The notes under the pieces are model-generated. The model saw only the letters and a program-made list of their open reading frames with translations. It was not told the origin of the DNA and searched no databases. This document shows, piece by piece, positions 1 to 64,000 of a stretch of 64,000 bases of DNA. The position numbers and the translations under genes were made by a program. How positions within the stretch are numbered: position 1 is the stretch's first letter; every line of letters starts with the position of its first letter. The stretch comes from Uranotaenia lowii (taxonomy: Eukaryota; Arthropoda; Insecta; Diptera; Culicidae), in assembly GCF_029784155.1 (NCBI RefSeq), contig NC_073693.1:111166683-111230682 (forward strand). Reading direction: 5' to 3'.

Positions 1-582
1 TTTTTTTTTTGGAATTTTTTATTTATTTTCTTCAAAGGTTAGAATCTTGGAATTCGCAAAAGTTTGGAAGATTGGGTTGGTTTGATTCGAGCATAGAATA
101 AGTTTTTTTTAGAAGGCAAATTAATTTATGCTTAAATTCAATAATTTAATAATAAGACTCTTAAATACATATGTAAATGCGAAAATTTTAACCATCGATG
201 AAAGAAAATTCCATGTTTTGTTTCTAAAGGTTTCATAAAATAAAATTTAGCTCACCCTTTAGGCTAAGGACCACTTTTCTAAAGTTACGATTTAATACAA
301 AAACGTTGAATGAGCACTTAAAAATGAGTAACCATATAAGTAGCAAATATAGTTTGTTTGTTTTTTATTCGTATGTGGTTGGGCAAAAAATGTTAGGTAA
401 AAATCAGTCACCAAACCCCCTCTATAGGTCGTTCCTTCCTACGACCCTGATTCTTGGTACTTATATGATCATTCATTTTAAAATTCTTTTAAATAAATAG
501 TCTTTCTTATTTTATAGTTACTTCAAAAATACGTCCTGACATCTTTAGAAGGGTAACTGTATTTGTATAATGAAGCAATAAA
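1..582. other. AT-rich intergenic DNA
   Basis: No gene is visible. The short open frame near 306-500 has no motif and an unremarkable composition. The stretch around 190-460 resembles a diverged stretch near 23500-23760: a shared ATCGATGAAAG and a similar C-rich segment. It is therefore probably an old repeat. Confidence 0.5.
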
Positions 583-584
583 TA

Positions 585-1424
585 CCGTAAACTGGGGAAA
601 CTTTGATCACCGGGGTAACTTTGATAATCATGAAATTTTCGCAGATAATCATCATTAACTCAGTCTGAAATGAAAATATCTAAAAACTGAACAAACGCCT
701 CTCCTGATAAAATGATAGCATTTGTTGTTTTATATGAAAGTTTAACTTATTCCCTTTGTATAGGTATAGTTTTGGAGTTATTTTCATGGTCATTCTATGA
801 TAATTTTTCGATATTAAAAAAAAAACAGACACTTTGTATGAGAAGCCAGTATAAAAAAAATGGTTAGCGAGGAAGAATGACCTTTATGGGTTAAATTCCT
901 ATAAAAAGAAAAAAAATTGTTCATTCGCTATCAAATGACTAAGTTTCAATAAAAAAGAACTGAGGAGCAGTAGGAGGACCTAGGGAATTGCATGAAGGTA
1001 AAATTTCATTTGTTTTTTAGTCCAAAAAATATTGAGAAAATATATGCAGCAACTCTGTTCATCTTTTGAGTATATTTGTTTTAAAAAAAACGTTGAAAAA
1101 TTCAATTGAGTCCAAACAAAAAAAAACTTTTATTGATGATTTGAGCCTTCTGTGCTAATTGGCATCAAAGAAACAATTTTGAAGATGTTGAGATATGTTA
1201 AGACCATAGTGATCAAAGTTACCCCGAAACATGAAATCTGGTTTTGTAACAAACATTTAGCTATATCCTCTAATGTCGTTTGAATATACTGCTATCAATT
1301 TTCATGCTGTATACTCCTTACCTCAGTAAGTATTTTTAAACTTTTTAGTGTTCCAAAAAAGCAACCCCTTCCAAAATATTCGGAAATGAATTAAAAATGT
1401 GATCAAAGTTCCCCCAGTTTGCGG
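585..1424. mobile_element. 840-bp TIR element (MITE-like) with G-rich ends and TA target duplication
   Basis: The left end begins CCGTAAACTGGGGAAACTTT at 585. The right end, read on the other strand from 1424, begins CCGCAAACTGGGGGAACTTT. Both are flanked by TA (583-584 and 1425-1426), as Tc1/mariner-type insertions usually are. A degenerate copy of the terminal motif recurs inside in both orientations (gatcaccggggtaacttt near 605 and gtgatcaaagttaccccg near 1208). No transposase frame is present, so the element is non-autonomous. The superfamily assignment rests only on the TA duplication. Confidence 0.6.
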
Positions 1425-1426
1425 TA

Positions 1427-3706
1427 CCTAAAAGGCTTGATTAAGGATTTTGATTTTAGCAAGTGATTTTTTTTTTGGAAAGCCTTTCATTTCTTTAAAA
1501 ACAAAACTTATTATGTGCTCATATTAAATAGCTAAATATACCACACCCAACTACAAAATGTTTAAATAAATTCAATCTTTTCAATCATCTAGGAAAATCA
1601 ATCATATTTTAAAAAAGAAAAAGATAGAGCTAAATTTTTTTCGGTTCAGGCTTGATTCTTGCAAACTTGATTCAGTTTAAAACTTTATTTTGGAATTTGA
1701 CTTTTGCAAAAATTAAAGTTGCAATATTTATAAAGTACAGAAATTCATCGAGGAAATAGCGCATTCCCTGCAGATTTTTTAACGTGAAGATTTCGTGTTT
1801 CTTTGTCAGTAATATTTAAAAAATCAATTCCATAAAAAATAATCCTATGCATGATTTTAAAAAAAATAAATATCAGGTGCCTTAATTAAAACAGCATATG
1901 TAAAATAAATAAAATTATTTTTAATCTTCGTGATTCTCAGCTAAGTTTTATTTACAAACTGACTTGGATAAAAATTTGAAATTTTGAAATTGGATTAATA
2001 ATCAATTTTATGAATCTGTTATCTCCTACGATTTGAATTCATCATCGAATTAATCATCTTGATATTTTCATCTTGATTGCATAACTCATTAACTAGCCTA
2101 CTCTGAATCTAAATTTCAAATGTTAACTAATATTCTGAACCTGAATTTAAGTTGTTTTTGGATCTGTTTTCAAAATTCAATTTTGTTTCCAAATATAAAT
2201 TCCAGTTTGGAATTTAAAAAATGAACCAAGGAGTAAAATTTAATCAAGCATTCCAAATTGTCTAGATTTATCAAGGCTCTCCCGGTTTTGCAATGAAATT
2301 TTCGAGACAAATCCGGTCCGCCCCGAATGCCCGGATATATGAGAAAACAGTTGGGATTTTGTCTGGTTTTATCAACATTGTTTGGTAAATCAGACAAATA
2401 TCTAAAATTCAGTCATGTTTCAAACGTCCAAACAAGTTTTTTTTTAAAGTTTGTTTCATTCAAATAATCCATTTTTTCTGATTGCCTTAAATAAATTGAA
2501 CGCTTCTAATGTGCTTCGACAAGTAAATTAAATTTGAAATATAGGTTTAAAAAAAATTCCAAGAATTTTCCGGCCGGGTAACGTCTTGTAATTCTGAAAC
2601 GCTCAATTTTTTTGGTTTCAATCTGAACTCATTATTTGAATAATTATTTGTTAACCCGATTTGTGAAACGGAATTAAAATATAAATACGATGATTCTGAG
2701 TTTTAAATTCAAGATCGTCATTTTAATACTTTGTTTAGTTTGATCTCTGCAAAGAAAATAAGTTTAAAAACATAGAATCTGAATATGAAACGAAAATTCA
2801 GTATGGTTTCTTTCATTGTTTTTTTCATTTTCGGAAATTATAGTCCAAATATTTAACATGCATATGAGATTCGAAAATCGTAAATCAATTTTTTTTTGAT
2901 TTTTTAAAACTGTAGAAAAATTTTGGATTTAGGATTAGTTTTCGAGATTTTGACAGATACTGTGATGTTAATCATATCAAAATCTATATTGTCAATTGCA
3001 TGAATTTTTAGACTATTGAGAGAACCTGATTTGACAGGTAACAATTCCGCACTCACTAACACCATCACATTCTTTAAGGGCGATGGGCGAGCTCGCAATC
3101 CCGGTATACGTTTTTTCATGTGTTAAACAGAGAAAGCAATAGCCTTAACTCCAATTTCACTCCGATTAGCTGTCATTCTTATGGAAATCTGTGTAAGAGT
3201 AAAGAGCAAGCTTTATTCTTTTTAGTAGGCCCAAGCCCAATATAAACTATCATGTACTAAAAGTTGATAAGGGACTATATGAAAAAAGGACCTACATCAG
3301 AGTTCAGTTACTTCAAATTATTTCTACCAAAAAATCAACTTTTATACGCACCGTTGCCGTCCTTAACAAACTGCGCAGATTGCACCTATTAGACCCCCGG
3401 GCAAATAATTTGCACGCAGTAAAATCTGCTCACAAACCTATACATAGACAATGAAACATATCGATATTTTTTTTACATCTTTGGATAAAATTGAATTAAA
3501 AACAATTGCGACTGGTGTGTCAGTAAAAGTTGTCAGTGAATCCATAATTTTTTGGCTAATTTTTCAGTAATTCGAAAAACGCCCGAATAATGCATGATTT
3601 ATTTGTTCCACTTACATTCTCGTACCCGAATGTACAGAATGCATTCTGTTTTCTGTTCGTTTCTTTTCATTTGTTGATCGGTCAATTTTCGTTATTAAAC
3701 TCCTTG
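1427..3706. other. AT-rich intergenic DNA with an old repeat fragment
   Basis: No gene is supported. A fragment at about 2270-2400 carries the cccgg/ccggat vocabulary of the MITE family best preserved at 41706-42206. The rest is AT-rich with many homopolymer runs and no readable structure. Confidence 0.45.
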
Positions 3707-4751
3707 CCCGAATAGACTTGAACCGTGAAAAAACCATGAAGTTCATGTTCACATTACCATCAAATGTATGGTTGGCACAATCATTTCTATGGTCCACGAT
3801 ACCGTGAATGCACATTGAAATTCATAGTTTACGACCATACATTTCATTGTTTTGACGAAAATAACCATGAAAAAGGGGTATTGTTATGCAGCGTGACCAT
3901 GAAAAAAATGACGATTTTCCATACATTCAGATGCCCAAAAATATTAAGTTCATGGTAATTACAGCTTCCATTTATTCATAGTAGAACCATGAAAATCTTT
4001 TTATTTTCATTGTTAACCCACTGAAATAAAAAAAAAATGCACGTGGTGGAATTTCATTTTATATTTTTTGGCTGTCATCATTTTTATAGAACGGTTTAAT
4101 TAAAAATAGATTAATTTATTTACATTTATAATTTATTTTTAACACTTGTTTCACATATCCCGGTTGATAATCCGGGTTTTTAGAAGAAGAAAAAATTAAT
4201 ACACTGGGATACACAAAATTGGAACTTATTTGATTGATTTTCATGATCTGCACTGCGCACCGGCTCACTACCTTTCGCGGAATTATTCTCGGGAAACGGC
4301 TCTGGAACCCATTCTAACCCCAGGCTCCGGATATGCGAATAATAAGCACGGGTTGTGCCATGCATGCGCCCACGTCTTAAGCACTTAGCTCTGTGATACT
4401 CATGCTCTCTCCATCTGCCCCTGGAAGAAAATAATTCACAAATAACTTTTAAGTCTTATGTAAAATACAAGTACTCACCGCGCTACCACCAGAATCCGTG
4501 CCGTCTCCTTCCGATTCCAATCTTTCAGCTATTTCCAGCTGAAATTGTCCGGAATAACCCGGTTCCGACCATAGAAAATATTAAATATGGCGCCCATTGG
4601 AATGGAAATTTTCCTCTATGCAACAAACCGTACACGCTCATCTTGAAGTCCCAGCTGTCTAGGTAATACATACAGTGAAATGTTATGTATTAACCATATT
4701 TTTCATGGTTATCGCCATATTTATGGTAATCTATATATATAAAAATGGATT

Positions 4752-4752
<1 letters not shown>

Positions 4753-4784
<32 letters not shown>
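4753..4784 (+). repeat. (CTGT)8 microsatellite
   Basis: Eight uninterrupted copies of CTGT sit close to the 5-prime end of the Helitron. Tetranucleotide runs at this position are a feature of the family rather than an independent locus. Confidence 0.9.
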
Positions 4785-6510
4785 TCCCTATAGACTCGGA
4801 AACTACTGAACCGATTTGCGTGAAACTTGGCAGGTGGGGTTGTTGGAGGCAGGGGAAGGTTCCTATTATGGTTTGAGACCCCTCCCTCTCTCATGAAGGG
4901 GGGGAGGGGCCTCCCAAACAAAAGACAATTTTTTGCATAACTCGAGAATCCATCAAGCAAATGGTATCGAATTTAGCATGGGGTGGTATTTGGGAACGAG
5001 GAATATTTCTATGAATATAAGGTACCCCTCCCTCCTCTCAGTGGGGTGATAGGAAAGGGGGAGGGGGGCTACCTTACAATTTTTCATATAACTCGAAAAC
5101 TAATCAAGATATTGGAACCAAATTTGTGCACGGAAAGGTATTTGTATACGAAAAATATTTCAATGATTATTTTAGACCCCTCCCGCTTTCCAGTTTAAAG
5201 GGGGAGGGGCCTCTTTCATATTTTTTTACATAACTCAAAAACTAATAAAGCGAATGGAACCAAATTTGGCATGAGAAGGTAGTTGGATGCGGAAAATATT
5301 TCTATGATTATTTGAGACCCCTCCCTCTTTCCATTAGGGAGATATAAAGTGGGGAGGGGCCTCTTTATATAATTTTTTACATAGCTCAAAAACTAATTAA
5401 GGAAATGGAACCAAATTTGGCATGGGCGGGTATTTGGGAACGTGACATGTTCTAATGATTGTTTGAGACCCCTTCCTTCTTCCAGCGAGGAGAAAGGAAA
5501 GAAGGAGGAGAGTTTCATACAGTTTTTACTGCATAACTCAAGACTACAACAGCAAATGGAACCAAATTTGGCATGGAACGATATTTGGATACGAAAATTG
5601 CTTCTATGAATCCTTCACTCCTTCAAAGAGGTGGATGAAAGGGAGGAGGAGAGGTCTCCCTTACAGTTTTCAGTATAACTGGAGAGTTGATCGAACAAAC
5701 TGAACCATATTTGGCATGTGAGAGTATTTGAATACGAGGAATGTTTCTATTATAAATTGAAGCCCCATTTTTTTTACAGCGGAAAGATATTAATGGGGAA
5801 AGGGGGCATCCATACAATTTTTTTGCATAACTCGAGAATAAATTGAGCAAATGAAACTAAATTTGGCATCAAAAAGTATTTGAGAACGAAAAATATTTTT
5901 TCTATGTGAAACAATTCCTTTCTTGCAGTAGGATGATAGAATTGGGAATATAAGAAGGAAAGGGAAGGCTTATATTTTACTTTTTTTTTTTACAAAATCC
6001 GAAAAATGGACAAAACTTAACATGGAAAATCATTTTGCTATGATTCTATGAATATCTGACACACCATCCTCCTTTCAGTGAGTAGGTACATAGAAGGAGA
6101 GGTGTGAGCCCAATACAATTTTGTTAGCATAAGTTCTCAATTTATGCAAACGAAACCAACAAATGGAAATAAATATGGCATGGAAAGGTATTTGTTTACA
6201 AGATATCTTTCTAAATAGTTATAGATATAGACTCCTACGCTTTACAGTTTAGAGAGGGGAAGAAAGGAGGATGCTCCTTATAAATTATGTTGTAAAGCAT
6301 CAAAACTTATCAACCAATGGAGTTATATTTGATATAAGAGGATTTTTGGGCACGCAAAATGGGTATGATTATTAAAGACGACGACCTTCATTCAGCAGGG
6401 GGTGAAGGGAAGAACAGGGGAGGCTCTCTTATCAGTTTTTAGCATAAATCCAGAGAATATCAAGCAAAAACAACCATATTTTATAAGTTAGATTGTTTGC
6501 GTACGATACA
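4785..6510 (+). repeat. Tandem array of about 12 diverged units, period about 150 bp
   Basis: A unit containing 'ataactcgaaaactaatcaa', 'atggaaccaaatttggcatg', 'ggtatttggatacg' and 'gagacccctccct' recurs. Starts are near 4785, 4936, 5088, 5230, 5379, 5531, 5671, 5826, 5990, 6130, 6290 and 6442. Units in the middle of the array are most alike and those near the 3-prime end are most diverged. No unit keeps an open frame, so this is a non-coding expansion of the Helitron body. Confidence 0.8.
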
Positions 6511-6864
6511 TTTGAGACCCTCCTTAAAGATGCAGATTAAAATTATCAGATCTTTAACACCAATTTATAGATCAAAATTCATAAAATTAGTTTAAGTCAT
6601 CTTTGTGTTGCAATTCGAAACTCCAACTGCAGCTCTCATTTTAAACAGTTTTAAAATAATGTCAACAAAACAATAAAAGTTTGAATAATTTCTGAAAATA
6701 TAATTTGTTTTGGAAAGGTGTAGCAAAGCACACCGGGTCAGCTAGTTTCACAATAAAACCCAAATTTTACTTTTTAAAGGGATTGAGATTTTACATTGTT
6801 TTTCATTGTTAAGACGAAAACCATTGTTATTACAATGTAGAACCATGGTCTTGGTCTATTCGGG

Positions 6865-7443
6865 TGGTTTGCATTTCATAATAATTTTCGCCAAAACAAT
6901 AACAATTATGCCGTTTGGAAATGTGATTCGAAAATCAGAAGCGAGTAACGGCTGATTTGAAAAACTGACACGGGTTGTCTATGTGTGCGTCAGTGCGAAA
7001 ATATTTCTGCGTGGAAATTATTTGCACAGGAGTCTAAATAGGTGCAATTTCCGCAATAACACTCTTCATTTAAATGATTTGGTTTCGGAAACCTGGGAAC
7101 CCAAAATTTGGACCGATATTTTTAGCTCGTGTAGATCATTCAGCGGTCCCAGTGAGGTTTAACTTAGTTATTGATCTTCAACAGATCGAAAAAGTGATAA
7201 GTACAAAACCAGTCACTGCTGCTTGTTATGATTATGATGTTTTTTTTTATGATTTATTTTTTTTTCGACGACCAACATATAAATCCAGTTCAGTCGGTAA
7301 ACGTATCGCATTGTTGTTGCTGTTGATAGATACGAATGCAATCACTTTTTCAGTTGATCTGAACTGGTCAAATGAGATGGATTAAGTAGTATGTTCGGGT
7401 AAACTGAAATGCTTCAAAGTTTGTTGATCGTAGTTCATCAACT
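6865..7443. other. Intergenic DNA before the tRNA
   Basis: No gene is supported. An open frame at 7074-7385 lacks recognisable motifs and has low-complexity T-rich content, so it is not called. The stretch may hold upstream sequence of the tRNA, whose own promoter boxes are internal. Confidence 0.4.
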
Positions 7444-7515
7444 GGTTCCATGGTGTAATGGTTAGCACTCAGGACTCTGAATCCTGCGATCCGAGTTCAA
7501 ATCTCGGTGGAACCT
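7444..7515 (+). tRNA. tRNA-Gln (anticodon CTG)
   Basis: A complete 72-nt cloverleaf can be drawn. The acceptor stem GGTTCCA pairs with TGGAACC, followed by discriminator T. The D arm is GTGT...GCAC. The anticodon stem CAGGA/TCCTG holds loop CTCTGAA with anticodon CTG, reading CAG (Gln). The T arm is CCGAG/CTCGG with loop TTCAAAT. There is no intron and no encoded CCA, as expected for a eukaryotic nuclear tRNA. The pol III A and B boxes (tggtgtaatgg, ggttcaaatc-like) are intact, so the gene is probably functional. A short T run at about 7527-7533 could terminate transcription. Confidence 0.95.
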
Positions 7516-9635
7516 AGATGTCATTATTTTTTGCAAGTATTTGATTGACATAAAATTGTTGGTCTCCAATGACAAATTTTTAAGGTCATATGGAACTTGA
7601 CGTTTTAACTTTGTTGATTCAATTAATGAATCATGGGAAATGCTGTTTTTATACAATTATTAGCGTTACTGATAACAACTCAATAGAGTATATGAGTCAT
7701 GCTGATGAAATAGGAATGGAATTGTTCTGGTAGAATAACAAATAACATTTGTACAGCACGCCACTTTAGCTTACAACTTATTTTTAAAAATCAGTTCAAG
7801 CAACAAGCTTCTTATCAAATTTATGGAGAGTTTTATTTACATTCGCAATGGAACGATTCCGAGTAGGATCAACTTTACAGCGAAACACTTAGTTCACAAC
7901 TCATTGATTACTATTCAACAGCGCCAATAAGAAGAACTTTTCGAATATTCATACCGTAAAGGAGCGTAGAGAATTCCGATATCGTTCAGGCTTTCATTTC
8001 CATAATTTCCCACTCTTGTAGACACACACACAGTCACTCTCACACTTGTTCGGTGTCGGAAAATCGTAAAAATGAAAATGAACTCGGAGCCGTCATTAAT
8101 CGGAACACATTTTCACCTCTTTCCGAATGCAATAAAAACAGAAACAGCCGGAACAGAACGGAATGAAGGGGCAAGAAAAATCCGAAACGAACTGCCAACG
8201 CCTTTATTATAATTTTTTTATGTGAGTATTGTCATTTTTTTACAATTCGATAGCGGCAGATTTTGATTTGGGAGTACAGTGGAAGTCGTGGAAAATAAAA
8301 TCGAAATAAAAACAAGCGGGGATCCTTTGAACGGGTTTGGGTTTGAGAAGCGTCTCAATATAGTAGTAGAAAGTCCTCATCGAGGAAAAGTTTTGCACTC
8401 GACAGCTCATCAGAAGGAAAAGGTCAAACGATCAAAACCGTCTATATGGAGAGGAGTAGATGTAGAAAATTTTGAGCCACCCATGTCAAACCACAATGAA
8501 AATTCCATCCATCCAAGAGCTTTTCCTCCGACTTTGAGCGACGACAGCGGGAAGAGTCGAGAATGTTGGGGGCAAAGTGTGCACCTTTCAGTTTAATCGG
8601 AAAAGCATCGAACTTTTGCTGCTACCGGCCTTTGAGTTTTCCGTCGTTGGTCCGGGATGTAGGTATTTGAACTTTGAACAAATATTTAATGTTTTGGAAG
8701 CAAGCAGAGTTCCGTCCGACTTTTACTCTCAAACCGGACCGGATCGGTTTGAATATTTTTATTCTCTGAATGTGCACCCCATGAATACAACGAAAATCCA
8801 ACCAGCTGTAGGTGGAAAAACAATTCACCAACACCACCACAAGCTCTTAAAGTGAGGGAAAAGGCGGAGAGAAATCCATGACTTGCCGGGATCATAAACG
8901 GGGGCACTCTCTCCAGTTTTCCCTTTTTGGACGTTGAAGTTGTCTCCCGAAAAATGGGACGAGCTTTTACGGATTTTTAGTAACTTGTACCTATTACTAG
9001 ACTAGGCAAACGATGAGACGTGGGCAATCATCGTAGGATTTGTCAGAAGCAGCAGCAGCTGTGTCGGTCGGATGGACGAATGGTCTCTCGGAAAAGGTTC
9101 CCCGCCACCGGCTGTCCCATGTATGTGTCCCGTGGTTTGGATGGTGTGTGGTCATAATTTTCCATGTCTACACGTATCATACGCGTCATGTATACCTCTA
9201 TCTGAGGTGTCATTTGTGGCGACAGTGTTGCTTATATTATGGTTCCAAACAGACTTTTCAATACAACATGTTTGTTGTATATTTGTTATCCACCATGGCT
9301 GCACGGATTCTTAGCAGTTTCTGACGTAGTATGTGCTTGCATGCATTTTTAGACTAATAAGTTCGACAAATCTCCAATGCAGCGCGTACACCATACCCGG
9401 ACTTCATAGCTCCGTATGAACTGTTATGAATTTCGAACGAATGAGTCAATCAGGTCTGCTTGTTTACTACAGACTTTTAATAAAACATGGTAGCAAACTA
9501 TTTCTGCTTCATAAAGAGTTTTCATTAACAGTTGTGAAGTCGATTTGGAAAGTAGGCAAAATTCTCTCCTGAATAAATAAAGTGGCGCTCAATACATGGA
9601 TTACATCTGTACATCACTTTATCATTAATACCAGC
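7516..9635. other. Single-copy-looking DNA of more balanced base composition
   Basis: Base composition is less AT-biased than the flanks, especially 8000-9320, and no repeat in this window matches it. Open frames at 8279-8596, 8577-8855 and 9040-9324 overlap one another and lack motifs, signal peptides or supporting splice structure, so none is called. The stretch could hold regulatory DNA or untranslated exons of a neighbouring gene. Confidence 0.35.
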
Positions 9636-9639
9636 GATA

Positions 9640-9802
9640 TTGATTTCCTACATGGACTGCTAGATGGCTTCATTCTTACTTGTTGAATCGTAAAGGCTTC
9701 GTAGACATCCAAGGAACACGCTCTTCTGTATTCTTCCGGCCGCCTGGAGTCAGCTACTTAGGACCGCTTATCTTCATGCTATTTATAAATGACTTAAGGA
9801 GG
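9640..9802 (+). pseudogene. Jockey-like non-LTR reverse transcriptase fragment (5-prime piece)
   Basis: Residues translated around 9680-9797 read NRKGFVDIQG...SYLGPLIFMLFINDL. This is the conserved stretch of a Jockey-type RT just before the catalytic YADD box; the preceding VPQ is altered. The frame is broken upstream and is cut at 9802 by an R1-type insertion. The matching downstream piece, beginning just before YADD, lies at 19955-20061, so about 10 kb of later insertions separate the halves. Confidence 0.65.
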
Positions 9803-10703
9803 CTCTGGGCTGGTAGTTCCACCTCTTCCTGGTCCAGGGCGGAAACGTGTCTGCAAACCCACTAGAGGCCGTCGAAGGGCCAAATCCGCGCGGAAGAAGT
9901 GGTGTACCCGAGGGAGAGCGATCGCCAACTCGTTTTTCGTTTCAGTGAGTATAGATCCGACTCGCAAAACGAGTAGATGCGCAAAATGGTAGCCAATGGT
10001 GGGCCGATCACTTAGAGACGTGTTTAACACGTCAGTGTCAGTGAGGCATAGTATGCTGGAGGTGTCAGGGTTCGACACGCGTTTCGGGAAGTATTGTGCC
10101 TGAACCGCGAGTGCGACCTAATGAGGGCGGTCTACAGATCGATTTGCGCTTCGGGGAGTAAAGCACCCGACTTGAAAAATTGAATAGTTGCGCTGAGTGG
10201 TGACTTAAGTCAACACTACTTGAGAGTTCGGAGGAGTTTGAGTCCTACCCGTGCCTTAGGAGGCTTGACCCCTGACCTGCGTGTTCGAACAGAGAAAGTG
10301 TCGTCGACAACTCGCTATGTGTTTCTGGACTTCTTGGACTTGATCCACGAAGTTAGTAGTGGCGCTGAATGGGGACCTCTTTTTAACACGATGAGATGTC
10401 GGGTGCTAACTCGTCAGAAGAGGGGCTGCGCATCGAGTTGTGTTAGAATGAGGAATTTACTGACAGAAGATTCGGTAACGAGTATTGCCTTGGAGCGCAT
10501 TAGCGCGAAATGACCTCCAAGGTCAGTAGCCCCAGGTGGACTTTATGGCGTAGGCGGTACAGTTTTCCTTAGCATTGTATCATTAGTCGTCCAATTACAC
10601 CCATGGATCAAGAGTAGCAAACTGGGGCGACGCGGTAGCTCGCCGTGCCTTGGAATGCAATCCATAAAATGGATTTACCACCTGGGTTAACAACTAATGA
10701 AAA
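9803..10703 (+). mobile_element. Truncated R1-type insertion flanked by a 16-bp target duplication
   Basis: The 901-bp insert is bounded by AAATGACTTAAGGAGG at 9787-9802 and again at 10704-10719. Its last 180 bp (about 10527-10700) strongly resemble the 3-prime end of a second R1-type copy at 19776-19945, including a shared caatcc-taaaa-ggattta block. It is therefore the 3-prime end of a 5-prime-truncated copy. A target duplication of 14-16 bp suits the R1 clade. No coding capacity remains. Confidence 0.6.
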
Positions 10704-11077
10704 AAATGACTTAAGGAGGGAGGCCAAGTTCCTGAAGCACCAACTGGACACAAAAGGAAAAAGGCTACGGTCCTCACGCAGGAGAAACTCGGGGAGACAG
10801 CGGATATCCATGCCCTGGGCACCACAGTTACCGTCTAGATAAAAAATGAGGTCAAAATGAGGTCAAGAGCGCATTGAAGGACCTGTGCAAGATCGAGACG
10901 AAACAGATCTCGATCACGATGCGGGAAGGATTTCCCAAATCCGGAACCCGGGTGGCAATTGCGAAACTTCCGGTTGCGGCAGTAAACGCAGTAATGAAGT
11001 GTAGGCGGCTAAAGGTGGGGTGGTCTATCTGCCAGATATCCATCCACCAGCATGGTGTTTCCGCTGTGTTGGTTTAA
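10645..11077 (+). pseudogene. R1-like ORF1 (Gag) remnant
   Basis: Two overlapping frames carry pieces of an R1-type ORF1: a basic stretch (REAKFLKHQL) and, at 10874-11077, MREGFPKSGTRVAIAKLP followed by CRRLKVGWSICQI. The latter resembles the segment just before the CCHC zinc knuckles of R1 elements; the knuckles themselves are missing. Stops near 10840 and 11077 break the frame. The product would be a nucleic-acid-binding ORF1 protein if intact; here it is a relic. Confidence 0.45.
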
Positions 11078-12377
11078 CCTCAACCACTGCCACTCAATAA
11101 TTGGGTAACCGATAAAGCCAAACTGGCCGCGATATGGGTGACAGGAAGATACCCCACGAAAGAGTATCGGTAAGAAAGTAAGGGGGGAGACGGGCCTGCA
11201 AGGTCTGCCTTCTGCAGGGCAATTAAGGCGAGCAAAAAGCCACGTTTAAGGCAACTTTGTGAGGACGCCAACGACAACCTCTAGAGCGACACTTACAAAA
11301 TTGTCATGGCCAAGAATCGGTGCGGAGAAATGCCGCAGGAAACATACCCGATCAAACTGCGCGAAATCGTCAACGAGCTGTTTCCACAGTTCCCATGGAA
11401 CACCCTGAAATGTTTCGGTCATCACTGCAACACTGTAGAGATGAGAGGGTCTTTCCTGATGGGTGGAAGCGGCAGCAATTGGTGCTCTTACCAAAACAGG
11501 GAAATCCACCAGGTGATCCATCAGCATATCGCCTGCTGGAGAAGGTGGTCCAGAGCAGGATACAGCTCGAGGATGTGAACGGCCTTTTCGATAAATTTGG
11601 TTTTCGGAAAGGCAGTAGTACGGTGGATGCCATTCGACTAGTCATCGAAGGAGCAAACGAAACCTGGCTGAAAAAGAGAAGAGGAGACCAGTTTTGCGCA
11701 GTGGTCACCCTAGACGTAAAGAACGCCTTCAACACCGTCAGTTGGGCAGCGATTGCTTGGTCGCTCATTCGTATGAGGATTCCGTCATATATCTGTTTGA
11801 TGTTGAAGTGTTGCTTTCATAACCGCCAACTACAGAATATGACCAGCGAGGGATTGGAAACAGTGAGTGTTTCGGCAGGGGTTCCACAAGTTTGATACTT
11901 GGCCGGGTATCGTGGAATATTGTCTACGGCAAACTGCTGAGACTGAGTCTTCCAACGCGAGTAAGACTTGCGGGATACCTCCACTGCCGCGGAGTATCTG
12001 AGTAGAGCGCGCTCCCTACGGCGGTCGACTTCACAGTCGAACTCATATGGGAAAGAGTATTCACGCCGCAGAATACTCTCGGATAGAGTGACTTCACGTA
12101 GTCGGCGGGTATGTCACTTGAGTCGGTGTAGGATGACGTCTTCGCTGGGAATCATCCGAGTAGTTTCGTATAGCTCCGGAAGTGTGCTGTGACAGGAGTG
12201 AGTCTAGGATGAGCTGCTCTCGATTGGCACAAGAACGGGCAAATTGGAGAGGGCCTTGATCCAAACCAAGCGGAGCCAAGACCTCAAGTCGTTAGAGGAG
12301 AGGTCATTGGTCTCTTGCAGTGGTCTCGAACAGAAGCGGAGCGCACGATAGTCGTGGTAACCAAGCGAGCTTCGAGT
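10720..12377 (+). mobile_element. Degenerate R1-clade non-LTR retrotransposon (5-prime part)
   Basis: Fragments of an R1-like ORF1 (about 10700-11070) and ORF2 (about 11170-11950) can be read, with a deletion between them. The copy is interrupted at 12377 by LTR element E1 and resumes at 19596, with its 3-prime end near 19945. Several frameshifts and stops make it inactive. Confidence 0.6.
11170..11960 (+). pseudogene. R1-like ORF2 reverse transcriptase remnant
   Basis: The frame at 11320-11895 reads FPDGWKRQQLVLLPK, FGFRKGSSTVDAIRLV, AVVTLDVKNAFNTVSW and ends at SAGVPQ. These are the fingers and first palm motifs of an R1-clade RT; the LDVKNAFNTV box holds the first catalytic aspartate. The reading frame shifts just after GVPQ and continues as a short RT-like stretch to about 11960. 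The second palm motif (YADD) is gone. Upstream (about 11200-11300) a frame resembles the end of the R1 linker region. The copy is inactive. Confidence 0.65.
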
Positions 12378-12774
12378 TGTAGGAAATAATGGAAGTTAAT
12401 TGATAAATAATAACATTTACGATTGAATGAATAAAAAAAATATATATATATATTTGTTTGTTATTTGCTGACAAACACAAGTCAATAAAATATATCATAT
12501 ATAGATACACCCTTCCGATTCTTATGTCTCGAAAAGAATTATTCCTCAAAAGCACCATATGGGAAAAGCAAAACGCTACGGGGGTTCCGTGAGAGATACA
12601 CTCATTGTGAGAAAGACAACTGCTGAACTCTCGGAACGGTTTGAAATCTCGTCATTCAGTTGAGTAATTTTGGTGACAACGGATGCTCAAGTGTAACCAT
12701 ATATTTCGGTGTCGTGATTTCGTGAAGAACAATTTTAAAAATAAATTGGTGAAGAAAAATGGAAGAGCACCACA
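12378..12774 (+). repeat. E1 5-prime LTR
   Basis: This 397-bp repeat looks identical to 19199-19595. It starts TGTAGGAAATAATGG and ends GAGCACCACA. It contains an (AT)n run and an AATAAA-like motif. The predicted gag start codon (12759-12761) lies 16 bp before its end. Confidence 0.95.
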
Positions 12775-12790
12775 ATGGCGCAGCCGATAG
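12759..12790 (+). CDS. E1 predicted first coding exon (start codon inside the LTR)
   Basis: An ATG at 12759 in the LTR tail opens 32 nt that run through the end of the LTR and the primer-binding site and stop at CCGATAG|GTAAGT, an excellent splice donor at 12791. Thirty-two nucleotides leaves phase 2. The best acceptor ahead of gag, CCCTGTTTTCAG ending at 13607, also needs phase 2, so the join is in frame. A second ATG at 12775 would give the wrong phase. This is inference from signals and phase only. If correct, the first Gag residues are encoded by the LTR and the primer site. Confidence 0.5.
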
Positions 12791-13607
12791 GTAAGTAAAC
12801 CAATTCGAATTAATTGTTATTAAGTATGTGGGAACAAGTAATATCAAATTGAATTCGTTGAAAGAACAAAATGGCGGCTCAAAAAAAATCAAGATAACAA
12901 AGGAATGAAATCTACAAGGGCTTCACTATTTTCAACGCATATCGAACAACACAAAATGATTTAACAAGTGACCAGGATGGTATACAGTAAAATGTGGCAC
13001 GGAGTGCCTTGGAAATAAAACATTGATCTTGAAAGGAATCTGGTACAGAGTACCAATGATAGTACTGAGTACTATAGAGAGATGGTGACACAGTGTGTCT
13101 ATGTTTTTTGTTTCTGTGTTCGGTACAGAGTACCTTGGTAAATGATATAAAGTGCTATAAAATATTGTTGGTAAATGGCGGCACGGAGTGCCTTAAGAAG
13201 TTTACAATACATGATAACATAATAAGTGTTAAAATGTGCACGGAGTGCTTTCGGTAATAATCTGGTACAGAGTACCCTAGTTCGAAGTACAGTAGTAAAA
13301 TTATGACACAGAGTGTCTAAGATTATGTTCGGGTACAACGTACCTTGAAAAATGATGACACAGAGTGTCTAAGTTAATGATTGGGTACAGAGTACCTAAA
13401 TGAGTAAATGCATTCAGCGTATCTGCAAAGTAACGAGGTTATTTGGGGGAATAGGAAGCTCTTGTAGAAGGTTCGTTAATAAGAGTTCTAGATTTTTAAT
13501 TATTATAGTAACTACTAAGTAAAATAATAAATAAATTAAAATTTTGTGCCGTCATTTGTCAAGTTCAACAAATTTAAAAATGCGACCCTTTTGTTCCCTG
13601 TTTTCAG
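12791..13607 (+). other. E1 predicted intron 1 (817 nt) with a hairpin array
   Basis: The donor GTAAGT at 12791 matches the consensus exactly. The acceptor is a pyrimidine-rich ttgttccctgttttcag ending at 13607. The interior holds the mini-hairpin array and no long coding frame. It could instead be an unspliced 5-prime leader, with translation starting at a later ATG. Confidence 0.5.
12996..13396 (+). repeat. Array of about 12 covarying 13-nt mini-hairpins
   Basis: Units are 5-bp stems around a 3-nt loop: GGCAC-GGA-GTGCC, GGTAC-AGA-GTACC, GACAC-AGA-GTGTC, AGTAC-TGA-GTACT. Positions: 12996, 13042, 13061, 13087, 13122, 13180, 13238 (4-bp stem only), 13264, 13305, 13332, 13357 and 13384. The first bases of the left arm change between units, and the right arm changes with them so pairing is kept. 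Spacing is irregular, 19-58 nt. This is direct sequence evidence of selection for, or templated spread of, a structure. Confidence 0.8.
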
Positions 13608-15027
13608 TGGCTCGGGAACTAGTAACAGACTGCAACAGGTTTTGAAAGAGCTGGCGGATGAGAAACGTTTTTCAGAAAACCAAAAGGTTGAGTTAGAGAA
13701 AGCTAGAGAAACTATCAGATCCTTGCAAACACGACTGTGTGGTTCAATGTCAGAGCAACAGGTTATACGAGAATTGGAAGAAGAAAGAGTACGATCAGAC
13801 AGGTTATACGCAGAACTTAAAAAGGCACAAGATATGATACTAACACTGCAAAATGATGAAGAAAGGTCGAACAGTTCAGGGATACGTAGGAACGATGGTC
13901 CGTCGAGCACTCGTTACTCATGCGTAATAAACACTCCGGAAGAATCCCGCTTTATGACATCGGTCAACCAAATCTCTATTTCTACAATAAATATTCCGGA
14001 ATGCAAGGCTTTAAACGACTTCGAAGAAATTGATCGCGTAACCTTCGAAACGTGGAGAGATTTGTTGATGGACCACATGAAATTGGCAGGAGTATCAGAT
14101 GAGATAACACAGTTCACGGTTTTCAAGGTCAAAGCCGGATCCAAACTAATGCAAATCTTTAAAAACACTAAGTCCAATATTGATTCCCCAAATGCTACTG
14201 AACGTCCGTTTTCAAATGCCATGCACCGATTGCAAACTTATTTTGCAACTAGTTCAAATGCACTGCTACAGCGTCGTAAGTTGGCCTTGATCTCACAAGC
14301 CGTGGATGAATCCGATTATAATTTTGTCACTAGAGTAGCAGCAATTGCAAGGCTATGCGATCTAAGTGAGGACAAGGAATTCGGCGAAATTGTCAGCACA
14401 GTAGCGGGCCATGCTATAAATCCAGAAATTCGTAAAATGGCTCTAAGAATGCAGAGTCGTACCGGAACATTCACAGAGTTAATTGATAGGGTCCGAGAAA
14501 TAGAGGCTGAACGCATGAACGAAGAGTTTTTCCAAATGAAACACGGATCAAAACCGGCCGTTGTAGCTCCGATAAAAGCCGAACAAGGTCAATTCTTTCA
14601 AAGAAATACGCGTGGAATTAAACGTGAGTATCCAGTGCATCGACCCGGCACGTCATCTGAAAAGTTTAACGAACGCTGGAACGACCGGGCACATGAACGT
14701 TTTAACTTCTCTTCGGATCATCGTTGGAATGATCGTCCAAACGCACGCTCTTTCGATCGTAATCGCTTCATGGATAGCCGAGTCTCACCTTGGAGACCAG
14801 GTCCAAATCGTCGAGCAGAACGCTGCCATCGTTGTGATAAAATTGGCCACACACCGCAAAGTTGTTATTGGGTGAATGAACGCTGTACCAAATGTAATCG
14901 ACTTGGTCACTGTTTCACCACTTGTCGTTGGGAGAATAAACCACTCATCGAAAGGCACGAGGACACAGTTATACCGAAGAAAATAGCTGCAATTGAAGAT
15001 ATTGATAAGGATCATAATGTAGGTTAA
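13546..15027 (+). CDS. gag: E1 Gag (main exon)
   Basis: The open frame has 493 codons; if intron 1 is real, coding begins at 13608 and the first 20 codons are intronic. Residues about 25-110 are rich in E, K and L and probably form a coiled coil. The middle (about 165-335) is a capsid-like helical domain. A basic, R/N/F-rich stretch (about 365-420) precedes two CCHC knuckles, CHRCDKIGHTPQSC and CTKCNRLGHCFTTC, spaced CX2CX4HX4C, which bind the RNA genome. The frame stops at 15025, but in phase 0 it can join pol across the predicted intron at about 15019-15450. The frame is intact. Confidence 0.85.
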   Translation: MPSFVKFNKFKNATLLFPVFSGSGTSNRLQQVLKELADEKRFSENQKVELEKARETIRSLQTRLCGSMSEQQVIRELEEERVRSDRLYAELKKAQDMILTLQNDEERSNSSGIRRNDGPSSTRYSCVINTPEESRFMTSVNQISISTINIPECKALNDFEEIDRVTFETWRDLLMDHMKLAGVSDEITQFTVFKVKAGSKLMQIFKNTKSNIDSPNATERPFSNAMHRLQTYFATSSNALLQRRKLALISQAVDESDYNFVTRVAAIARLCDLSEDKEFGEIVSTVAGHAINPEIRKMALRMQSRTGTFTELIDRVREIEAERMNEEFFQMKHGSKPAVVAPIKAEQGQFFQRNTRGIKREYPVHRPGTSSEKFNERWNDRAHERFNFSSDHRWNDRPNARSFDRNRFMDSRVSPWRPGPNRRAERCHRCDKIGHTPQSCYWVNERCTKCNRLGHCFTTCRWENKPLIERHEDTVIPKKIAAIEDIDKDHNVG

Positions 15028-15450
15028 TTTTCTTCAATACTCTTTAAAACAGATTAACTTTCTATCCCTAACAACGAAATGTTGACTACTATGATTGAAT
15101 TAAGTTCTGTTTGTTAACGTTTCTTTTCACAATTAATCAGTTACGTAAATGTTAACTGTTATGATGGAATTAACTCTAACAACTGAATTTGCGATGAAAT
15201 GTTGTTATAACAACTTTCTTCCTAACAACCCTCTACCTAACGACCAAATGTTAACTGCTACGATTGAATTCACAATTTGTTTGAACCGTTTTGCTTTTGA
15301 CAATTAACGTTGATTACTATGATGGAATTAAACTTAAATTATTCGAATCACATTTGAAATTGAATCATTAAAATAGTTTTATAGAAAATAAAATAAAAAC
15401 AAAAAAAAATAATAATAATAAAACATGAAATGAAACGTTTTAATTTTTAG
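15019..15450 (+). other. E1 predicted intron 2 (about 432 nt) between gag and pol
   Basis: Removing 15019-15450 joins gag to pol in phase 0. The donor AAT|GTAGGT is weak; the acceptor ttttaatttttag is good. An alternative pair (donor at 15023, acceptor at 15469) also keeps frame, so exact borders are uncertain. Without removal, the gag stop and many stops in 432 nt separate protease from gag. The interior carries four diverged copies of a motif like aatgttaactgttatgatgg (15074-15335). Confidence 0.5.
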
Positions 15451-16316
15451 CTGCCTCACTTTCCCGAAGCAGTTGCTGTTTTAGCAACTAAGTTCGAAGA
15501 AGATGGCTTAATCACAGTAAGGTTGTCCGGCTTGGTCTGCCAATTCCTAATTGATTCTGGCGCCCAGGTGAACACAGTAACAGAGAAGATTTTTTCGGCA
15601 ATTCAGGCAAATGAAGAATTCAGATCTAGCTTGTTGAACGTTCAGAACAAAACGGATAGACCCTTAAAAGCATATGCGTCTCTGGGGGTGATTCAAGTTT
15701 CGGCGGTTTTTGAGGCACCACTCTACATATCTGAAGATCGTCCAGTATACGTAGAAAAGTTCTACGTGGTGAAGGAATCTCGATCATTGCTAAGCAGAGC
15801 AACAGCTCTACGCTACAACGTCTTGCTTTTAGGCTTAAAAGTTCCGGTAGAATGTAATGCCCGACAACTTTTAGCAATCGATATACATACAAAATTTCCT
15901 AAATTTAACATCCCTGCGATTAAAATTGATTACGACCGTACAAAACCACCATGCAGGAATGTATTCATGAACATACCACTAGCAGTAAAGCCATTAGTGG
16001 AAGAAAGATTGAAACAACTTATTTCAGCGGATATTATAGAAGCTGTTACAGACGACATGGATACTTCTTTTTGCTCATCCATGATCGTTGTGCCCAAAGG
16101 GAAGGATGATATCCGACTGGTGATAGACTTGCGTGGACCTAATAAATATATCAACAGAACGCCGTTCGCAATGCCGACTTTAGAGCATATTTTGGCTGAG
16201 TTGAATGGAGCTCAGTGGTTTTCAACCATTGACTTGGAGAATGCTTATTTTCATATTGAGTTGGACCCAGAATGTCGTCATTTAACTAATTTTTTCACTG
16301 AATTCGGCATGTTCAG
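15451..16316 (+). CDS. pol: E1 Pol exon: protease and N-terminal reverse transcriptase
   Basis: The open frame begins directly after the acceptor at 15450; no ATG is needed if it is spliced to gag. The aspartic protease signature FLIDSGAQVNTV is encoded at about 15544. RT fingers and palm follow: a KPLVEERLKQL segment near 15990, then VRLVIDLRGPNKYI and WFSTIDLENAYFHIEL, containing the first catalytic aspartate. The frame stops just past 16316, in the middle of the conserved RT block that should lead into LPFG; it continues at 16392 after a predicted 75-nt intron. Order and motifs are those of Ty3/gypsy. Confidence 0.8.
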
Positions 16317-16391
16317 GTATGTTTAATATACTGTGCAAATTGATATCGTTAATCAACCCCTTTAATTTCAAATTGAATTCAACATGTCTAG
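16317..16391 (+). other. E1 predicted intron 3 (75 nt) inside the RT domain
   Basis: The donor is CAG|GTATGT at 16317 and the acceptor is GTCTAG ending at 16391. Splicing is in phase 2 and rebuilds the conserved RT block exactly. Unspliced, a TAA follows within three codons. A 22-23-nt direct repeat brackets it (about 16300-16321 and 16375-16396, offset exactly 75), and each copy contains an AGGTATGT splice site. Confidence 0.65.
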
Positions 16392-18720
16392 GTATGTACG
16401 GCTTCCTTTTGGAATGTGCAACGCGCCTGACATATTTCAGGAGGTCTTACAAAGAATAATCCTCGAAGGATGTGAAGGTTGCAGAAACTATCTTGATGAC
16501 ATTCTTGTGTACGGGAAAACCAAAGAGGAGCACGACAGAAACCTTTCCAAAGCTCAGGCGAGGCTCGCAGAGCATAATGTTAAAATCAATTATGGTAAAA
16601 GTATTTTCTGCAGTCAGTCAGTGAAATTTTTAGGGTTCACCTTGACGCCCACAGGGTGGGAGATTGAAGATGGAAAACTTGAAGCGATAAGAAACTTCAG
16701 GAGACCAATGAATTGTTCGGAAGTAAAAAGCTTCTTAGGCCTTATAACGTATATGGACAAATTTATAATGCATCGAGCCTCGAAAACAGAGCGATTACGA
16801 GCCTTGTCCAATTCCGACAAATTTTATTGGAATGAGCAAGAAGATACGGAATTTGAGTTCCTACGAAAAGAAGCTCTTAACGCTATTAAAAAGCTCGGTT
16901 ATTATAATGCAAACGACAGAATAGAGCTTTTTGTGGATGCTTCACCTATAGGATTGGGTGCTGTAATGGTCCAGTACGACAGTGTAAACACACCTAGAAT
17001 CATAGCGTGTGCATCAAAAGCTCTCACATTGACAGAAAAAAAGTATCCCCACACACAGAAAGAAGCACTCGCTGTGGTGTGGGGTATCGAACGCTTTTCC
17101 TTTTACTTGATCGGCCAACCGTTCGTGGTAAGAACTGATGCCGAAGCGAACCAATTTATTTTTAATGGTGTTCACCGAATCGGAAAAAGGGCTACGACAA
17201 GAGCTGAATCTTGGGCACTTAGGTTGCAACCCTACAATTTTAAAATGGAGAGGGTGGCTGGAGAAGACAATGCTGCAGACGCATTATCCAGACTAATCCA
17301 AGAAACACAGCACGCTGAGCCCTTTGAAGACGATAACACAGATCACTTCCTCTATGCATTGGATGCATGTTCGATGGAGATAACTTGGGAAGACATCGAG
17401 AAACATGTCGAAAATAATATAGAACTACAAGGAGTAATAAAATCATTGGAAAGCGGATATTGGTCTCCCATGTTGAAAAAATACGAAAGCCAAAGAAACA
17501 GTCTTCATCGGCTAGGGAATATGCTATTTAAAGACGACAAAATTGTTCTGCCAGATAGCCTACGTCTAAAAGCAATGAAGTCAGCGCATGGAGGACACAT
17601 TGGGGAGGTGGCTCTTAAACGTATTCTACGAGAATATTTTTGGTGGCCAGGGCTAGCCCAAGCAGCTGAAAAATTTGTAAAGGGATGCAATACATGTAAC
17701 TTGTTATCCAAAAAAAATCCACCAGTTCCACTTTGCTCTAGAAATTTGCCAGATGGTCCGTGGGAGATACTCCAGATCGATTTCCTTTCGCTTCCTGGTT
17801 GTGGTTCGGGTGAGTTTCTCGTTACTGTAGACACATATTCGAGGTATTTATCTGTAGTGGAAATGCGAAGCAAAGACACACAATCTACTAATACTGCTCT
17901 ATGTGAAATTTTCAAAACGTGGGGCTTACCAAGAATCATTCAAAGCGACAACGGCCCTCCTTTCCAAGGTTCTCCCTTCTGTGATTTTTGGGAAGATAAA
18001 GGCATAAAAGTAAGAAAATCAATTCCACTAAGCCCTCAATCAAATGGAGCGGTTGAACGGCAAAACCAAGCCATAATTAAAGCGGTAGCTGCAAGTAAAG
18101 TAGAAGGTTTGAACTGGCGCACGTCTTTGGAGAAGTTTGTTCATAACCACAATACACTTATTCCACACGCGAGGCTCAAGGTCACACCCTTTGAGTTGAT
18201 GGTAGGGTGGAAATATCGAGGGACCTTTCCAGTTTTGTGGAGTAGGACCGTTGATAAACCTTTGGATAGAATAGACATTCGCGAAAAAGATTCGGAATCA
18301 AAACTGTCTAGTAAGATATACGCTGACACTTCTAGGGGTGCAAAATTATCGGACATTAATGTAGGCGACAAAGTGTTGATGGCGCAGTATAAAAAGTATA
18401 AAACTGACCCAACCTTCTCATCAGAATATTACCGAGTAATTGCAAGAAACGGTCCAAAAGTAGCCGTCATGAGTTCGAATGGCGTACAGTATAGCAGGAA
18501 TGTCCAAGATCTAAAAAAGATTGAGATGAACAAACCGGAATTGGAGAACAATTCAAAAGTAAATTTTAACACCGACTTACCGCGTGATACACCGGTCTTA
18601 GAATCCGACATTGTAATGGAACAACCGGAAGAAACTGGTACTAGTTCCCTAAGGTGCAGGGAAAGGATCAGAAAACCACAACGATTTGATGACAATTATG
18701 TCTATGCAGTATTTCACTGA
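16392..18720 (+). CDS. pol: E1 Pol exon: RT C-terminal part, RNase H, integrase
   Basis: The frame runs without interruption from the acceptor to TGA at 18720. RT continues with LPFGMCNAPDIFQEVL and the catalytic NYLDDILVYG (about 16485), then the connection. RNase H begins with ELFVDASPIGLGAVMV (about 16925). Integrase follows: a zinc-binding segment (AHGGHIGEVAL ... CNTC, about 17584-17700) and the catalytic triad, D in LQIDFLSLPG, D in QSDNGPPF and E in NGAVERQNQ. A C-terminal tail ends at YAVFH. No chromodomain and no env are visible. Intact frame and identical-looking LTRs suggest a recently active copy. Confidence 0.9.
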
Positions 18721-19198
18721 AACAAACACAAAAAGATTTGCTTAAGCGAGGTCATTAAACAAGTGAGTATGTACCAGTGTTTTTTCCCCTTTAACAATTT
18801 GTGACTATCACACTACGTTCTATCTTGTTACTGTATCCTTTATTCTGTAATTTTAGGCACCCGAATAACATACCTTCTACAATTCGAATAACAGAAAACA
18901 AATTTATGATGCAACTTATCACATTCATTTTTTATTTTGTTTTGATTGCTTTCCGGCGTCAGTAAGCGTGCGATGAAATATCGAATAGGAGTGTTCAATC
19001 GAATTTGTTTGAAACTGATTTCCACTGGTTTTTTTTTTCACTGAACAAAAAGGGGACAGGTCGTTCAGACCGGATTTGAATATAAAAACACTACAATAAA
19101 CTTGGCCATAAAATTCAAATGTTTGCTCTTTTTATATATCAAAACTAACAAAAGTTTCTAAAATGTACCGTGCTGATAAAGGTAGAGAAGGAGGGCAA
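18721..19198 (+). other. E1 3-prime untranslated region
   Basis: There is no frame of interest between the pol stop and the right LTR; in particular there is no env. The purine-rich tract gagaaggaggg at 19185-19195, three bases before the LTR, is the likely plus-strand primer. Confidence 0.7.
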
Positions 19199-19595
19199 TG
19201 TAGGAAATAATGGAAGTTAATTGATAAATAATAACATTTACGATTGAATGAATAAAAAAAATATATATATATATTTGTTTGTTATTTGCTGACAAACACA
19301 AGTCAATAAAATATATCATATATAGATACACCCTTCCGATTCTTATGTCTCGAAAAGAATTATTCCTCAAAAGCACCATATGGGAAAAGCAAAACGCTAC
19401 GGGGGTTCCGTGAGAGATACACTCATTGTGAGAAAGACAACTGCTGAACTCTCGGAACGGTTTGAAATCTCGTCATTCAGTTGAGTAATTTTGGTGACAA
19501 CGGATGCTCAAGTGTAACCATATATTTCGGTGTCGTGATTTCGTGAAGAACAATTTTAAAAATAAATTGGTGAAGAAAAATGGAAGAGCACCACA
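19199..19595 (+). repeat. E1 3-prime LTR
   Basis: This is the second 397-bp LTR of E1. No difference from the left copy was seen by eye. It is followed immediately by the second CGAGT of the target duplication. Confidence 0.95.
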
Positions 19596-19950
19596 CGAGT
19601 TACGAGCAAAGGCCTCATGTCGTCAGAGGAGAGGTCCTTAGTCTATAATCGTAACAAGAGGTAGGGTATATTTGCTAGAGTTTTGACTTGAAACCGAATA
19701 AGTCGATGAGAGCTTAAGCGCGGACTTGGTCTCCCTTCACGGGTACAGCCTTCGTTGCAGGTCCGAATGGGAATTATGGCCAGAGACCCCAGGTGGGCTT
19801 TATGGCGCAGGGGTACTTAGCATCTAGACTCAATCAATTGCACCCATGGACCCAGAGTAGCATACTGGAGAGACGCGGTGGCTCGCCGTTCCTTGGAATG
19901 CAATCCGTAAAAAGGATTTAACATCTGGGTGATCAACTAATAAAACAAAA
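19596..19950 (+). mobile_element. R1-type element, 3-prime part after the E1 insertion
   Basis: This continues the R1-type copy cut at 12377. The last 170 bp (19776-19945) match 10527-10700 with scattered substitutions, including gcacccatgga and gacgcggt-gctcgccgt. The end is A-rich (aactaataaaacaaaatgag), after which Jockey-like sequence resumes. Confidence 0.55.
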
Positions 19951-19954
19951 TGAG

Positions 19955-20061
19955 CAGGCAACATTTCTCAAGTCTTCAAGACTGCTATATGCTGATGACC
20001 TGAAAATCTACAGAGTTATTGACTGGATAGTGGACTGCGCTGCGCTGGCAACAAACTATTC
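19955..20061 (+). pseudogene. Jockey-like RT fragment (3-prime piece with YADD)
   Basis: One frame reads SSRLLYADDLKIYRVIDWIV, the catalytic box of a Jockey-type RT. It logically follows the fragment ending at 9802. Similarity ends near 20061, so the original element was already truncated. Confidence 0.6.
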
Positions 20062-20856
20062 CATTCCATAGTTAATACTATTCCATAGTTAATATTCATT
20101 CCAAACAAATGAACTTCTTGTAGCCATCCTTTTAAAATGAGTTTTGAAGGCAAAACGCAGCCAGATTGTTGTAGCAATTAGAAACAAAAAGCGGCCACAA
20201 GGAATCATGAAGGATTCAATGAAACCTAAAATAATGATGAAATTTTACCAAATACTGCTGTCATGCTTTTTTTAGCTAAATTTGGTAACAATTTGCCCAA
20301 ATAACGGTGAAACAATGTCCCAATATTGCTCTATCTTCTCACACAGATTACACAGTCATGCCAAATTTTAGATGTGTTCAAAGCTCATCGACACCTCGTG
20401 AAAACAGCCTTTTCAAAGTAATTTTGCCAAATTTTTGATGTATATTATCGAAACCAAAAACTGGCTTCACTGTGCTCTCAAAACGCGTTTTGAGAGGGTT
20501 GTTAATCTTGGTATCATTAAGGTTTCAGTGAAACCTACAGTTGATGTAATTGCTGTATCGGTACCTTTATGAAAAGTTAGACCCAAATTTTGGCACCATT
20601 ATTTGGTTAAAATTATACCTCATTTTTTACTAAAGGCTTGATAGCTAAATAATGTATAATTTGGCAAATACGTCTGCTCGAGTATACAATGTATTAATGT
20701 TCATGTATCTGTTGAGTTCGTATCTCGCCGGAGCTTCCATTTAAAAACCCTAAGAAAAATGAAAATAAAAGTAAAGCATTTGTCTATTCTATCGAAATCT
20801 GGTTTGTGCAAAACTGGATTGTAAAAAATTAAAAAGTTTCACATAGAGAAAAATTT
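20062..20856. other. AT-rich intergenic DNA
   Basis: No gene is visible. The motif ggtttcagtgaaacctac near 20520 and aaacctaaaataatg near 20222 hint at old repeat debris, but no element borders could be set. Confidence 0.35.
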
Positions 20857-21030
20857 CCCAGACAACCATTTGGTGGGTATTTCGAATTTGCAACGCAAAT
20901 ATACGTGCATATATACGTGTAGACATATCGTATATAATGTAGCAAAACCAGTATATACGTATCATTTTGGAGGCCATATAGGTACATTAGCAAACATATT
21001 CTTGATTTGGATTGTATTAAATTACGATTT
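20857..21030 (+). repeat. MITE fragment, CCCAGACAACCA family, copy 1
   Basis: It begins CCCAGACAACCATTTGGT and matches copy 2 (from 21956) for about 170 bp with roughly one difference in ten, including the shared gcaaaaccagtatatacgta. The right terminal repeat is not recognisable. Confidence 0.6.
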
Positions 21031-21955
21031 GCACGACTTGTCATGCGCATCATTTACGACTACCCTGATTCTTTTTGGAATATACTATGACAATTTACAT
21101 CATCATATAGATGATTGAGGTTGTAATATACGACATTTTTCGTAACAATATGGAAAGTTTGACGACTTATTTGGTCGTCTTTTGCGACTTGAGTGCAGGG
21201 CTCTCATTTTCCGTCAGTTGAATAAAAATAAGATTAAAATTTTTTTTGTATTTTAAACCAATTGGTTTATTCATTCCCAAAAATAATAAAAATAAGATTA
21301 TTTCAAAGAAATGCTTTTTTTGCTGTCAAATTCAAGTTTATATCGTACAAATTTATTATTTGCCTGTTTGCTGATTTTTTTCCACGTTCATGAAGTTATT
21401 GTTAGTACCGGGACTTGATCCCCTGACGATTCGATCTGCAGCTCATGATGGTTCCTCGACGCTATCTGGAATATATAAATTCAAGAGGATTTGCTTCAAA
21501 GGCATTAAACCAAAAGCAAATCGTATATTTCTGTAACTAAAATCTTTTAAATCGTAGAACACGTCATCGATGATCTAAAAATAGATCAGCATTTTGAAGC
21601 CTCCTTAAATACGAGTCTAATCATCGATCTCGTATTATCATAAACAATTTTATTGAACTTATTTGTATTCTTTTACAATTGCCAGCAAATACGTTTTACG
21701 AAAATCAGACATGCGAATTAATTTGCGTAGCTATACGATTGCATGCACATTATTACGAATCAATGCAGTTATAAACGATTTTATTGCATATATCTCCAAG
21801 TGGCAAGCAAAGTTGCGACCTTATTTTCTTTCTGTTATGATCTAACACCTGGTTGTTATGATAATATAATTCGTATTTCATGTTAAAAAAAATCTTAACT
21901 TCGAATAATTTTATGTATAGCACGACAAAATCTATCAATCATGGCTGATCATCGT
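21031..21955. other. AT-rich intergenic DNA between two MITE copies
   Basis: No supported gene. Open frames here are short and motif-free. Confidence 0.35.
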
Positions 21956-22264
21956 CCCAGACAACCATTTGGTAGGTATTGCGAATTTGCAACACAAACA
22001 TACGTGAAAATATACGTGTAAACATATCGTATATATTGCAGCAAAACCAGTATATACGTATTATTTTGGAGTCCATATAGGTACATTAGCACACAATTTC
22101 TTGATTTGGATTGTATTGTCGTAATAAAATCATGCAATGTATTCAAATACGATAAAGAAAATGCATGGGCCGCACATTGTATGTGCAGATATACGAAAAT
22201 GAGTTTAAATAACATTCTATACGATATAATCTGTAAAATAAAATATGACTTCTGGTTGTCTGGG
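21956..22264 (+). mobile_element. MITE, CCCAGACAACCA family, copy 2 (309 bp)
   Basis: The left end is CCCAGACAACCATTT. The right end on the other strand is CCCAGACAACCAGAAG, so the outer 12 bp are perfect terminal inverted repeats. The interior matches copy 1 at 20857. No clear target duplication and no coding capacity. Confidence 0.6.
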
Positions 22265-22359
22265 TTGTGACCAATTCGCATTCTAAGCGGGCTATCGAAA
22301 ATGTTTAAATTTTTTTTAAAGAATCAAATCAGCAGTTACTTTATGGAAAACATACAAAT

Positions 22360-22742
22360 TAGTAATTTTCAATCTGGATATCCCCAAATCCATACCACCA
22401 TAACTGCAATGATAAATGTGTTACCTAAGAGTTGAACTTGATAAATCCCAATCGGTTATCCTGATTTTATTAGACTTTTTGAAAGCTTTCAATTGCATAA
22501 GCCAAAGGGTTTTACATAAAATTTTTTCCAATGATTTTGGAATTTCAACTTCCGCGATCAGTTTAATCAGATCATATTTTACTAATCGATTTCAGTAAGT
22601 GTTCAATATTAAACGATACTCTATTTTCTCACCAATCACATCAGGGGTACCCCCAGGTTCTATATTGGATCCGATTTTCTTTACGATGTATATAAATGAT
22701 TTATCAAATGTTCTGAAATACTGCAAAATTCACATTTTCGCT
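22360..22742 (+). pseudogene. Non-LTR reverse transcriptase fragment
   Basis: Translated pieces read FQSGYPQIHTTITAMINV, SVILILLDFLKAFNCISQRV (first catalytic D), then after one in-frame stop (22596-22598) SGVPPGSILDPIFFTMYIND. These are consecutive CR1/Jockey-type RT motifs. The frame is also disturbed near 22400-22430 and the YADD box is missing. It is an old relic, with lower similarity to the CR1-like and minus-strand elements elsewhere in the window than they have internal order. Confidence 0.65.
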
Positions 22743-24380
22743 CGGGTAGCACTCAATTCCTGTGTTAGATTTGTCAATTATCCGTTACGAGCACGTGTCA
22801 CACCAGACTGGCCCATAACAAAAAAAATCCTTATATTCCACGAGGCAACCCCTAGATTGTTGCATTTAGGTGAAAAAAGGACTTTCTGAAAGTTTCAGGT
22901 CTTTTGGCAGAAGCACGAGCTGGCGCAAAGGATTTGAAATTTGTATGGAGATTTTCGGAAAAATGTATGATTTGGTAAAAATGAAGTAGAATACGGGTTC
23001 TTCTGCAAGTTTTGTCTTATGACAAACTTATTAAAAAAAACCATCCACAGGAAGTAATTTTTAATTAAAACTAATTGATGATAGAGACACATGTATCTTC
23101 TCTCAAAGAAGTACAGGGAACTCAAAACGTTTTGGTGTATTGTTCAACATTATTAGTATTGCAGTTTTTTCAAGAATCAATCTAAAATCTTGAACTAAGA
23201 TCGAGTTTACATAAATTTAATATTTTACTTTAACTTTTTAAAACTGGATTTATTTTTAATATTTTTAAGAAATTTAAGGCTTTCTTAAAATAAACTTATT
23301 GTAAGTTTTAATCAAATAAGCGAAATTATGCTTGTCAAATTTTCCTGGATATTTCCCGGATTTTGGTTTGAAATTTTTTAAATAGAATGCCTGAATTTTG
23401 CTAGGTTGTAAATAAAAAAGCCCAAATTTGCGCAACCCGGATATGTGCGGGAGAACTTCTGGCAATTATAAGCTTAGCTCACCAGATTTTAATGCAATTT
23501 TTATGATTTCAACCATCGATGAAAGTAACTTTTCTATTTTGTTATTAAATCCTTATCCTTATCCTTATCATCATTTGACTAATCATCATTTGACCTTATC
23601 ATCATTTGACTAATTCAGGGATCTTTTAAGTTTCTATTTAACACGAAAAAAAATGTTTTATTCATGCACGGTTTGAGCAAAAATGTCAGAAAAAAATAGG
23701 TCCTCAAACCCCTCCTCCATGAGTCAGTTCTTTCTACGGCCTTGGAATATCGAATGAGAATAATAGTTTTGGCTAAATCAAACTGGAAAGAAAAGAAGTT
23801 ATAGATTTTTGCTCGCAAGAAGAACTACCTAGTCTGCCATCCCCAAATATGAGCACATGATCAAATTTGGACCAAATTTGATGATGTTCCCTTTTCACAT
23901 GCATGACTAGAAAAGCATGTAAAAAATCGGTACACATCCGATATCTGCGATTTTAAAAAAAACCACACGAAACTCCACTAAACTGCCAAGTTGTCAGGGG
24001 GTTGGTTATGTCAGCACTTTTGACTGACGAGTGACTTAGATGAGATTGTACAACAACTTTATGTATCGTATGAGTTATCGACGCCTAAATCGTTATTTTA
24101 CTGTTCCATACCTTCACAACAATGATTTCATCGACTGATTGCAGTGGGCTTTCTACTCTCTAGCCGAAAATCAAAGCTGAAACGGACCTCTCAGTTCAAG
24201 TTCTGGAATTTCAAATTCAAACAGATTTTGTTAATATAGAAAAAGTGAAAATATCCAGATAAATAGTATTTTAAACATGATTTGGAAATCAATGCTTTGT
24301 ATACTAGAAAAAAATCGGCTTCAAAACGTTTTAGATATTGGACTTTTCTATATAAGTTATTGTAGCGTAAATTTCATCAC
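22743..24380. other. Intergenic DNA with small repeats
   Basis: No gene is supported. At 23330-23470 there is a fragment of the cccgg-rich MITE family. At about 23552-23612 there are short tandem repeats: ccttat three times, then atcatcatttgacta units. Confidence 0.4.
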
Positions 24381-26230
24381 ATGGATTTATCTTTTTACCA
24401 ACCTGAACGAAATGTTATCCTGATTTTTAAGTTCCAACCAAATATTGTACTGGCATCTCTGTCTCCTCCTGTTCCTTCGTGTAGCTTCAGTAGCAGCGTT
24501 TTGGATTTTCCCTTTTTGAATGAGATTTTCTACGCACACTGCACTACACTCTGCGCTGAAGCTGGTCCTGCTGCTTTTACTGTTTTTGCCGTTTCTGACA
24601 TGATCCAACGAATACCCTCCCACCACGAACATTCACCTTCCTCTTAACTTTTCGCTTCTTTTGCTGCCGCTTCTGCTACTAAGCCAACAACCCCATCGGC
24701 CAAGTTTGTAATAACGCGCTTCCCAAGCATCTCACTGCTGTTTTCCTTTCCTTTTTTCGAAAGGCGAGTTCATCACTCTCTTGTATTTTCATTATTTTTT
24801 CATCGACACGAAAAATAAAGAAAGAAAGCCTTCCCCGGTTATTTGGCCACCCGTTCCGTAGTGATAATCCTCTCTAGTAGATTCTTCTAAGGGAATGCTC
24901 TCAAGCTGTAGGACGTGGAGCAGCATAATCTATCAATTAGCGTACACTTTCGTCTCGGATTGAACACAACAACGAGAAGAAGAGAGTGATGGTTTTCTGA
25001 TTTGGGGCACCCAAAAACACTGCGGTTGTAGTTTTCCATTCCAACGCGGTTTTCCGCCCACTTTTTGGTTTGGTTTGGTGTAGTTGCTTCTTCACAATGT
25101 CTTGATCTTCTTTGGATTTGATACGGATTTTCGGTTACTGAAGATACTAGCTTCACTTTTTTTTTTATCACGCTTAAAGAACGCAGGTATCCATTGGTGC
25201 ATTTTTCATAAACCACGCACATTCAAAGTCCCCACCCTAAATCGACGGAAACATTTGGTGAAAAATGCTCACTTCATTCCGATTGCAGCGGGACTTTTCT
25301 CCCCACTCGGTAGAATGCCAACTATCCAGGCCATCGTAGTCCTCGTTTTTTGAATCCAACATTCGGTTTGTGGGCGTTGAAAAAGCTAAATGACTCAACT
25401 TTTATGCTCCCATAGGGCAGAAGCCTAGATGGGGAGAAAAAAACTTATTCTGGACACCTTCCAGGGGGATGCAGAGATTCATTCAGGAAAATTAAACTCA
25501 CTCCCAGCCCCACGAATAACCTGAATTCTTCGAGAGCTCACTATCGGGTACTCGGGTTGGACAGTTGGTCTAATATAATGGGGTTCCAATTGCACTAAAA
25601 CTCCACCCGTCGCCGTCATAAAACTTCAAATCCCAATCGTCGCCTTCATCCTTCTATTTTGTTAGAATGAACAACACAACACACTTGGGAAACACAATAT
25701 CGGAGGACTAGGAAAAAGGAGACGCCTGACCCGTCCCAAAACCAGGCGTTTTTCAACCCCAGGAAAATGGGTGCTAATACAGCGAGGAAAAAAAATCCTC
25801 CACCGGAAAAACCGAACCCCACGAACCATGCACGGATCGAAAAAAGGCGGAACCGACCTCACCGAAGGTGCTTCGACTTCTGACACCGCGGCAAGGAGCA
25901 AATTTTCCGACCTGTCCGAATTTCCCTTTTTCCATGCTCCCTCTGAGTTGGGAAGAAGCTTTTCGTGAGCAGTTTCTCTCATTCTCTCATGTGTCCTGTT
26001 TATTCATTGGTGTTGGTACGGTTCCAAAGCTTTTTCAGTTTCATTCATGCTTTGCATCAGAAAACATGTGGCAGCTCGTTTGTATACTCGAGTGTTTCTC
26101 CAGTGTATTTGTGTATCTGGCGCTTGGAAAATCTTGCGAGCGCGGGAAAATAGTGACAGCCAAATCGGTTGACGTTTGTATGCTAAAATGCGACGTTTTG
26201 GAACATCGAACAGTGAATTTTTAGAACAAG
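24381..26230. other. Less AT-rich, non-repetitive region without a callable gene
   Basis: Composition is nearer 45% GC over much of 24380-26220 and nothing here matches the window's repeats. Frames at 24381-24647, 25084-25353, 25771-25968 and 25868-26224 overlap others on both strands and carry no motif or splice-supported structure. Such islands between repeats often hold promoters, untranslated exons or conserved regulatory DNA, but the sequence alone does not show which. Confidence 0.35.
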
Positions 26231-28320
26231 GCTGAGCAATTCAAAAGGGACTTCAATTTGACTTAAAAAAAACTTTAGTTAGGGTTTGTTTCGCTCCCTT
26301 TATTCTACCAAAAACTTTCCATTTTCTGAGACGGCCTCGATATGTCGCCTAAATTTTAAGAAAATGAAAAAACCTAGTTATTTTTAGTATCGTACGTGCT
26401 ACACATATGTATACAAGAGGTCTGTTGGGCACACATTACGATTTTTTTCACAATTTCGTTTACGTACAACTGAAACACTGATCCATCTTTAGTTTATGCC
26501 TCTTAAGTTTGGATCAATTTTCGAAATTGTCAAAAATCGGCTTATAAAACCATTCTCATTAAGGAATTTCTCATTATAATTTCATTAAATGAAAGAACAT
26601 AAAACACTTCATACTAAGCGCAAGATTAACACAACGAAATTTGGATGATTCTCATTTGCAACTTTACGTTCGAAAATGCAAATATTTGAGATAATTTTTA
26701 AAACCATTGCGTTGAATTTAAAACTTATTTTAAAACTTTGATATTTTCGTATTATTCTGGTATACTTGTCTGAATAGTGAATTCTCGGTTCGTGTTGTTT
26801 TTATTAATTCTCAAGTTCGTTTTTCATTTTGAATTTTGGTCGATGAATTTTTATTCTGAATTAAAATTTAATTCTGAATTAAAATTATTATTTGAGATCC
26901 TGATGACTGGCGCATTTGGAACACTACTTTCATTGATTGCCTTTTTAATTTCAACTTCTAATCCAAAAATTTTACCTTTATTTGACCTGGATTGAACGAA
27001 ATGAATTTTTCGCCTTTGTTTCGAATAGTAAGAAATTTACTACAGAGAATGTATGAAAAAAGTTTTTTCTATGTCTTGATGGACACATTATTTCCAATTT
27101 TATTTAAAATAATTTTTGAGATATTATTCTGATATCAAAAGGCAATAACATTCACATTTTCAGAGATGCAGCAACATATGGTTATGACTGGTTTGGGTGT
27201 GTTGAACTGAATGATGCATTGAATTTCATTCTACCAGCTTTCATTTCTGAGAATCCAGCTGAAAATTGGTAAAAATTCGTTTAATAAATTTGTGCTCTAT
27301 TTATGAAAAAAAAACTGTAAAATGTTACAAATGTTAATAAAAAATAAAGGTTTTGAAGCAATGGTATACTTTCTCGATGATTTCAGGTAATTTTTAATTC
27401 TTAGAAAAAATAACCTAAGTGTTCTTTTTTTCAATTCAACGGCAATTCAGGAATTTGACGAAATTTCAAAGAATGCAGAAAGAAGAAGAAAATGCATTTT
27501 TAAATCATTTTAAAGCAAAATGTATAGCGATCTTCAATAAATTTGTAGTTAAAATTTTCAAAACTCCCATTTTTTATGTTAAAAATATATGTTTTTGTTT
27601 CAATTAAATTTTCTAAAAATTTCAGTTTTTTTTCTAAAGCATTGTATATCTGAAAATAGAAAACCATGGCATAATCTCTATCCTTCATCGGATAAAATTA
27701 AGTCAAAAGATTCAAAATAAGATTTTAGTATTTAGCTAGGTTTGTTAGTTTATCAGCTATCAGCTTTCTATTTTTTAATATTTTTCATTGTATTTTTGGC
27801 ATGACGGCGAATTATGATTTTAAAATAGATAGGCTGAAAGGTGGAAAGATCAAAGAAATAGAAGAAAATTTCTTAATAAAATATTTGATGAAAAATGTGA
27901 GCTGATATCCTCTTTAAACGATTGGATGGTTCTAAAATTAATATGCATCTTCTTAATTCTGTGATTCCAAGAGATCCCTATCGTCTCCCTAGAATGGCGT
28001 TGACATCTTTCAAGAAGACTGTGAGCCCAATTTTGAATTTTCGAGGTCGTTGAAAAGGCTAAGGGGCGGTGAGGTTTTGGCGTTTCACAATCCAGAAATG
28101 ACGAACAATTAGGAATTTAATTTTTTAATGATTATTCACAAAAAAGAGGTTTTGGTTAATTTTCACTTCACATCTGCATTATTTTTTTTATCAATTCAAT
28201 TGTTGCAATACAATTTAAAACATAGATATGAAACTTATTCTCGACTTGATTTTCAACGACTTAGAAAGAAATCATGTGGAGAAGCGTAACAATTATTATC
28301 CAACACAGCAAAAATTATTT
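26231..28320. other. AT-rich intergenic DNA with an hAT-like relic
   Basis: No gene is supported. Around 27985-28095 a segment (agactgtgagcccaattttg, aaggggcggtgaggtttt) shares wording with 34480-34590 and 47110-47190 and is probably a fragment of one degenerate transposon family. Confidence 0.35.
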
Positions 28321-29592
28321 GCTGTAAAATTACAGTAAATATCCTGTAACAAAAAGGAGCAGGACATTTACCGTAATTTTACAGGTCGTAAAAAAAATTC
28401 AAGGGCCTTCAATTTTCAGTGCGCATATCCAACAAACCTCTCTTTAAAATTACAGACCTGTAATGTTTTTTCATCTATTTATTCACTTTGATTTCGTCAA
28501 TTTTTCAGAAATTTTAAAATAATTAGACATTCTGTTTGATTTTTCTATATTTTATTACCTATATGTTGAAAAATTTCTTATGTATTTAAATGAAACTGCA
28601 ATATACTTTTTCTTAAAATTTGGAAACACAATTTCAAGCACTTTCTTCTGACTATCCTTGTAGCAGCCACTAAAATCGGTTTTATCCATCGACTTTTTGC
28701 TAATCGGGTGACGAAAGCCTTGTTATCCGGAGTCCAAACGCGAAACACTTTCCGAGGAAGTCATCTTGGTTGGAAATGATCAATTAGGACAGTGCGGCTG
28801 CTGAAAAAAAGAAAATGAAGACCAGATATTGAATGTTGATGCTTCATCGCTTAATTTGTTTCAAATTGTATTTACAGCATAGCAATGAAGCAAACCGTGC
28901 ACAATATAATTGTTTTGGCAAAAATCTATTCGTATTATTAAATTGAGTAGCCTAATTAAAAAAAACTCACCTGGGAAGCGATCTGATACTGCACTAATGC
29001 CTCAAACGAGCCAAGATTCTAGCTTCCGGTAAACTAGTTGCGATGCAGAACCTCGGTACCGGGAAAATTGTTCCAACCGTATATGTGAAGACTCATCGTT
29101 AAATGTCTCCTCCTCGCCATCTCCGCGGATACCGATGTACAGAAACCGGGGCAGACTTGGCCGGTACTGCTGCAAAAAGAATGTACGAACGATATAGATC
29201 GGTTAAATCAGTTTTCTGTGAATTATAAAACTAAGAAAATAAATCTTACCCTAAGAACTGCAACATGGAACCGTTTCTTGATCTGAGATGATGCACTGCT
29301 TTGCGGGAGGAGGATTTTGTTACTAGAGGAATTGCTGCTGCTGCAGCTACAGAACAAAACAAAACAGAATCGAAAAAAATAAAACAAGCTGCCGGCCGCC
29401 GTCGCCCGCGCTCATTTTGACGTTTCTCTTTTGTTGCCTAACTGGGATGCCAGACGAACGTAAATTGCTTTATGTTCAACTGAAAATTATTGTTCGACAC
29501 GTCATAAACAGCACGTAATATTTTTTCGACCTGTAAAATTACGGCAAATGTCATGCTCCTTTTTGTTACAGGACAATTACTGTAATATTATA
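28321..29592. mobile_element. TIR element enclosing splice-signal-bearing sequence
   Basis: Left arm 28321-28391 and right arm 29521-29592 are inverted copies of about 72 bp, sharing cctgtaacaaaaaggagca and ccgtaattttacaggtcg with few changes. The interior is less AT-rich. On the minus strand it carries two well-formed intron candidates: donor at 29249 (cttagg|gtaagat) with acceptor ttctttttgcag near 29170, and donor at 28970 (cttcccag|gtgagt) with acceptor ttctttttttcag near 28803. A frame of 56 codons lies in the middle exon. No long protein with a start codon could be built. Confidence 0.5.
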
Positions 29593-29755
29593 GCGTTGTC
29601 TCTTATTTTTCAAATGAATGCATTCAAAGTTACACGTTTTTTCAGTTACGGGCCGTTTTATTTTACAGGCCTTCGTTTTAAATGACACGTGATATTCATT
29701 ATTTTTTTTCTGTGAAGAATATTGAATAGATTGGTACATGGGACATGGTATTTAG

Positions 29756-30238
29756 TAGTGAACCTGTATATAAGAGAAGTGACATCTGAAACACAAAATT
29801 CCAATCGAGCAAAAGAACTGTCAAAATCGATTCCAATCGATCCGAGCATTTTGTCGCAGAGCTTTTACCTTTATTATTGAAAACTCAACCAAGGAAGGTA
29901 TTGTGATTGTTGTTATAGTTCAAACAGATAATTTTTTAGCTGGTCATATGAATTTATGATTAGTTGCAATTTTTGTCAATGCTTTGGTGAATCGTGTTTC
30001 TAGTTAGAAAACTAGCTGATTATTAACGAAATTCAAGTCATTCATACCGTTTATCGCGATCCTTCGGGCATCGAGTTCAATGTCGTTTTGTTGCATTGAA
30101 GGAGCGTTCACTTTAGAGCTTGAACATTGAGCCAGAAAACAGTGCTGGGGATTTTTTTGTACAAGACTTCGGCGATGTTGCCACATATTTTATTTTAAGA
30201 GGGATCAGATGTCGCTTCTCTTATATGAAGGTTCACTA
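29756..30238. mobile_element. hAT-like MITE with 8-bp target duplication
   Basis: Termini are TAGTGAACCTGTATATAAG at 29756 and, on the other strand from 30238, TAGTGAACCTTCATATAAG. The inverted similarity extends about 35 bp. Flanking GTATTTAG occurs at 29748-29755 and 30239-30246, an 8-bp duplication as hAT elements make. 483 bp, no transposase. Confidence 0.8.
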
Positions 30239-30246
30239 GTATTTAG

Positions 30247-31556
30247 GAATGTAGTGTTAATAAGCAACAAAATAAATTACTTATGCCAGCATTTACATTA
30301 AAATTTGTCTCTCTGTTATCTGAAATAATAATTGAAATGACTCTCACGCAAACTGATAAATTCAATCGATTTTTAAAAAAAATTTTTGATTTGATCGTTT
30401 TGCATTTTTTTTTATGAAAATGACTATTTCATTCAATTGAAGAAAATAGAAAGAAAAACTACTCAACCTTTTGACGTGGTTTGTTGAAATCAGCATGAAA
30501 CCTAAGCGAACCATTATTCTAATTTACTGTGACACAGAATATTTCAAAATATGCTTATCTAGCAATCTTTATTAATGTTCACTGTTTGACAAGCAAATGT
30601 CAAAAACTTTAACTTAAAGAAGCTTTAAAACTTGAGAAAACTGTAACGAATTACGAAAAATTAACATTTTGTATTGAAGCATTAGAAATCTGTATTTTTT
30701 TTTTTTTTGAAAAATGCTTCATATGCTAGCCAGATAAGAAAAAAATATAAATCCCGTCTAAAGTAAGCATTCCAGATTGCCTGGTTTTATTCGAGCTTGT
30801 CCGAAAATAAAAAAAAAAAAAAACATCAGGACAAGTTTGGCACGGCCCGGCCCGGATTCCCGGATTCAATAAAAAACTGACCGGGTTTTGCCCGAAGCTA
30901 TTCTCAACGACATTATTTTCTTACGGCCTTATCGGTAAATGTTATGTTCTCATAGTGAGAACATTTCAGATTTGAAAATTATAGATGGACAGAAGTAGAT
31001 TAGCAGAAAACTACGGTTGTTAAAAATGAGCTGGTAGAAATTTTTAAGAAGCATGTTCACCACATACCAAACTTTTGTTCAAGCACGGATCAACTATTTT
31101 GAAGTACGGACAGGGGTGAATAAAGAAATCATCCTAAGATAATGAAGGCATCTGCGTTGACAGGAAAAGCAGTGAGAATTGATAGCTAGTACAAGATGTT
31201 TATGACAGTGAGTCGAAATTGAAAATAGAAATTGTTTAGTTTGTATTCGAATTTATTGAACACCCTCTACTTACAAGGAAGTTCAGATCATTGAGGCTTC
31301 TAATTTTAGGTTGGTATGCTTTTAACAAATGTTGATATTTTCTATTGGGGTAACGAACTTACTTTGGACCGGGTACATATTTGGTTCTGATGGAGGTCCG
31401 AAATAGAAACATTGTGGTCCAAAATACGATCAGAGTAACTATCGAGTAAACGATGCAGCAATCGAATCTTCCATGTAAATCGAATGATTCAAAGAATGGT
31501 TCTTTGTGGACTTAGTCGGGTTGCGAATATATGTCTGCTCAATTGCACTCCCTTTA
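30247..31556. other. AT-rich intergenic DNA
   Basis: No gene is supported. A diverged fragment of the cccgg MITE family lies at about 30768-30900, recognised by cggcccggcccgg and accgggttttgcccg. Confidence 0.4.
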
Positions 31557-31561
31557 TGTCG

Positions 31562-33162
31562 CACAGTGGGCCAGGAACCACACTTTTGCGGTCAAAACTG
31601 ACTGCAGGCCAGAGGCTTCGTTGTAGCTCATTGGTGTCTTCGACAAAGTTACTCGGCTATATTTGCGCTATCTATTGATGGATTTGAATTAGTTCTATTT
31701 TTCTCCGCAAGGTGGCACCAAAATCTAACTTTTCACAGAAGCAAGATACAGGCATGGTTTCTTGTACAAAGTTGTTCATTATACCTTTAACATCAACTTT
31801 GTAGAACATTGTTAAGCTCTATGTTGTGTACTTAACTTGCAAAAATAATAATTTAAGGAAACCTTGCAAAAAAATGGTTTTTTTCACCTATTTTTGTGTT
31901 TAGCTATACAATACCTCAAATTTCCACAGTATTCAATTGGAATAGACTTAAATGAGATATTCTAGTGGAAAACTTATTCGTTTCGCCGATTTTTTCTGTC
32001 AAAATTGCAAAAAATTGGTTAAAATTATACATTTTTCAAATTTCAATAACTTGCTTGCGAGCAGTTTGGCGCACCTCATTTTTCGAGAAGTGACAGCTGT
32101 GATTATGTTCTAAATGCATGAAAAAAATGTCGGTGGGTTCTCGTGGGTTCCTTGCCAAATGATTTAATAAAGTTGGTAAGTTTTCAATACAAATCCACAT
32201 ATTTTAAGACCTTTTTCAAAGAAAACATCCGAATTTCTCGTAGAAAAGTCGAATTTTCATCGTTCAATTATTGGAGTTGCTGCTTGAATAAATAATTCAG
32301 CACATTTTTCGCACTTTTAATCTAATTAGAAAAAAAAAATAAAAATTTTCAAAAATTTATTTAAATAAAAAACAGTTTTAAATTATTTTTTATTTTTTTC
32401 AAATAAATTTTACAAAATGTGCTTAATCGCTTAATTAAGCATCACAATGGACTACAGCAATAATAAAACGACGAAAATTCGACTTTTCTACGAGAAATGT
32501 GGATGTTTTCTTTGAAAAAGGTCTTAAAATATGTTGATTTGTATTGAAAACCTTTGTGAAATCATTTGGCAAGGAACCCACGAGAACCCACCGACATTTT
32601 TTACATGCATTTAGATCATAATCACAGCTGTCACTTCTCGAAAAATGAGGTGCGCCAAACTGCTCGCAAGCAAGTTATTGCGATTTGAAAAATGTATAAT
32701 TTTAACCAATTTTTTGCAATTTTGACAGAAAAAATCGGCGAAACGAATAAGTTTTCCACTAGAATATCTCATTTAAGTCTATTCCAATCGAATACTGTGG
32801 AAATTTGAGGTATTGTATAGCTAAACACAAAAATAGGCGAAAAAAACCATTTTTTTGCAAGGTTTCCTTAAATTATTATTTTTGCAAGTTAAGTACACAA
32901 CATAGAGCTTAACAATGTTCTACAAAGTTGATGTTAAAGGTATAATGAACAACTTTGTACAAGAAACCATGCCTGTATCTTGCTTCTGTAAAAAGTTAGA
33001 TTTTGGCGCCACCTTGCGGAGAAAAATAGAACTAATTCAAATCCATCAATAGATAGCGCAAATATAGCCGAGTAACTTTGTCGAAGACACCAATGAGCTA
33101 CAACGAAGCCTCTGGCCTGCAGTCAATTTTGACCGCAAAAGTGTGGTTCCTGGCCCACTGTG
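31562..33162. mobile_element. Fold-back Transib-like element (non-autonomous)
   Basis: Two arms of about 700 bp (31562-32265 and about 32465-33162) are near-perfect inverted copies around a diverged core of about 200 bp. Termini start CACAGTGGGCCAGGAACCAC, and TGTCG flanks both sides (31557-31561, 33163-33167). A CACAGTG end with a 5-bp, GC-rich duplication is characteristic of Transib, the transposon family related to RAG1, whose signal heptamer is CACAGTG. Twenty-three bases after the heptamer is TCAAAACTG, which shares the CAAAA core of the RAG nonamer. There is no transposase, so mobility would need one in trans. Confidence 0.65.
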
Positions 33163-33167
33163 TGTCG

Positions 33168-35660
33168 CCTGAATTGAATCTTACCATCTTGACCAGACGG
33201 CCTAATATTTTCTTCCAAGCTCATCCTGTAATTTTTTTATTTTTGTCAGATATTCCTTTCCAAGTTAAGTCAAATTATCTCGAATTGAACATTTATTGGA
33301 TAAATCCTGTAAAACCTTCGTCGAACCAAGTGAATGCATTGGAGTTTTCATCCTTCATTACGAATTTATTATTGCGTCATCGGAAAAATGTTTAATTTGG
33401 TGTAGGGCAGTCCAAGGGGGATAAATAGAAGGTGATACGATCATTAAAATTTCAGAATCAGCCATGTTGATTGCTTCCTAGCGTTTGTTTACCGTTAATC
33501 CAAAGGACAGTTGAGACCTAAGCTTGCCTTTTCATTTAAGCACACTGATAGTTTGTAAACAAAGATACGAGCATCACCCCACTTCACCACGCTCTTTACG
33601 CCTACTTACTGTAAAAGTCAGAGAACCTAGTATTTAATGACTTTGAGGGCAGTCCTTAGAATTTAGTTCAAATGGCCTCCTCAACTGTTAAACAAAAAAT
33701 AGTTTGGGAAAAAAAATAGTTTTTTGGTGCAGCAATGTCATATTATTTGAGTTTCTTTTTCCACTCAAGATAGTAAAAATCAAAACTCTAGAATGATAAA
33801 TTTTAAACAATGTTGGAAAACTGAAAAAAAATCAGTCCATTTTTGAAATTCCTTCTGTGCAAAGATTCCTTCAGTGAAACCAATGTTTTAGTATTTTACT
33901 TAATCCATTTGACGAAAATCAACAGCTTTTATAGAGGCACGAAAGCCATAACCGTGGTAAAATATCTAGATTAAATTTCAAAGAAACAGCTTTTATTTGA
34001 TATAGCAAAAAAAAACCAACAATTAATACAATCAGCGTTGGTGGAGATTGAACACTAATGTTTTATAAATTTAGTTATGGAAATTGTTATTTTACAAAAG
34101 CACTATTTTGTTAGGGGAGAGTAGGGTAAACGGCATGATTTTCTAGGTTTCTATGTATCATGAGGCAATTTTTTATTTTATTAATTAATTGTTTTCTCCG
34201 AGCTCTGACTGTTCTGAAAAAAAAGTAATACTTTTTGATTTTTGTTCAATTGTGGGGAATCGTGGGCCAAGAAATCAAAATTGACCAGCCAACATGCAAA
34301 GTTTAAGAGTGGACCAAAAACTGTAATTACTTAATTCATTTTGTTATTTTAACGCAATTTCAGACGATGAAATATAAAAGAGAGTTGGGTATGATCGAAA
34401 AGTTTCAAAAACCTGGCTCGCGAACTTTGGGGAGATTCCTTAAATAAGATTTATGTTCGTCTATATCATTGGTTTTCAAAATAGTCTCTATCGCCCCTTG
34501 GGGGCGTTGAGAGCTTCCAGGGGGCGGTGAGCTCAATTTTGAAATTTGGCGGCAATGGAAGGGCTCATGGGTGCGGTGAGGTCGTAATTCACATTTTTAC
34601 AAACCATGAAACGACGTAGATTAAAAATAACAACGAGTAAGTTCGATGCAAAACAATGAAATTACGTTACAGAACTAAGCATCAGGTTCAAGATTAAATT
34701 TTTTATAATTTCTCAGAGCTACAAGCGAATTTTTGTTCCAATATCTCAATATATTTTTTTCTTCTAAAAATGTATCTAAAGATATTATTAAATTGAGACA
34801 GATTTTGAACGCGCTCTCCTTGTAGATCTTGTAAGGTAAGATTATTTTGGGTAATAATTAAAAAGATTACTTTTATATGGTACGATTTTGAATTGATTAT
34901 AGAATGCTTAATAATCTAAAAAATGTATGGTCTCAATAAATCTTCTGAACAGAATAAACCTTAAAAAATTTATGTAAAAAGGCGCCATCTGTTATTGAGT
35001 GATAGATTTTTTGTTAAAAAATATGAAAGATTTTTTAAATGATAAACTTTTAATCTATTTGGTTTTCACTAGCATAGCCGGAATGTTGCATAACTTTGAA
35101 CAGGACTCAAATTCAGATATCAATAAATAATATCATTTTTTACGCTATTTATCCGGCTTGAAAGTAATCAGTATGTATTCTATACAGCCAATTTGTGGGG
35201 AATATAGAATTTTGCTTAACAAAATTTAAAATATATAATTTTATATTCAAGCCAACTAATCAATCAGACGGAATACTATGTAAATAAATAATAAATAAAA
35301 TAAAATAATCAATCAGTTTAAATTATTGTCCAGGAAACTTTACAAAGAATTAAGTGTTCACTGGAGATTTAAAGCAATATGAGGACCTTGAAGCCAAAAG
35401 GGTATATCTAAGTGCATTAAAGCGAATTACGAGAAAACACGCTTATGTTACGTTAGGTCATTTTCCATATGTTTTTCGAAAATTTTCATTTTTCATTCGA
35501 ACGAAAAAGAAATATGTAATAAAATCTAAAAACTTAAATACCCCGACATATAGTTTAAAATATAATGAATCGTTTGACATTATTAAATCAAAATCGACCA
35601 TTTTTAAACTTATAATGCCCACTACCCCTTTGGCGCTGAGGGCCTCCTATAAATTTTAAA
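33168..35660. other. AT-rich intergenic DNA with repeat relics
   Basis: No gene is supported. At 34112-34136 lies a G-rich terminal-like motif (aggggagagtagggtaaac) resembling 52354-52381 in reverse. At 34467-34590 lies an hAT-like end (ttggttttcaaaatagtc, then gggggcg-rich). The open frame at 35354-35659 lacks motifs. Confidence 0.35.
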
Positions 35661-35664
35661 TGAA

Positions 35665-35684
35665 TTTTTTTTTTTTTTTTTTTT
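35665..35684 (-). other. Poly-A tail of the minus-strand non-LTR element
   Basis: Twenty T on the plus strand follow ctcac in element orientation, marking the 3-prime end. An AATAAA is present some 90 bp upstream in element orientation, near 35762. Confidence 0.75.
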
Positions 35685-36143
35685 GTGAGCAGGGAAAAGC
35701 CCGCGGGAGTGGAACTTCAGTCGAGGTCCTTCTCCAGTGGGCGCAAAACCTCCTCATCATTCTTTATTTTTGTTTTTTGATTTTTTCGATTTGTTTACAA
35801 TTATGTTCATTCATTTCATATATCACACACACTTAATTTTGAATCACTCAATGTCGTTGAACGTTCAGGATGGTGGTGGTGGCGGCTGTGTTGGGAGGCG
35901 GCGGTTGGTGGTGGCAGCTGGTGGTGGCGGTTGGAGGCGGCGGTACATGGCAGAAATGAGATAATTGAAATGAAATTGTTGGTATTAGTCGGATGTGATT
36001 GACCGTTTTAGATTGGCGAACTAGTCGAATGGTGGGGAGGCTATAATCGACTTAGCTTCCAGCGAGATAAATCTCTGTTAAGGAAGCGCTATTGATTATG
36101 ACTCAGTTACGAGCCATCGGGTGTTCTAACATATCAGTATGTG

Positions 36144-36416
36144 TTAGTCAAAGTAAGATTCGACTTTATTCCGGATGTGTCGTTTAAGCATGGTTTTGAA
36201 TTTTTTTGGGTTTCTTTCTTCCCGGAGTGTTGAAGGGAGAAGATTGTACAAATATTTGCTGTAATAAGGAAATGCTTTCCGTGACATTTCGCTGTTTGGT
36301 CGGCTTATTGATAGGGTGGCTGAATTTCGCAGCATGTAGGGGAAAGGTTTCCTAAATGGGCCTATCGGGTTAAATGACCCTACGGCCGTTTGACGAAATG
36401 GCTGACAAGAAAACAA
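36144..36416 (-). pseudogene. Non-LTR ORF2 C-terminal fragment
   Basis: The 90-residue frame ends YYSKYLYNLLPSTLREERNP and KKFKTMLKRHIRNK, typical of the last segment of CR1/Jockey-group ORF2 proteins. It is separated from the RT body at 37253 by about 840 bp of unrelated repeat-like DNA. Two related phrases lie in that insert near its far end: aggcgcatttagcctgc (about 37035) and aggcgcatatagcccgc (about 37230). Confidence 0.6.
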
Positions 36417-37252
36417 ATCTAATCAATGCATTTTGAGGGTGATATGCTTGGAACATAAGGCAAGAAAGAATTTTTTGAATAAACCAACTAGAAAAAATTA
36501 AAAAATTCATACAAGGTTTTGATACCTTTTGATGTAATATTTTGACTTTTAAAAATTATACGTAGAGAAGCTCAAAACAAAAAGTTGGGTGGTTTTTGTT
36601 TCTTATTCAAATGAACCTTAGAAGTAAAACAAATTTAAGATTTTATGATGGTTTCATAATGATGGGAAAGTGGAATAAGAGAGTGTTTGTGTATGCCCCC
36701 ATCATGTTTGTAAAATGCCGCTACCCTGAAATAACAGGTTAAATAGAATAAATATATGATTTTTATCATTAAAACTTCAAATCTAAGCTCTTATTAATAT
36801 CTTAAGAGCAAATCGAAGATCTCAAAACCGATTTGATAAAATTTATCTTAGGAATGAAATTCCTCCATATGATGGCAACCCTAAATTTTGTTTGTTCCAT
36901 AAAATTATAAAAGATATAGATTTTAATAAAACTTTAGCTTTGTCGTATGAAAGTTATCAGTTTCTAGTATTTCCAATGATGTTATACGGAAGTATTGTCA
37001 AAAAAAACCGTAATTTTGCCTAAAACATAAATAGGCGCATTTAGCCTGCACGGTTTGAGGTTCGGCAATTTTGACAACAGTTATAATAAAATCAATTTCT
37101 CAAAAACCGAAAGAGATTTCAACAAAAAAGTTACTCCAATGTATAGAAAACAGATGTCTTCTCATGTGTATATAGTTTTTGTACACATATTCGATGTTAT
37201 ATTTGATTAAATCAGTATTCTGCTTAATAGGCGCATATAGCCCGCTCCTCCC

Positions 37253-39118
37253 CTATGCGTGGTTGGGTTGCTCGTGTACTACGTTGTGATGTGTCAGTTG
37301 ATCATTCAGATGAGAATGGATTATTGTCATCGCTTGGAACTCTCTTAGAGCCTGGATAGGTAATGTTGAATTAACAGCTTCGGAATACAAATTTTTTGTA
37401 GGGTACATTCTGTGGCGATTGTAGACGGCTTTGAGGCAACGGTTTTGAGCAGCTTGCAATTTTTTTAAGTGGGTATTTGCTGCAGCTCCCCAGATGAAGA
37501 TAAGGTACTGTAGCTTTGGTTGTACGAGCGCCTGGTACATCAACGATAACTGTTTTGTAGGAACAATGTTTTTCATCTTCCAAAGTAAGCCGCATGTTGC
37601 GCTAACTTGTTTTTGAAGTTTCTTTATGTGGTAGTCCCACTTAAGCTTGCAATCAATATCCAGACCGAGGTATGTGTAGTGGTAAACCTTTTCGATTGGT
37701 ATTGAATCTACTATCAGATCCCCATGTACTTGCTCTGATCTCCTGGGTGTGGATAAAATCATGTATTTGGATTTTGTAAGATTCAATGATAGTAGATTTT
37801 CATCGAAGTATCTTCTTAGAACTTCCATGTCAGCGCACATGCTTTCGACTATTGCGGTAGAATCGTTTCCAGTGTAGAATAGAGATGTGTCATCAGCAAA
37901 AAGACGTGGCTTTCCGTTCAAATTCAGATTTGGCAGATCATTCACATATATCAGGAATAGAAGCGGCCCAAGATTGCTTCCTTGTGGTACCCCCACTTTT
38001 AACGGACGATTATTGCTACGTACTCCATTTATGGAAACAAATTGACATCTGCCAGTAAGGTAGCTTCAAATTAACTCCAGAGCATTGCCTCGTATGCCGT
38101 AATATGCAAGTTTTTCGAGTAAGATTTTATGGTCTATAGTGTCGAATGCCTTTTTCAGATCTAAGAAGAGAAGTCCAGCCATTTTATTTTTATCGAGAGC
38201 TTTGTAGACATCATCAAATAGCTCATAAGTTGCTGTTGTTGTACTAGAGCCGGCACGGAATCCGTATTGGCAGTTATAGAGGATGTTATGTTCTTGGAAA
38301 AATTTTGTAATTCTAGTAGCCATCATTTGTTCTAGGATTTTGCTAAGAGAAGAAAGTACTGATATCGGCCGATAGTTGTTTACGTCGACTCTTGATCCAG
38401 CTTTATGGATTGGAACAACCTTTGCTATCTTCAAGCAATCAGGATATTTTCCGGTGACAAGGCTTTCGTTGAATACATCACGTAACAGTTTCGAGAAGAA
38501 CCGATGATGCTGTCTGATGAAGTGCGCAGGTATTCCATCAGGACCTATACTTTTATTGTTATCGAGGTCTTTGATTTTCAAAATCACCTCTTGCTCGGTT
38601 GCTGGTTCCAGGAAAATAGAGTTTCGTAGGTTAATTAGAGTTCCAAATCGGTTGGCATTTCTCTGGCTGTTTATAGTAGATGCAAGCTGGGGCCCTATGT
38701 TGCTAAAGAAGCAGTTGAACGTGTCTGCAACTATCTCCGCATTGCTTGTAAGGTTTCCATTGATAATTAGTTTTGGTGTTTCATGCTCATCAAATTGGTA
38801 ACCAGATATGGAATTCAAATATTTCCACGTACTCCTGCAGTAAGCGTTTCTGAACAAATTGCTGTAATATGCTTGTTTCGCGTCTTGTTTGCACTGTTGC
38901 AGTTTCATCGACGCGTGCTTCAATAGGTTTCGAGTGTTTATGTCTGATGGATTTCTTTTTGATCTTGTTAGGAGAGAATCTTTGATTTTTATCCATTTCC
39001 AAACGTCAACGTTCATCCAAGGACATAATCCTTTAACTTTGGCCTTTACTTCGACAGTTTTGGAATACTCGGCCTTAAGCTTTTGGTATGTTTGTAATAC
39101 TTTTTTAAGAAGTTCTTC
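37253..39118 (-). pseudogene. Non-LTR ORF2 reverse transcriptase domain
   Basis: One frame covers the RT in order: KSIGPDGIPAHFIRQH, NYRPISVLSSLSKILEQMM, YGFRAGSSTTTATYELF, LFLDLKKAFDTIDHKILL (first catalytic D), then after a nonsense codon at 38066-38068 the same frame gives GVPQGSNLGPLLFLIYVNDL and RLFADDTSLFYT (catalytic DD; a F-ADD rather than Y-ADD box). The thumb continues to an end at 37253. A single TGA in an otherwise open frame implies a recent loss. The upstream endonuclease half lies beyond E2 at 45241-46083. Confidence 0.8.
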
Positions 39119-39123
39119 GGCTG

Positions 39124-39362
39124 TGTAGGGTCCTCCTCGTCCGTTTAATATCACTACCGTCACAATATATCCCGGCCGTTCCGTTCGCGCACTGTTCAGA
39201 CCGATAGACGCCTTCGTTCTCCTCTTTTACACACGCTCATCCAAATCTACGCATCCAATATACAGTGTTGCCATATTTCTTGTCTCCTACTAAACTCGTG
39301 GCGCAAGGTCTGTAAATAATCAGGTGTTAACAAATTGTATATATTAAATGCACAACCCTACA
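39124..39362 (-). repeat. E2 3-prime LTR
   Basis: This 239-bp repeat starts TGTAGGGTCC and ends CAACCCTACA in plus-strand reading. No difference from 45002-45240 was seen. Confidence 0.95.
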
Positions 39363-39407
39363 TCCCTACCTTTCATTTAAAAGAAATTAAAAATCAAATT
39401 AGAGTTG

Positions 39408-39833
39408 TCAATATGTTACAAAATCCTTCAATCGGCTTGATTCAACCTTTGTCCTTCTTGAACGTTCATTGGAAAGAGTTTCATTGGAATCTGGTGTTGT
39501 TATCCGATTTGAAACATCTTGGTTTTCTTCTAAACTTTCATCGGAGGGATCCTTAGCTTCAGACTGAGATGCTATGCGTTTAAGATGGGCTACACTTCTT
39601 CTGAACTCCTTTCCGGAAGTAGTTGATTTAATCATAACGTCAGTTCCTTGTCTTTTTGTAACCTTGAACTCTTCAGGAGAAAAATCGGAAGCAAGTTTGT
39701 TATCCTTCTTAGTTCGCTTCGCAAGCACTAGGTCACCAATATCAATGCTACTGAATCTAGCTTTTCTGCTACGATCAGCATACAGCCTACCTTTTTCTTT
39801 TTTGGATTCGGTCATGATCTCTGACTTCTTCAT
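39408..39833 (-). CDS. pol: E2 Pol C-terminal tail, shifted frame
   Basis: This continues the integrase C-terminal region after the frameshift: GRLYADRSRKARFSSIDIGD, then VLAKRTKKDNKLASDFSPEE and a hydrophilic tail ending KDFVTY. The LxxGDLVL-type segment is a typical GPY-region-like end of Ty3/gypsy integrases. It is not an independent gene. Confidence 0.75.
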   Translation of the reverse strand: MKKSEIMTESKKEKGRLYADRSRKARFSSIDIGDLVLAKRTKKDNKLASDFSPEEFKVTKRQGTDVMIKSTTSGKEFRRSVAHLKRIASQSEAKDPSDESLEENQDVSNRITTPDSNETLSNERSRRTKVESSRLKDFVTY

Positions 39834-41520
39834 CTTCGCAAACCTTCACAGGGATACAGGGTAACTTGGTACGTAACCGTCGTCCGAACATCAGTTCTGA
39901 TGGAGACTTTCCTGTAGTTGGGTGTATCGCAGAATGATAAGTTAGCAAATATTGACGAAGCTCCTTCCGCCAATTTTTCCCAAGCTCTTGCGCAATACGT
40001 AGCCGTTTGAGAATAGATCGGTTCTGACGCTCTACCTCCCCATTCATTTGAGGCCAGTACGGAATAGTACTCTCAAGCCGAATCCCTTGTTCTTCACAAA
40101 ATAGACGGAATTCCTCAGAAATAAATTGGGGTCCATTATCTGCTCTCAAGACCACTGGCAGTCCATATCGAGAAAATATAATAAGCAACTGTTCAATTGT
40201 GGAGGTTGTTGTGATTTCTTGCATTTCTACTACTTCCAAATATCTACTGTAGAAGTCAACACATACAAAAAGATTCTCACCGTCTGGGAGTGGCCCCAAG
40301 AAATCAACAGCGATTTGTTCCCATGGTCGCGATGGGAGCTCCTTCCAGACCATTGGTTCTGGTGGACCAGGTGCGGAAACTAAAGTGCAACCGCGACAGG
40401 ATTTCACGAATTGCTCAATGTTTTGATCCATTTTTAGCCACCACACGTTTGCGCGTAAATGTCCTTTCATCATGCGCATGCCCGGATGACCTTCGTGAGC
40501 CAGATGTAAGACACGTTGATGAAGTCTTTTTGGGATTACAATCCGATCTCCTCTCAGCAACACATTATTCACGCAACAAAGTTCGGAAAATATTGTCTTA
40601 TAGCTTAAGGGTAACTCATCTACGGTTTCAGAATTCAATGCGGCTATAACTTGTTGTATATCTTCATCTTCTTTACTAACCGTCTCAATCTCTTGCCATG
40701 TCAAGGCGATTGTCTGGGCAGCAGCAGAAGCAATCTCTCGAACCACTAACTCCTCTGCTTCATCAAAAGGTTTTGGAGATGACGTAGACAGTCGCGACAT
40801 TACGTCAGCGATGTTAGACTCACCCGGAATATGGATGATGTTATACGTAAAACTTTGGAGGCGCAACACCCATCTCTCGATTCGGGCACAGGGACGAGAT
40901 GCTGGTGCGAACAAGAAAGTAAGAGCTTTGCAATCAGTGAGTAAGTTAAACTCCCTACCAATTAGGTAGAACTGAAATTTTTCTACACTCCATACCAAGG
41001 ATAAAGCTTCTTTCTCGGTTTGGCAATATCTTCTTTCTGTGTCGGTGAGAGATTTGGAAGCGTAACATACGACCCTTGAACCTCTTTGCTCATTAGTTTG
41101 AATCAAAACAGCGCCCAAAGCAACCGGACTGGCATCCGCAAACAAAGAAGTTTCATCCTCTGTTCTAAAAAATCCTAAACAACTAGCCTTAGATAACGTC
41201 GTCTTTATCCAATTGAACGCCATCTCTTCTGCATCACCCCACCGAAACTGATTTCCTTTCTGTATGAGTTTTCTGAGTGGTTCATCCATTTCTGATAGCT
41301 TCGGAATGAATTTACCCATATAGTTAGCTAATCCTAAAAAGCTTCGGACCTCACTTTCATTTGCTGGACGGCGAAAATCCATAACAGCGTCTCGCTTAGC
41401 ATCTGATGGCATTATGCCTTGAGAACTGATTCTATGCCCAAGAAAATCGAACTCCGTAACTCTTATTTTACATTTTTCCCAATTCAGAACAACTCCCCTT
41501 TCTTTAAGTTTTTGAAGGAC
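39787..41520 (-). CDS. pol: E2 Pol C-terminal exon: RT thumb, RNase H, integrase
   Basis: Coding restarts at 41520 and encodes RT thumb (FDFLGHRISSQGIMPSD), RNase H (TSLFADASPVALGAVL; then the TERRYCQTEKEALSLVW segment) and integrase: zinc-binding LAHEGHPG...CRGC, then D in IAVDFLGPLPDG, D in RADNGPQF, E in NGEVERQNRSI. The frame stops prematurely at 39787, within the A-rich ccaaaaaagaaaaagg tract, while the other frame carries the true C-terminus (39833-39408). One base gained or lost in this homopolymer region explains it. Confidence 0.85.
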   Translation of the reverse strand, partial: VLQKLKERGVVLNWEKCKIRVTEFDFLGHRISSQGIMPSDAKRDAVMDFRRPANESEVRSFLGLANYMGKFIPKLSEMDEPLRKLIQKGNQFRWGDAEEMAFNWIKTTLSKASCLGFFRTEDETSLFADASPVALGAVLIQTNEQRGSRVVCYASKSLTDTERRYCQTEKEALSLVWSVEKFQFYLIGREFNLLTDCKALTFLFAPASRPCARIERWVLRLQSFTYNIIHIPGESNIADVMSRLSTSSPKPFDEAEELVVREIASAAAQTIALTWQEIETVSKEDEDIQQVIAALNSETVDELPLSYKTIFSELCCVNNVLLRGDRIVIPKRLHQRVLHLAHEGHPGMRMMKGHLRANVWWLKMDQNIEQFVKSCRGCTLVSAPGPPEPMVWKELPSRPWEQIAVDFLGPLPDGENLFVCVDFYSRYLEVVEMQEITTTSTIEQLLIIFSRYGLPVVLRADNGPQFISEEFRLFCEEQGIRLESTIPYWPQMNGEVERQNRSILKRLRIAQELGKNWRKELRQYLLTYHSAIHPTTGKSPSELMFGRRLRTKLPCIPVKVCEDEEVRDHDRIQKRKR

Positions 41521-41632
41521 CTGAAACCATGGTAAGTGATAAAGATGGAGTTAAAAAAATGAGTTTATTACAAAGTCAATTTGAGTTATTTATTTCAGAA
41601 ATTTCGCAAGATATTTATTTATGTCATCATAC
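41521..41632 (-). other. E2 predicted intron in RT (112 nt)
   Basis: Donor AATAAG|GTATGA; acceptor ttaccatggtttcag ending at 41521. The length is not a multiple of three and stops occur inside, so the RT thumb could not be made without removal. Phase 0 on both sides. Confidence 0.7.
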
Positions 41633-41697
41633 CTTATTCAAACGAACATCATGTTCTTCAACGGTGCTTCCTTCGACTCCTACATCGTCAAGGTACC
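41633..41697 (-). CDS. pol: E2 RT exon piece with the YLDD box
   Basis: This short piece, between the MITE and the next intron, encodes WYLDDVGVEGSTVEEHDVRL, the RT catalytic box. Its frame matches the exon upstream of the MITE once the MITE and one target copy are discounted. It ends AATAAG|GTATGA (donor at 41632). Confidence 0.7.
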
Positions 41698-41705
41698 AGT
41701 AAGCG

Positions 41706-42206
41706 TAAGCTTGCCAGATTGCCCGGTTTTATCCGGGTTTGCCCGGATATTTGATGCAAAATTTCGAGAAAGTCCGGTCCGGCCCGGTTGCCCGGATATC
41801 GTGAAAAAAGTCCGGATATTGCCCGGATTTTTTCTCAATTTTCACAAAGAAACCAATAAAATTCAAAGTTTTTGAGTAAGTTTCAGCAAAATCAATTAAG
41901 GGTATGGAAATTTTCAACGGTTGTTTCAAATAATTTCGCTGATTTACTTTTATAAACCTTTAAATATTTAAGTGTTCTAAAAAGTTTTTAGAAGTCTGCA
42001 ATTACATTAATAAAATATTAATTTAATTTTTTTTTTGCATTTTTTCTTTGCTTTTATGTATAATAACACCTAAATTTTGCCCGGTTTTTGCCCGGTTTTT
42101 GGATTTGAAAAACTGAAATCCATGCCCGGATTTTGCCAGGTTTTTTTGAAAAAATGCCCGGAATTGCTAGGCCCGGATGGGAGTGGAAAAAATTCTGGCA
42201 ACCTTA
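41706..42206. mobile_element. 501-bp MITE, cccgg family, with 8-bp target duplication
   Basis: The ends are TAAGCTTGCCAGATTGCCCG and, on the other strand, TAAGGTTGCCAGAATTTTTT. AGTAAGCG flanks both sides (41698-41705, 42207-42214), an hAT-type 8-bp duplication. The body alternates ccgg-rich words (gcccggatat, ttgcccggtt). It interrupts the RT gene of E2 just before the catalytic YLDD, so it is the youngest layer of this nest. Related copies: 56302-56798 (almost full length, opposite orientation) and fragments near 2270, 23330 and 30768. Confidence 0.85.
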
Positions 42207-42214
42207 AGTAAGCG

Positions 42215-43742
42215 CCTTCACAGTCTGCTAGAATTTGATCCATGGTTCTTTGAAATATTTCAGGAGCAGAGACAAGACCGAAGGGAAGACGCTTGAATCG
42301 ATAAAGCCCACGATGAGTAATGAACGTCATCACATTTCTACTTTCTTCATCAAGCTCCAGTAGGAAAAACGCGTCCATAACATCCAGTACACTCCAGATC
42401 TTCCCTCTTCCAATCCTGGCAAGAACATCTTCGATAACTGGCATGGGGTGCCGATCGCGAATGACTGCCTGGTTGACACGTCGTAAATCCACGCACAATC
42501 TTATTGATCCGTTAGCCTTGTTTGCGACCACAAGCGGCGAAACCCACGTTGCCGGACCTTCCTTAATTTCGATTATGTCTCGCTTTAGAAGTTCGTCTAA
42601 CTTCTCGGTCACTGCTGCCTCAAGGTGAATCGGTACTCGTCTCAATGGCTGGAAGATTGGAACTGCCTTTGGATCCATCTGAACACGAACTTGAACACCG
42701 GAAATCTTAGAAAACGGAGAACGCTTTACATCTGTTCCATCCATCACCTGATTCACTTCCAATCCTATTCTCAATATTCCCAAATTTTTAGAGGTCTCAT
42801 CTCCCAACAGGTTTCTTTGCCCACCTTCAACAACGAAGAATTTACAGTTTGATGCGCGTTTCCCAATCTCAACGATGGCTTCGAATGTTCCCAAAATAGG
42901 AAGTGGTTCATTGTTAGCGTAGGCCTTGAGGATTTTATCACTTCCTTTTTCGCACTTGTCTACGTTAACATGTTGAGCTTTCAGCTTTGTCCATGTCTCA
43001 GAAGTTATTATATTTACGTCTGAACCCGAATCGATAAACACTTCAGTTTCAACACCTCCAATTGCACAGTTGAACACGTTAGTTTTGCATCCCGTGTAGA
43101 ACGTATAACACAGCTTCTTTTCAGATTCAAATGACGTCGTACAAGATTTAATGTCTTGGCTTGGCATGTTTTCATCTACCTCAATTGCATCAACTTTTTT
43201 AGAAAAATCAGGTTTTCGCGAACTAAAAACGCGTTTTCGGCAGACTTTCTCAAAATGTCCAAGCCTCTGACATCTCCGACAAGGTTGATCTCTTGCTGGA
43301 CATACTTGTGATTTAGAAATGTGTCCTTGACGTCCACAACCGTAGCAGATAATTTCGGGTCCATTACCAAAAATTTTACGAGGCCCAACAGCAATTCGTT
43401 TCAGAATTCTTCCTTGCTGGCGTTCTGCTTTTGGTTTCCATGTTCCGACTTCACAAACCGATATATGTCCACCATCATTCATATTCGTTCCAGCTTTGAA
43501 CTCCTTTTCCTGATGTCGTACACTCTCCAGCGAAGTTCCCATGGCCTCAATATCTGACAAGGACTGATCTTTCTCCAGAATCTTCCTTCGAAGCTCTGGT
43601 AAGTTGCATCCTTCCACAATAATGTCGATGAGCATGATCTCCTCCAAAACAATGCGGACCTCTTTCGAATACTTTTCAAATCCGCAGTCCATCAGTTGCT
43701 GGCGCAGACGCAAAACGTAATGAGCGAAACTCTCATTCGTAC
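42215..43742 (-). CDS. pol: E2 Gag C-terminus, protease and N-terminal RT
   Basis: The exon continues gag through two zinc knuckles, CYGCGRQGHISKSQVC (unusual six-residue final spacing) and CRRCQRLGHFEKVC (canonical CX2CX4HX4C). Protease has EVFIDSGSDVNIIT. RT follows: IKEGPATWVSPLVV, IRLCVDLRRVNQAVI, WSVLDVMDAFFLLEL (catalytic D) and YRFKRLPFGLVSAPEIF. Unlike E1, gag and pol are in one exon and the LPFG region is not split. The frame ends at the MITE insertion; the YLDD box follows on its other side (41697-41633). Confidence 0.85.
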
Positions 43743-43823
43743 CTAGTTGATTGCAACATTCAAAAAAAAGTTAGATCTTGAATTGAAATAATGAAAAGAC
43801 AAATCGAATCAACTAAATCATAC
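43743..43823 (-). other. E2 predicted intron in gag (81 nt)
   Basis: Donor GTATGA at 43823; acceptor gcaatcaactag ending at 43743. Splicing in phase 1 restores one continuous gag frame. The intron contains in-frame stops. Confidence 0.7.
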
Positions 43824-44154
43824 CTTGCTTCATAGTGCGTAGCTTATGTCTCTCCAGAACATCTTGACGACGCGGTTTGAAATACGCATCCAAACGACTG
43901 ATTACTACATCATACCAAGGCTTCTCTACCATAACCAGAGGAAAATCTTCAGTGCCCTCCAAACTTTTGTAAACTTTTTGCAACTGAGGACCCCCAAAAT
44001 GTAACATTTTGGACCGTTTGATTTTCTGGTCGGTTATTTGATATGAGTCAAAATAAAACTCCAGCGAATCTTTCCACTCCCGCCATTCCTTGGCCAGTTT
44101 ACCGTTCTCGATTTGTTCACATCTGAACATAGGCAACGGTCTACTTTCATCCAT
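43824..44154 (-). CDS. gag: E2 Gag, first coding exon
   Basis: It starts with ATG at 44154, directly after a splice acceptor, and encodes about 110 residues beginning MDESRPLPMFRCEQ. It has the acidic, aromatic-rich look of a Ty3/gypsy matrix/capsid N-terminus (WREWKDSLEFYFDSYQ). The exon ends AGCAAG|GTATGA at 43824; phase 1 fits the next exon. Read through, it would stop within a few codons. Confidence 0.75.
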
Positions 44155-44962
44155 CTGAAAACCGGAAATAGAAAAAAGACAATCTCAATGTTTAATTTTC
44201 CTTACAGCCCCCACCAATACTTGAAATAAACTGGTTCAAAATTTTTAGAATGTTCCACAACATAATTTTCAACAATAACAACTTCTGTCTGGATAGCTTG
44301 TTTGTCTTTAAAAAAAAATTAAGAAAACTTGAACGACGCAAATTTAAAAACTTTATTTCAGTTACATCCTGACAGACAACCCCAAAACCAGTTATTACTA
44401 ACAGCATCTCTTTGCTCAGTTTACTCACAAACTCATTTAAAGCACTGACCATAATACTAAAATTTTATTTTGAAAAACGATTAACAAAAATCACAATACT
44501 CACGGCTGAAATTAGCATCAACAAAAAAATTATATAACGTTCCATCTCCACACTATTTTGTGCACTCTCAATTTCTGTTTTCAAGTGTTCGTCCCTAGAT
44601 CCGACTCTGGTAAATTGCAAGCACCGAAACGATCAACACAGAATGATTAATGATTAACAAATACGACGAATATGTGAAACCTTTCACTTAATACCGATCA
44701 AATCTGTTTCAAATAGGCCACGGAATTGGACTAACCTCTAATTATGGATAAACTCGATCTCACTTTAGCGTTTTCAAAATCTCTTGTTACTTTTCTCACA
44801 AATTTCTATTCGGTACCATTTCTGCTATCGATAATACACCCATGTACAATTTTGACCGCCATTTTGTTTTCGTTTCCAAGCCACATTTCGATAGCTGATC
44901 ATTTCTTTTTACCAAAAAAAAACCCGGCTAAATTCTTTTTAATGTCCAGGAAACAAACTCAC
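44155..44962 (-). other. E2 predicted leader intron (808 nt)
   Basis: A strong donor, CATCAAG|GTGAGT, lies about 30 nt after the primer site (donor G at 44962). The acceptor ttccggttttcag immediately precedes the gag ATG (44154). The interior is AT-rich without coding frame. The placement parallels intron 1 of E1. Confidence 0.6.
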
Positions 44963-45001
44963 CTTGATGTCCTGTGGTTCTTTCTCCCGCTCGTCGCCAG
45001 T

Positions 45002-45240
45002 TGTAGGGTCCTCCTCGTCCGTTTAATATCACTACCGTCACAATATATCCCGGCCGTTCCGTTCGCGCACTGTTCAGACCGATAGACGCCTTCGTTCTCC
45101 TCTTTTACACACGCTCATCCAAATCTACGCATCCAATATACAGTGTTGCCATATTTCTTGTCTCCTACTAAACTCGTGGCGCAAGGTCTGTAAATAATCA
45201 GGTGTTAACAAATTGTATATATTAAATGCACAACCCTACA
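45002..45240 (-). repeat. E2 5-prime LTR
   Basis: This is the second copy of the 239-bp LTR, upstream of the primer-binding site in element orientation. It is followed on the plus strand by the GGCTG target duplication. Confidence 0.95.
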
Positions 45241-46083
45241 GGCTGAATCAGCTTGCATATTGTAAACGTTTGCAGCGAACTTCTCACTAATCAAAGTATT
45301 GTTAACGACGACTTTGAGAAGTTTGCGGGTAAACACGTTTTTGCGTAGACCAATCGAAGATATTATTATGCAATGGTCGCTTAAATCCGAGTAAACTGTA
45401 TCATTTGTTATCTTAGAATAAATCTTCTCAGAACAGATAACATGATCAAGTATATTAGCGCTAGCGGGTCTTGTTACATGTGTATTGGTTACTTGGAAGT
45501 TGTAACAATTTAGAAGTTCCAAATATTCAACTGTTTCAGGATTAGATGTTTGATTTGTTGGAACGTTCATGTCACCTACGATAATGCAAGAAGAAGTCGT
45601 GCTATAAGATGATATAATCGACTCCAAATCAGCGAAAAAACAAGTTGTATTGGTTGAAGGTGGTCTATAGATAGCGTGAACGTTTATTTCCTCTCCTGCA
45701 GATCTTATACGCACGTGAATATGATGGTAGCCACCATAATGATGATTACCAAGTTCTTCACAATCCATACCATTTTTCACGTAGACGGCCAAACCTCCTC
45801 CCGAGGTGTCGTCCCGACATGAAAAGAATGCTTTGAAACCTGGTAACCTAGCTTGTTGAGTACGATCTTGTTTCAGCCACGTTTCACCAAGAACGATCAC
45901 ATGAATTTCTTCAGTAAGGTGCTTCAGAATAATTTTTATGTCATCTAATTTTTCTGGGTTGTTGATTCCTCGTACATTGAATTGAAGAATTTTTAAATTA
46001 GAACGACTGTTTTGATTTGTTTTTTGGCTTTTATTTAATTCATCTATAGTATTATAATAATTATTGATTGTTGTAAAATTCAT
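45241..46083 (-). pseudogene. Non-LTR ORF2 endonuclease domain
   Basis: The frame starts with ATG at 46083 and encodes an APE-type endonuclease: LKILQFNVRGINNPEKLDDI, VIVLGETWLKQD (catalytic E), VHAIYRPPS, CIIVGDMNVPTN (D-N motif) and YSDLSDHCIIIS (terminal H). It is cut at 45241 by E2 inside the linker between EN and RT; the RT continues at 39118. The enzyme would nick target DNA to prime reverse transcription. Confidence 0.8.
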
Positions 46084-46121
46084 ATTTAGTTAATCATAAG
46101 CTTCGAGGGACAGCTCAGGAA

Positions 46122-46999
46122 CTATTTTTGTAAGTGTATACGCTTTGGGGATGACATTGTGAATGAGGAAGTATCAAAATTAAGAATTCGCTTTTTGGAT
46201 TCCACAACCTTCTGCAATTCCTGCTTCGAACCGATTTTTTCCACTCTGGCGCCATCAGCTCTTCTGATAAGAATTTTTCCATCACGTCCTGGCCAAACGT
46301 ATTTCACTCCCATCTCATCCTGCATTTTCCTGGCTTCCTTTAGCAGATCTTTTCCGAACGCTGTCATTTCGTCGCGCATGGTGACGGATTGCAAAGAGTT
46401 AATGAACGAATTGCCAATTGTAGAGGTTTTCAGAACACCGTGGGTACGCTTTTTTTTTCAAAAAGATGGTTTTTAGTGTCTTCCGAATCAAATGTAACCA
46501 ATATCGGTGGGGTGTTATTGGTTGTTTTGTTTCCCACAAGACGTCGAGCACTCACTATTCCGTTTTCTTCGATTTTACAGCCAACGGTTTCTGCTACTTG
46601 AAGTATCAAGGCGCGTGGATTCTCCTTTTCCATGATCGGTAAACCAAGTACAATCGCATTGAGGGAGAGCTCCTTGCGATTTATTCTGTCAAGCTCCATC
46701 TCAAGAACATCTATACGGTCTGATAAGTTACTGTTTTGTTCCTTACACGACACGATCTCCATTCGCAGCTCCTGGTTCTCGGATCTTAAAGCAACTAATT
46801 CGAGCTTAAGATCTTCGAAACCTTTGTTAAGCAAATCGAATTTCTCTGCCAAAAATTCTTGAGAAGCTTCGATGTGCTTATTGGTCTCTAATAGTTCCGC
46901 AATTTGCTGTTTAGATTGTTCGAGTGCGATACGTATTCCTGCCGATTCCTGTCTAGACTCCCGAACCGATTGAGCAATAGCACGTAACTCCTCTATCAT
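46122..46999 (-). pseudogene. Non-LTR ORF1: coiled coil plus RRM-like protein, frameshifted
   Basis: The N-terminal 189-residue frame (46999-46430) is a long coiled coil (heptads of L/I in EIRSEN-type sequence) followed by an RRM-like segment (LSLNAIVLGLPIMEKENPRA ... VSARRLVG). After a 9-T run on the plus strand (46450-46458) the frame shifts, and the C-terminal domain continues at 46394-46122 (KDLLKEARKMQDEMGVKYVW, PGRDGKILIRRADG). The architecture matches trimeric RNA-binding ORF1 proteins of non-LTR elements. Slippage at the homopolymer is the likely lesion. Confidence 0.7.
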
Positions 47000-47060
47000 C
47001 TGGTTTTGCGTAAAGTATTACAATCTCTATTTTGCGTAAAGTATTACAACAATATAAAGC

Positions 47061-47260
47061 AAATGGGTTTTCAACGATCCCGATTTTCCATTTTTTATAA
47101 GATTTACTTAAAATATGCCCAGGAGGGCGTTGAGCTCGAAAATTTTTCAAAAGGGGGCGGTGAGTGAAAAAAGTTTAAAAACCACTGCTCTAAATCGCAT
47201 TGAATAAAATTGACAGAATATTTTTCATATCGTGTTTCGATAATGCTCCGAAAAAAACAT
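47061..47260. repeat. hAT-like terminal fragment
   Basis: Around 47115-47190 the sequence aggagggcgttgagctcg, gggggcggtgag and gtttaaaaaccactg reads, on the other strand, like a degenerate hAT terminus (CAGTGGTTTTTAAAC). Similar wording at 27985-28095 and 34467-34590 supports a dispersed family. Confidence 0.4.
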
Positions 47261-47919
47261 TGTTTGCACCGACCTTGCCGGAAAACCTAACAGTGACCCA
47301 GATACCGCCAACAAACCTGCTCAACAAACCCGTAAAAATCCACAAGCACCCAAAGGTACGGAATATACAATATTCGGCACGGCTTGAGATTGAGATCGAG
47401 CGCCCACTGACCGCCATATATGCTCTCCCACCTCGCCGTCACCTACCTGCCCGCCTCCCGCCAATAACACCGCAATAGCCACTGCAAAACCAAACGCTGC
47501 TCCACCAAAATCCGCATTTTACCACCTGCATCATCCGTGAATTACATCAGCTATCATCGAAAGAACCTGTTAAACCTGTACCATCACTGCAAATAAAGCC
47601 TTCATTCGCTTCTGCTGTTATCATTTACCAATCCGATCGACCGGCCAGCTGAACACCAACAAAAACAATAGCCTCATCTCGCTCCCGCATACTGCATATA
47701 TCGATCTGGACTACTCCGTTCACGCATGCACAATAGTTATCGTCGACAACCACAAAACAGGTAAACGTCACCTTTATCAAACGTCATCGTCCTTACTGAT
47801 CAAAGCGCCATCTCCACCTCAAACTGTAAAACACAAACGTCATTCATTTAACCGATCACAGCGACACCTACATTTCAAATTGCACAACACAAAATTTTCG
47901 ATCATCATTTTCAATAACG

Positions 47920-48780
47920 ATGTATGTTTGTGAGAAATGTGCGCATGAATGCGAAGGTGATTTTTGTTTTTGCCAGGGATTTTGCTCGACCAAAGTGTGT
48001 ATGAGTTGTTCTGGTATGACACCAGAGCTTCTTTCCATGTTCAAAAAAAACCCGCACTGCACTTGGATGTGTCACGGTTGCAAGAGAATATTGTCTGATG
48101 CTAGATTCTCAAATGCAATGGTTTCCATGAAGACAGTTAGCAATGACGTCATCGATTCCCTTAAACTGGCACTGAAAAACGAAATTCGCGAAAGCATTCT
48201 GCTAGAAATAAGATCCGAGATCCGAACGAATTTGTCTCCTTTAAAAAACCTCTCAACTCCTGTAAACGTTCGTGCAGATAATCGATTGAATGTACCCCCT
48301 ATCAGCGCTAAGCGTCGCAGAATTGAAGGAATTCGAAGCAATACACCTGACCGACGTTCCACGACTTTTTGTGCAGTAGGAACTAATTTGACGGACATTG
48401 ATATATCCGCCCAACAAAATGTTCCACAAAATTCAAACTTATTCTCATTGTACCTATCAGGAATTGGTCCTAGAGTACCAGAGGAAAGAGTATTGGAAAT
48501 GATACGGAGCCATCTTGGTACGAGTGAAATAAGTCTGACGAAACTTGTTCCGAAAGGGAGGAGTCTAGACTCATTATCATTCGTTTCCTTCAAAGTTGAG
48601 GCACCATTTGATTTAAAAAATAAGGCACTCTGCACCGAAACTTGGCCAGTCGGTATAAGATTCCGTGAGTTCACTGTTGATCGTAGCACCAAACCGGGGT
48701 TTGCGTGGGAGCCGAGACCTTTAACACCAGCAATCACCGTAAATCCCATAACACCCTTCGTGACCCCAGTCCAATCGTAG
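47920..48780 (+). CDS. CR1-like ORF1 protein with PHD-like zinc finger
   Basis: The 286-residue frame starts at the first ATG after the leader. Residues 4-57 hold a cysteine/histidine-rich, PHD-like finger (CEKCAHECEGDFCFCQGFC, then CMSCSG and CTWMCHGC), as in ORF1 of mosquito CR1-group elements. A short helical, possibly coiled, part (75-110) and a C-terminal domain (about 165-250, LYLSGIGPRVPEERVLEM) follow; the latter resembles the esterase-free RRM-like C-terminus of such proteins. It overlaps ORF2 by 76 nt in another frame. Confidence 0.75.
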   Translation: MYVCEKCAHECEGDFCFCQGFCSTKVCMSCSGMTPELLSMFKKNPHCTWMCHGCKRILSDARFSNAMVSMKTVSNDVIDSLKLALKNEIRESILLEIRSEIRTNLSPLKNLSTPVNVRADNRLNVPPISAKRRRIEGIRSNTPDRRSTTFCAVGTNLTDIDISAQQNVPQNSNLFSLYLSGIGPRVPEERVLEMIRSHLGTSEISLTKLVPKGRSLDSLSFVSFKVEAPFDLKNKALCTETWPVGIRFREFTVDRSTKPGFAWEPRPLTPAITVNPITPFVTPVQS

Positions 48781-51700
48781 ACCCAGTAACGTACCAAAGC
48801 AACCAGATAAAAGAAAATCATCATTTGGCCATTTATTATCAAAATATGAACAGTATCCGCAGCAAAAAGAGACTAGAAGCCGTTTTTTTGTCATCACTTG
48901 AGCTGGACTATGACGTATTTGCATTTTGTGAAACGAATCTGGATTCATCAATAGGAGACCGAATGATCTTTCCTGACGCATTTTCAGTTTACCGCTGCGA
49001 CCGCTCGCCTACTAATTCCGATAAAACTTCTGGAGGTGGAGTTCTGATTGCTGTAAATAATCGCTTTACGAGCACTTTGATCAATGAATCGAGTAGTAAT
49101 GAAGAGGTTACAGTTAAATTAGTTGTCGACAAAATTGAAATTTTTGTATGTTGCGTCTACATACCTCCGGCCTCCGGTTGTGAAGGATATTCTTCCCATA
49201 CTGCTAGCATAGAAACTTTGTTAAAGACTGTATCACCCGAAAGCAAAGTCATTATAATTGGAGATTTTAATCTGAAGAATACCACTTGGTATCGAGAAAG
49301 TGTCTCTGAACTATATCTTCTGCCTTCTAACGTTCGTCTACCTGAAGAAACGATTCTTGTTGACGACATGACTGCCTGCGAACTGCGGCAAGTTTGCGGA
49401 ATCGCTAATCAAAACAGTCGATTTCTCGATCTCTTATTTACAAACGATGAAGAAAACTGTCAAGTTGAGGAAATTTCTCCATTGATACAGAACGAGGCGC
49501 ATCATAAAGCAATGGGGATAAACGTCAGTATAGAAATACTTCAGTACGCAGATGTCCCACCAGCCCAGGAACACAAAGAAAAAATTGACATGAAGCATTA
49601 TGACGAGGTTGCTGTCTCTCGAGCATTGTTAGAAGTTGATTGGAATACAATTTTTATATCGGAAGACGCTTACAACTTTGAAATCGCTAACTCAGCTGTG
49701 CGAAATATGCTGGATTTCTTAAGCAGGTTTGGAGTATTCGACAACATTTGCGAAAACGACCGCTCAGTAGACTGCGCTTTGGATTTTAACGTCTTGTCGT
49801 TCTACACTGTGGTTTATAGCATATTACTTGACCACTGTAGGAAGCTCAGAGTAAAATCGTCTCGCTCCAAATATCCAGAATGGTTTGACGCTGACACTAT
49901 CCGACTGCTTAAAGACAAAAGGAAAAAACATAACAGATACCGCAGAAGCAAGACTGATCAGGACAAATCGGCATACCGAATAGCGGCTAACTTGTTTAAT
50001 AGGTTGCATAGAGCTCAGCGATGTACGTATTTAAATGATCTTCAGAAAAATATCCAAACTGAACCAAAGTGTTTCTGGAAATATGTGAACTCCAAGCGAA
50101 AGTCGAACTTGATCCCGAAAAATGTTGCATACAATTCGAAAAAAGCCTTATCGTTGGATGATGCCTCTGAACTCTTTGCTGAATTCTTCCGCAGTGTGTA
50201 TACTTCGGATTCTTTAAGAACAAGTCAGGAATCTTTTCTGCCAGCCGAAACTTTTCCTGATCTTACAATTTCAATAACAGATGTGCGACGTAAAATTTCA
50301 ATGCTCGACGAATCCAAAGGATGCGGCCCAGACGGAATCCCGAACTCACTCCTTAAAAAATGCGTGAATGCACTCGAAGAGCCCCTACTGTTTCTTTTTG
50401 CTGCCTCGATTCATGAAGGACGTTTTCCGAAGTTCTGGAAGATTTCACATATAGTGCCCATACACAAGAGCGGTTCTAGGATCTCCGTCGAAAACTACCG
50501 TGGTGTAGCAATCCTTTCAGCTATACCCAAGCTTTTCGAAAGCATTGTCTATGACCAGATGTACCCATGGATAGAAACAAAAATTTCCGATGTTCAACAT
50601 GGCTTCCTTAAAAGGCGGTCAACCGCGACGAATTTAACGGAGTTTGTCTCAAGAGTCTCACAATGGATGATGGAAGGTCTACAAGTCGATGCTCTATATA
50701 CCGACATGTCCAAAGCTTTCGATGTGATCAACATAGACGCACTTCTGTCGGCGCTGTGCAAAAATGGAATAAGCGGCACTTGCCTACAATGGATTCGCTC
50801 ATACTTAATCGAAAGAACGCAATACGTTAAGCTGGAGAACGTGAGATCCAGGACTTTCTCGGTAAACAGTGGTGTACCACAAGGGAGTCACTTGGGACCC
50901 CTTTTTTTCACCACTGTTATGAACGAGTTTCCTGGAGTGCTGTCTGATGTGTTCGTGCTTGTGTATGCCGATGATTTAAAGATGTTTCTGCCAATTCGTC
51001 ACCCAAAAAATTGCACGACTCTGCAAAATGCTCTATACAGGTTTACGGAATGCTGCAGCAGATTTGGATTAAAAGTCAACGACTCTAAATGCAATGTGGT
51101 TACTTTTTCTCGGAAAATGAGCAACATCATGTACGAATACCGCCTGGGAAATGATTTGATTGTTGCACGGCAAGCTTCAATAAAAGATCTGGGAGTTGAG
51201 TTGGACTCAGAGCTAAACTTTTCGAAGCACATAGAAAAAGTTATAACAAAGGCTAATTCAATGTTCGGAATGGTTAGCAGAATTAGTCAAGAGTTGAGTG
51301 ATCCCTATACGATTGTGTCAATTTACGTCGGATTGGTTCGGACCGCAATGGAGTACGCGAGTATTGTTTGGCGTCCATACTATAACATTCATATCAACAG
51401 ACTAGAGAGAGTTCAAAAGAAGTTCCTGAGATACGCCTTGAGAAACCTTGGATGGCAAGCAGAAATGCCGGAGTATCAAGTGTTGTGCATGCTGGTAGGA
51501 TTGGACTCCCTGGAAACCCGCAGAAAATCAATTGACGCACTGTTTTTAAAAGATCTGACCAGTGGAAGATATTATTCACCGTATTTAACATCTCAAATAT
51601 GTTATAACGAAGGCCGCAGTAGTTTGCGTAGCGTAAGGCCATTCCAGTTAGCTAATCGGATTCAAAATTATGCTAGGAATGAGCCTATGTACCGAATCAT

Positions 51701-51782
51701 GACACTTTATAATGCAAACGTTGATATTATTAAATTAAATATGGCCAGAGAACAAATTAAGATTAGAAGTAAGCAGTGTTAA
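48705..51782 (+). CDS. CR1-like ORF2: endonuclease and reverse transcriptase
   Basis: The 1025-residue frame is intact. The endonuclease spans about 40-270: IYYQNMNSIRSK, FAFCETNLDSSIG (catalytic E), IIIGDFNLKNT, with NEAHHKAMGI at the terminal H position. RT spans about 500-780: GCGPDGIPNSLLKK, NYRGVAILSAIPKLFE, HGFLKRRSTATNLTEF, ALYTDMSKAFDVINID (first D), SGVPQGSHLGPLFFTTVMN and VLVYADDLKMFL (catalytic DD). The C-terminal region has the usual YASIVWRPYY and thumb-like segments. The true start may be downstream or reached by reinitiation, because the first ~40 residues overlap ORF1. Confidence 0.9.
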   Translation: MGAETFNTSNHRKSHNTLRDPSPIVDPVTYQSNQIKENHHLAIYYQNMNSIRSKKRLEAVFLSSLELDYDVFAFCETNLDSSIGDRMIFPDAFSVYRCDRSPTNSDKTSGGGVLIAVNNRFTSTLINESSSNEEVTVKLVVDKIEIFVCCVYIPPASGCEGYSSHTASIETLLKTVSPESKVIIIGDFNLKNTTWYRESVSELYLLPSNVRLPEETILVDDMTACELRQVCGIANQNSRFLDLLFTNDEENCQVEEISPLIQNEAHHKAMGINVSIEILQYADVPPAQEHKEKIDMKHYDEVAVSRALLEVDWNTIFISEDAYNFEIANSAVRNMLDFLSRFGVFDNICENDRSVDCALDFNVLSFYTVVYSILLDHCRKLRVKSSRSKYPEWFDADTIRLLKDKRKKHNRYRRSKTDQDKSAYRIAANLFNRLHRAQRCTYLNDLQKNIQTEPKCFWKYVNSKRKSNLIPKNVAYNSKKALSLDDASELFAEFFRSVYTSDSLRTSQESFLPAETFPDLTISITDVRRKISMLDESKGCGPDGIPNSLLKKCVNALEEPLLFLFAASIHEGRFPKFWKISHIVPIHKSGSRISVENYRGVAILSAIPKLFESIVYDQMYPWIETKISDVQHGFLKRRSTATNLTEFVSRVSQWMMEGLQVDALYTDMSKAFDVINIDALLSALCKNGISGTCLQWIRSYLIERTQYVKLENVRSRTFSVNSGVPQGSHLGPLFFTTVMNEFPGVLSDVFVLVYADDLKMFLPIRHPKNCTTLQNALYRFTECCSRFGLKVNDSKCNVVTFSRKMSNIMYEYRLGNDLIVARQASIKDLGVELDSELNFSKHIEKVITKANSMFGMVSRISQELSDPYTIVSIYVGLVRTAMEYASIVWRPYYNIHINRLERVQKKFLRYALRNLGWQAEMPEYQVLCMLVGLDSLETRRKSIDALFLKDLTSGRYYSPYLTSQICYNEGRSSLRSVRPFQLANRIQNYARNEPMYRIMTLYNANVDIIKLNMAREQIKIRSKQC

Positions 51783-51888
51783 TTTATATTAATTGTTCGT
51801 GTTGTTCATAATATTAATTATACTCTAGATTAAGATAAAGGGCTGAAGCCTAGGATCTAAATAAATAAATTAAAAAAAAATTAAAAAA

Positions 51889-52735
51889 GGCTTCCATTGG
51901 CGTACGAACACTTTACATATGTATAGGAAAAATGTATTTTTAGTTATGAATGTGTATAAAAACACCAAAGTAAAGGTGACTCAAGATACCCCACATACTG
52001 TGGCCCATGTTTCCGCACAAGAGATATTTGCAAATTGGTTCCATTTGAGTGACGCTTTGTTATTCATGAAAAATTCATTTTCCATGTAAAAAAGCAAAAA
52101 AAAAAACTGAAATAATTAGCATAAAAGCATATTTTTGTTATGAACTACAGGTTTCTCAACGATGCAATTAGCGGGTGCTTGTTTAATTATGTAAATAAAT
52201 TTTATTAAGCTAGTTAAATAAATGATGCATATGTTGCGTACATAAGTCAACAACAAATAGAAATATTAGCTTACGCCAAGTAAAGACGATGACAGTTGGA
52301 TTGGGATTTTTATCTGAACACACAGCTGAGATATTTAAAGTGGTTCATGTTTCCCCTGGCTGACATTACCCCACTCTCCCCTACTTCAATGGGGTTTCTG
52401 CCTTGTCATCTTTAAGAATAAAAGCAATGGAACAATTCCAAGTAAACTATACTTGTTAGATCACAATTGTTATAAAACTCTAAAAATTGAACAACGTTGC
52501 ATTCCTAAAGCGGCAAGTTATTTTTTTAATTCTTACAATATTAAAAGATACTACCATAAGGTAATTTTACACATACATTTTTCACCTAATCATTAATACA
52601 AACAATCATAGATTTTCCACTCCTTGTTAATAGTCTTTTAAAAACCTTATCTTTAGATTCAAACGAGCAAACTTACTGATTTCGATCATAATAGAAAAAT
52701 ATTTCAATTAATTCTACCGAATGAGTCTTCCCTCA
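51889..52735. other. Intergenic DNA downstream of the lectin gene
   Basis: No gene is visible. Near 51975-52015 (ctcaagataccccacatac) and 52345-52381 (gtttcccctggctgac, attaccccactctccccta) the wording matches the G-rich TIR families of the window, so an old element probably lies between. The 3-prime UTR of the minus-strand lectin gene should begin at 52735 and run leftwards; no clear AATAAA was located close by. Confidence 0.4.
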
Positions 52736-53457
52736 TTACGTCAGGTAATCTTGGCAAACGTAGCACCGCGATTTTTGGCAAGATTCCCATTTACAGACGA
52801 AGTTGTTCAGTTCATCGTCACGTTTGACGGACAAACAATCACGCCACTCGTTGTTATCGTTACCACCCCGGGGAGGGTTATCATCCGGATCGCATCCGAT
52901 GCGGTTCATATCAACGACACGGCCATTCGTGAACCAAACCGGAAGTCCCTCTTTGCCGAGATCGGTTCCACTGATGTGCACATATTCGTCTACCTCTTCC
53001 AGGGCCTTGTACAGCAAGCGTCTGTCTTTGGGATTCTCGACGGTAGCAAATTGGTATTTGAGATCCAGACAATTTCGCCAAGCACCGAAGAATTCTTGCT
53101 GTAATTCATTTTTGTTAGATTCGTCATGTGGTCTTTCTGAGTTTGGTGTCAGGACAAAAAAACTCACCTTTTCACCCGATTCGCATTTCACTATGTACTT
53201 CTTTTCTTGTTTGAAGAAATCGTCAGAATCGGCTGGAACTCCCGGGATGCTTGACCCTGTTCAATATTAGAAATCAATTTTTTTTTCAATCAAATCAACA
53301 CCTGATACTACTCACTCAATTGATCCTCATCGGCAGCAACTACCGGTTGCTTTTCTGGAACTGACTTAGCCGGGGCAGTATCGATGGGATCGGCTACAGA
53401 AATTTGGCTCAGAACCGCCAGGATCCCCAAGGCGCAAACAATCCAACGAGTCTGCAT
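52736..53457 (-). CDS. Secreted C-type-lectin-like protein, three exons
   Basis: Coding exons on the minus strand are 53457-53316, 53256-53168 and 53098-52736 (594 nt, 197 residues). Exon 1 encodes a signal peptide (MQTRWIVCALGILAVLSQIS, cleavage near VADP) and an acidic/Pro linker. Introns are 59 nt (donor GTGAGT at 53315, acceptor at 53257) and 69 nt (donor AAG|GTGAGT, acceptor ending 53099); phases 1 and 0 join cleanly. The CTLD reads GAWRNCLDLKYQFATVE, YVHISGTDLGKEGLPVWF, and CDPDDNPPRGGND, ending CQKSRCYVCQ. The usual WIGL core is replaced and the sugar/calcium motif is only partly recognisable, so binding specificity is unclear. Insect CTLDs serve in recognition and immunity. Intron 2 is open in frame, so retention would add 23 residues. 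Confidence 0.85.
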
Positions 53458-53530
53458 CGCGGCCGATTCGAAACTCCGTACACTCCGGTCGAAACTGATC
53501 AAAAACCGTCCCAATTCACAATGCAACTCC

Positions 53531-53538
53531 TTTTTATA
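53531..53538 (-). promoter_or_regulatory. TATA box of the lectin gene
   Basis: TATAAAAA on the minus strand (53538-53531) lies 73 bp upstream of the ATG. A TCAGTT arthropod initiator is at 53498-53493, about 42 bp downstream of the TATA, slightly farther than usual, so the exact start is uncertain. Confidence 0.6.
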
Positions 53539-53539
53539 C

Positions 53540-54893
53540 GCCGAGGTCAATGTGCCCCGAAATCGCATTAAACGCATGCATTGGTCCGTTCTTGGGACCT
53601 CTTCTGGATGTGGGCTAACAAATTTTGGCGAAACCGGTTTTGCAATTCGGAACGGAACGATGCATTTCGGGTTACTGGGGTGCTCATTTCCCGATGCAGT
53701 TATTATTATTATCATCGATTGCAGTTCAGCTGATGAGGATCAGCTTCATTTTTCGATCGGTCTGAAGTGGATTAATTTTTCGATTTTGTAATTCTGAATT
53801 TTTCAAAGTTTAAGGAGTGTTATGAGAAAATGAGGAGCTGAACATAAATCTTAAAGCATCATATGGAATTGAGCCGTTTTCGAAAATATCGATTAAGGAG
53901 ATCTCCTGCGTTGAGGAGTTTTATGGTTGTATTTCATATGTGTTCGCATCCACCTAGCAGATCCTGCGATATAAATTTAAATGCTGTATTTTCAACTGTA
54001 AAATTAAAAGCATTGTCCGGAATAACTATCTACTATATCTTGAAAGTAAAGGCTTATCAACAAAAATGTTATGGATATAACAATTTTATCAGAATTATTT
54101 TAATATTGTCACTTGAAAAATTCTTTGAAATATAATTATAAAATATTAGATATGATAACGCACCGTAGTTTGTATTGTTATTTTTTTCTGTTACCATTCT
54201 TCAGGTGCAAGTAACTGAATTTAAGATCTCTAAATTCAATGAAATCAATCTGAATTTTTAATCTCATTTACGTTCAAGAAATCAAAATCTGCCATCTTCA
54301 TCCCACATGTTCGTTTCTGAAGAGTGTCCAACATCAAATTGCATCACCTTTTCTAACTGTCTGAACAATAAATTTTAAACCTTTTGGGATCTTTTTGTAT
54401 ATTTACATTATTCCAGTTCAAAACCATATTCGTGCAGTCGTACATAAGGCCCAACTCTGCGTGAACAAAATTGCGCAACATCTGAAAGCAGTTACCTAAT
54501 TCTTTACAGAAACCTACTTTTCCGTCATATCTTCCTTAAAATTAACCACTTTGGGACGCTCACTGAGTGCCTGCTTCAAAAAAGCTTAGTTCTTATTTTG
54601 ATTGGGTCTTAGTTCGGGTGCGTTGAGAGAATTAATTTTTTTGGATACAAAAGTGAATTCTTTGGTTTCATATCGATTCGGGGCATCCTTTGAAAAGTAT
54701 TACGAATAAAATAATGATGCAGAAGTACACCCTACAGTAGACTGAGTCGATTTGGGTGATTTCTGAATTTCTCATACCCTAGGATCTTTAAAGCTTCCTT
54801 CTGGTTCAAAACTTATCCTTGATTGATTGCAGAATTTTTAAGTAACGTTTACATGAGTAAATTTGATCTTTTAGGTTTGTATGGTCGATAAAC
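53540..54893. other. Intergenic DNA upstream of the lectin gene
   Basis: No further gene is supported. The segment adjacent to the TATA box (53540-53800) is less AT-rich and may contain the promoter of the lectin gene; the rest is AT-rich and featureless. Confidence 0.4.
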
Positions 54894-54999
54894 AATAAAC
54901 TCCATTGACATCACTGCTGAGGCCTAACGAAGTATTGCATGAAAAGTAGTCATGCAGTACCTCGCTAGGCACCCAGCGGTGATGTCAATTGAATTTATT
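54894..54999. repeat. 106-nt fold-back hairpin
   Basis: Left arm 54894-54942 and right arm 54950-54999 are inverted copies, sharing attgacatcac and tgcatga, with about 10 differences over 49 positions and a 7-nt loop. It could be a small MITE or a hairpin RNA gene. Confidence 0.65.
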
Positions 55000-55515
55000 A
55001 TTTTTCAATGCCAAGTGGCGTAACCCTGTTAAAAAGCTAATAACTTTGTTTGCCTTATAAGAAACGAAGTGACAGTCTTCGACGGTTGTTCAGCAAATAA
55101 TTTGATTTAGAGTATTTATAAATTGGCACAAAGACCATGAGCAGGCTCTGTTTCACAGAAGAAATAAACATGATGTTGATTTTTCTGAACAAAATATTCA
55201 ATTTTCCCATACAATCATAAAAGTTCAAATTTTCTCATGTAAACTTTATTTAAACATTCTTGAAAAAAATCATGGATGAGTTTCGAACCAAAACAAAGCT
55301 TTCAAGACCCCACAGTTTAAGAAATTCCAAAATGACTCCAAATCGACTCAGTTCAACCCTATAGCTTAGTTCGCAGTTTTAATAAGAGTGTGGTATTCCA
55401 GGATTTCTCGACCGAAAATTCTCAGGCATGAAAAAATATCAGAAAATCCCGAATCCTGGGAAATCCTGAAAAATCTAAGAAATTTTCAAAACCCAACAAA
55501 TTAAAAAAAAATTAA

Positions 55516-55628
55516 CAGATTCAGCAAGGAAAATTATTATTCTACCTTGGTATATGGCTTTGAACCATATATTTTATGGTATAAAGCCATATATCAAGGT
55601 AGAACAATAATTTTCCTGGGTGAATCTG
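55516..55628. repeat. 113-nt fold-back hairpin
   Basis: The left arm starts CAGATTCAGCAAGGAAAATT at 55516; the right arm on the other strand starts CAGATTCACCCAGGAAAATT from 55628. About 48 of 54 positions pair, with the turn around ccatatattttatgg. It resembles a precursor of a hairpin RNA or a short MITE. Confidence 0.7.
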
Positions 55629-56301
55629 ATAATAATTTTTTTGGAAACTTTTTGGGTTTTAAGAATTCCCTTGATTTTTCAACATTTAATAGACGTCAAA
55701 TTCATCAATTACCATATTATGGTAATCGATTCTTGACTTATCAAAATTCAGAAAGAATTATGTAAACAAATCTTGTTTCGGTAGAAAAAAAAACTTTGTA
55801 AAAAAAAACTTTTATGTCAAGAAAAACGTTAGTTTTGCCGGTTTTATATTTGCTTGTAGAGCAGGAACAATTTAGAAAAGAAATTCCAAAGTCTATGGGT
55901 GAACCTAATGAATTCTGAAGACGCAAAGTGCAACGTTGAAAACTTGAATTTTAACTTTGAACATGAGTTGTTTTAAGTTTATCGACAATTACTTAAATCA
56001 TTTCGTTTTTTAAGAAGACACTTGATAAAATTGTGAAAACAAATTGAACAACATTTCGAGGTTTTCTCGATTAAACTTAAATTTCAAATCTAGACCCGCA
56101 GCATTTTAAAAAATTATACAAAATATATTAATAACACCATTATGCAGCGTTTTTTAACTCAGTACTAAAGGTCACCTTCAATGCGAAATCGCGCGCTGAA
56201 TCCGAAAATGAAATGTGAAAAAATCTCAGTAGAACAGTTTTTGAGTTATGCTCCAAATATAAAATTTTGAAAAAACACACAAAAATTACGTATACTTAGA
56301 T
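55629..56301. other. AT-rich intergenic DNA
   Basis: No gene or clear repeat is seen. Confidence 0.4.
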
Positions 56302-56798
56302 TAAGGTTGCCAGAATTTTTTTCATTACCATCCGGGCCTAGCAATTCCGGGCATTCTTTCAAAAAAACCTGGCAAAATAGGGCATGGATTTCAATTTTTC
56401 AAATCCAAAAACCGGGCAAAAACCGGGCAAAATTTAGGTGTTATTATATATAAAAGCAAAGAAAAAATACAAAAAAAAATTAATATTTTATTAATGTAAT
56501 TGCAGACTTCCAACAACTTTTTGGAACACTTAAATATTTAAAGGTTTATAAAAGTAAATCAGCGAAATTATTTGAAACAACCGTTAAAAATTTCCATACT
56601 GATAATCGATTTTGCTGAAACGTACTAAAAACTTTGATTTTTTTTATTTCTTTGTGAAAATTGTGAAAAGATCCGGGCAATATCCGGACTTTTTTCACGA
56701 TATCCGGGCAACCGGGCCGGACCGGACTTGCATCGAAATTTTGCATCAAATATCCGGGCAAACCCGGAAAAAACCGGGTGTGACCTTCTGGTAAACTA
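56302..56798. mobile_element. cccgg-family MITE, second near-complete copy
   Basis: It begins TAAGGTTGCCAGAATTTTTT and ends with a decayed inverted counterpart (ccagaagg... on the other strand). It follows 41706-42206 in reverse orientation over nearly its whole length, including gaaaaaatacaaaaaaaaat and ccgggcaaccgggcc. No target duplication was recognised, consistent with greater age. Confidence 0.7.
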
Positions 56799-56978
56799 AT
56801 AATCAATGAAATTAATTTGCGGCTTTATCGGTGAGGGTTAAAGAGTTGAAATGAAAGACGGATAGAATATCAGAAGAAAATTTTAAGGTGGTGAAAAGAG
56901 CGAAGAGCATTTGAAATAGAAGCTTGACCACATACTAAATTCTTTGTCCCACACCAATTAACTGTATTGAAGAAGTAG

Positions 56979-59532
56979 TAGGGCTAGGTGGGGTAATTAT
57001 GAACAAAATTTCTTCATTTGGCACACTCACAGCCACCATATGTTTATTTCTTATCATAAATTCTGAAAACTTGCCAATATTGAATGTTTCCGTGCTCTTC
57101 ATCATTCTGTAGAGCAACTTTCTTGTTTTGGTCGCAACCTATGTCCTTGAGACGTCTGTTCATAATTACCCCGTCTGTTCATATTTACCCCCTGTGTAGG
57201 GGGTAATTATGAACACGGATTACGGACTTCGTATAAAATTTTTGAAAAATAACAGTATTTATACGTTACATTTACCCATAGTAAGCAGTGTATGGTGATT
57301 TTGTACTTAAAAAATTATGTTCATAATTATCCCGAAACCTGTTCATATTTACCCCGAGACTTGTCCAATATGATTTATATGGTGTCAGAAAGTCCCAATT
57401 TAACACCAAATGATCAAAATAACTAGCAGTAATGGGTTGTTTTATAAAAATTCAATTCAATTGATGTGTAAAACTTGTAAAATAAACAAATGGTATCAAA
57501 AATAAGATGTTAAGCAACAGAAAAAAGCTATTTGCTGTTCTTTTCTATTGATTTTTCCTATGTTTTGTTTCGGGAGTTTAATTTCTTTGTTGCAGTATTA
57601 ACGTTTTGGTCTGTTTTCCGTTTCTTTATGTGGTTGCAGAAAATTTTTATTTGAAACGGTCTCTCCATACGAGTAAAATTTTTGGCGAGTTTGGCTACTC
57701 GATCATTTTTACATCCGTTTAAAATGTTCTGTGCAGCAAACACCAAGCCTTTACCTAAATATTGTAGGCTAGGCTTTTCAGGTATCATGAAATTGAAATG
57801 TACGGAAAACTCGAAAATCTTTTAAGATGGTTGTTTCACAAACACACTCATTAAAATCTTCTTGAATAAGTGAATAGTCATTTTTTTCAAGGCTTGTCAG
57901 TTCTATATGATCGACTGTTTTGAAAAATATTTACACTTATAAATTTTTTAACATCTCTACGAAATTTCACATTAGTAGCTGTATTATCTGAAAAAATTGA
58001 AGTACTGCAGAAGTTTTCCTCAAAAAACTGAAAGAGAAAAGAAGAGAAACATTGAAAAAAGAATCAAAGTTTAAAAATAAGACTGAAAAAAATAAGTTTT
58101 TGGATCTTTGTTATCCGGATGTGAGACATTAACAGTTATTATTTGCTGTAATTTTAATGTTCTTAACAGCAGCACGTTGTCCAAACATACAGGAAAATTG
58201 AACTTTTCGATCTTTGCTTTGTGGACTTATTCATCTATTATATTTATCAAAATCAACCACAGAGATTTAAGGTTCATAATAATGTTATATTCAACGCGGT
58301 TATGAATAAAAGCTCGAGCAGCAAACCTTTTGCAAACAAATGGTGAATTTATTTTAAGTCAAATTTAACATTTCTTCAATTTTATTTCATAACCTTGTAA
58401 TTTGTCAACACCAGAAAAACTGGTTTTGTAAGGACGTAAAACCTGTATTTGGTATTAAAAAACTATTCCTGGGATACACGTTTTCGGTTTTGGTATTACC
58501 GGTAAAACTATCCTTACACACCACTCACTTAATCTAAGAAAACATTTGACCGCCTTTTTCTCTATCAACAAAAAGCATGTTCTTATCACTAATTTTTTAA
58601 ACAAAATTAAGACTTGTTCAAATGTGGTTACGGATTGTGTTTTTGTTTTTAATTTCTGTTTTATTCAGTTTTTTCACTTTTGAAATTTTATTTTCAGTTT
58701 TGATAAAATTGTGTTCAAAATTTTTTTCAAAGACTGACAAATACTGCCATAGCTTTTTTTTCTAAATTTGAATCTCATTTTTAGAAAAAAAAAACAATTT
58801 CTGAAAAATTCAAAACTAAACACTTAACACATTGCGGACCTTATTTTAATATTTTTTTTTTTTTTGAATTTGGACCAGTGAATTCTGTGATATAGAATGC
58901 CGAGTGTTGATGTTTCCCAGCTAAGATTTCTTCACGGACCTCAATGTGTTAAGATCTTTCAGAAGGGGAGGGGGAGAGGTTTTGTAAGAAATTTCTTACG
59001 AGGGGAAGAGGGGGAAAGAGGTCTGGAAATGCTTGGGTAATTAGTAAATGACCCCCTAAGTTGATGAATAAAACATTTGACCATAAAAAGGCCAAAGAAA
59101 TGTTAGGAAATGAATAAGAACATGTGTTCATAATTACCCCATAGGACGAAAACTATGGGGTAAATATGAACACTCATCTATGAATCAGTGCGAATAAAAT
59201 TTTTCAAATTTTTTTCAAAATCCAGGCAAAGCATCCTAAACTGGATGTAAAACAGTTGATAACATCATTCCAGCTGGATTTCCTATGACCAGATAGTCAA
59301 AACATTGAACATTGTCGAAAACGATTTCCGTTTCACGGGGTAATGGTTTTTCAAAACATCTGAAATGATATCATTAGGATTTGAAAACAGATCGGAAACA
59401 GCTTATAGCTATCAATTGGATGTTAAACTACCGCTTTTGAAACTTTTTGTGTTCATTCATCCCCCACAGCAGCATGTATGGCACTTGTTCGGAATTACCC
59501 CGTGTTCATAATTACCCCACTTGACCCTACCC
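56979..59532. mobile_element. 2.55-kb TIR element with GGGGTAATTATGAAC ends
   Basis: The left end (TAGGGCTAGGTGGGGTAATT at 56979) and the right end (on the other strand TAGGGTCAAGTGGGGTAATT, from about 59530) are inverted. The core GGGGTAATTATGAAC recurs inside in both orientations (57163, 57203, 57320, 57347, 59128, 59157 and 59503 regions). The interior is AT-rich. A 76-residue minus-strand frame at 57788-57558 (KNDRVAKLAKNFTRMERPFQ) is unidentified. A transposase could not be recognised. Confidence 0.5.
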
Positions 59533-60854
59533 AATTGAGAAGGCACTACGTTTTTCGATACAGTTAATTATGGATGTTTCGACCGCCATGTGAATGCACA
59601 TGTGTCAAACGGACACATGTTCTGTCCATAATGCCCTTGCGGGGTAAAACGTCAACGACTATATTTTGATAAATTTTGAAGATTTGCGAAATTTTTAAGT
59701 GAATTCTTCTTACAAAAAAGTGTTCTTAAAATCAATACCTTGTAATTTTAATGAAAATGATTATAAGATATTCAATTAATCACGCATAACAATCAAATTA
59801 GATTTCGTTGTGACTACCTATTACTTAAGTTTTAAAAAGTAATCAAATAAATTGATATTTTATGTTAAACTGAATATTTCTTAAATTTTGAATATCCGAT
59901 CAAAATGCCCTCATAAATTTTTGAACAAATCACCCTCCTCTCAAAGTGTTGTTTGGTAAGATGTTAATAAAACCAAGTGTTTTATTTTAAATTTTGGAGT
60001 GCAGTTTTCCATAGATACAGATCGATTATCGAAATGATATATTGATCTTTTTCTTTGCTTAGTCCTAAATTATCATTAGAATGCATGACAATTACAACTT
60101 TCAATCGGGTTTGAGATAAAAACGTGTACTGGAAATCTAATCGGTTCACTAAATTTTTCGCCAAAAGCAGCAGAAATTTTTTGTTGATACCGACATCAAT
60201 CAGTAAATATAGTTGAATTCAGTATATTAATGGTTGAATTAATCATTCAAATGTAGTTAGTACAAGGTAGTAGAAGCTACCAGATACCAAGAAACTAAGA
60301 GCGACGCCACAGTTTTCGAAGAAAACAAAGAATTCAAAATCGACGACCCAAACACGACGACAACAACCGACTTCACGATCGTGTAACACCGATAGTTTTA
60401 TTGGAATCCTCAAGCCCCTTATAAAACCAAAACTTTATCTAGCGGCCTGCTATAAAACTTAAAATGTTACTTGAGGACGTCACCAAAAACGCAAGACGCA
60501 AGCTTCTAGAAGCGTTTCAAAATCTGACTCATCCGTTAGAAATCCGTTAGAAAAGCACACGGCGAAACAATTGTAAGTGCTTCTAGTGTAGATAAAAGTG
60601 ACCGAAAATTGCGTAAAACTTGCATTGTATTTTTTTGAATTCTAGTTTTTATTTTTTTTTTTTTTGAAAAACAGTTTATCTGAAGATGGCCGAAACAAAT
60701 TAGTAAGCCGAAACGTAAAGAAGTTGTATTGATTTGACTAAATTTTCACTGAAAAATATCAACCATATTTAAAGTTGAATTCATCACTCGAATCATACAA
60801 ATATAGTTGAATGTTTTATAAATATAGTTGGTCGAGAATCAATCATCAATATGA
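59533..60854. other. AT-rich intergenic DNA
   Basis: No gene is supported. Around 60180-60850 words such as atatagttgaat recur in irregular spacing, possibly old repeat debris flanking the mariner remnant. Confidence 0.35.
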
Positions 60855-60869
60855 TTGAATATAGACAAA

Positions 60870-61565
60870 ATAGTGTTGATGAAACTTTATTTCTCAGTGG
60901 ATAATTCGACTCCGGAAAGGAATCAACACGTATCGACTAGAAAACAGCCGAATCGGGCCATACAACAGAACAGTATGGCCAAAGTCCGTGCTCGGAAGCT
61001 TTTCAACCGGGTACTGACCAAGTTCGACGTGTGTGTTCTGATGAACGAAGAAACCTATGTCCAGGCTGACTTCGGGTAAATCCCAAATTTAAAATTTCAC
61101 TTGGCAACGGCTTGGAGTGATGTTCCAGCCAAATTTATGTTTGTTTTTGCAACAAATTAGCACGAAAATTAATGATTTGGCAGGGCATTTGCAGCTGTGA
61201 CGTCGAAAGTATACCAAAAAGAGTGTCTCCAAAAACATTTTTTTTTCGTTCATTCGATCCCAGGGCCATCCCGTAATGTTTTGGCTAGATTTGGCAAGCT
61301 GTCATTACAGCAAAATAGTTCAAGAATGATATGCAAGAAAGGGGTCCTGTTTTTTCCAAAAACCTTCAACCCACCCAACTGCCCCCTGTTCCGCCCTATT
61401 GGAAAATTCTGGGCAGGAAAGGATACTCCAAGGCAAAGGGACAGGTTGTCAAAGACATCAATCGGATGAAGACCTGATGGAATAACATAGCTTAAACGAT
61501 GGACGAAGAAGGTGTGTGCCGCCTTATGAGCCGTGTTACAAGAAAAATTCGAGAATTCCTTCGAT
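60870..61565 (+). pseudogene. Mariner/Tc1-type transposase remnant
   Basis: Translated pieces read RARKLFNRVLTKFDVCVLMN followed by EETYVQADFG (first catalytic D region), then in a shifted frame VYQKECLQK, and later KKGVLFFPKTFNPPNCPLFRPIGKFWA, which corresponds to the conserved NPPNCPxxRPIE segment with the last acidic residue lost to G. Stops and frameshifts lie near 61079, 61160 and 61440. The N-terminal helix-turn-helix part and TIRs are not seen. It is a dead copy. Confidence 0.7.
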
Positions 61566-63821
61566 ACAGGCAATTATTTTTGTTCCAATGCTATCTGAAG
61601 TCAGATTTTGTCACAGCAGGCCACAAAATGATTGAATGAAAAAACGAACACAAACACATACAGGATCTCAATGAAACTTGATGTTTGGAGGATATGATGG
61701 CTAGCATCTTACAAATGCTTAAACTACCAACCCACAGAAAGTGTACTATATATGCCGTGACCGGGATCCGATCTCATACCCGCTGGCTTAGAAGACTTGA
61801 AGGCTAACGCGCCTGCGGCAAACGTCATGCAATCGAAAAAGTAATTTTCTGATGTCACTCTCTTATTCAAAATGTACCTACCACAATGCATGAAACAAAA
61901 ATCGTTCTCCGATTTTTGAAGACCAATTCTTACGAGCAAAACCAAAACACCAGAAAAAAACAGCCGGCAGCCATCAAAAATCAAAACTCATTCTATTTGT
62001 TCTCGGGCGAAAAATACACGCATAAACGCTTTCTTCTATTCCACTCGTTTGTACTTCTGAAATCCAATTATTTTGAAAACCTTCGATCTTTATGTTTAAC
62101 ACGCCAAATGCGACCGTAAATCACGAGAAAACTTGAAAGTCATTTCACACTTTTGATTTTCACTCAAATTATACAATTTATTACACTTATATATGTAAGC
62201 ATTATTATAGACAAAAGACGTGAGTTCTATTGAAACTTTTCGCCTTCGAATTACTTTTATAAAAAAAAACTCTTCGAAATTTGTGAGAACGCGGAGCGCA
62301 AAATATCTAACGTCTTGTCCGAAGCACAGATTATTTTGATCTCCGTAGTTCCATTGAGAGATTGCTTCAAAGAAAATCATTTACAACTAAAACTCAAACT
62401 CAGAAGGAGTTTCAGCGTAGATCCATTGAATTCAACATTGTTTACTAGCTCCGATAATCAATTGAAATCCATCATAGGATCGACTAATGATTCACTAAAT
62501 CTCGTGTATAGATCTGGGAGGTACAAAATCAGTTGTTCTGACTGTGATAAAGTGTACAATCCGCTGCAGTAACTGACTTTTTTCTACCCACATGTTTTTT
62601 CGATGCCTTTTGGGTCACCAAGCATCTGTGTAACATTTGAGATGATTTTGTTGATCCCTAAGCTAGCGCAACGCGTATCGATTTTGTAAGGGAATTTCTA
62701 TGGAAGAAACAAATTTTTGCACATCAAATGATCCAGGAAATTTGAATAGGCTTGAAATGAAGTTGGTCTTTGATTTATGGTTTTGACTATTCTTAAGCTT
62801 CATTTTTTGGTAACACGACAAGCAGCTAAGCATTTCATTAAAATGTTGTAACCATTTCAAAATAAAAAATCTGAATCCATTGAAAAGTATTTAAAAATGG
62901 CAGACGTTGCTTGCTAGAGATTTTAATAATTTCATGAAATATTTTTGCAAAGGTTATATAAATCAATAAATTCCCTGGCTATGCAAAGATGTTTTTTGAG
63001 ATTTTTTATTGTCATCCTACGGTTACACAGCTTCTAAATAATCAGTCAAAAACGCTAAAAAAAAAAAATTTTGAAAAAAATGTATTAAATCCAATATTTT
63101 TTCGTGGGCATAAGCTAGGTTTGGGCTTTGTTCACGTGAATTGTACTGAAAGAAATATTTTTCATCCAAAGAAGAAGAACTCTCAGTACATCTCTGGCGA
63201 TTTTTGAATGTAGAATTTTGGATTTCTCATATACATACATTTCCATACAAAATGAAAACTCGTTGCATTAATTCAGGACTGGTTGAATTGCTTCCAAAAA
63301 TTTTATTGCTATTTCTGGCAGCAAAATCAACCAAAAAAAAAAAATGGGAGGTGTAAAAGTTATAGATTTTGAAATTTTTTATACAAAGCATTCTGTAGTC
63401 TTGTGAACATACAAACCAAGAAAAAACTTATATATAAATTCGAGGAGCCCAGGAGATCTTATTCGAACGAGAAATTCCTTCCTTTAAAAAATCCTAGATC
63501 TACAATAGCATTTCTCATGTGTGAATCAGGTCACTCTATTGATCGAGAAAATATTTCGCTGATTCGTTCTTTGAACGAAATCTCTTAGGTTAGTTATTAT
63601 AAGAAACCGTGACTGATCCTAGCGCTCCTTAAGAATCGTAACGCGAACGCAAAGTCCCGTTTCCGATTACGATTTCCCTCCCACTTGACCGATTTTTGGC
63701 GAGTCCGGCAAACCGGTTCCCATAACCGTAATATTTTTATTTCGGGAGGAATCATCACAAGAATGGCACCGGGGATCTCGGCAATTGACCAGTAATTGGG
63801 CGTAGGCTCTTGACCTCGTCG
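61566..63821. other. Intergenic DNA
   Basis: No gene is supported. Frames such as 61886-62119, 62096-62380 and 62989-63207 lack motifs. The last 250 bp are more balanced in composition, consistent with the promoter region of the gene starting at 63914. Confidence 0.4.
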
Positions 63822-63829
63822 TATAAAAG
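63822..63829 (+). promoter_or_regulatory. TATA box of the gene at the right edge
   Basis: TATAAAAG lies 92 bp upstream of the ATG at 63914, inside a G+C-richer promoter-like stretch. Transcription would start near 63850-63855. Confidence 0.6.
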
Positions 63830-63913
63830 GCAAGGCTCGGCCGTTGGGCGTCGTCCTTTGCCAAAAAGTTGTCTTCCGAATCGTAGGGCTCGTCCTGGTG
63901 TGTCGGATTCAGA

Positions 63914-64000
63914 ATGCGCGTTCTAGTTCTGGTGCTAGCAGTTTTCGTACATCTCGGAACTGGAGCCGAAGCACCCGCTGCAGATCGAGAAGCGCGTAAG
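63914..64000 (+). CDS. First exon of a secreted protein gene (partial)
   Basis: The frame begins MRVLVLVLAVFVHLGTGAEA, a textbook signal peptide, followed by a charged stretch (ADREARK) that runs off the window; the last bases, gcgcgtaag, could also contain a splice donor (CG|GTAAG is not exact: the window ends cgtaag). The family cannot be named from 29 residues. The upstream TATA box and context AGA-ATG support the start. Confidence 0.6.
   Translation, partial: MRVLVLVLAVFVHLGTGAEAPAADREARK

What the first reader, a model, noticed from the sequence alone, without database searches (positions are those of the whole stretch)
12378..45240. Two recently inserted Ty3/gypsy elements that each carry three phase-preserving introns
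E1 (12378-19595) and E2 (39124-45240) have LTR pairs that look identical and intact 5-bp target duplications, so both transposed recently. Yet gag-pol of each is broken by GT-AG segments: E1 at 12791-13607, about 15019-15450 and 16317-16391; E2 at 44155-44962, 43743-43823 and 41521-41632. For the segments lying within coding sequence, removal restores conserved domains in exact phase. Established knowledge: retrotransposition through spliced RNA removes introns. Inference: these elements copy unspliced RNA but translate Gag-Pol from spliced RNA, the reverse of retroviruses. That could tie replication to a nuclear export or splicing switch.
Basis: partly seen in the sequence, partly recalled or inferred. 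Interest (0 to 1): 0.9.

Follow-up and report, generated by a model that had tools for sequence, protein, structure and literature searches.

The report
Mosquito retrotransposons that keep their introns
Two kinds of jumping element in a mosquito genome carry removable gene interruptions (introns) that ought to vanish each time the element copies itself through RNA, yet recent insertions still have them, which suggests that the element copies one form of its RNA and makes its proteins from another.

Summary
E1 and E2 have identical LTR pairs, intact 5-bp target duplications and all six GT-AG segments at the stated coordinates. Copies in that genome show real, inherited introns: coding flanks are under purifying selection (Ka/Ks 0.05-0.15), introns drift, splice sites persist. 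The RT intron recurs in relatives from nine mosquito species. A leader intron 3' of the primer-binding site is present in 17 of 18 elements with a readable site. Natural retrocopies confirm splicing: L023 lacks exactly the RT intron that its sibling L038 has, with identical flanking exons (245 of 245 bases); L078 also lost only that intron; decayed L084 lost only the leader intron. Best explanation: the copied RNA is largely unspliced, while Gag-Pol is made from spliced RNA. E1's leader intron holds a conserved hairpin array, a candidate mark of genomic RNA. Intron-bearing LTR elements are known in plants (Ogre, BARE, EVD); I found no report of this in animal Ty3/gypsy elements in the papers searched. 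No RNA data were available.

The parts
12373..12377 (.). 5-bp target duplication of E1 (other copy 19596-19600)
12378..12774 (+). E1 5' LTR; holds the gag ATG at 12759
12776..12790 (+). E1 primer-binding site, translated in frame as part of coding exon 1 (12759-12790)
   Evidence: PBS by position and likeness among copies; tRNA match not computed
12791..13607 (+). E1 intron 1 (leader intron), GTAAGT...TTTTCAG
12996..13396 (+). Array of 11 perfect 5-bp-stem, 3-nt-loop hairpins inside E1 intron 1
13608..15018 (+). E1 exon 2: Gag with two zinc knuckles
   Evidence: ORF; Ka/Ks; knuckles read by eye, no Pfam match
15019..15450 (+). E1 intron 2, between nucleocapsid and protease
15451..16316 (+). 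E1 exon 3: protease (by eye) and N-terminal part of RT
16317..16391 (+). E1 intron 3, 75 nt, inside RT; flanking 23-nt near-repeat with the same 75-nt spacing
16392..18720 (+). E1 exon 4: rest of RT, RNase H, integrase
19199..19595 (+). E1 3' LTR
45002..45240 (-). E2 5' LTR
44963..45001 (-). E2 untranslated leader exon with PBS TGGCGACGAGCGGG
44155..44962 (-). E2 intron 1 (leader intron), GTGAGT...TTTTCAG|ATG, 12 ATGs inside
43824..44154 (-). E2 exon 2: start of Gag
43743..43823 (-). E2 intron 2 in gag, 81 nt; absent from L020, L022 and L023
42207..43742 (-). E2 exon 3: rest of Gag, protease (by eye), N-terminal part of RT
41706..42206 (-). hAT-like MITE, 501 bp, inserted in the E2 RT exon, 8-bp TSD; not part of the element
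   Evidence: hAT by TSD length and ends, no family search
41633..41705 (-). E2 RT exon continued (includes second TSD copy), YLDD to EEHDVRLNK
41521..41632 (-). E2 intron 3 (RT intron), 112 nt, between LNK and VLQKL
39408..41520 (-). E2 exon 4: rest of RT, RNase H, integrase; tail out of frame in this copy
39124..39362 (-). E2 3' LTR

Best explanation
E1 and E2 are members of mosquito Ty3/gypsy lineages with a two-RNA life cycle. One transcript has two fates. If it escapes splicing it is the genome: it is packaged and reverse transcribed, so introns come back in the new copy. If it is spliced it is the mRNA for Gag-Pol: splicing of a leader intron just 3' of the PBS joins the leader to gag, and in some families splicing of an RT intron joins the two halves of pol. 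Shown: recent insertions keep the introns; splice sites persist over large divergence; coding flanks stay under selection; natural retrocopies lack single introns exactly at the predicted sites. Inferred: that Gag-Pol comes from spliced RNA in the mosquito; that spliced RNA is mostly kept out of particles; that the leader intron, with its hairpin array in E1, carries the mark of genomic RNA.
For: 14 insertions have LTR pairs differing at 4 sites or fewer (mismatches/aligned, gaps not counted): E1 0/397, L011 0/369, L010 at most 1/373, L013 2/383, L024 1/280, E2 0/239, L015 0/238, L016 2/245, L018 2/214, L020 2/254, L021 1/252, L022 4/263, L078 0/221, L080 0/224. Only L078 lacks an intron expected from its family; L013 and L018 are internally deleted and readable only in part. 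TSDs read in 12 of the 14, not in L018 and L022. Ka/Ks 0.05-0.15. RT intron: 106 of 120 ORF1-type relatives reach the site and 94 end at it (59 of 59 Logan/ENA, 35 of 47 NCBI gene models from nine species; the script counted 36, but P0279 reads through). DNA: 38 of 50 loci. Spliced footprints: L023 against intron-bearing L038, exons 200/200 and 45/45 identical, intron exactly missing; L051/L078 against L049 and L052; both keep the leader intron. L084 lacks only the leader intron, exactly. Leader donor present in 17 of 18 elements with a readable PBS. In E1 and L082 the gag ATG lies upstream of the leader intron. Hairpins.
Against: No RNA was seen; splicing is inferred from DNA and gene models. 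Spliced retrocopies exist, so spliced RNA can be copied; L084 shows this for the leader intron too, although it is a decayed copy. E2's leader intron has no hairpin array and folds no better than shuffles, so the array is not general. L023 has an intact frame without the RT intron, and L082's family lacks it, so the RT intron is dispensable. Protein counts favour split copies, because candidates over 1.75 times the query length are excluded. 59 of the 62 more distant ORF2 relatives (P0179-P0240) read straight through the RT site, so the intron is confined to one clade.
Confidence: 0.84

Rival explanations
1. The segments are insertions or decay in dead copies that were mobilised in trans by intact copies; no splicing is needed.
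For: This E2 copy is broken by a MITE and a frame change. L013 is internally deleted yet has LTRs 381/383 identical, and L018 likewise 212/214, which fits mobilisation in trans or later deletion.
Against: Splice sites at the same codon in relatives from nine mosquito species and in 38 of 50 loci, selection on both sides, and precise natural losses at the predicted boundaries. L015 has long open exons on both sides of the RT intron.
Confidence: 0.04
2. No dedicated sorting: transcripts are simply spliced inefficiently in the germ line (for example through piRNA-directed splicing repression), and unspliced RNA is copied because it is the most abundant form.
For: Partly spliced retrocopies with different intron combinations (L023, L078, L084) look like random partial splicing. 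Some RT donors are not the full consensus. Recalled, not looked up: piRNA-dependent splicing repression in Drosophila.
Against: The leader intron is kept better (17 of 18 elements) than the RT intron (38 of 50 loci) although most of its donors are strong (GTAAGT, GTGAGT; also GTAAGC, GTACGT). The two samples differ in depth, so this contrast is only suggestive.
Confidence: 0.35
3. Pol is reached by translational bypass, re-initiation or frameshift instead of splicing, and the segments are spacers.
For: In-frame stops lie within three codons after the GT codon in 19 of 21 distinct RT-intron donors against 0.215 expected, which a bypass signal might also show.
Against: No ATG opens the E1 pol exon near its start. 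The segments have GT and AG ends in nearly every copy read (exception L071, where the predicted donor is not GT) and were removed exactly in L051 and L023.
Confidence: 0.03

Closest known systems
Ogre (plant Ty3/gypsy LTR retrotransposons)
   Same: Splices between ORFs and keeps its intron in the genome (passages of PMC3735527, and PMC12786077; the primary paper PMC2596294 is not held).
   Different: Plant. Here the intron clade is in mosquitoes, a leader intron beside the PBS is nearly universal in the sample, and further introns were gained and lost.
BARE1 (barley Ty1/copia)
   Same: Separate RNA pools for translation and replication; replicated RNA is unspliced (passages of PMC3735527).
   Different: There splicing removes 104 nt and yields a Gag-only mRNA; here splicing creates the Gag-Pol frame.
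EVD (Arabidopsis Ty1/copia)
   Same: Unspliced RNA is held in the nucleus and spliced RNA is favoured for translation (passages of PMC8892269).
   Different: Splicing with early polyadenylation makes a short Gag mRNA; Gag-Pol stays unspliced.
Retroviruses and Cer1 (C. elegans Ty3/gypsy)
   Same: Splice donor downstream of the PBS (recalled for retroviruses) and need to export unspliced genomic RNA (abstract and passages of PMC10309623).
   Different: There unspliced RNA encodes Gag-Pol and spliced RNA encodes Env or CERV; here Gag-Pol needs splicing.
Mag lineage of mosquito Ty3/gypsy
   Same: PBS complementary to tRNA-Ser or tRNA-Leu in most; three Culex elements have tandem repeats in the 5' UTR (Mag section of PMC3286476).
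   Different: The passages and section read mention no introns within elements.
Penelope-like elements
   Same: Retroelements whose genomic copies keep introns (recalled; only a listing was seen).
   Different: Not LTR/gag-pol elements.

Membership tests
Ty3/gypsy LTR retrotransposon | LTR pair with short target duplication | tested here: met
Ty3/gypsy LTR retrotransposon | pol order RT, RNase H, integrase | tested here: met
   Pfam RVT_1, RT_RNaseH, Integrase_H2C2, rve in this order in both elements
Mag lineage | RT phylogeny with Mag | not tested
   no named Mag reference was put in a tree; PBS likeness to tRNA-Ser is recalled
Spliceosomal intron | GT...AG ends kept across copies | tested here: met
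   one exception among the RT junctions, L071
Spliceosomal intron | Precise removal seen | tested here: met
   natural retrocopies L023, L051/L078, L084
Spliceosomal intron | Junction reads in RNA | not testable with these tools
   no RNA data
Two-RNA-pool retroelement (BARE-like) | Introns kept through recent transposition | tested here: met
Two-RNA-pool retroelement (BARE-like) | Particle RNA unspliced, polysome RNA spliced | not testable with these tools
   needs fractionation
Retroviral packaging signal in the leader | Structured RNA 3' of the splice donor | tested here: inconclusive
   clear hairpin array in E1-type leader introns; none found in E2

The most novel reading that the evidence does not exclude
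In a mosquito-wide set of Ty3/gypsy elements the leader intron is the switch between genome and message: it carries the packaging mark (in E1 an array of about ten covarying hairpins), and cutting it out both removes that mark and joins the leader, in some families with the start codon, to gag. Because genomes are chosen by what splicing would destroy, extra introns become harmless passengers, so these retroelements gain introns (one probably by tandem duplication) instead of purging them.
Probability: 0.42. Interest if true: 0.87.

Novelty: new variant of a known kind. Interest (0 to 1): 0.77.

Why it matters
Textbook reasoning says retrotransposition erases introns. Here a clade of animal LTR elements keeps them, with enough related copies in one genome to see introns gained, kept through recent insertions and occasionally lost one at a time. 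That makes two questions directly testable: how a retroelement tells genomic RNA from mRNA, and how introns arise.

Tried and rejected
Considered and rejected: decay or private insertions (contradicted by conservation and precise losses); frameshift or bypass (no start codon near the E1 pol start, GT-AG ends); 'leader intron never lost' (a probe for the spliced junction found L084, and I dropped that claim); a general hairpin signal (absent from E2). The whole-region fold of the E1 array is only weakly better than shuffles (z -1.46, 10 of 100 shuffles as good), so the case rests on the local hairpins. Orthologous hairpins across copies (by eye) show one stepwise compensatory change and a few broken stems; most covariation is among repeat units. 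The near stop of E2 intron 2 is not kept in L015-L017. Rfam found nothing. Viral-contig scans found no relatives.

Limits: the protein search excludes long candidates, so continuous gag-pol copies are under-counted in the sets. Own-genome counts are lower bounds; of 80 matches I read junction windows of 40, and some others were already held. Of the 44 near ORF2 relatives that start at or after the RT junction, 32 start further inside the exon, so their intron is not proven; they are labelled INTRON in the trees. P0145 was mis-sorted as spanning and P0157 as acceptor by the script. A first tree script failed. One search lists three further PBS-like places that I did not read. DNA searches around E1 intron 3 and the E2 5' part did not complete, nor were spliced-junction probes for E1 intron 2 and the E2 RT site (and repeats).
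Full report
CHECK OF THE OBSERVATION. E1 (plus strand) has 397-bp LTRs without a mismatch and a CGAGT target duplication; E2 (minus strand) has 239-bp LTRs without a mismatch and CAGCC. E2 sits in a LINE ORF split into an endonuclease part and an RT part. All six GT-AG segments are at the stated coordinates. E2 is also broken by a 501-bp MITE (41706-42206) flanked by CGCTTACT, with a 93% copy at 56301-56778, and its integrase tail is out of frame. Pfam gives RT, RNase H, H2C2 and integrase core in both.

HOST. The three main contigs of the window's assembly (216245183, 437140353 and 370270374 bases) have the lengths of contigs that carry proteins named Uranotaenia lowii. I take the host to be this mosquito.

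COPIES IN THE SAME GENOME. E1 family: L009 (truncated, 99.5-100%), L010, L011, L012, L013 (internal deletion) and L024 (76-80% in coding segments). All three introns are in E1, L010 and L011; intron 3 is a 74-nt GT-AG gap in L012; L024 lacks intron 3 but has introns 1 and 2. E2 family: the RT intron is in E2 and L015-L022 (nine loci), 111-145 nt, with donor and acceptor kept while the body drifts; intron 2 is in E2, L015, L016 (shortened) and L017 and absent from L020, L022 and L023. Ka/Ks is 0.05-0.15 on both sides of the introns in the six pairs computed (E1 against L010, L011, L012; E2 against L015, L017, L022; Ks is near 1.7 for L022).

RECENT TRANSPOSITION WITH INTRONS. LTR mismatches over aligned bases: E1 0/397, L011 0/369, L010 at most 1/373 (the one may lie past the LTR end), L013 2/383, L024 1/280, E2 0/239, L015 0/238, L016 2/245, L018 2/214, L020 2/254, L021 1/252, L022 4/263, L078 0/221, L080 0/224; some pairs also have short gaps, and in some the aligned stretch may run a few bases beyond the LTR. 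I could read TSDs in 12 of the 14, not in L018 and L022. Only L078 lacks an intron expected from its family; L013 and L018 are internally deleted and readable only in part. So many separate recent insertions came from RNA that still held introns.

THE RT INTRON IS OLD. Among the 120 listed relatives of the first half of E2 (256 found), 106 contain the YLDD region. 59 of 59 Logan/ENA proteins end within 7 residues after the first intron codon; of 47 NCBI models 35 end at the site (the script counted 36; P0279 reads through), from nine species: Uranotaenia lowii, Wyeomyia smithii, Toxorhynchites rutilus, Sabethes cyaneus, Armigeres subalbatus, Ochlerotatus camptorhynchus, Aedes albopictus, Topomyia yanbarensis and Malaya genurostris. 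Of the 58 nearest relatives of the second half (P0121-P0178), 44 start at or after the acceptor (12 at or just before it, 32 further inside the exon) and 14 span it; of the 62 more distant ones (P0179-P0240), 59 span it and 3 do not (with P0145 and P0157 re-sorted by eye). One of the 14, P0151, begins instead at a splice-like end at DAFLQ|V, where P0333 and P0335 stop; P0138 and P0144 group with it (100/100). NCBI gene models may already have introns removed. At the DNA level I read 40 further own-genome junctions: 29 carry an intron-like gap (27 by script, plus L038 and L072 where the script missed by a base or two; in L071 the predicted donor is not GT) and 11 are continuous. With E2, L015-L022 and L023 this is 38 of 50; the 50 include distant clades.

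GAINS. E1 intron 3 is missing from 115 of 115 listed relatives that show the site (120 listed, 5 without the motif, some of them gene models) and from L024 DNA. Its ends lie in a 23-nt near-repeat, 19 of 23 identical by eye, spaced 75 nt, the intron's own length, which fits intron gain by tandem duplication. E2 intron 2 is also young.

LOSSES ARE PRECISE AND PARTIAL. L023 has one unbroken frame through the RT site. L038 has the intron, and its flanking exons match L023 in 200 of 200 and 45 of 45 bases, so L023 is a fresh, exact loss. It keeps the leader intron; I found no LTR pair for it. In the tree it nests among intron-bearing rows (100/99; its nearest row P0122 has an unproven state). L051/L078 belongs to a family whose other read members (L049, L050, L052, L053) have the RT intron; it lacks it exactly, has LTRs 221/221 identical and TSD GGAAC, keeps the leader intron, and has a further break in its frame. 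L082, from a family without the RT intron, keeps the leader intron too. A probe for the spliced leader of the E2 family found one place with 3 mismatches: L084, a decayed truncated copy in which leader exon and gag ATG are joined exactly while gag intron 2 is still recognisable. The same kind of probe for E1 found none, while the unspliced control found nine places, six of them with at most one mismatch. These footprints are the nearest thing to splicing evidence available here.

THE LEADER INTRON. Its donor lies 15 bases from the PBS start in E1-type and 19-37 in E2-type elements, in 17 of 18 elements with a readable PBS: E1, L009, L010, L011, L013, L024/L036; E2, L015/L026, L016/L027, L018, L020/L030, L021/L032, L022/L034, L023/L037, L078, L080, L082; exception L084. 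The acceptor was not read in L013, L018 (deletions) and L080. No PBS was found in the stretches of L012/L029, L017/L028 or L083. In E1, L010, L011 and L013 an ATG lies in the LTR end and the PBS follows it in exon 1; in E1 this frame runs on into gag. In L082 the ATG follows the PBS in exon 1; in E2 the ATG follows the acceptor and the intron has 12 ATGs. So removal is needed, or nearly so, for Gag.

HAIRPIN ARRAY. E1 intron 1 has 11 perfect 5-3-5 hairpins against 1.1 in shuffles (maximum 6 of 500 shuffles); L010, L011, L012 and L013 have 9, 11, 6 and 12 (L012 only reaches its shuffle maximum). Choosing sites only by the core AC[AGT]GAGT gives 47 in five copies: the three outer pairs are Watson-Crick in 47, 46 and 43, and the next position in 13; 24 control sites elsewhere give 7, 7 and 4. 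In L036 the figures are 10, 10, 6 and 4 of 10. Several stem sequences occur, so pairing and not sequence is kept; the units are related by duplication, so these are not independent counts. I infer an RNA element.

STOPS AT DONORS. In 19 of 21 distinct RT-intron donors an in-frame stop lies within three codons of the GT codon; 0.215 is expected from the same introns (not independent samples). All five coding introns of E1 and E2 have a stop starting within the first nine intron bases, but that of E2 intron 2 is not kept in L015-L017. Unspliced RNA thus mostly gives a cleanly ended product.

MECHANISM AND NOVELTY. See the best explanation and its rivals. Precedents were read as passages: BARE (PMC3735527), a plant review (PMC12786077), EVD (PMC8892269) and Cer1 (PMC10309623). 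Mosquito LTR surveys PMC3286476 and PMC3026039 (passages and one section) mention introns, in what I saw, only as insertion sites. Listings showed no title or abstract reporting introns inside mosquito Ty3/gypsy elements. Subscription papers are mostly outside this library, so novelty is provisional.

Noticed in passing
41706-42206 and 56301-56778: Two 93% identical copies of a hAT-like MITE; the one inside the E2 RT exon has an 8-bp target duplication. A weaker match (73%) lies at 2246-2370.
   Followed up: partly
31562-33162: A 1.6-kb stretch that is 92% self-complementary (palindrome), perhaps a foldback element.
   Followed up: no
4794-5906: Diverged direct repeats, 67-71% alike.
   Followed up: no
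RT-intron donors in E2 relatives, e.g. 41632: In-frame stop codons lie directly after the donor in 19 of 21 distinct donors, against 0.215 expected; selection for a clean end of the unspliced product is possible.
   Followed up: partly
L036 leader intron: Besides the main hairpins it repeats TGGCCAGGGGCCTT three times, another short stem with a purine loop, and holds what looks like an inserted element with ATAAGA...TCTTAT repeats.
   Followed up: no
P0138, P0144, P0151, P0333, P0335: A subclade lacks the RT intron at the usual site; P0151, P0333 and P0335 show an ORF break with splice-like ends further upstream (DAFLQ|V): intron loss and new gain, or relocation.
   Followed up: partly
Many mosquito NCBI entries named 'uncharacterized protein K02A2.6-like' are these retroelements.
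   Followed up: no
15019-15450: E1 intron 2 holds four or five degenerate repeats of about AAATGTTAACTGCTATGATTGAATT (by eye).
   Followed up: no
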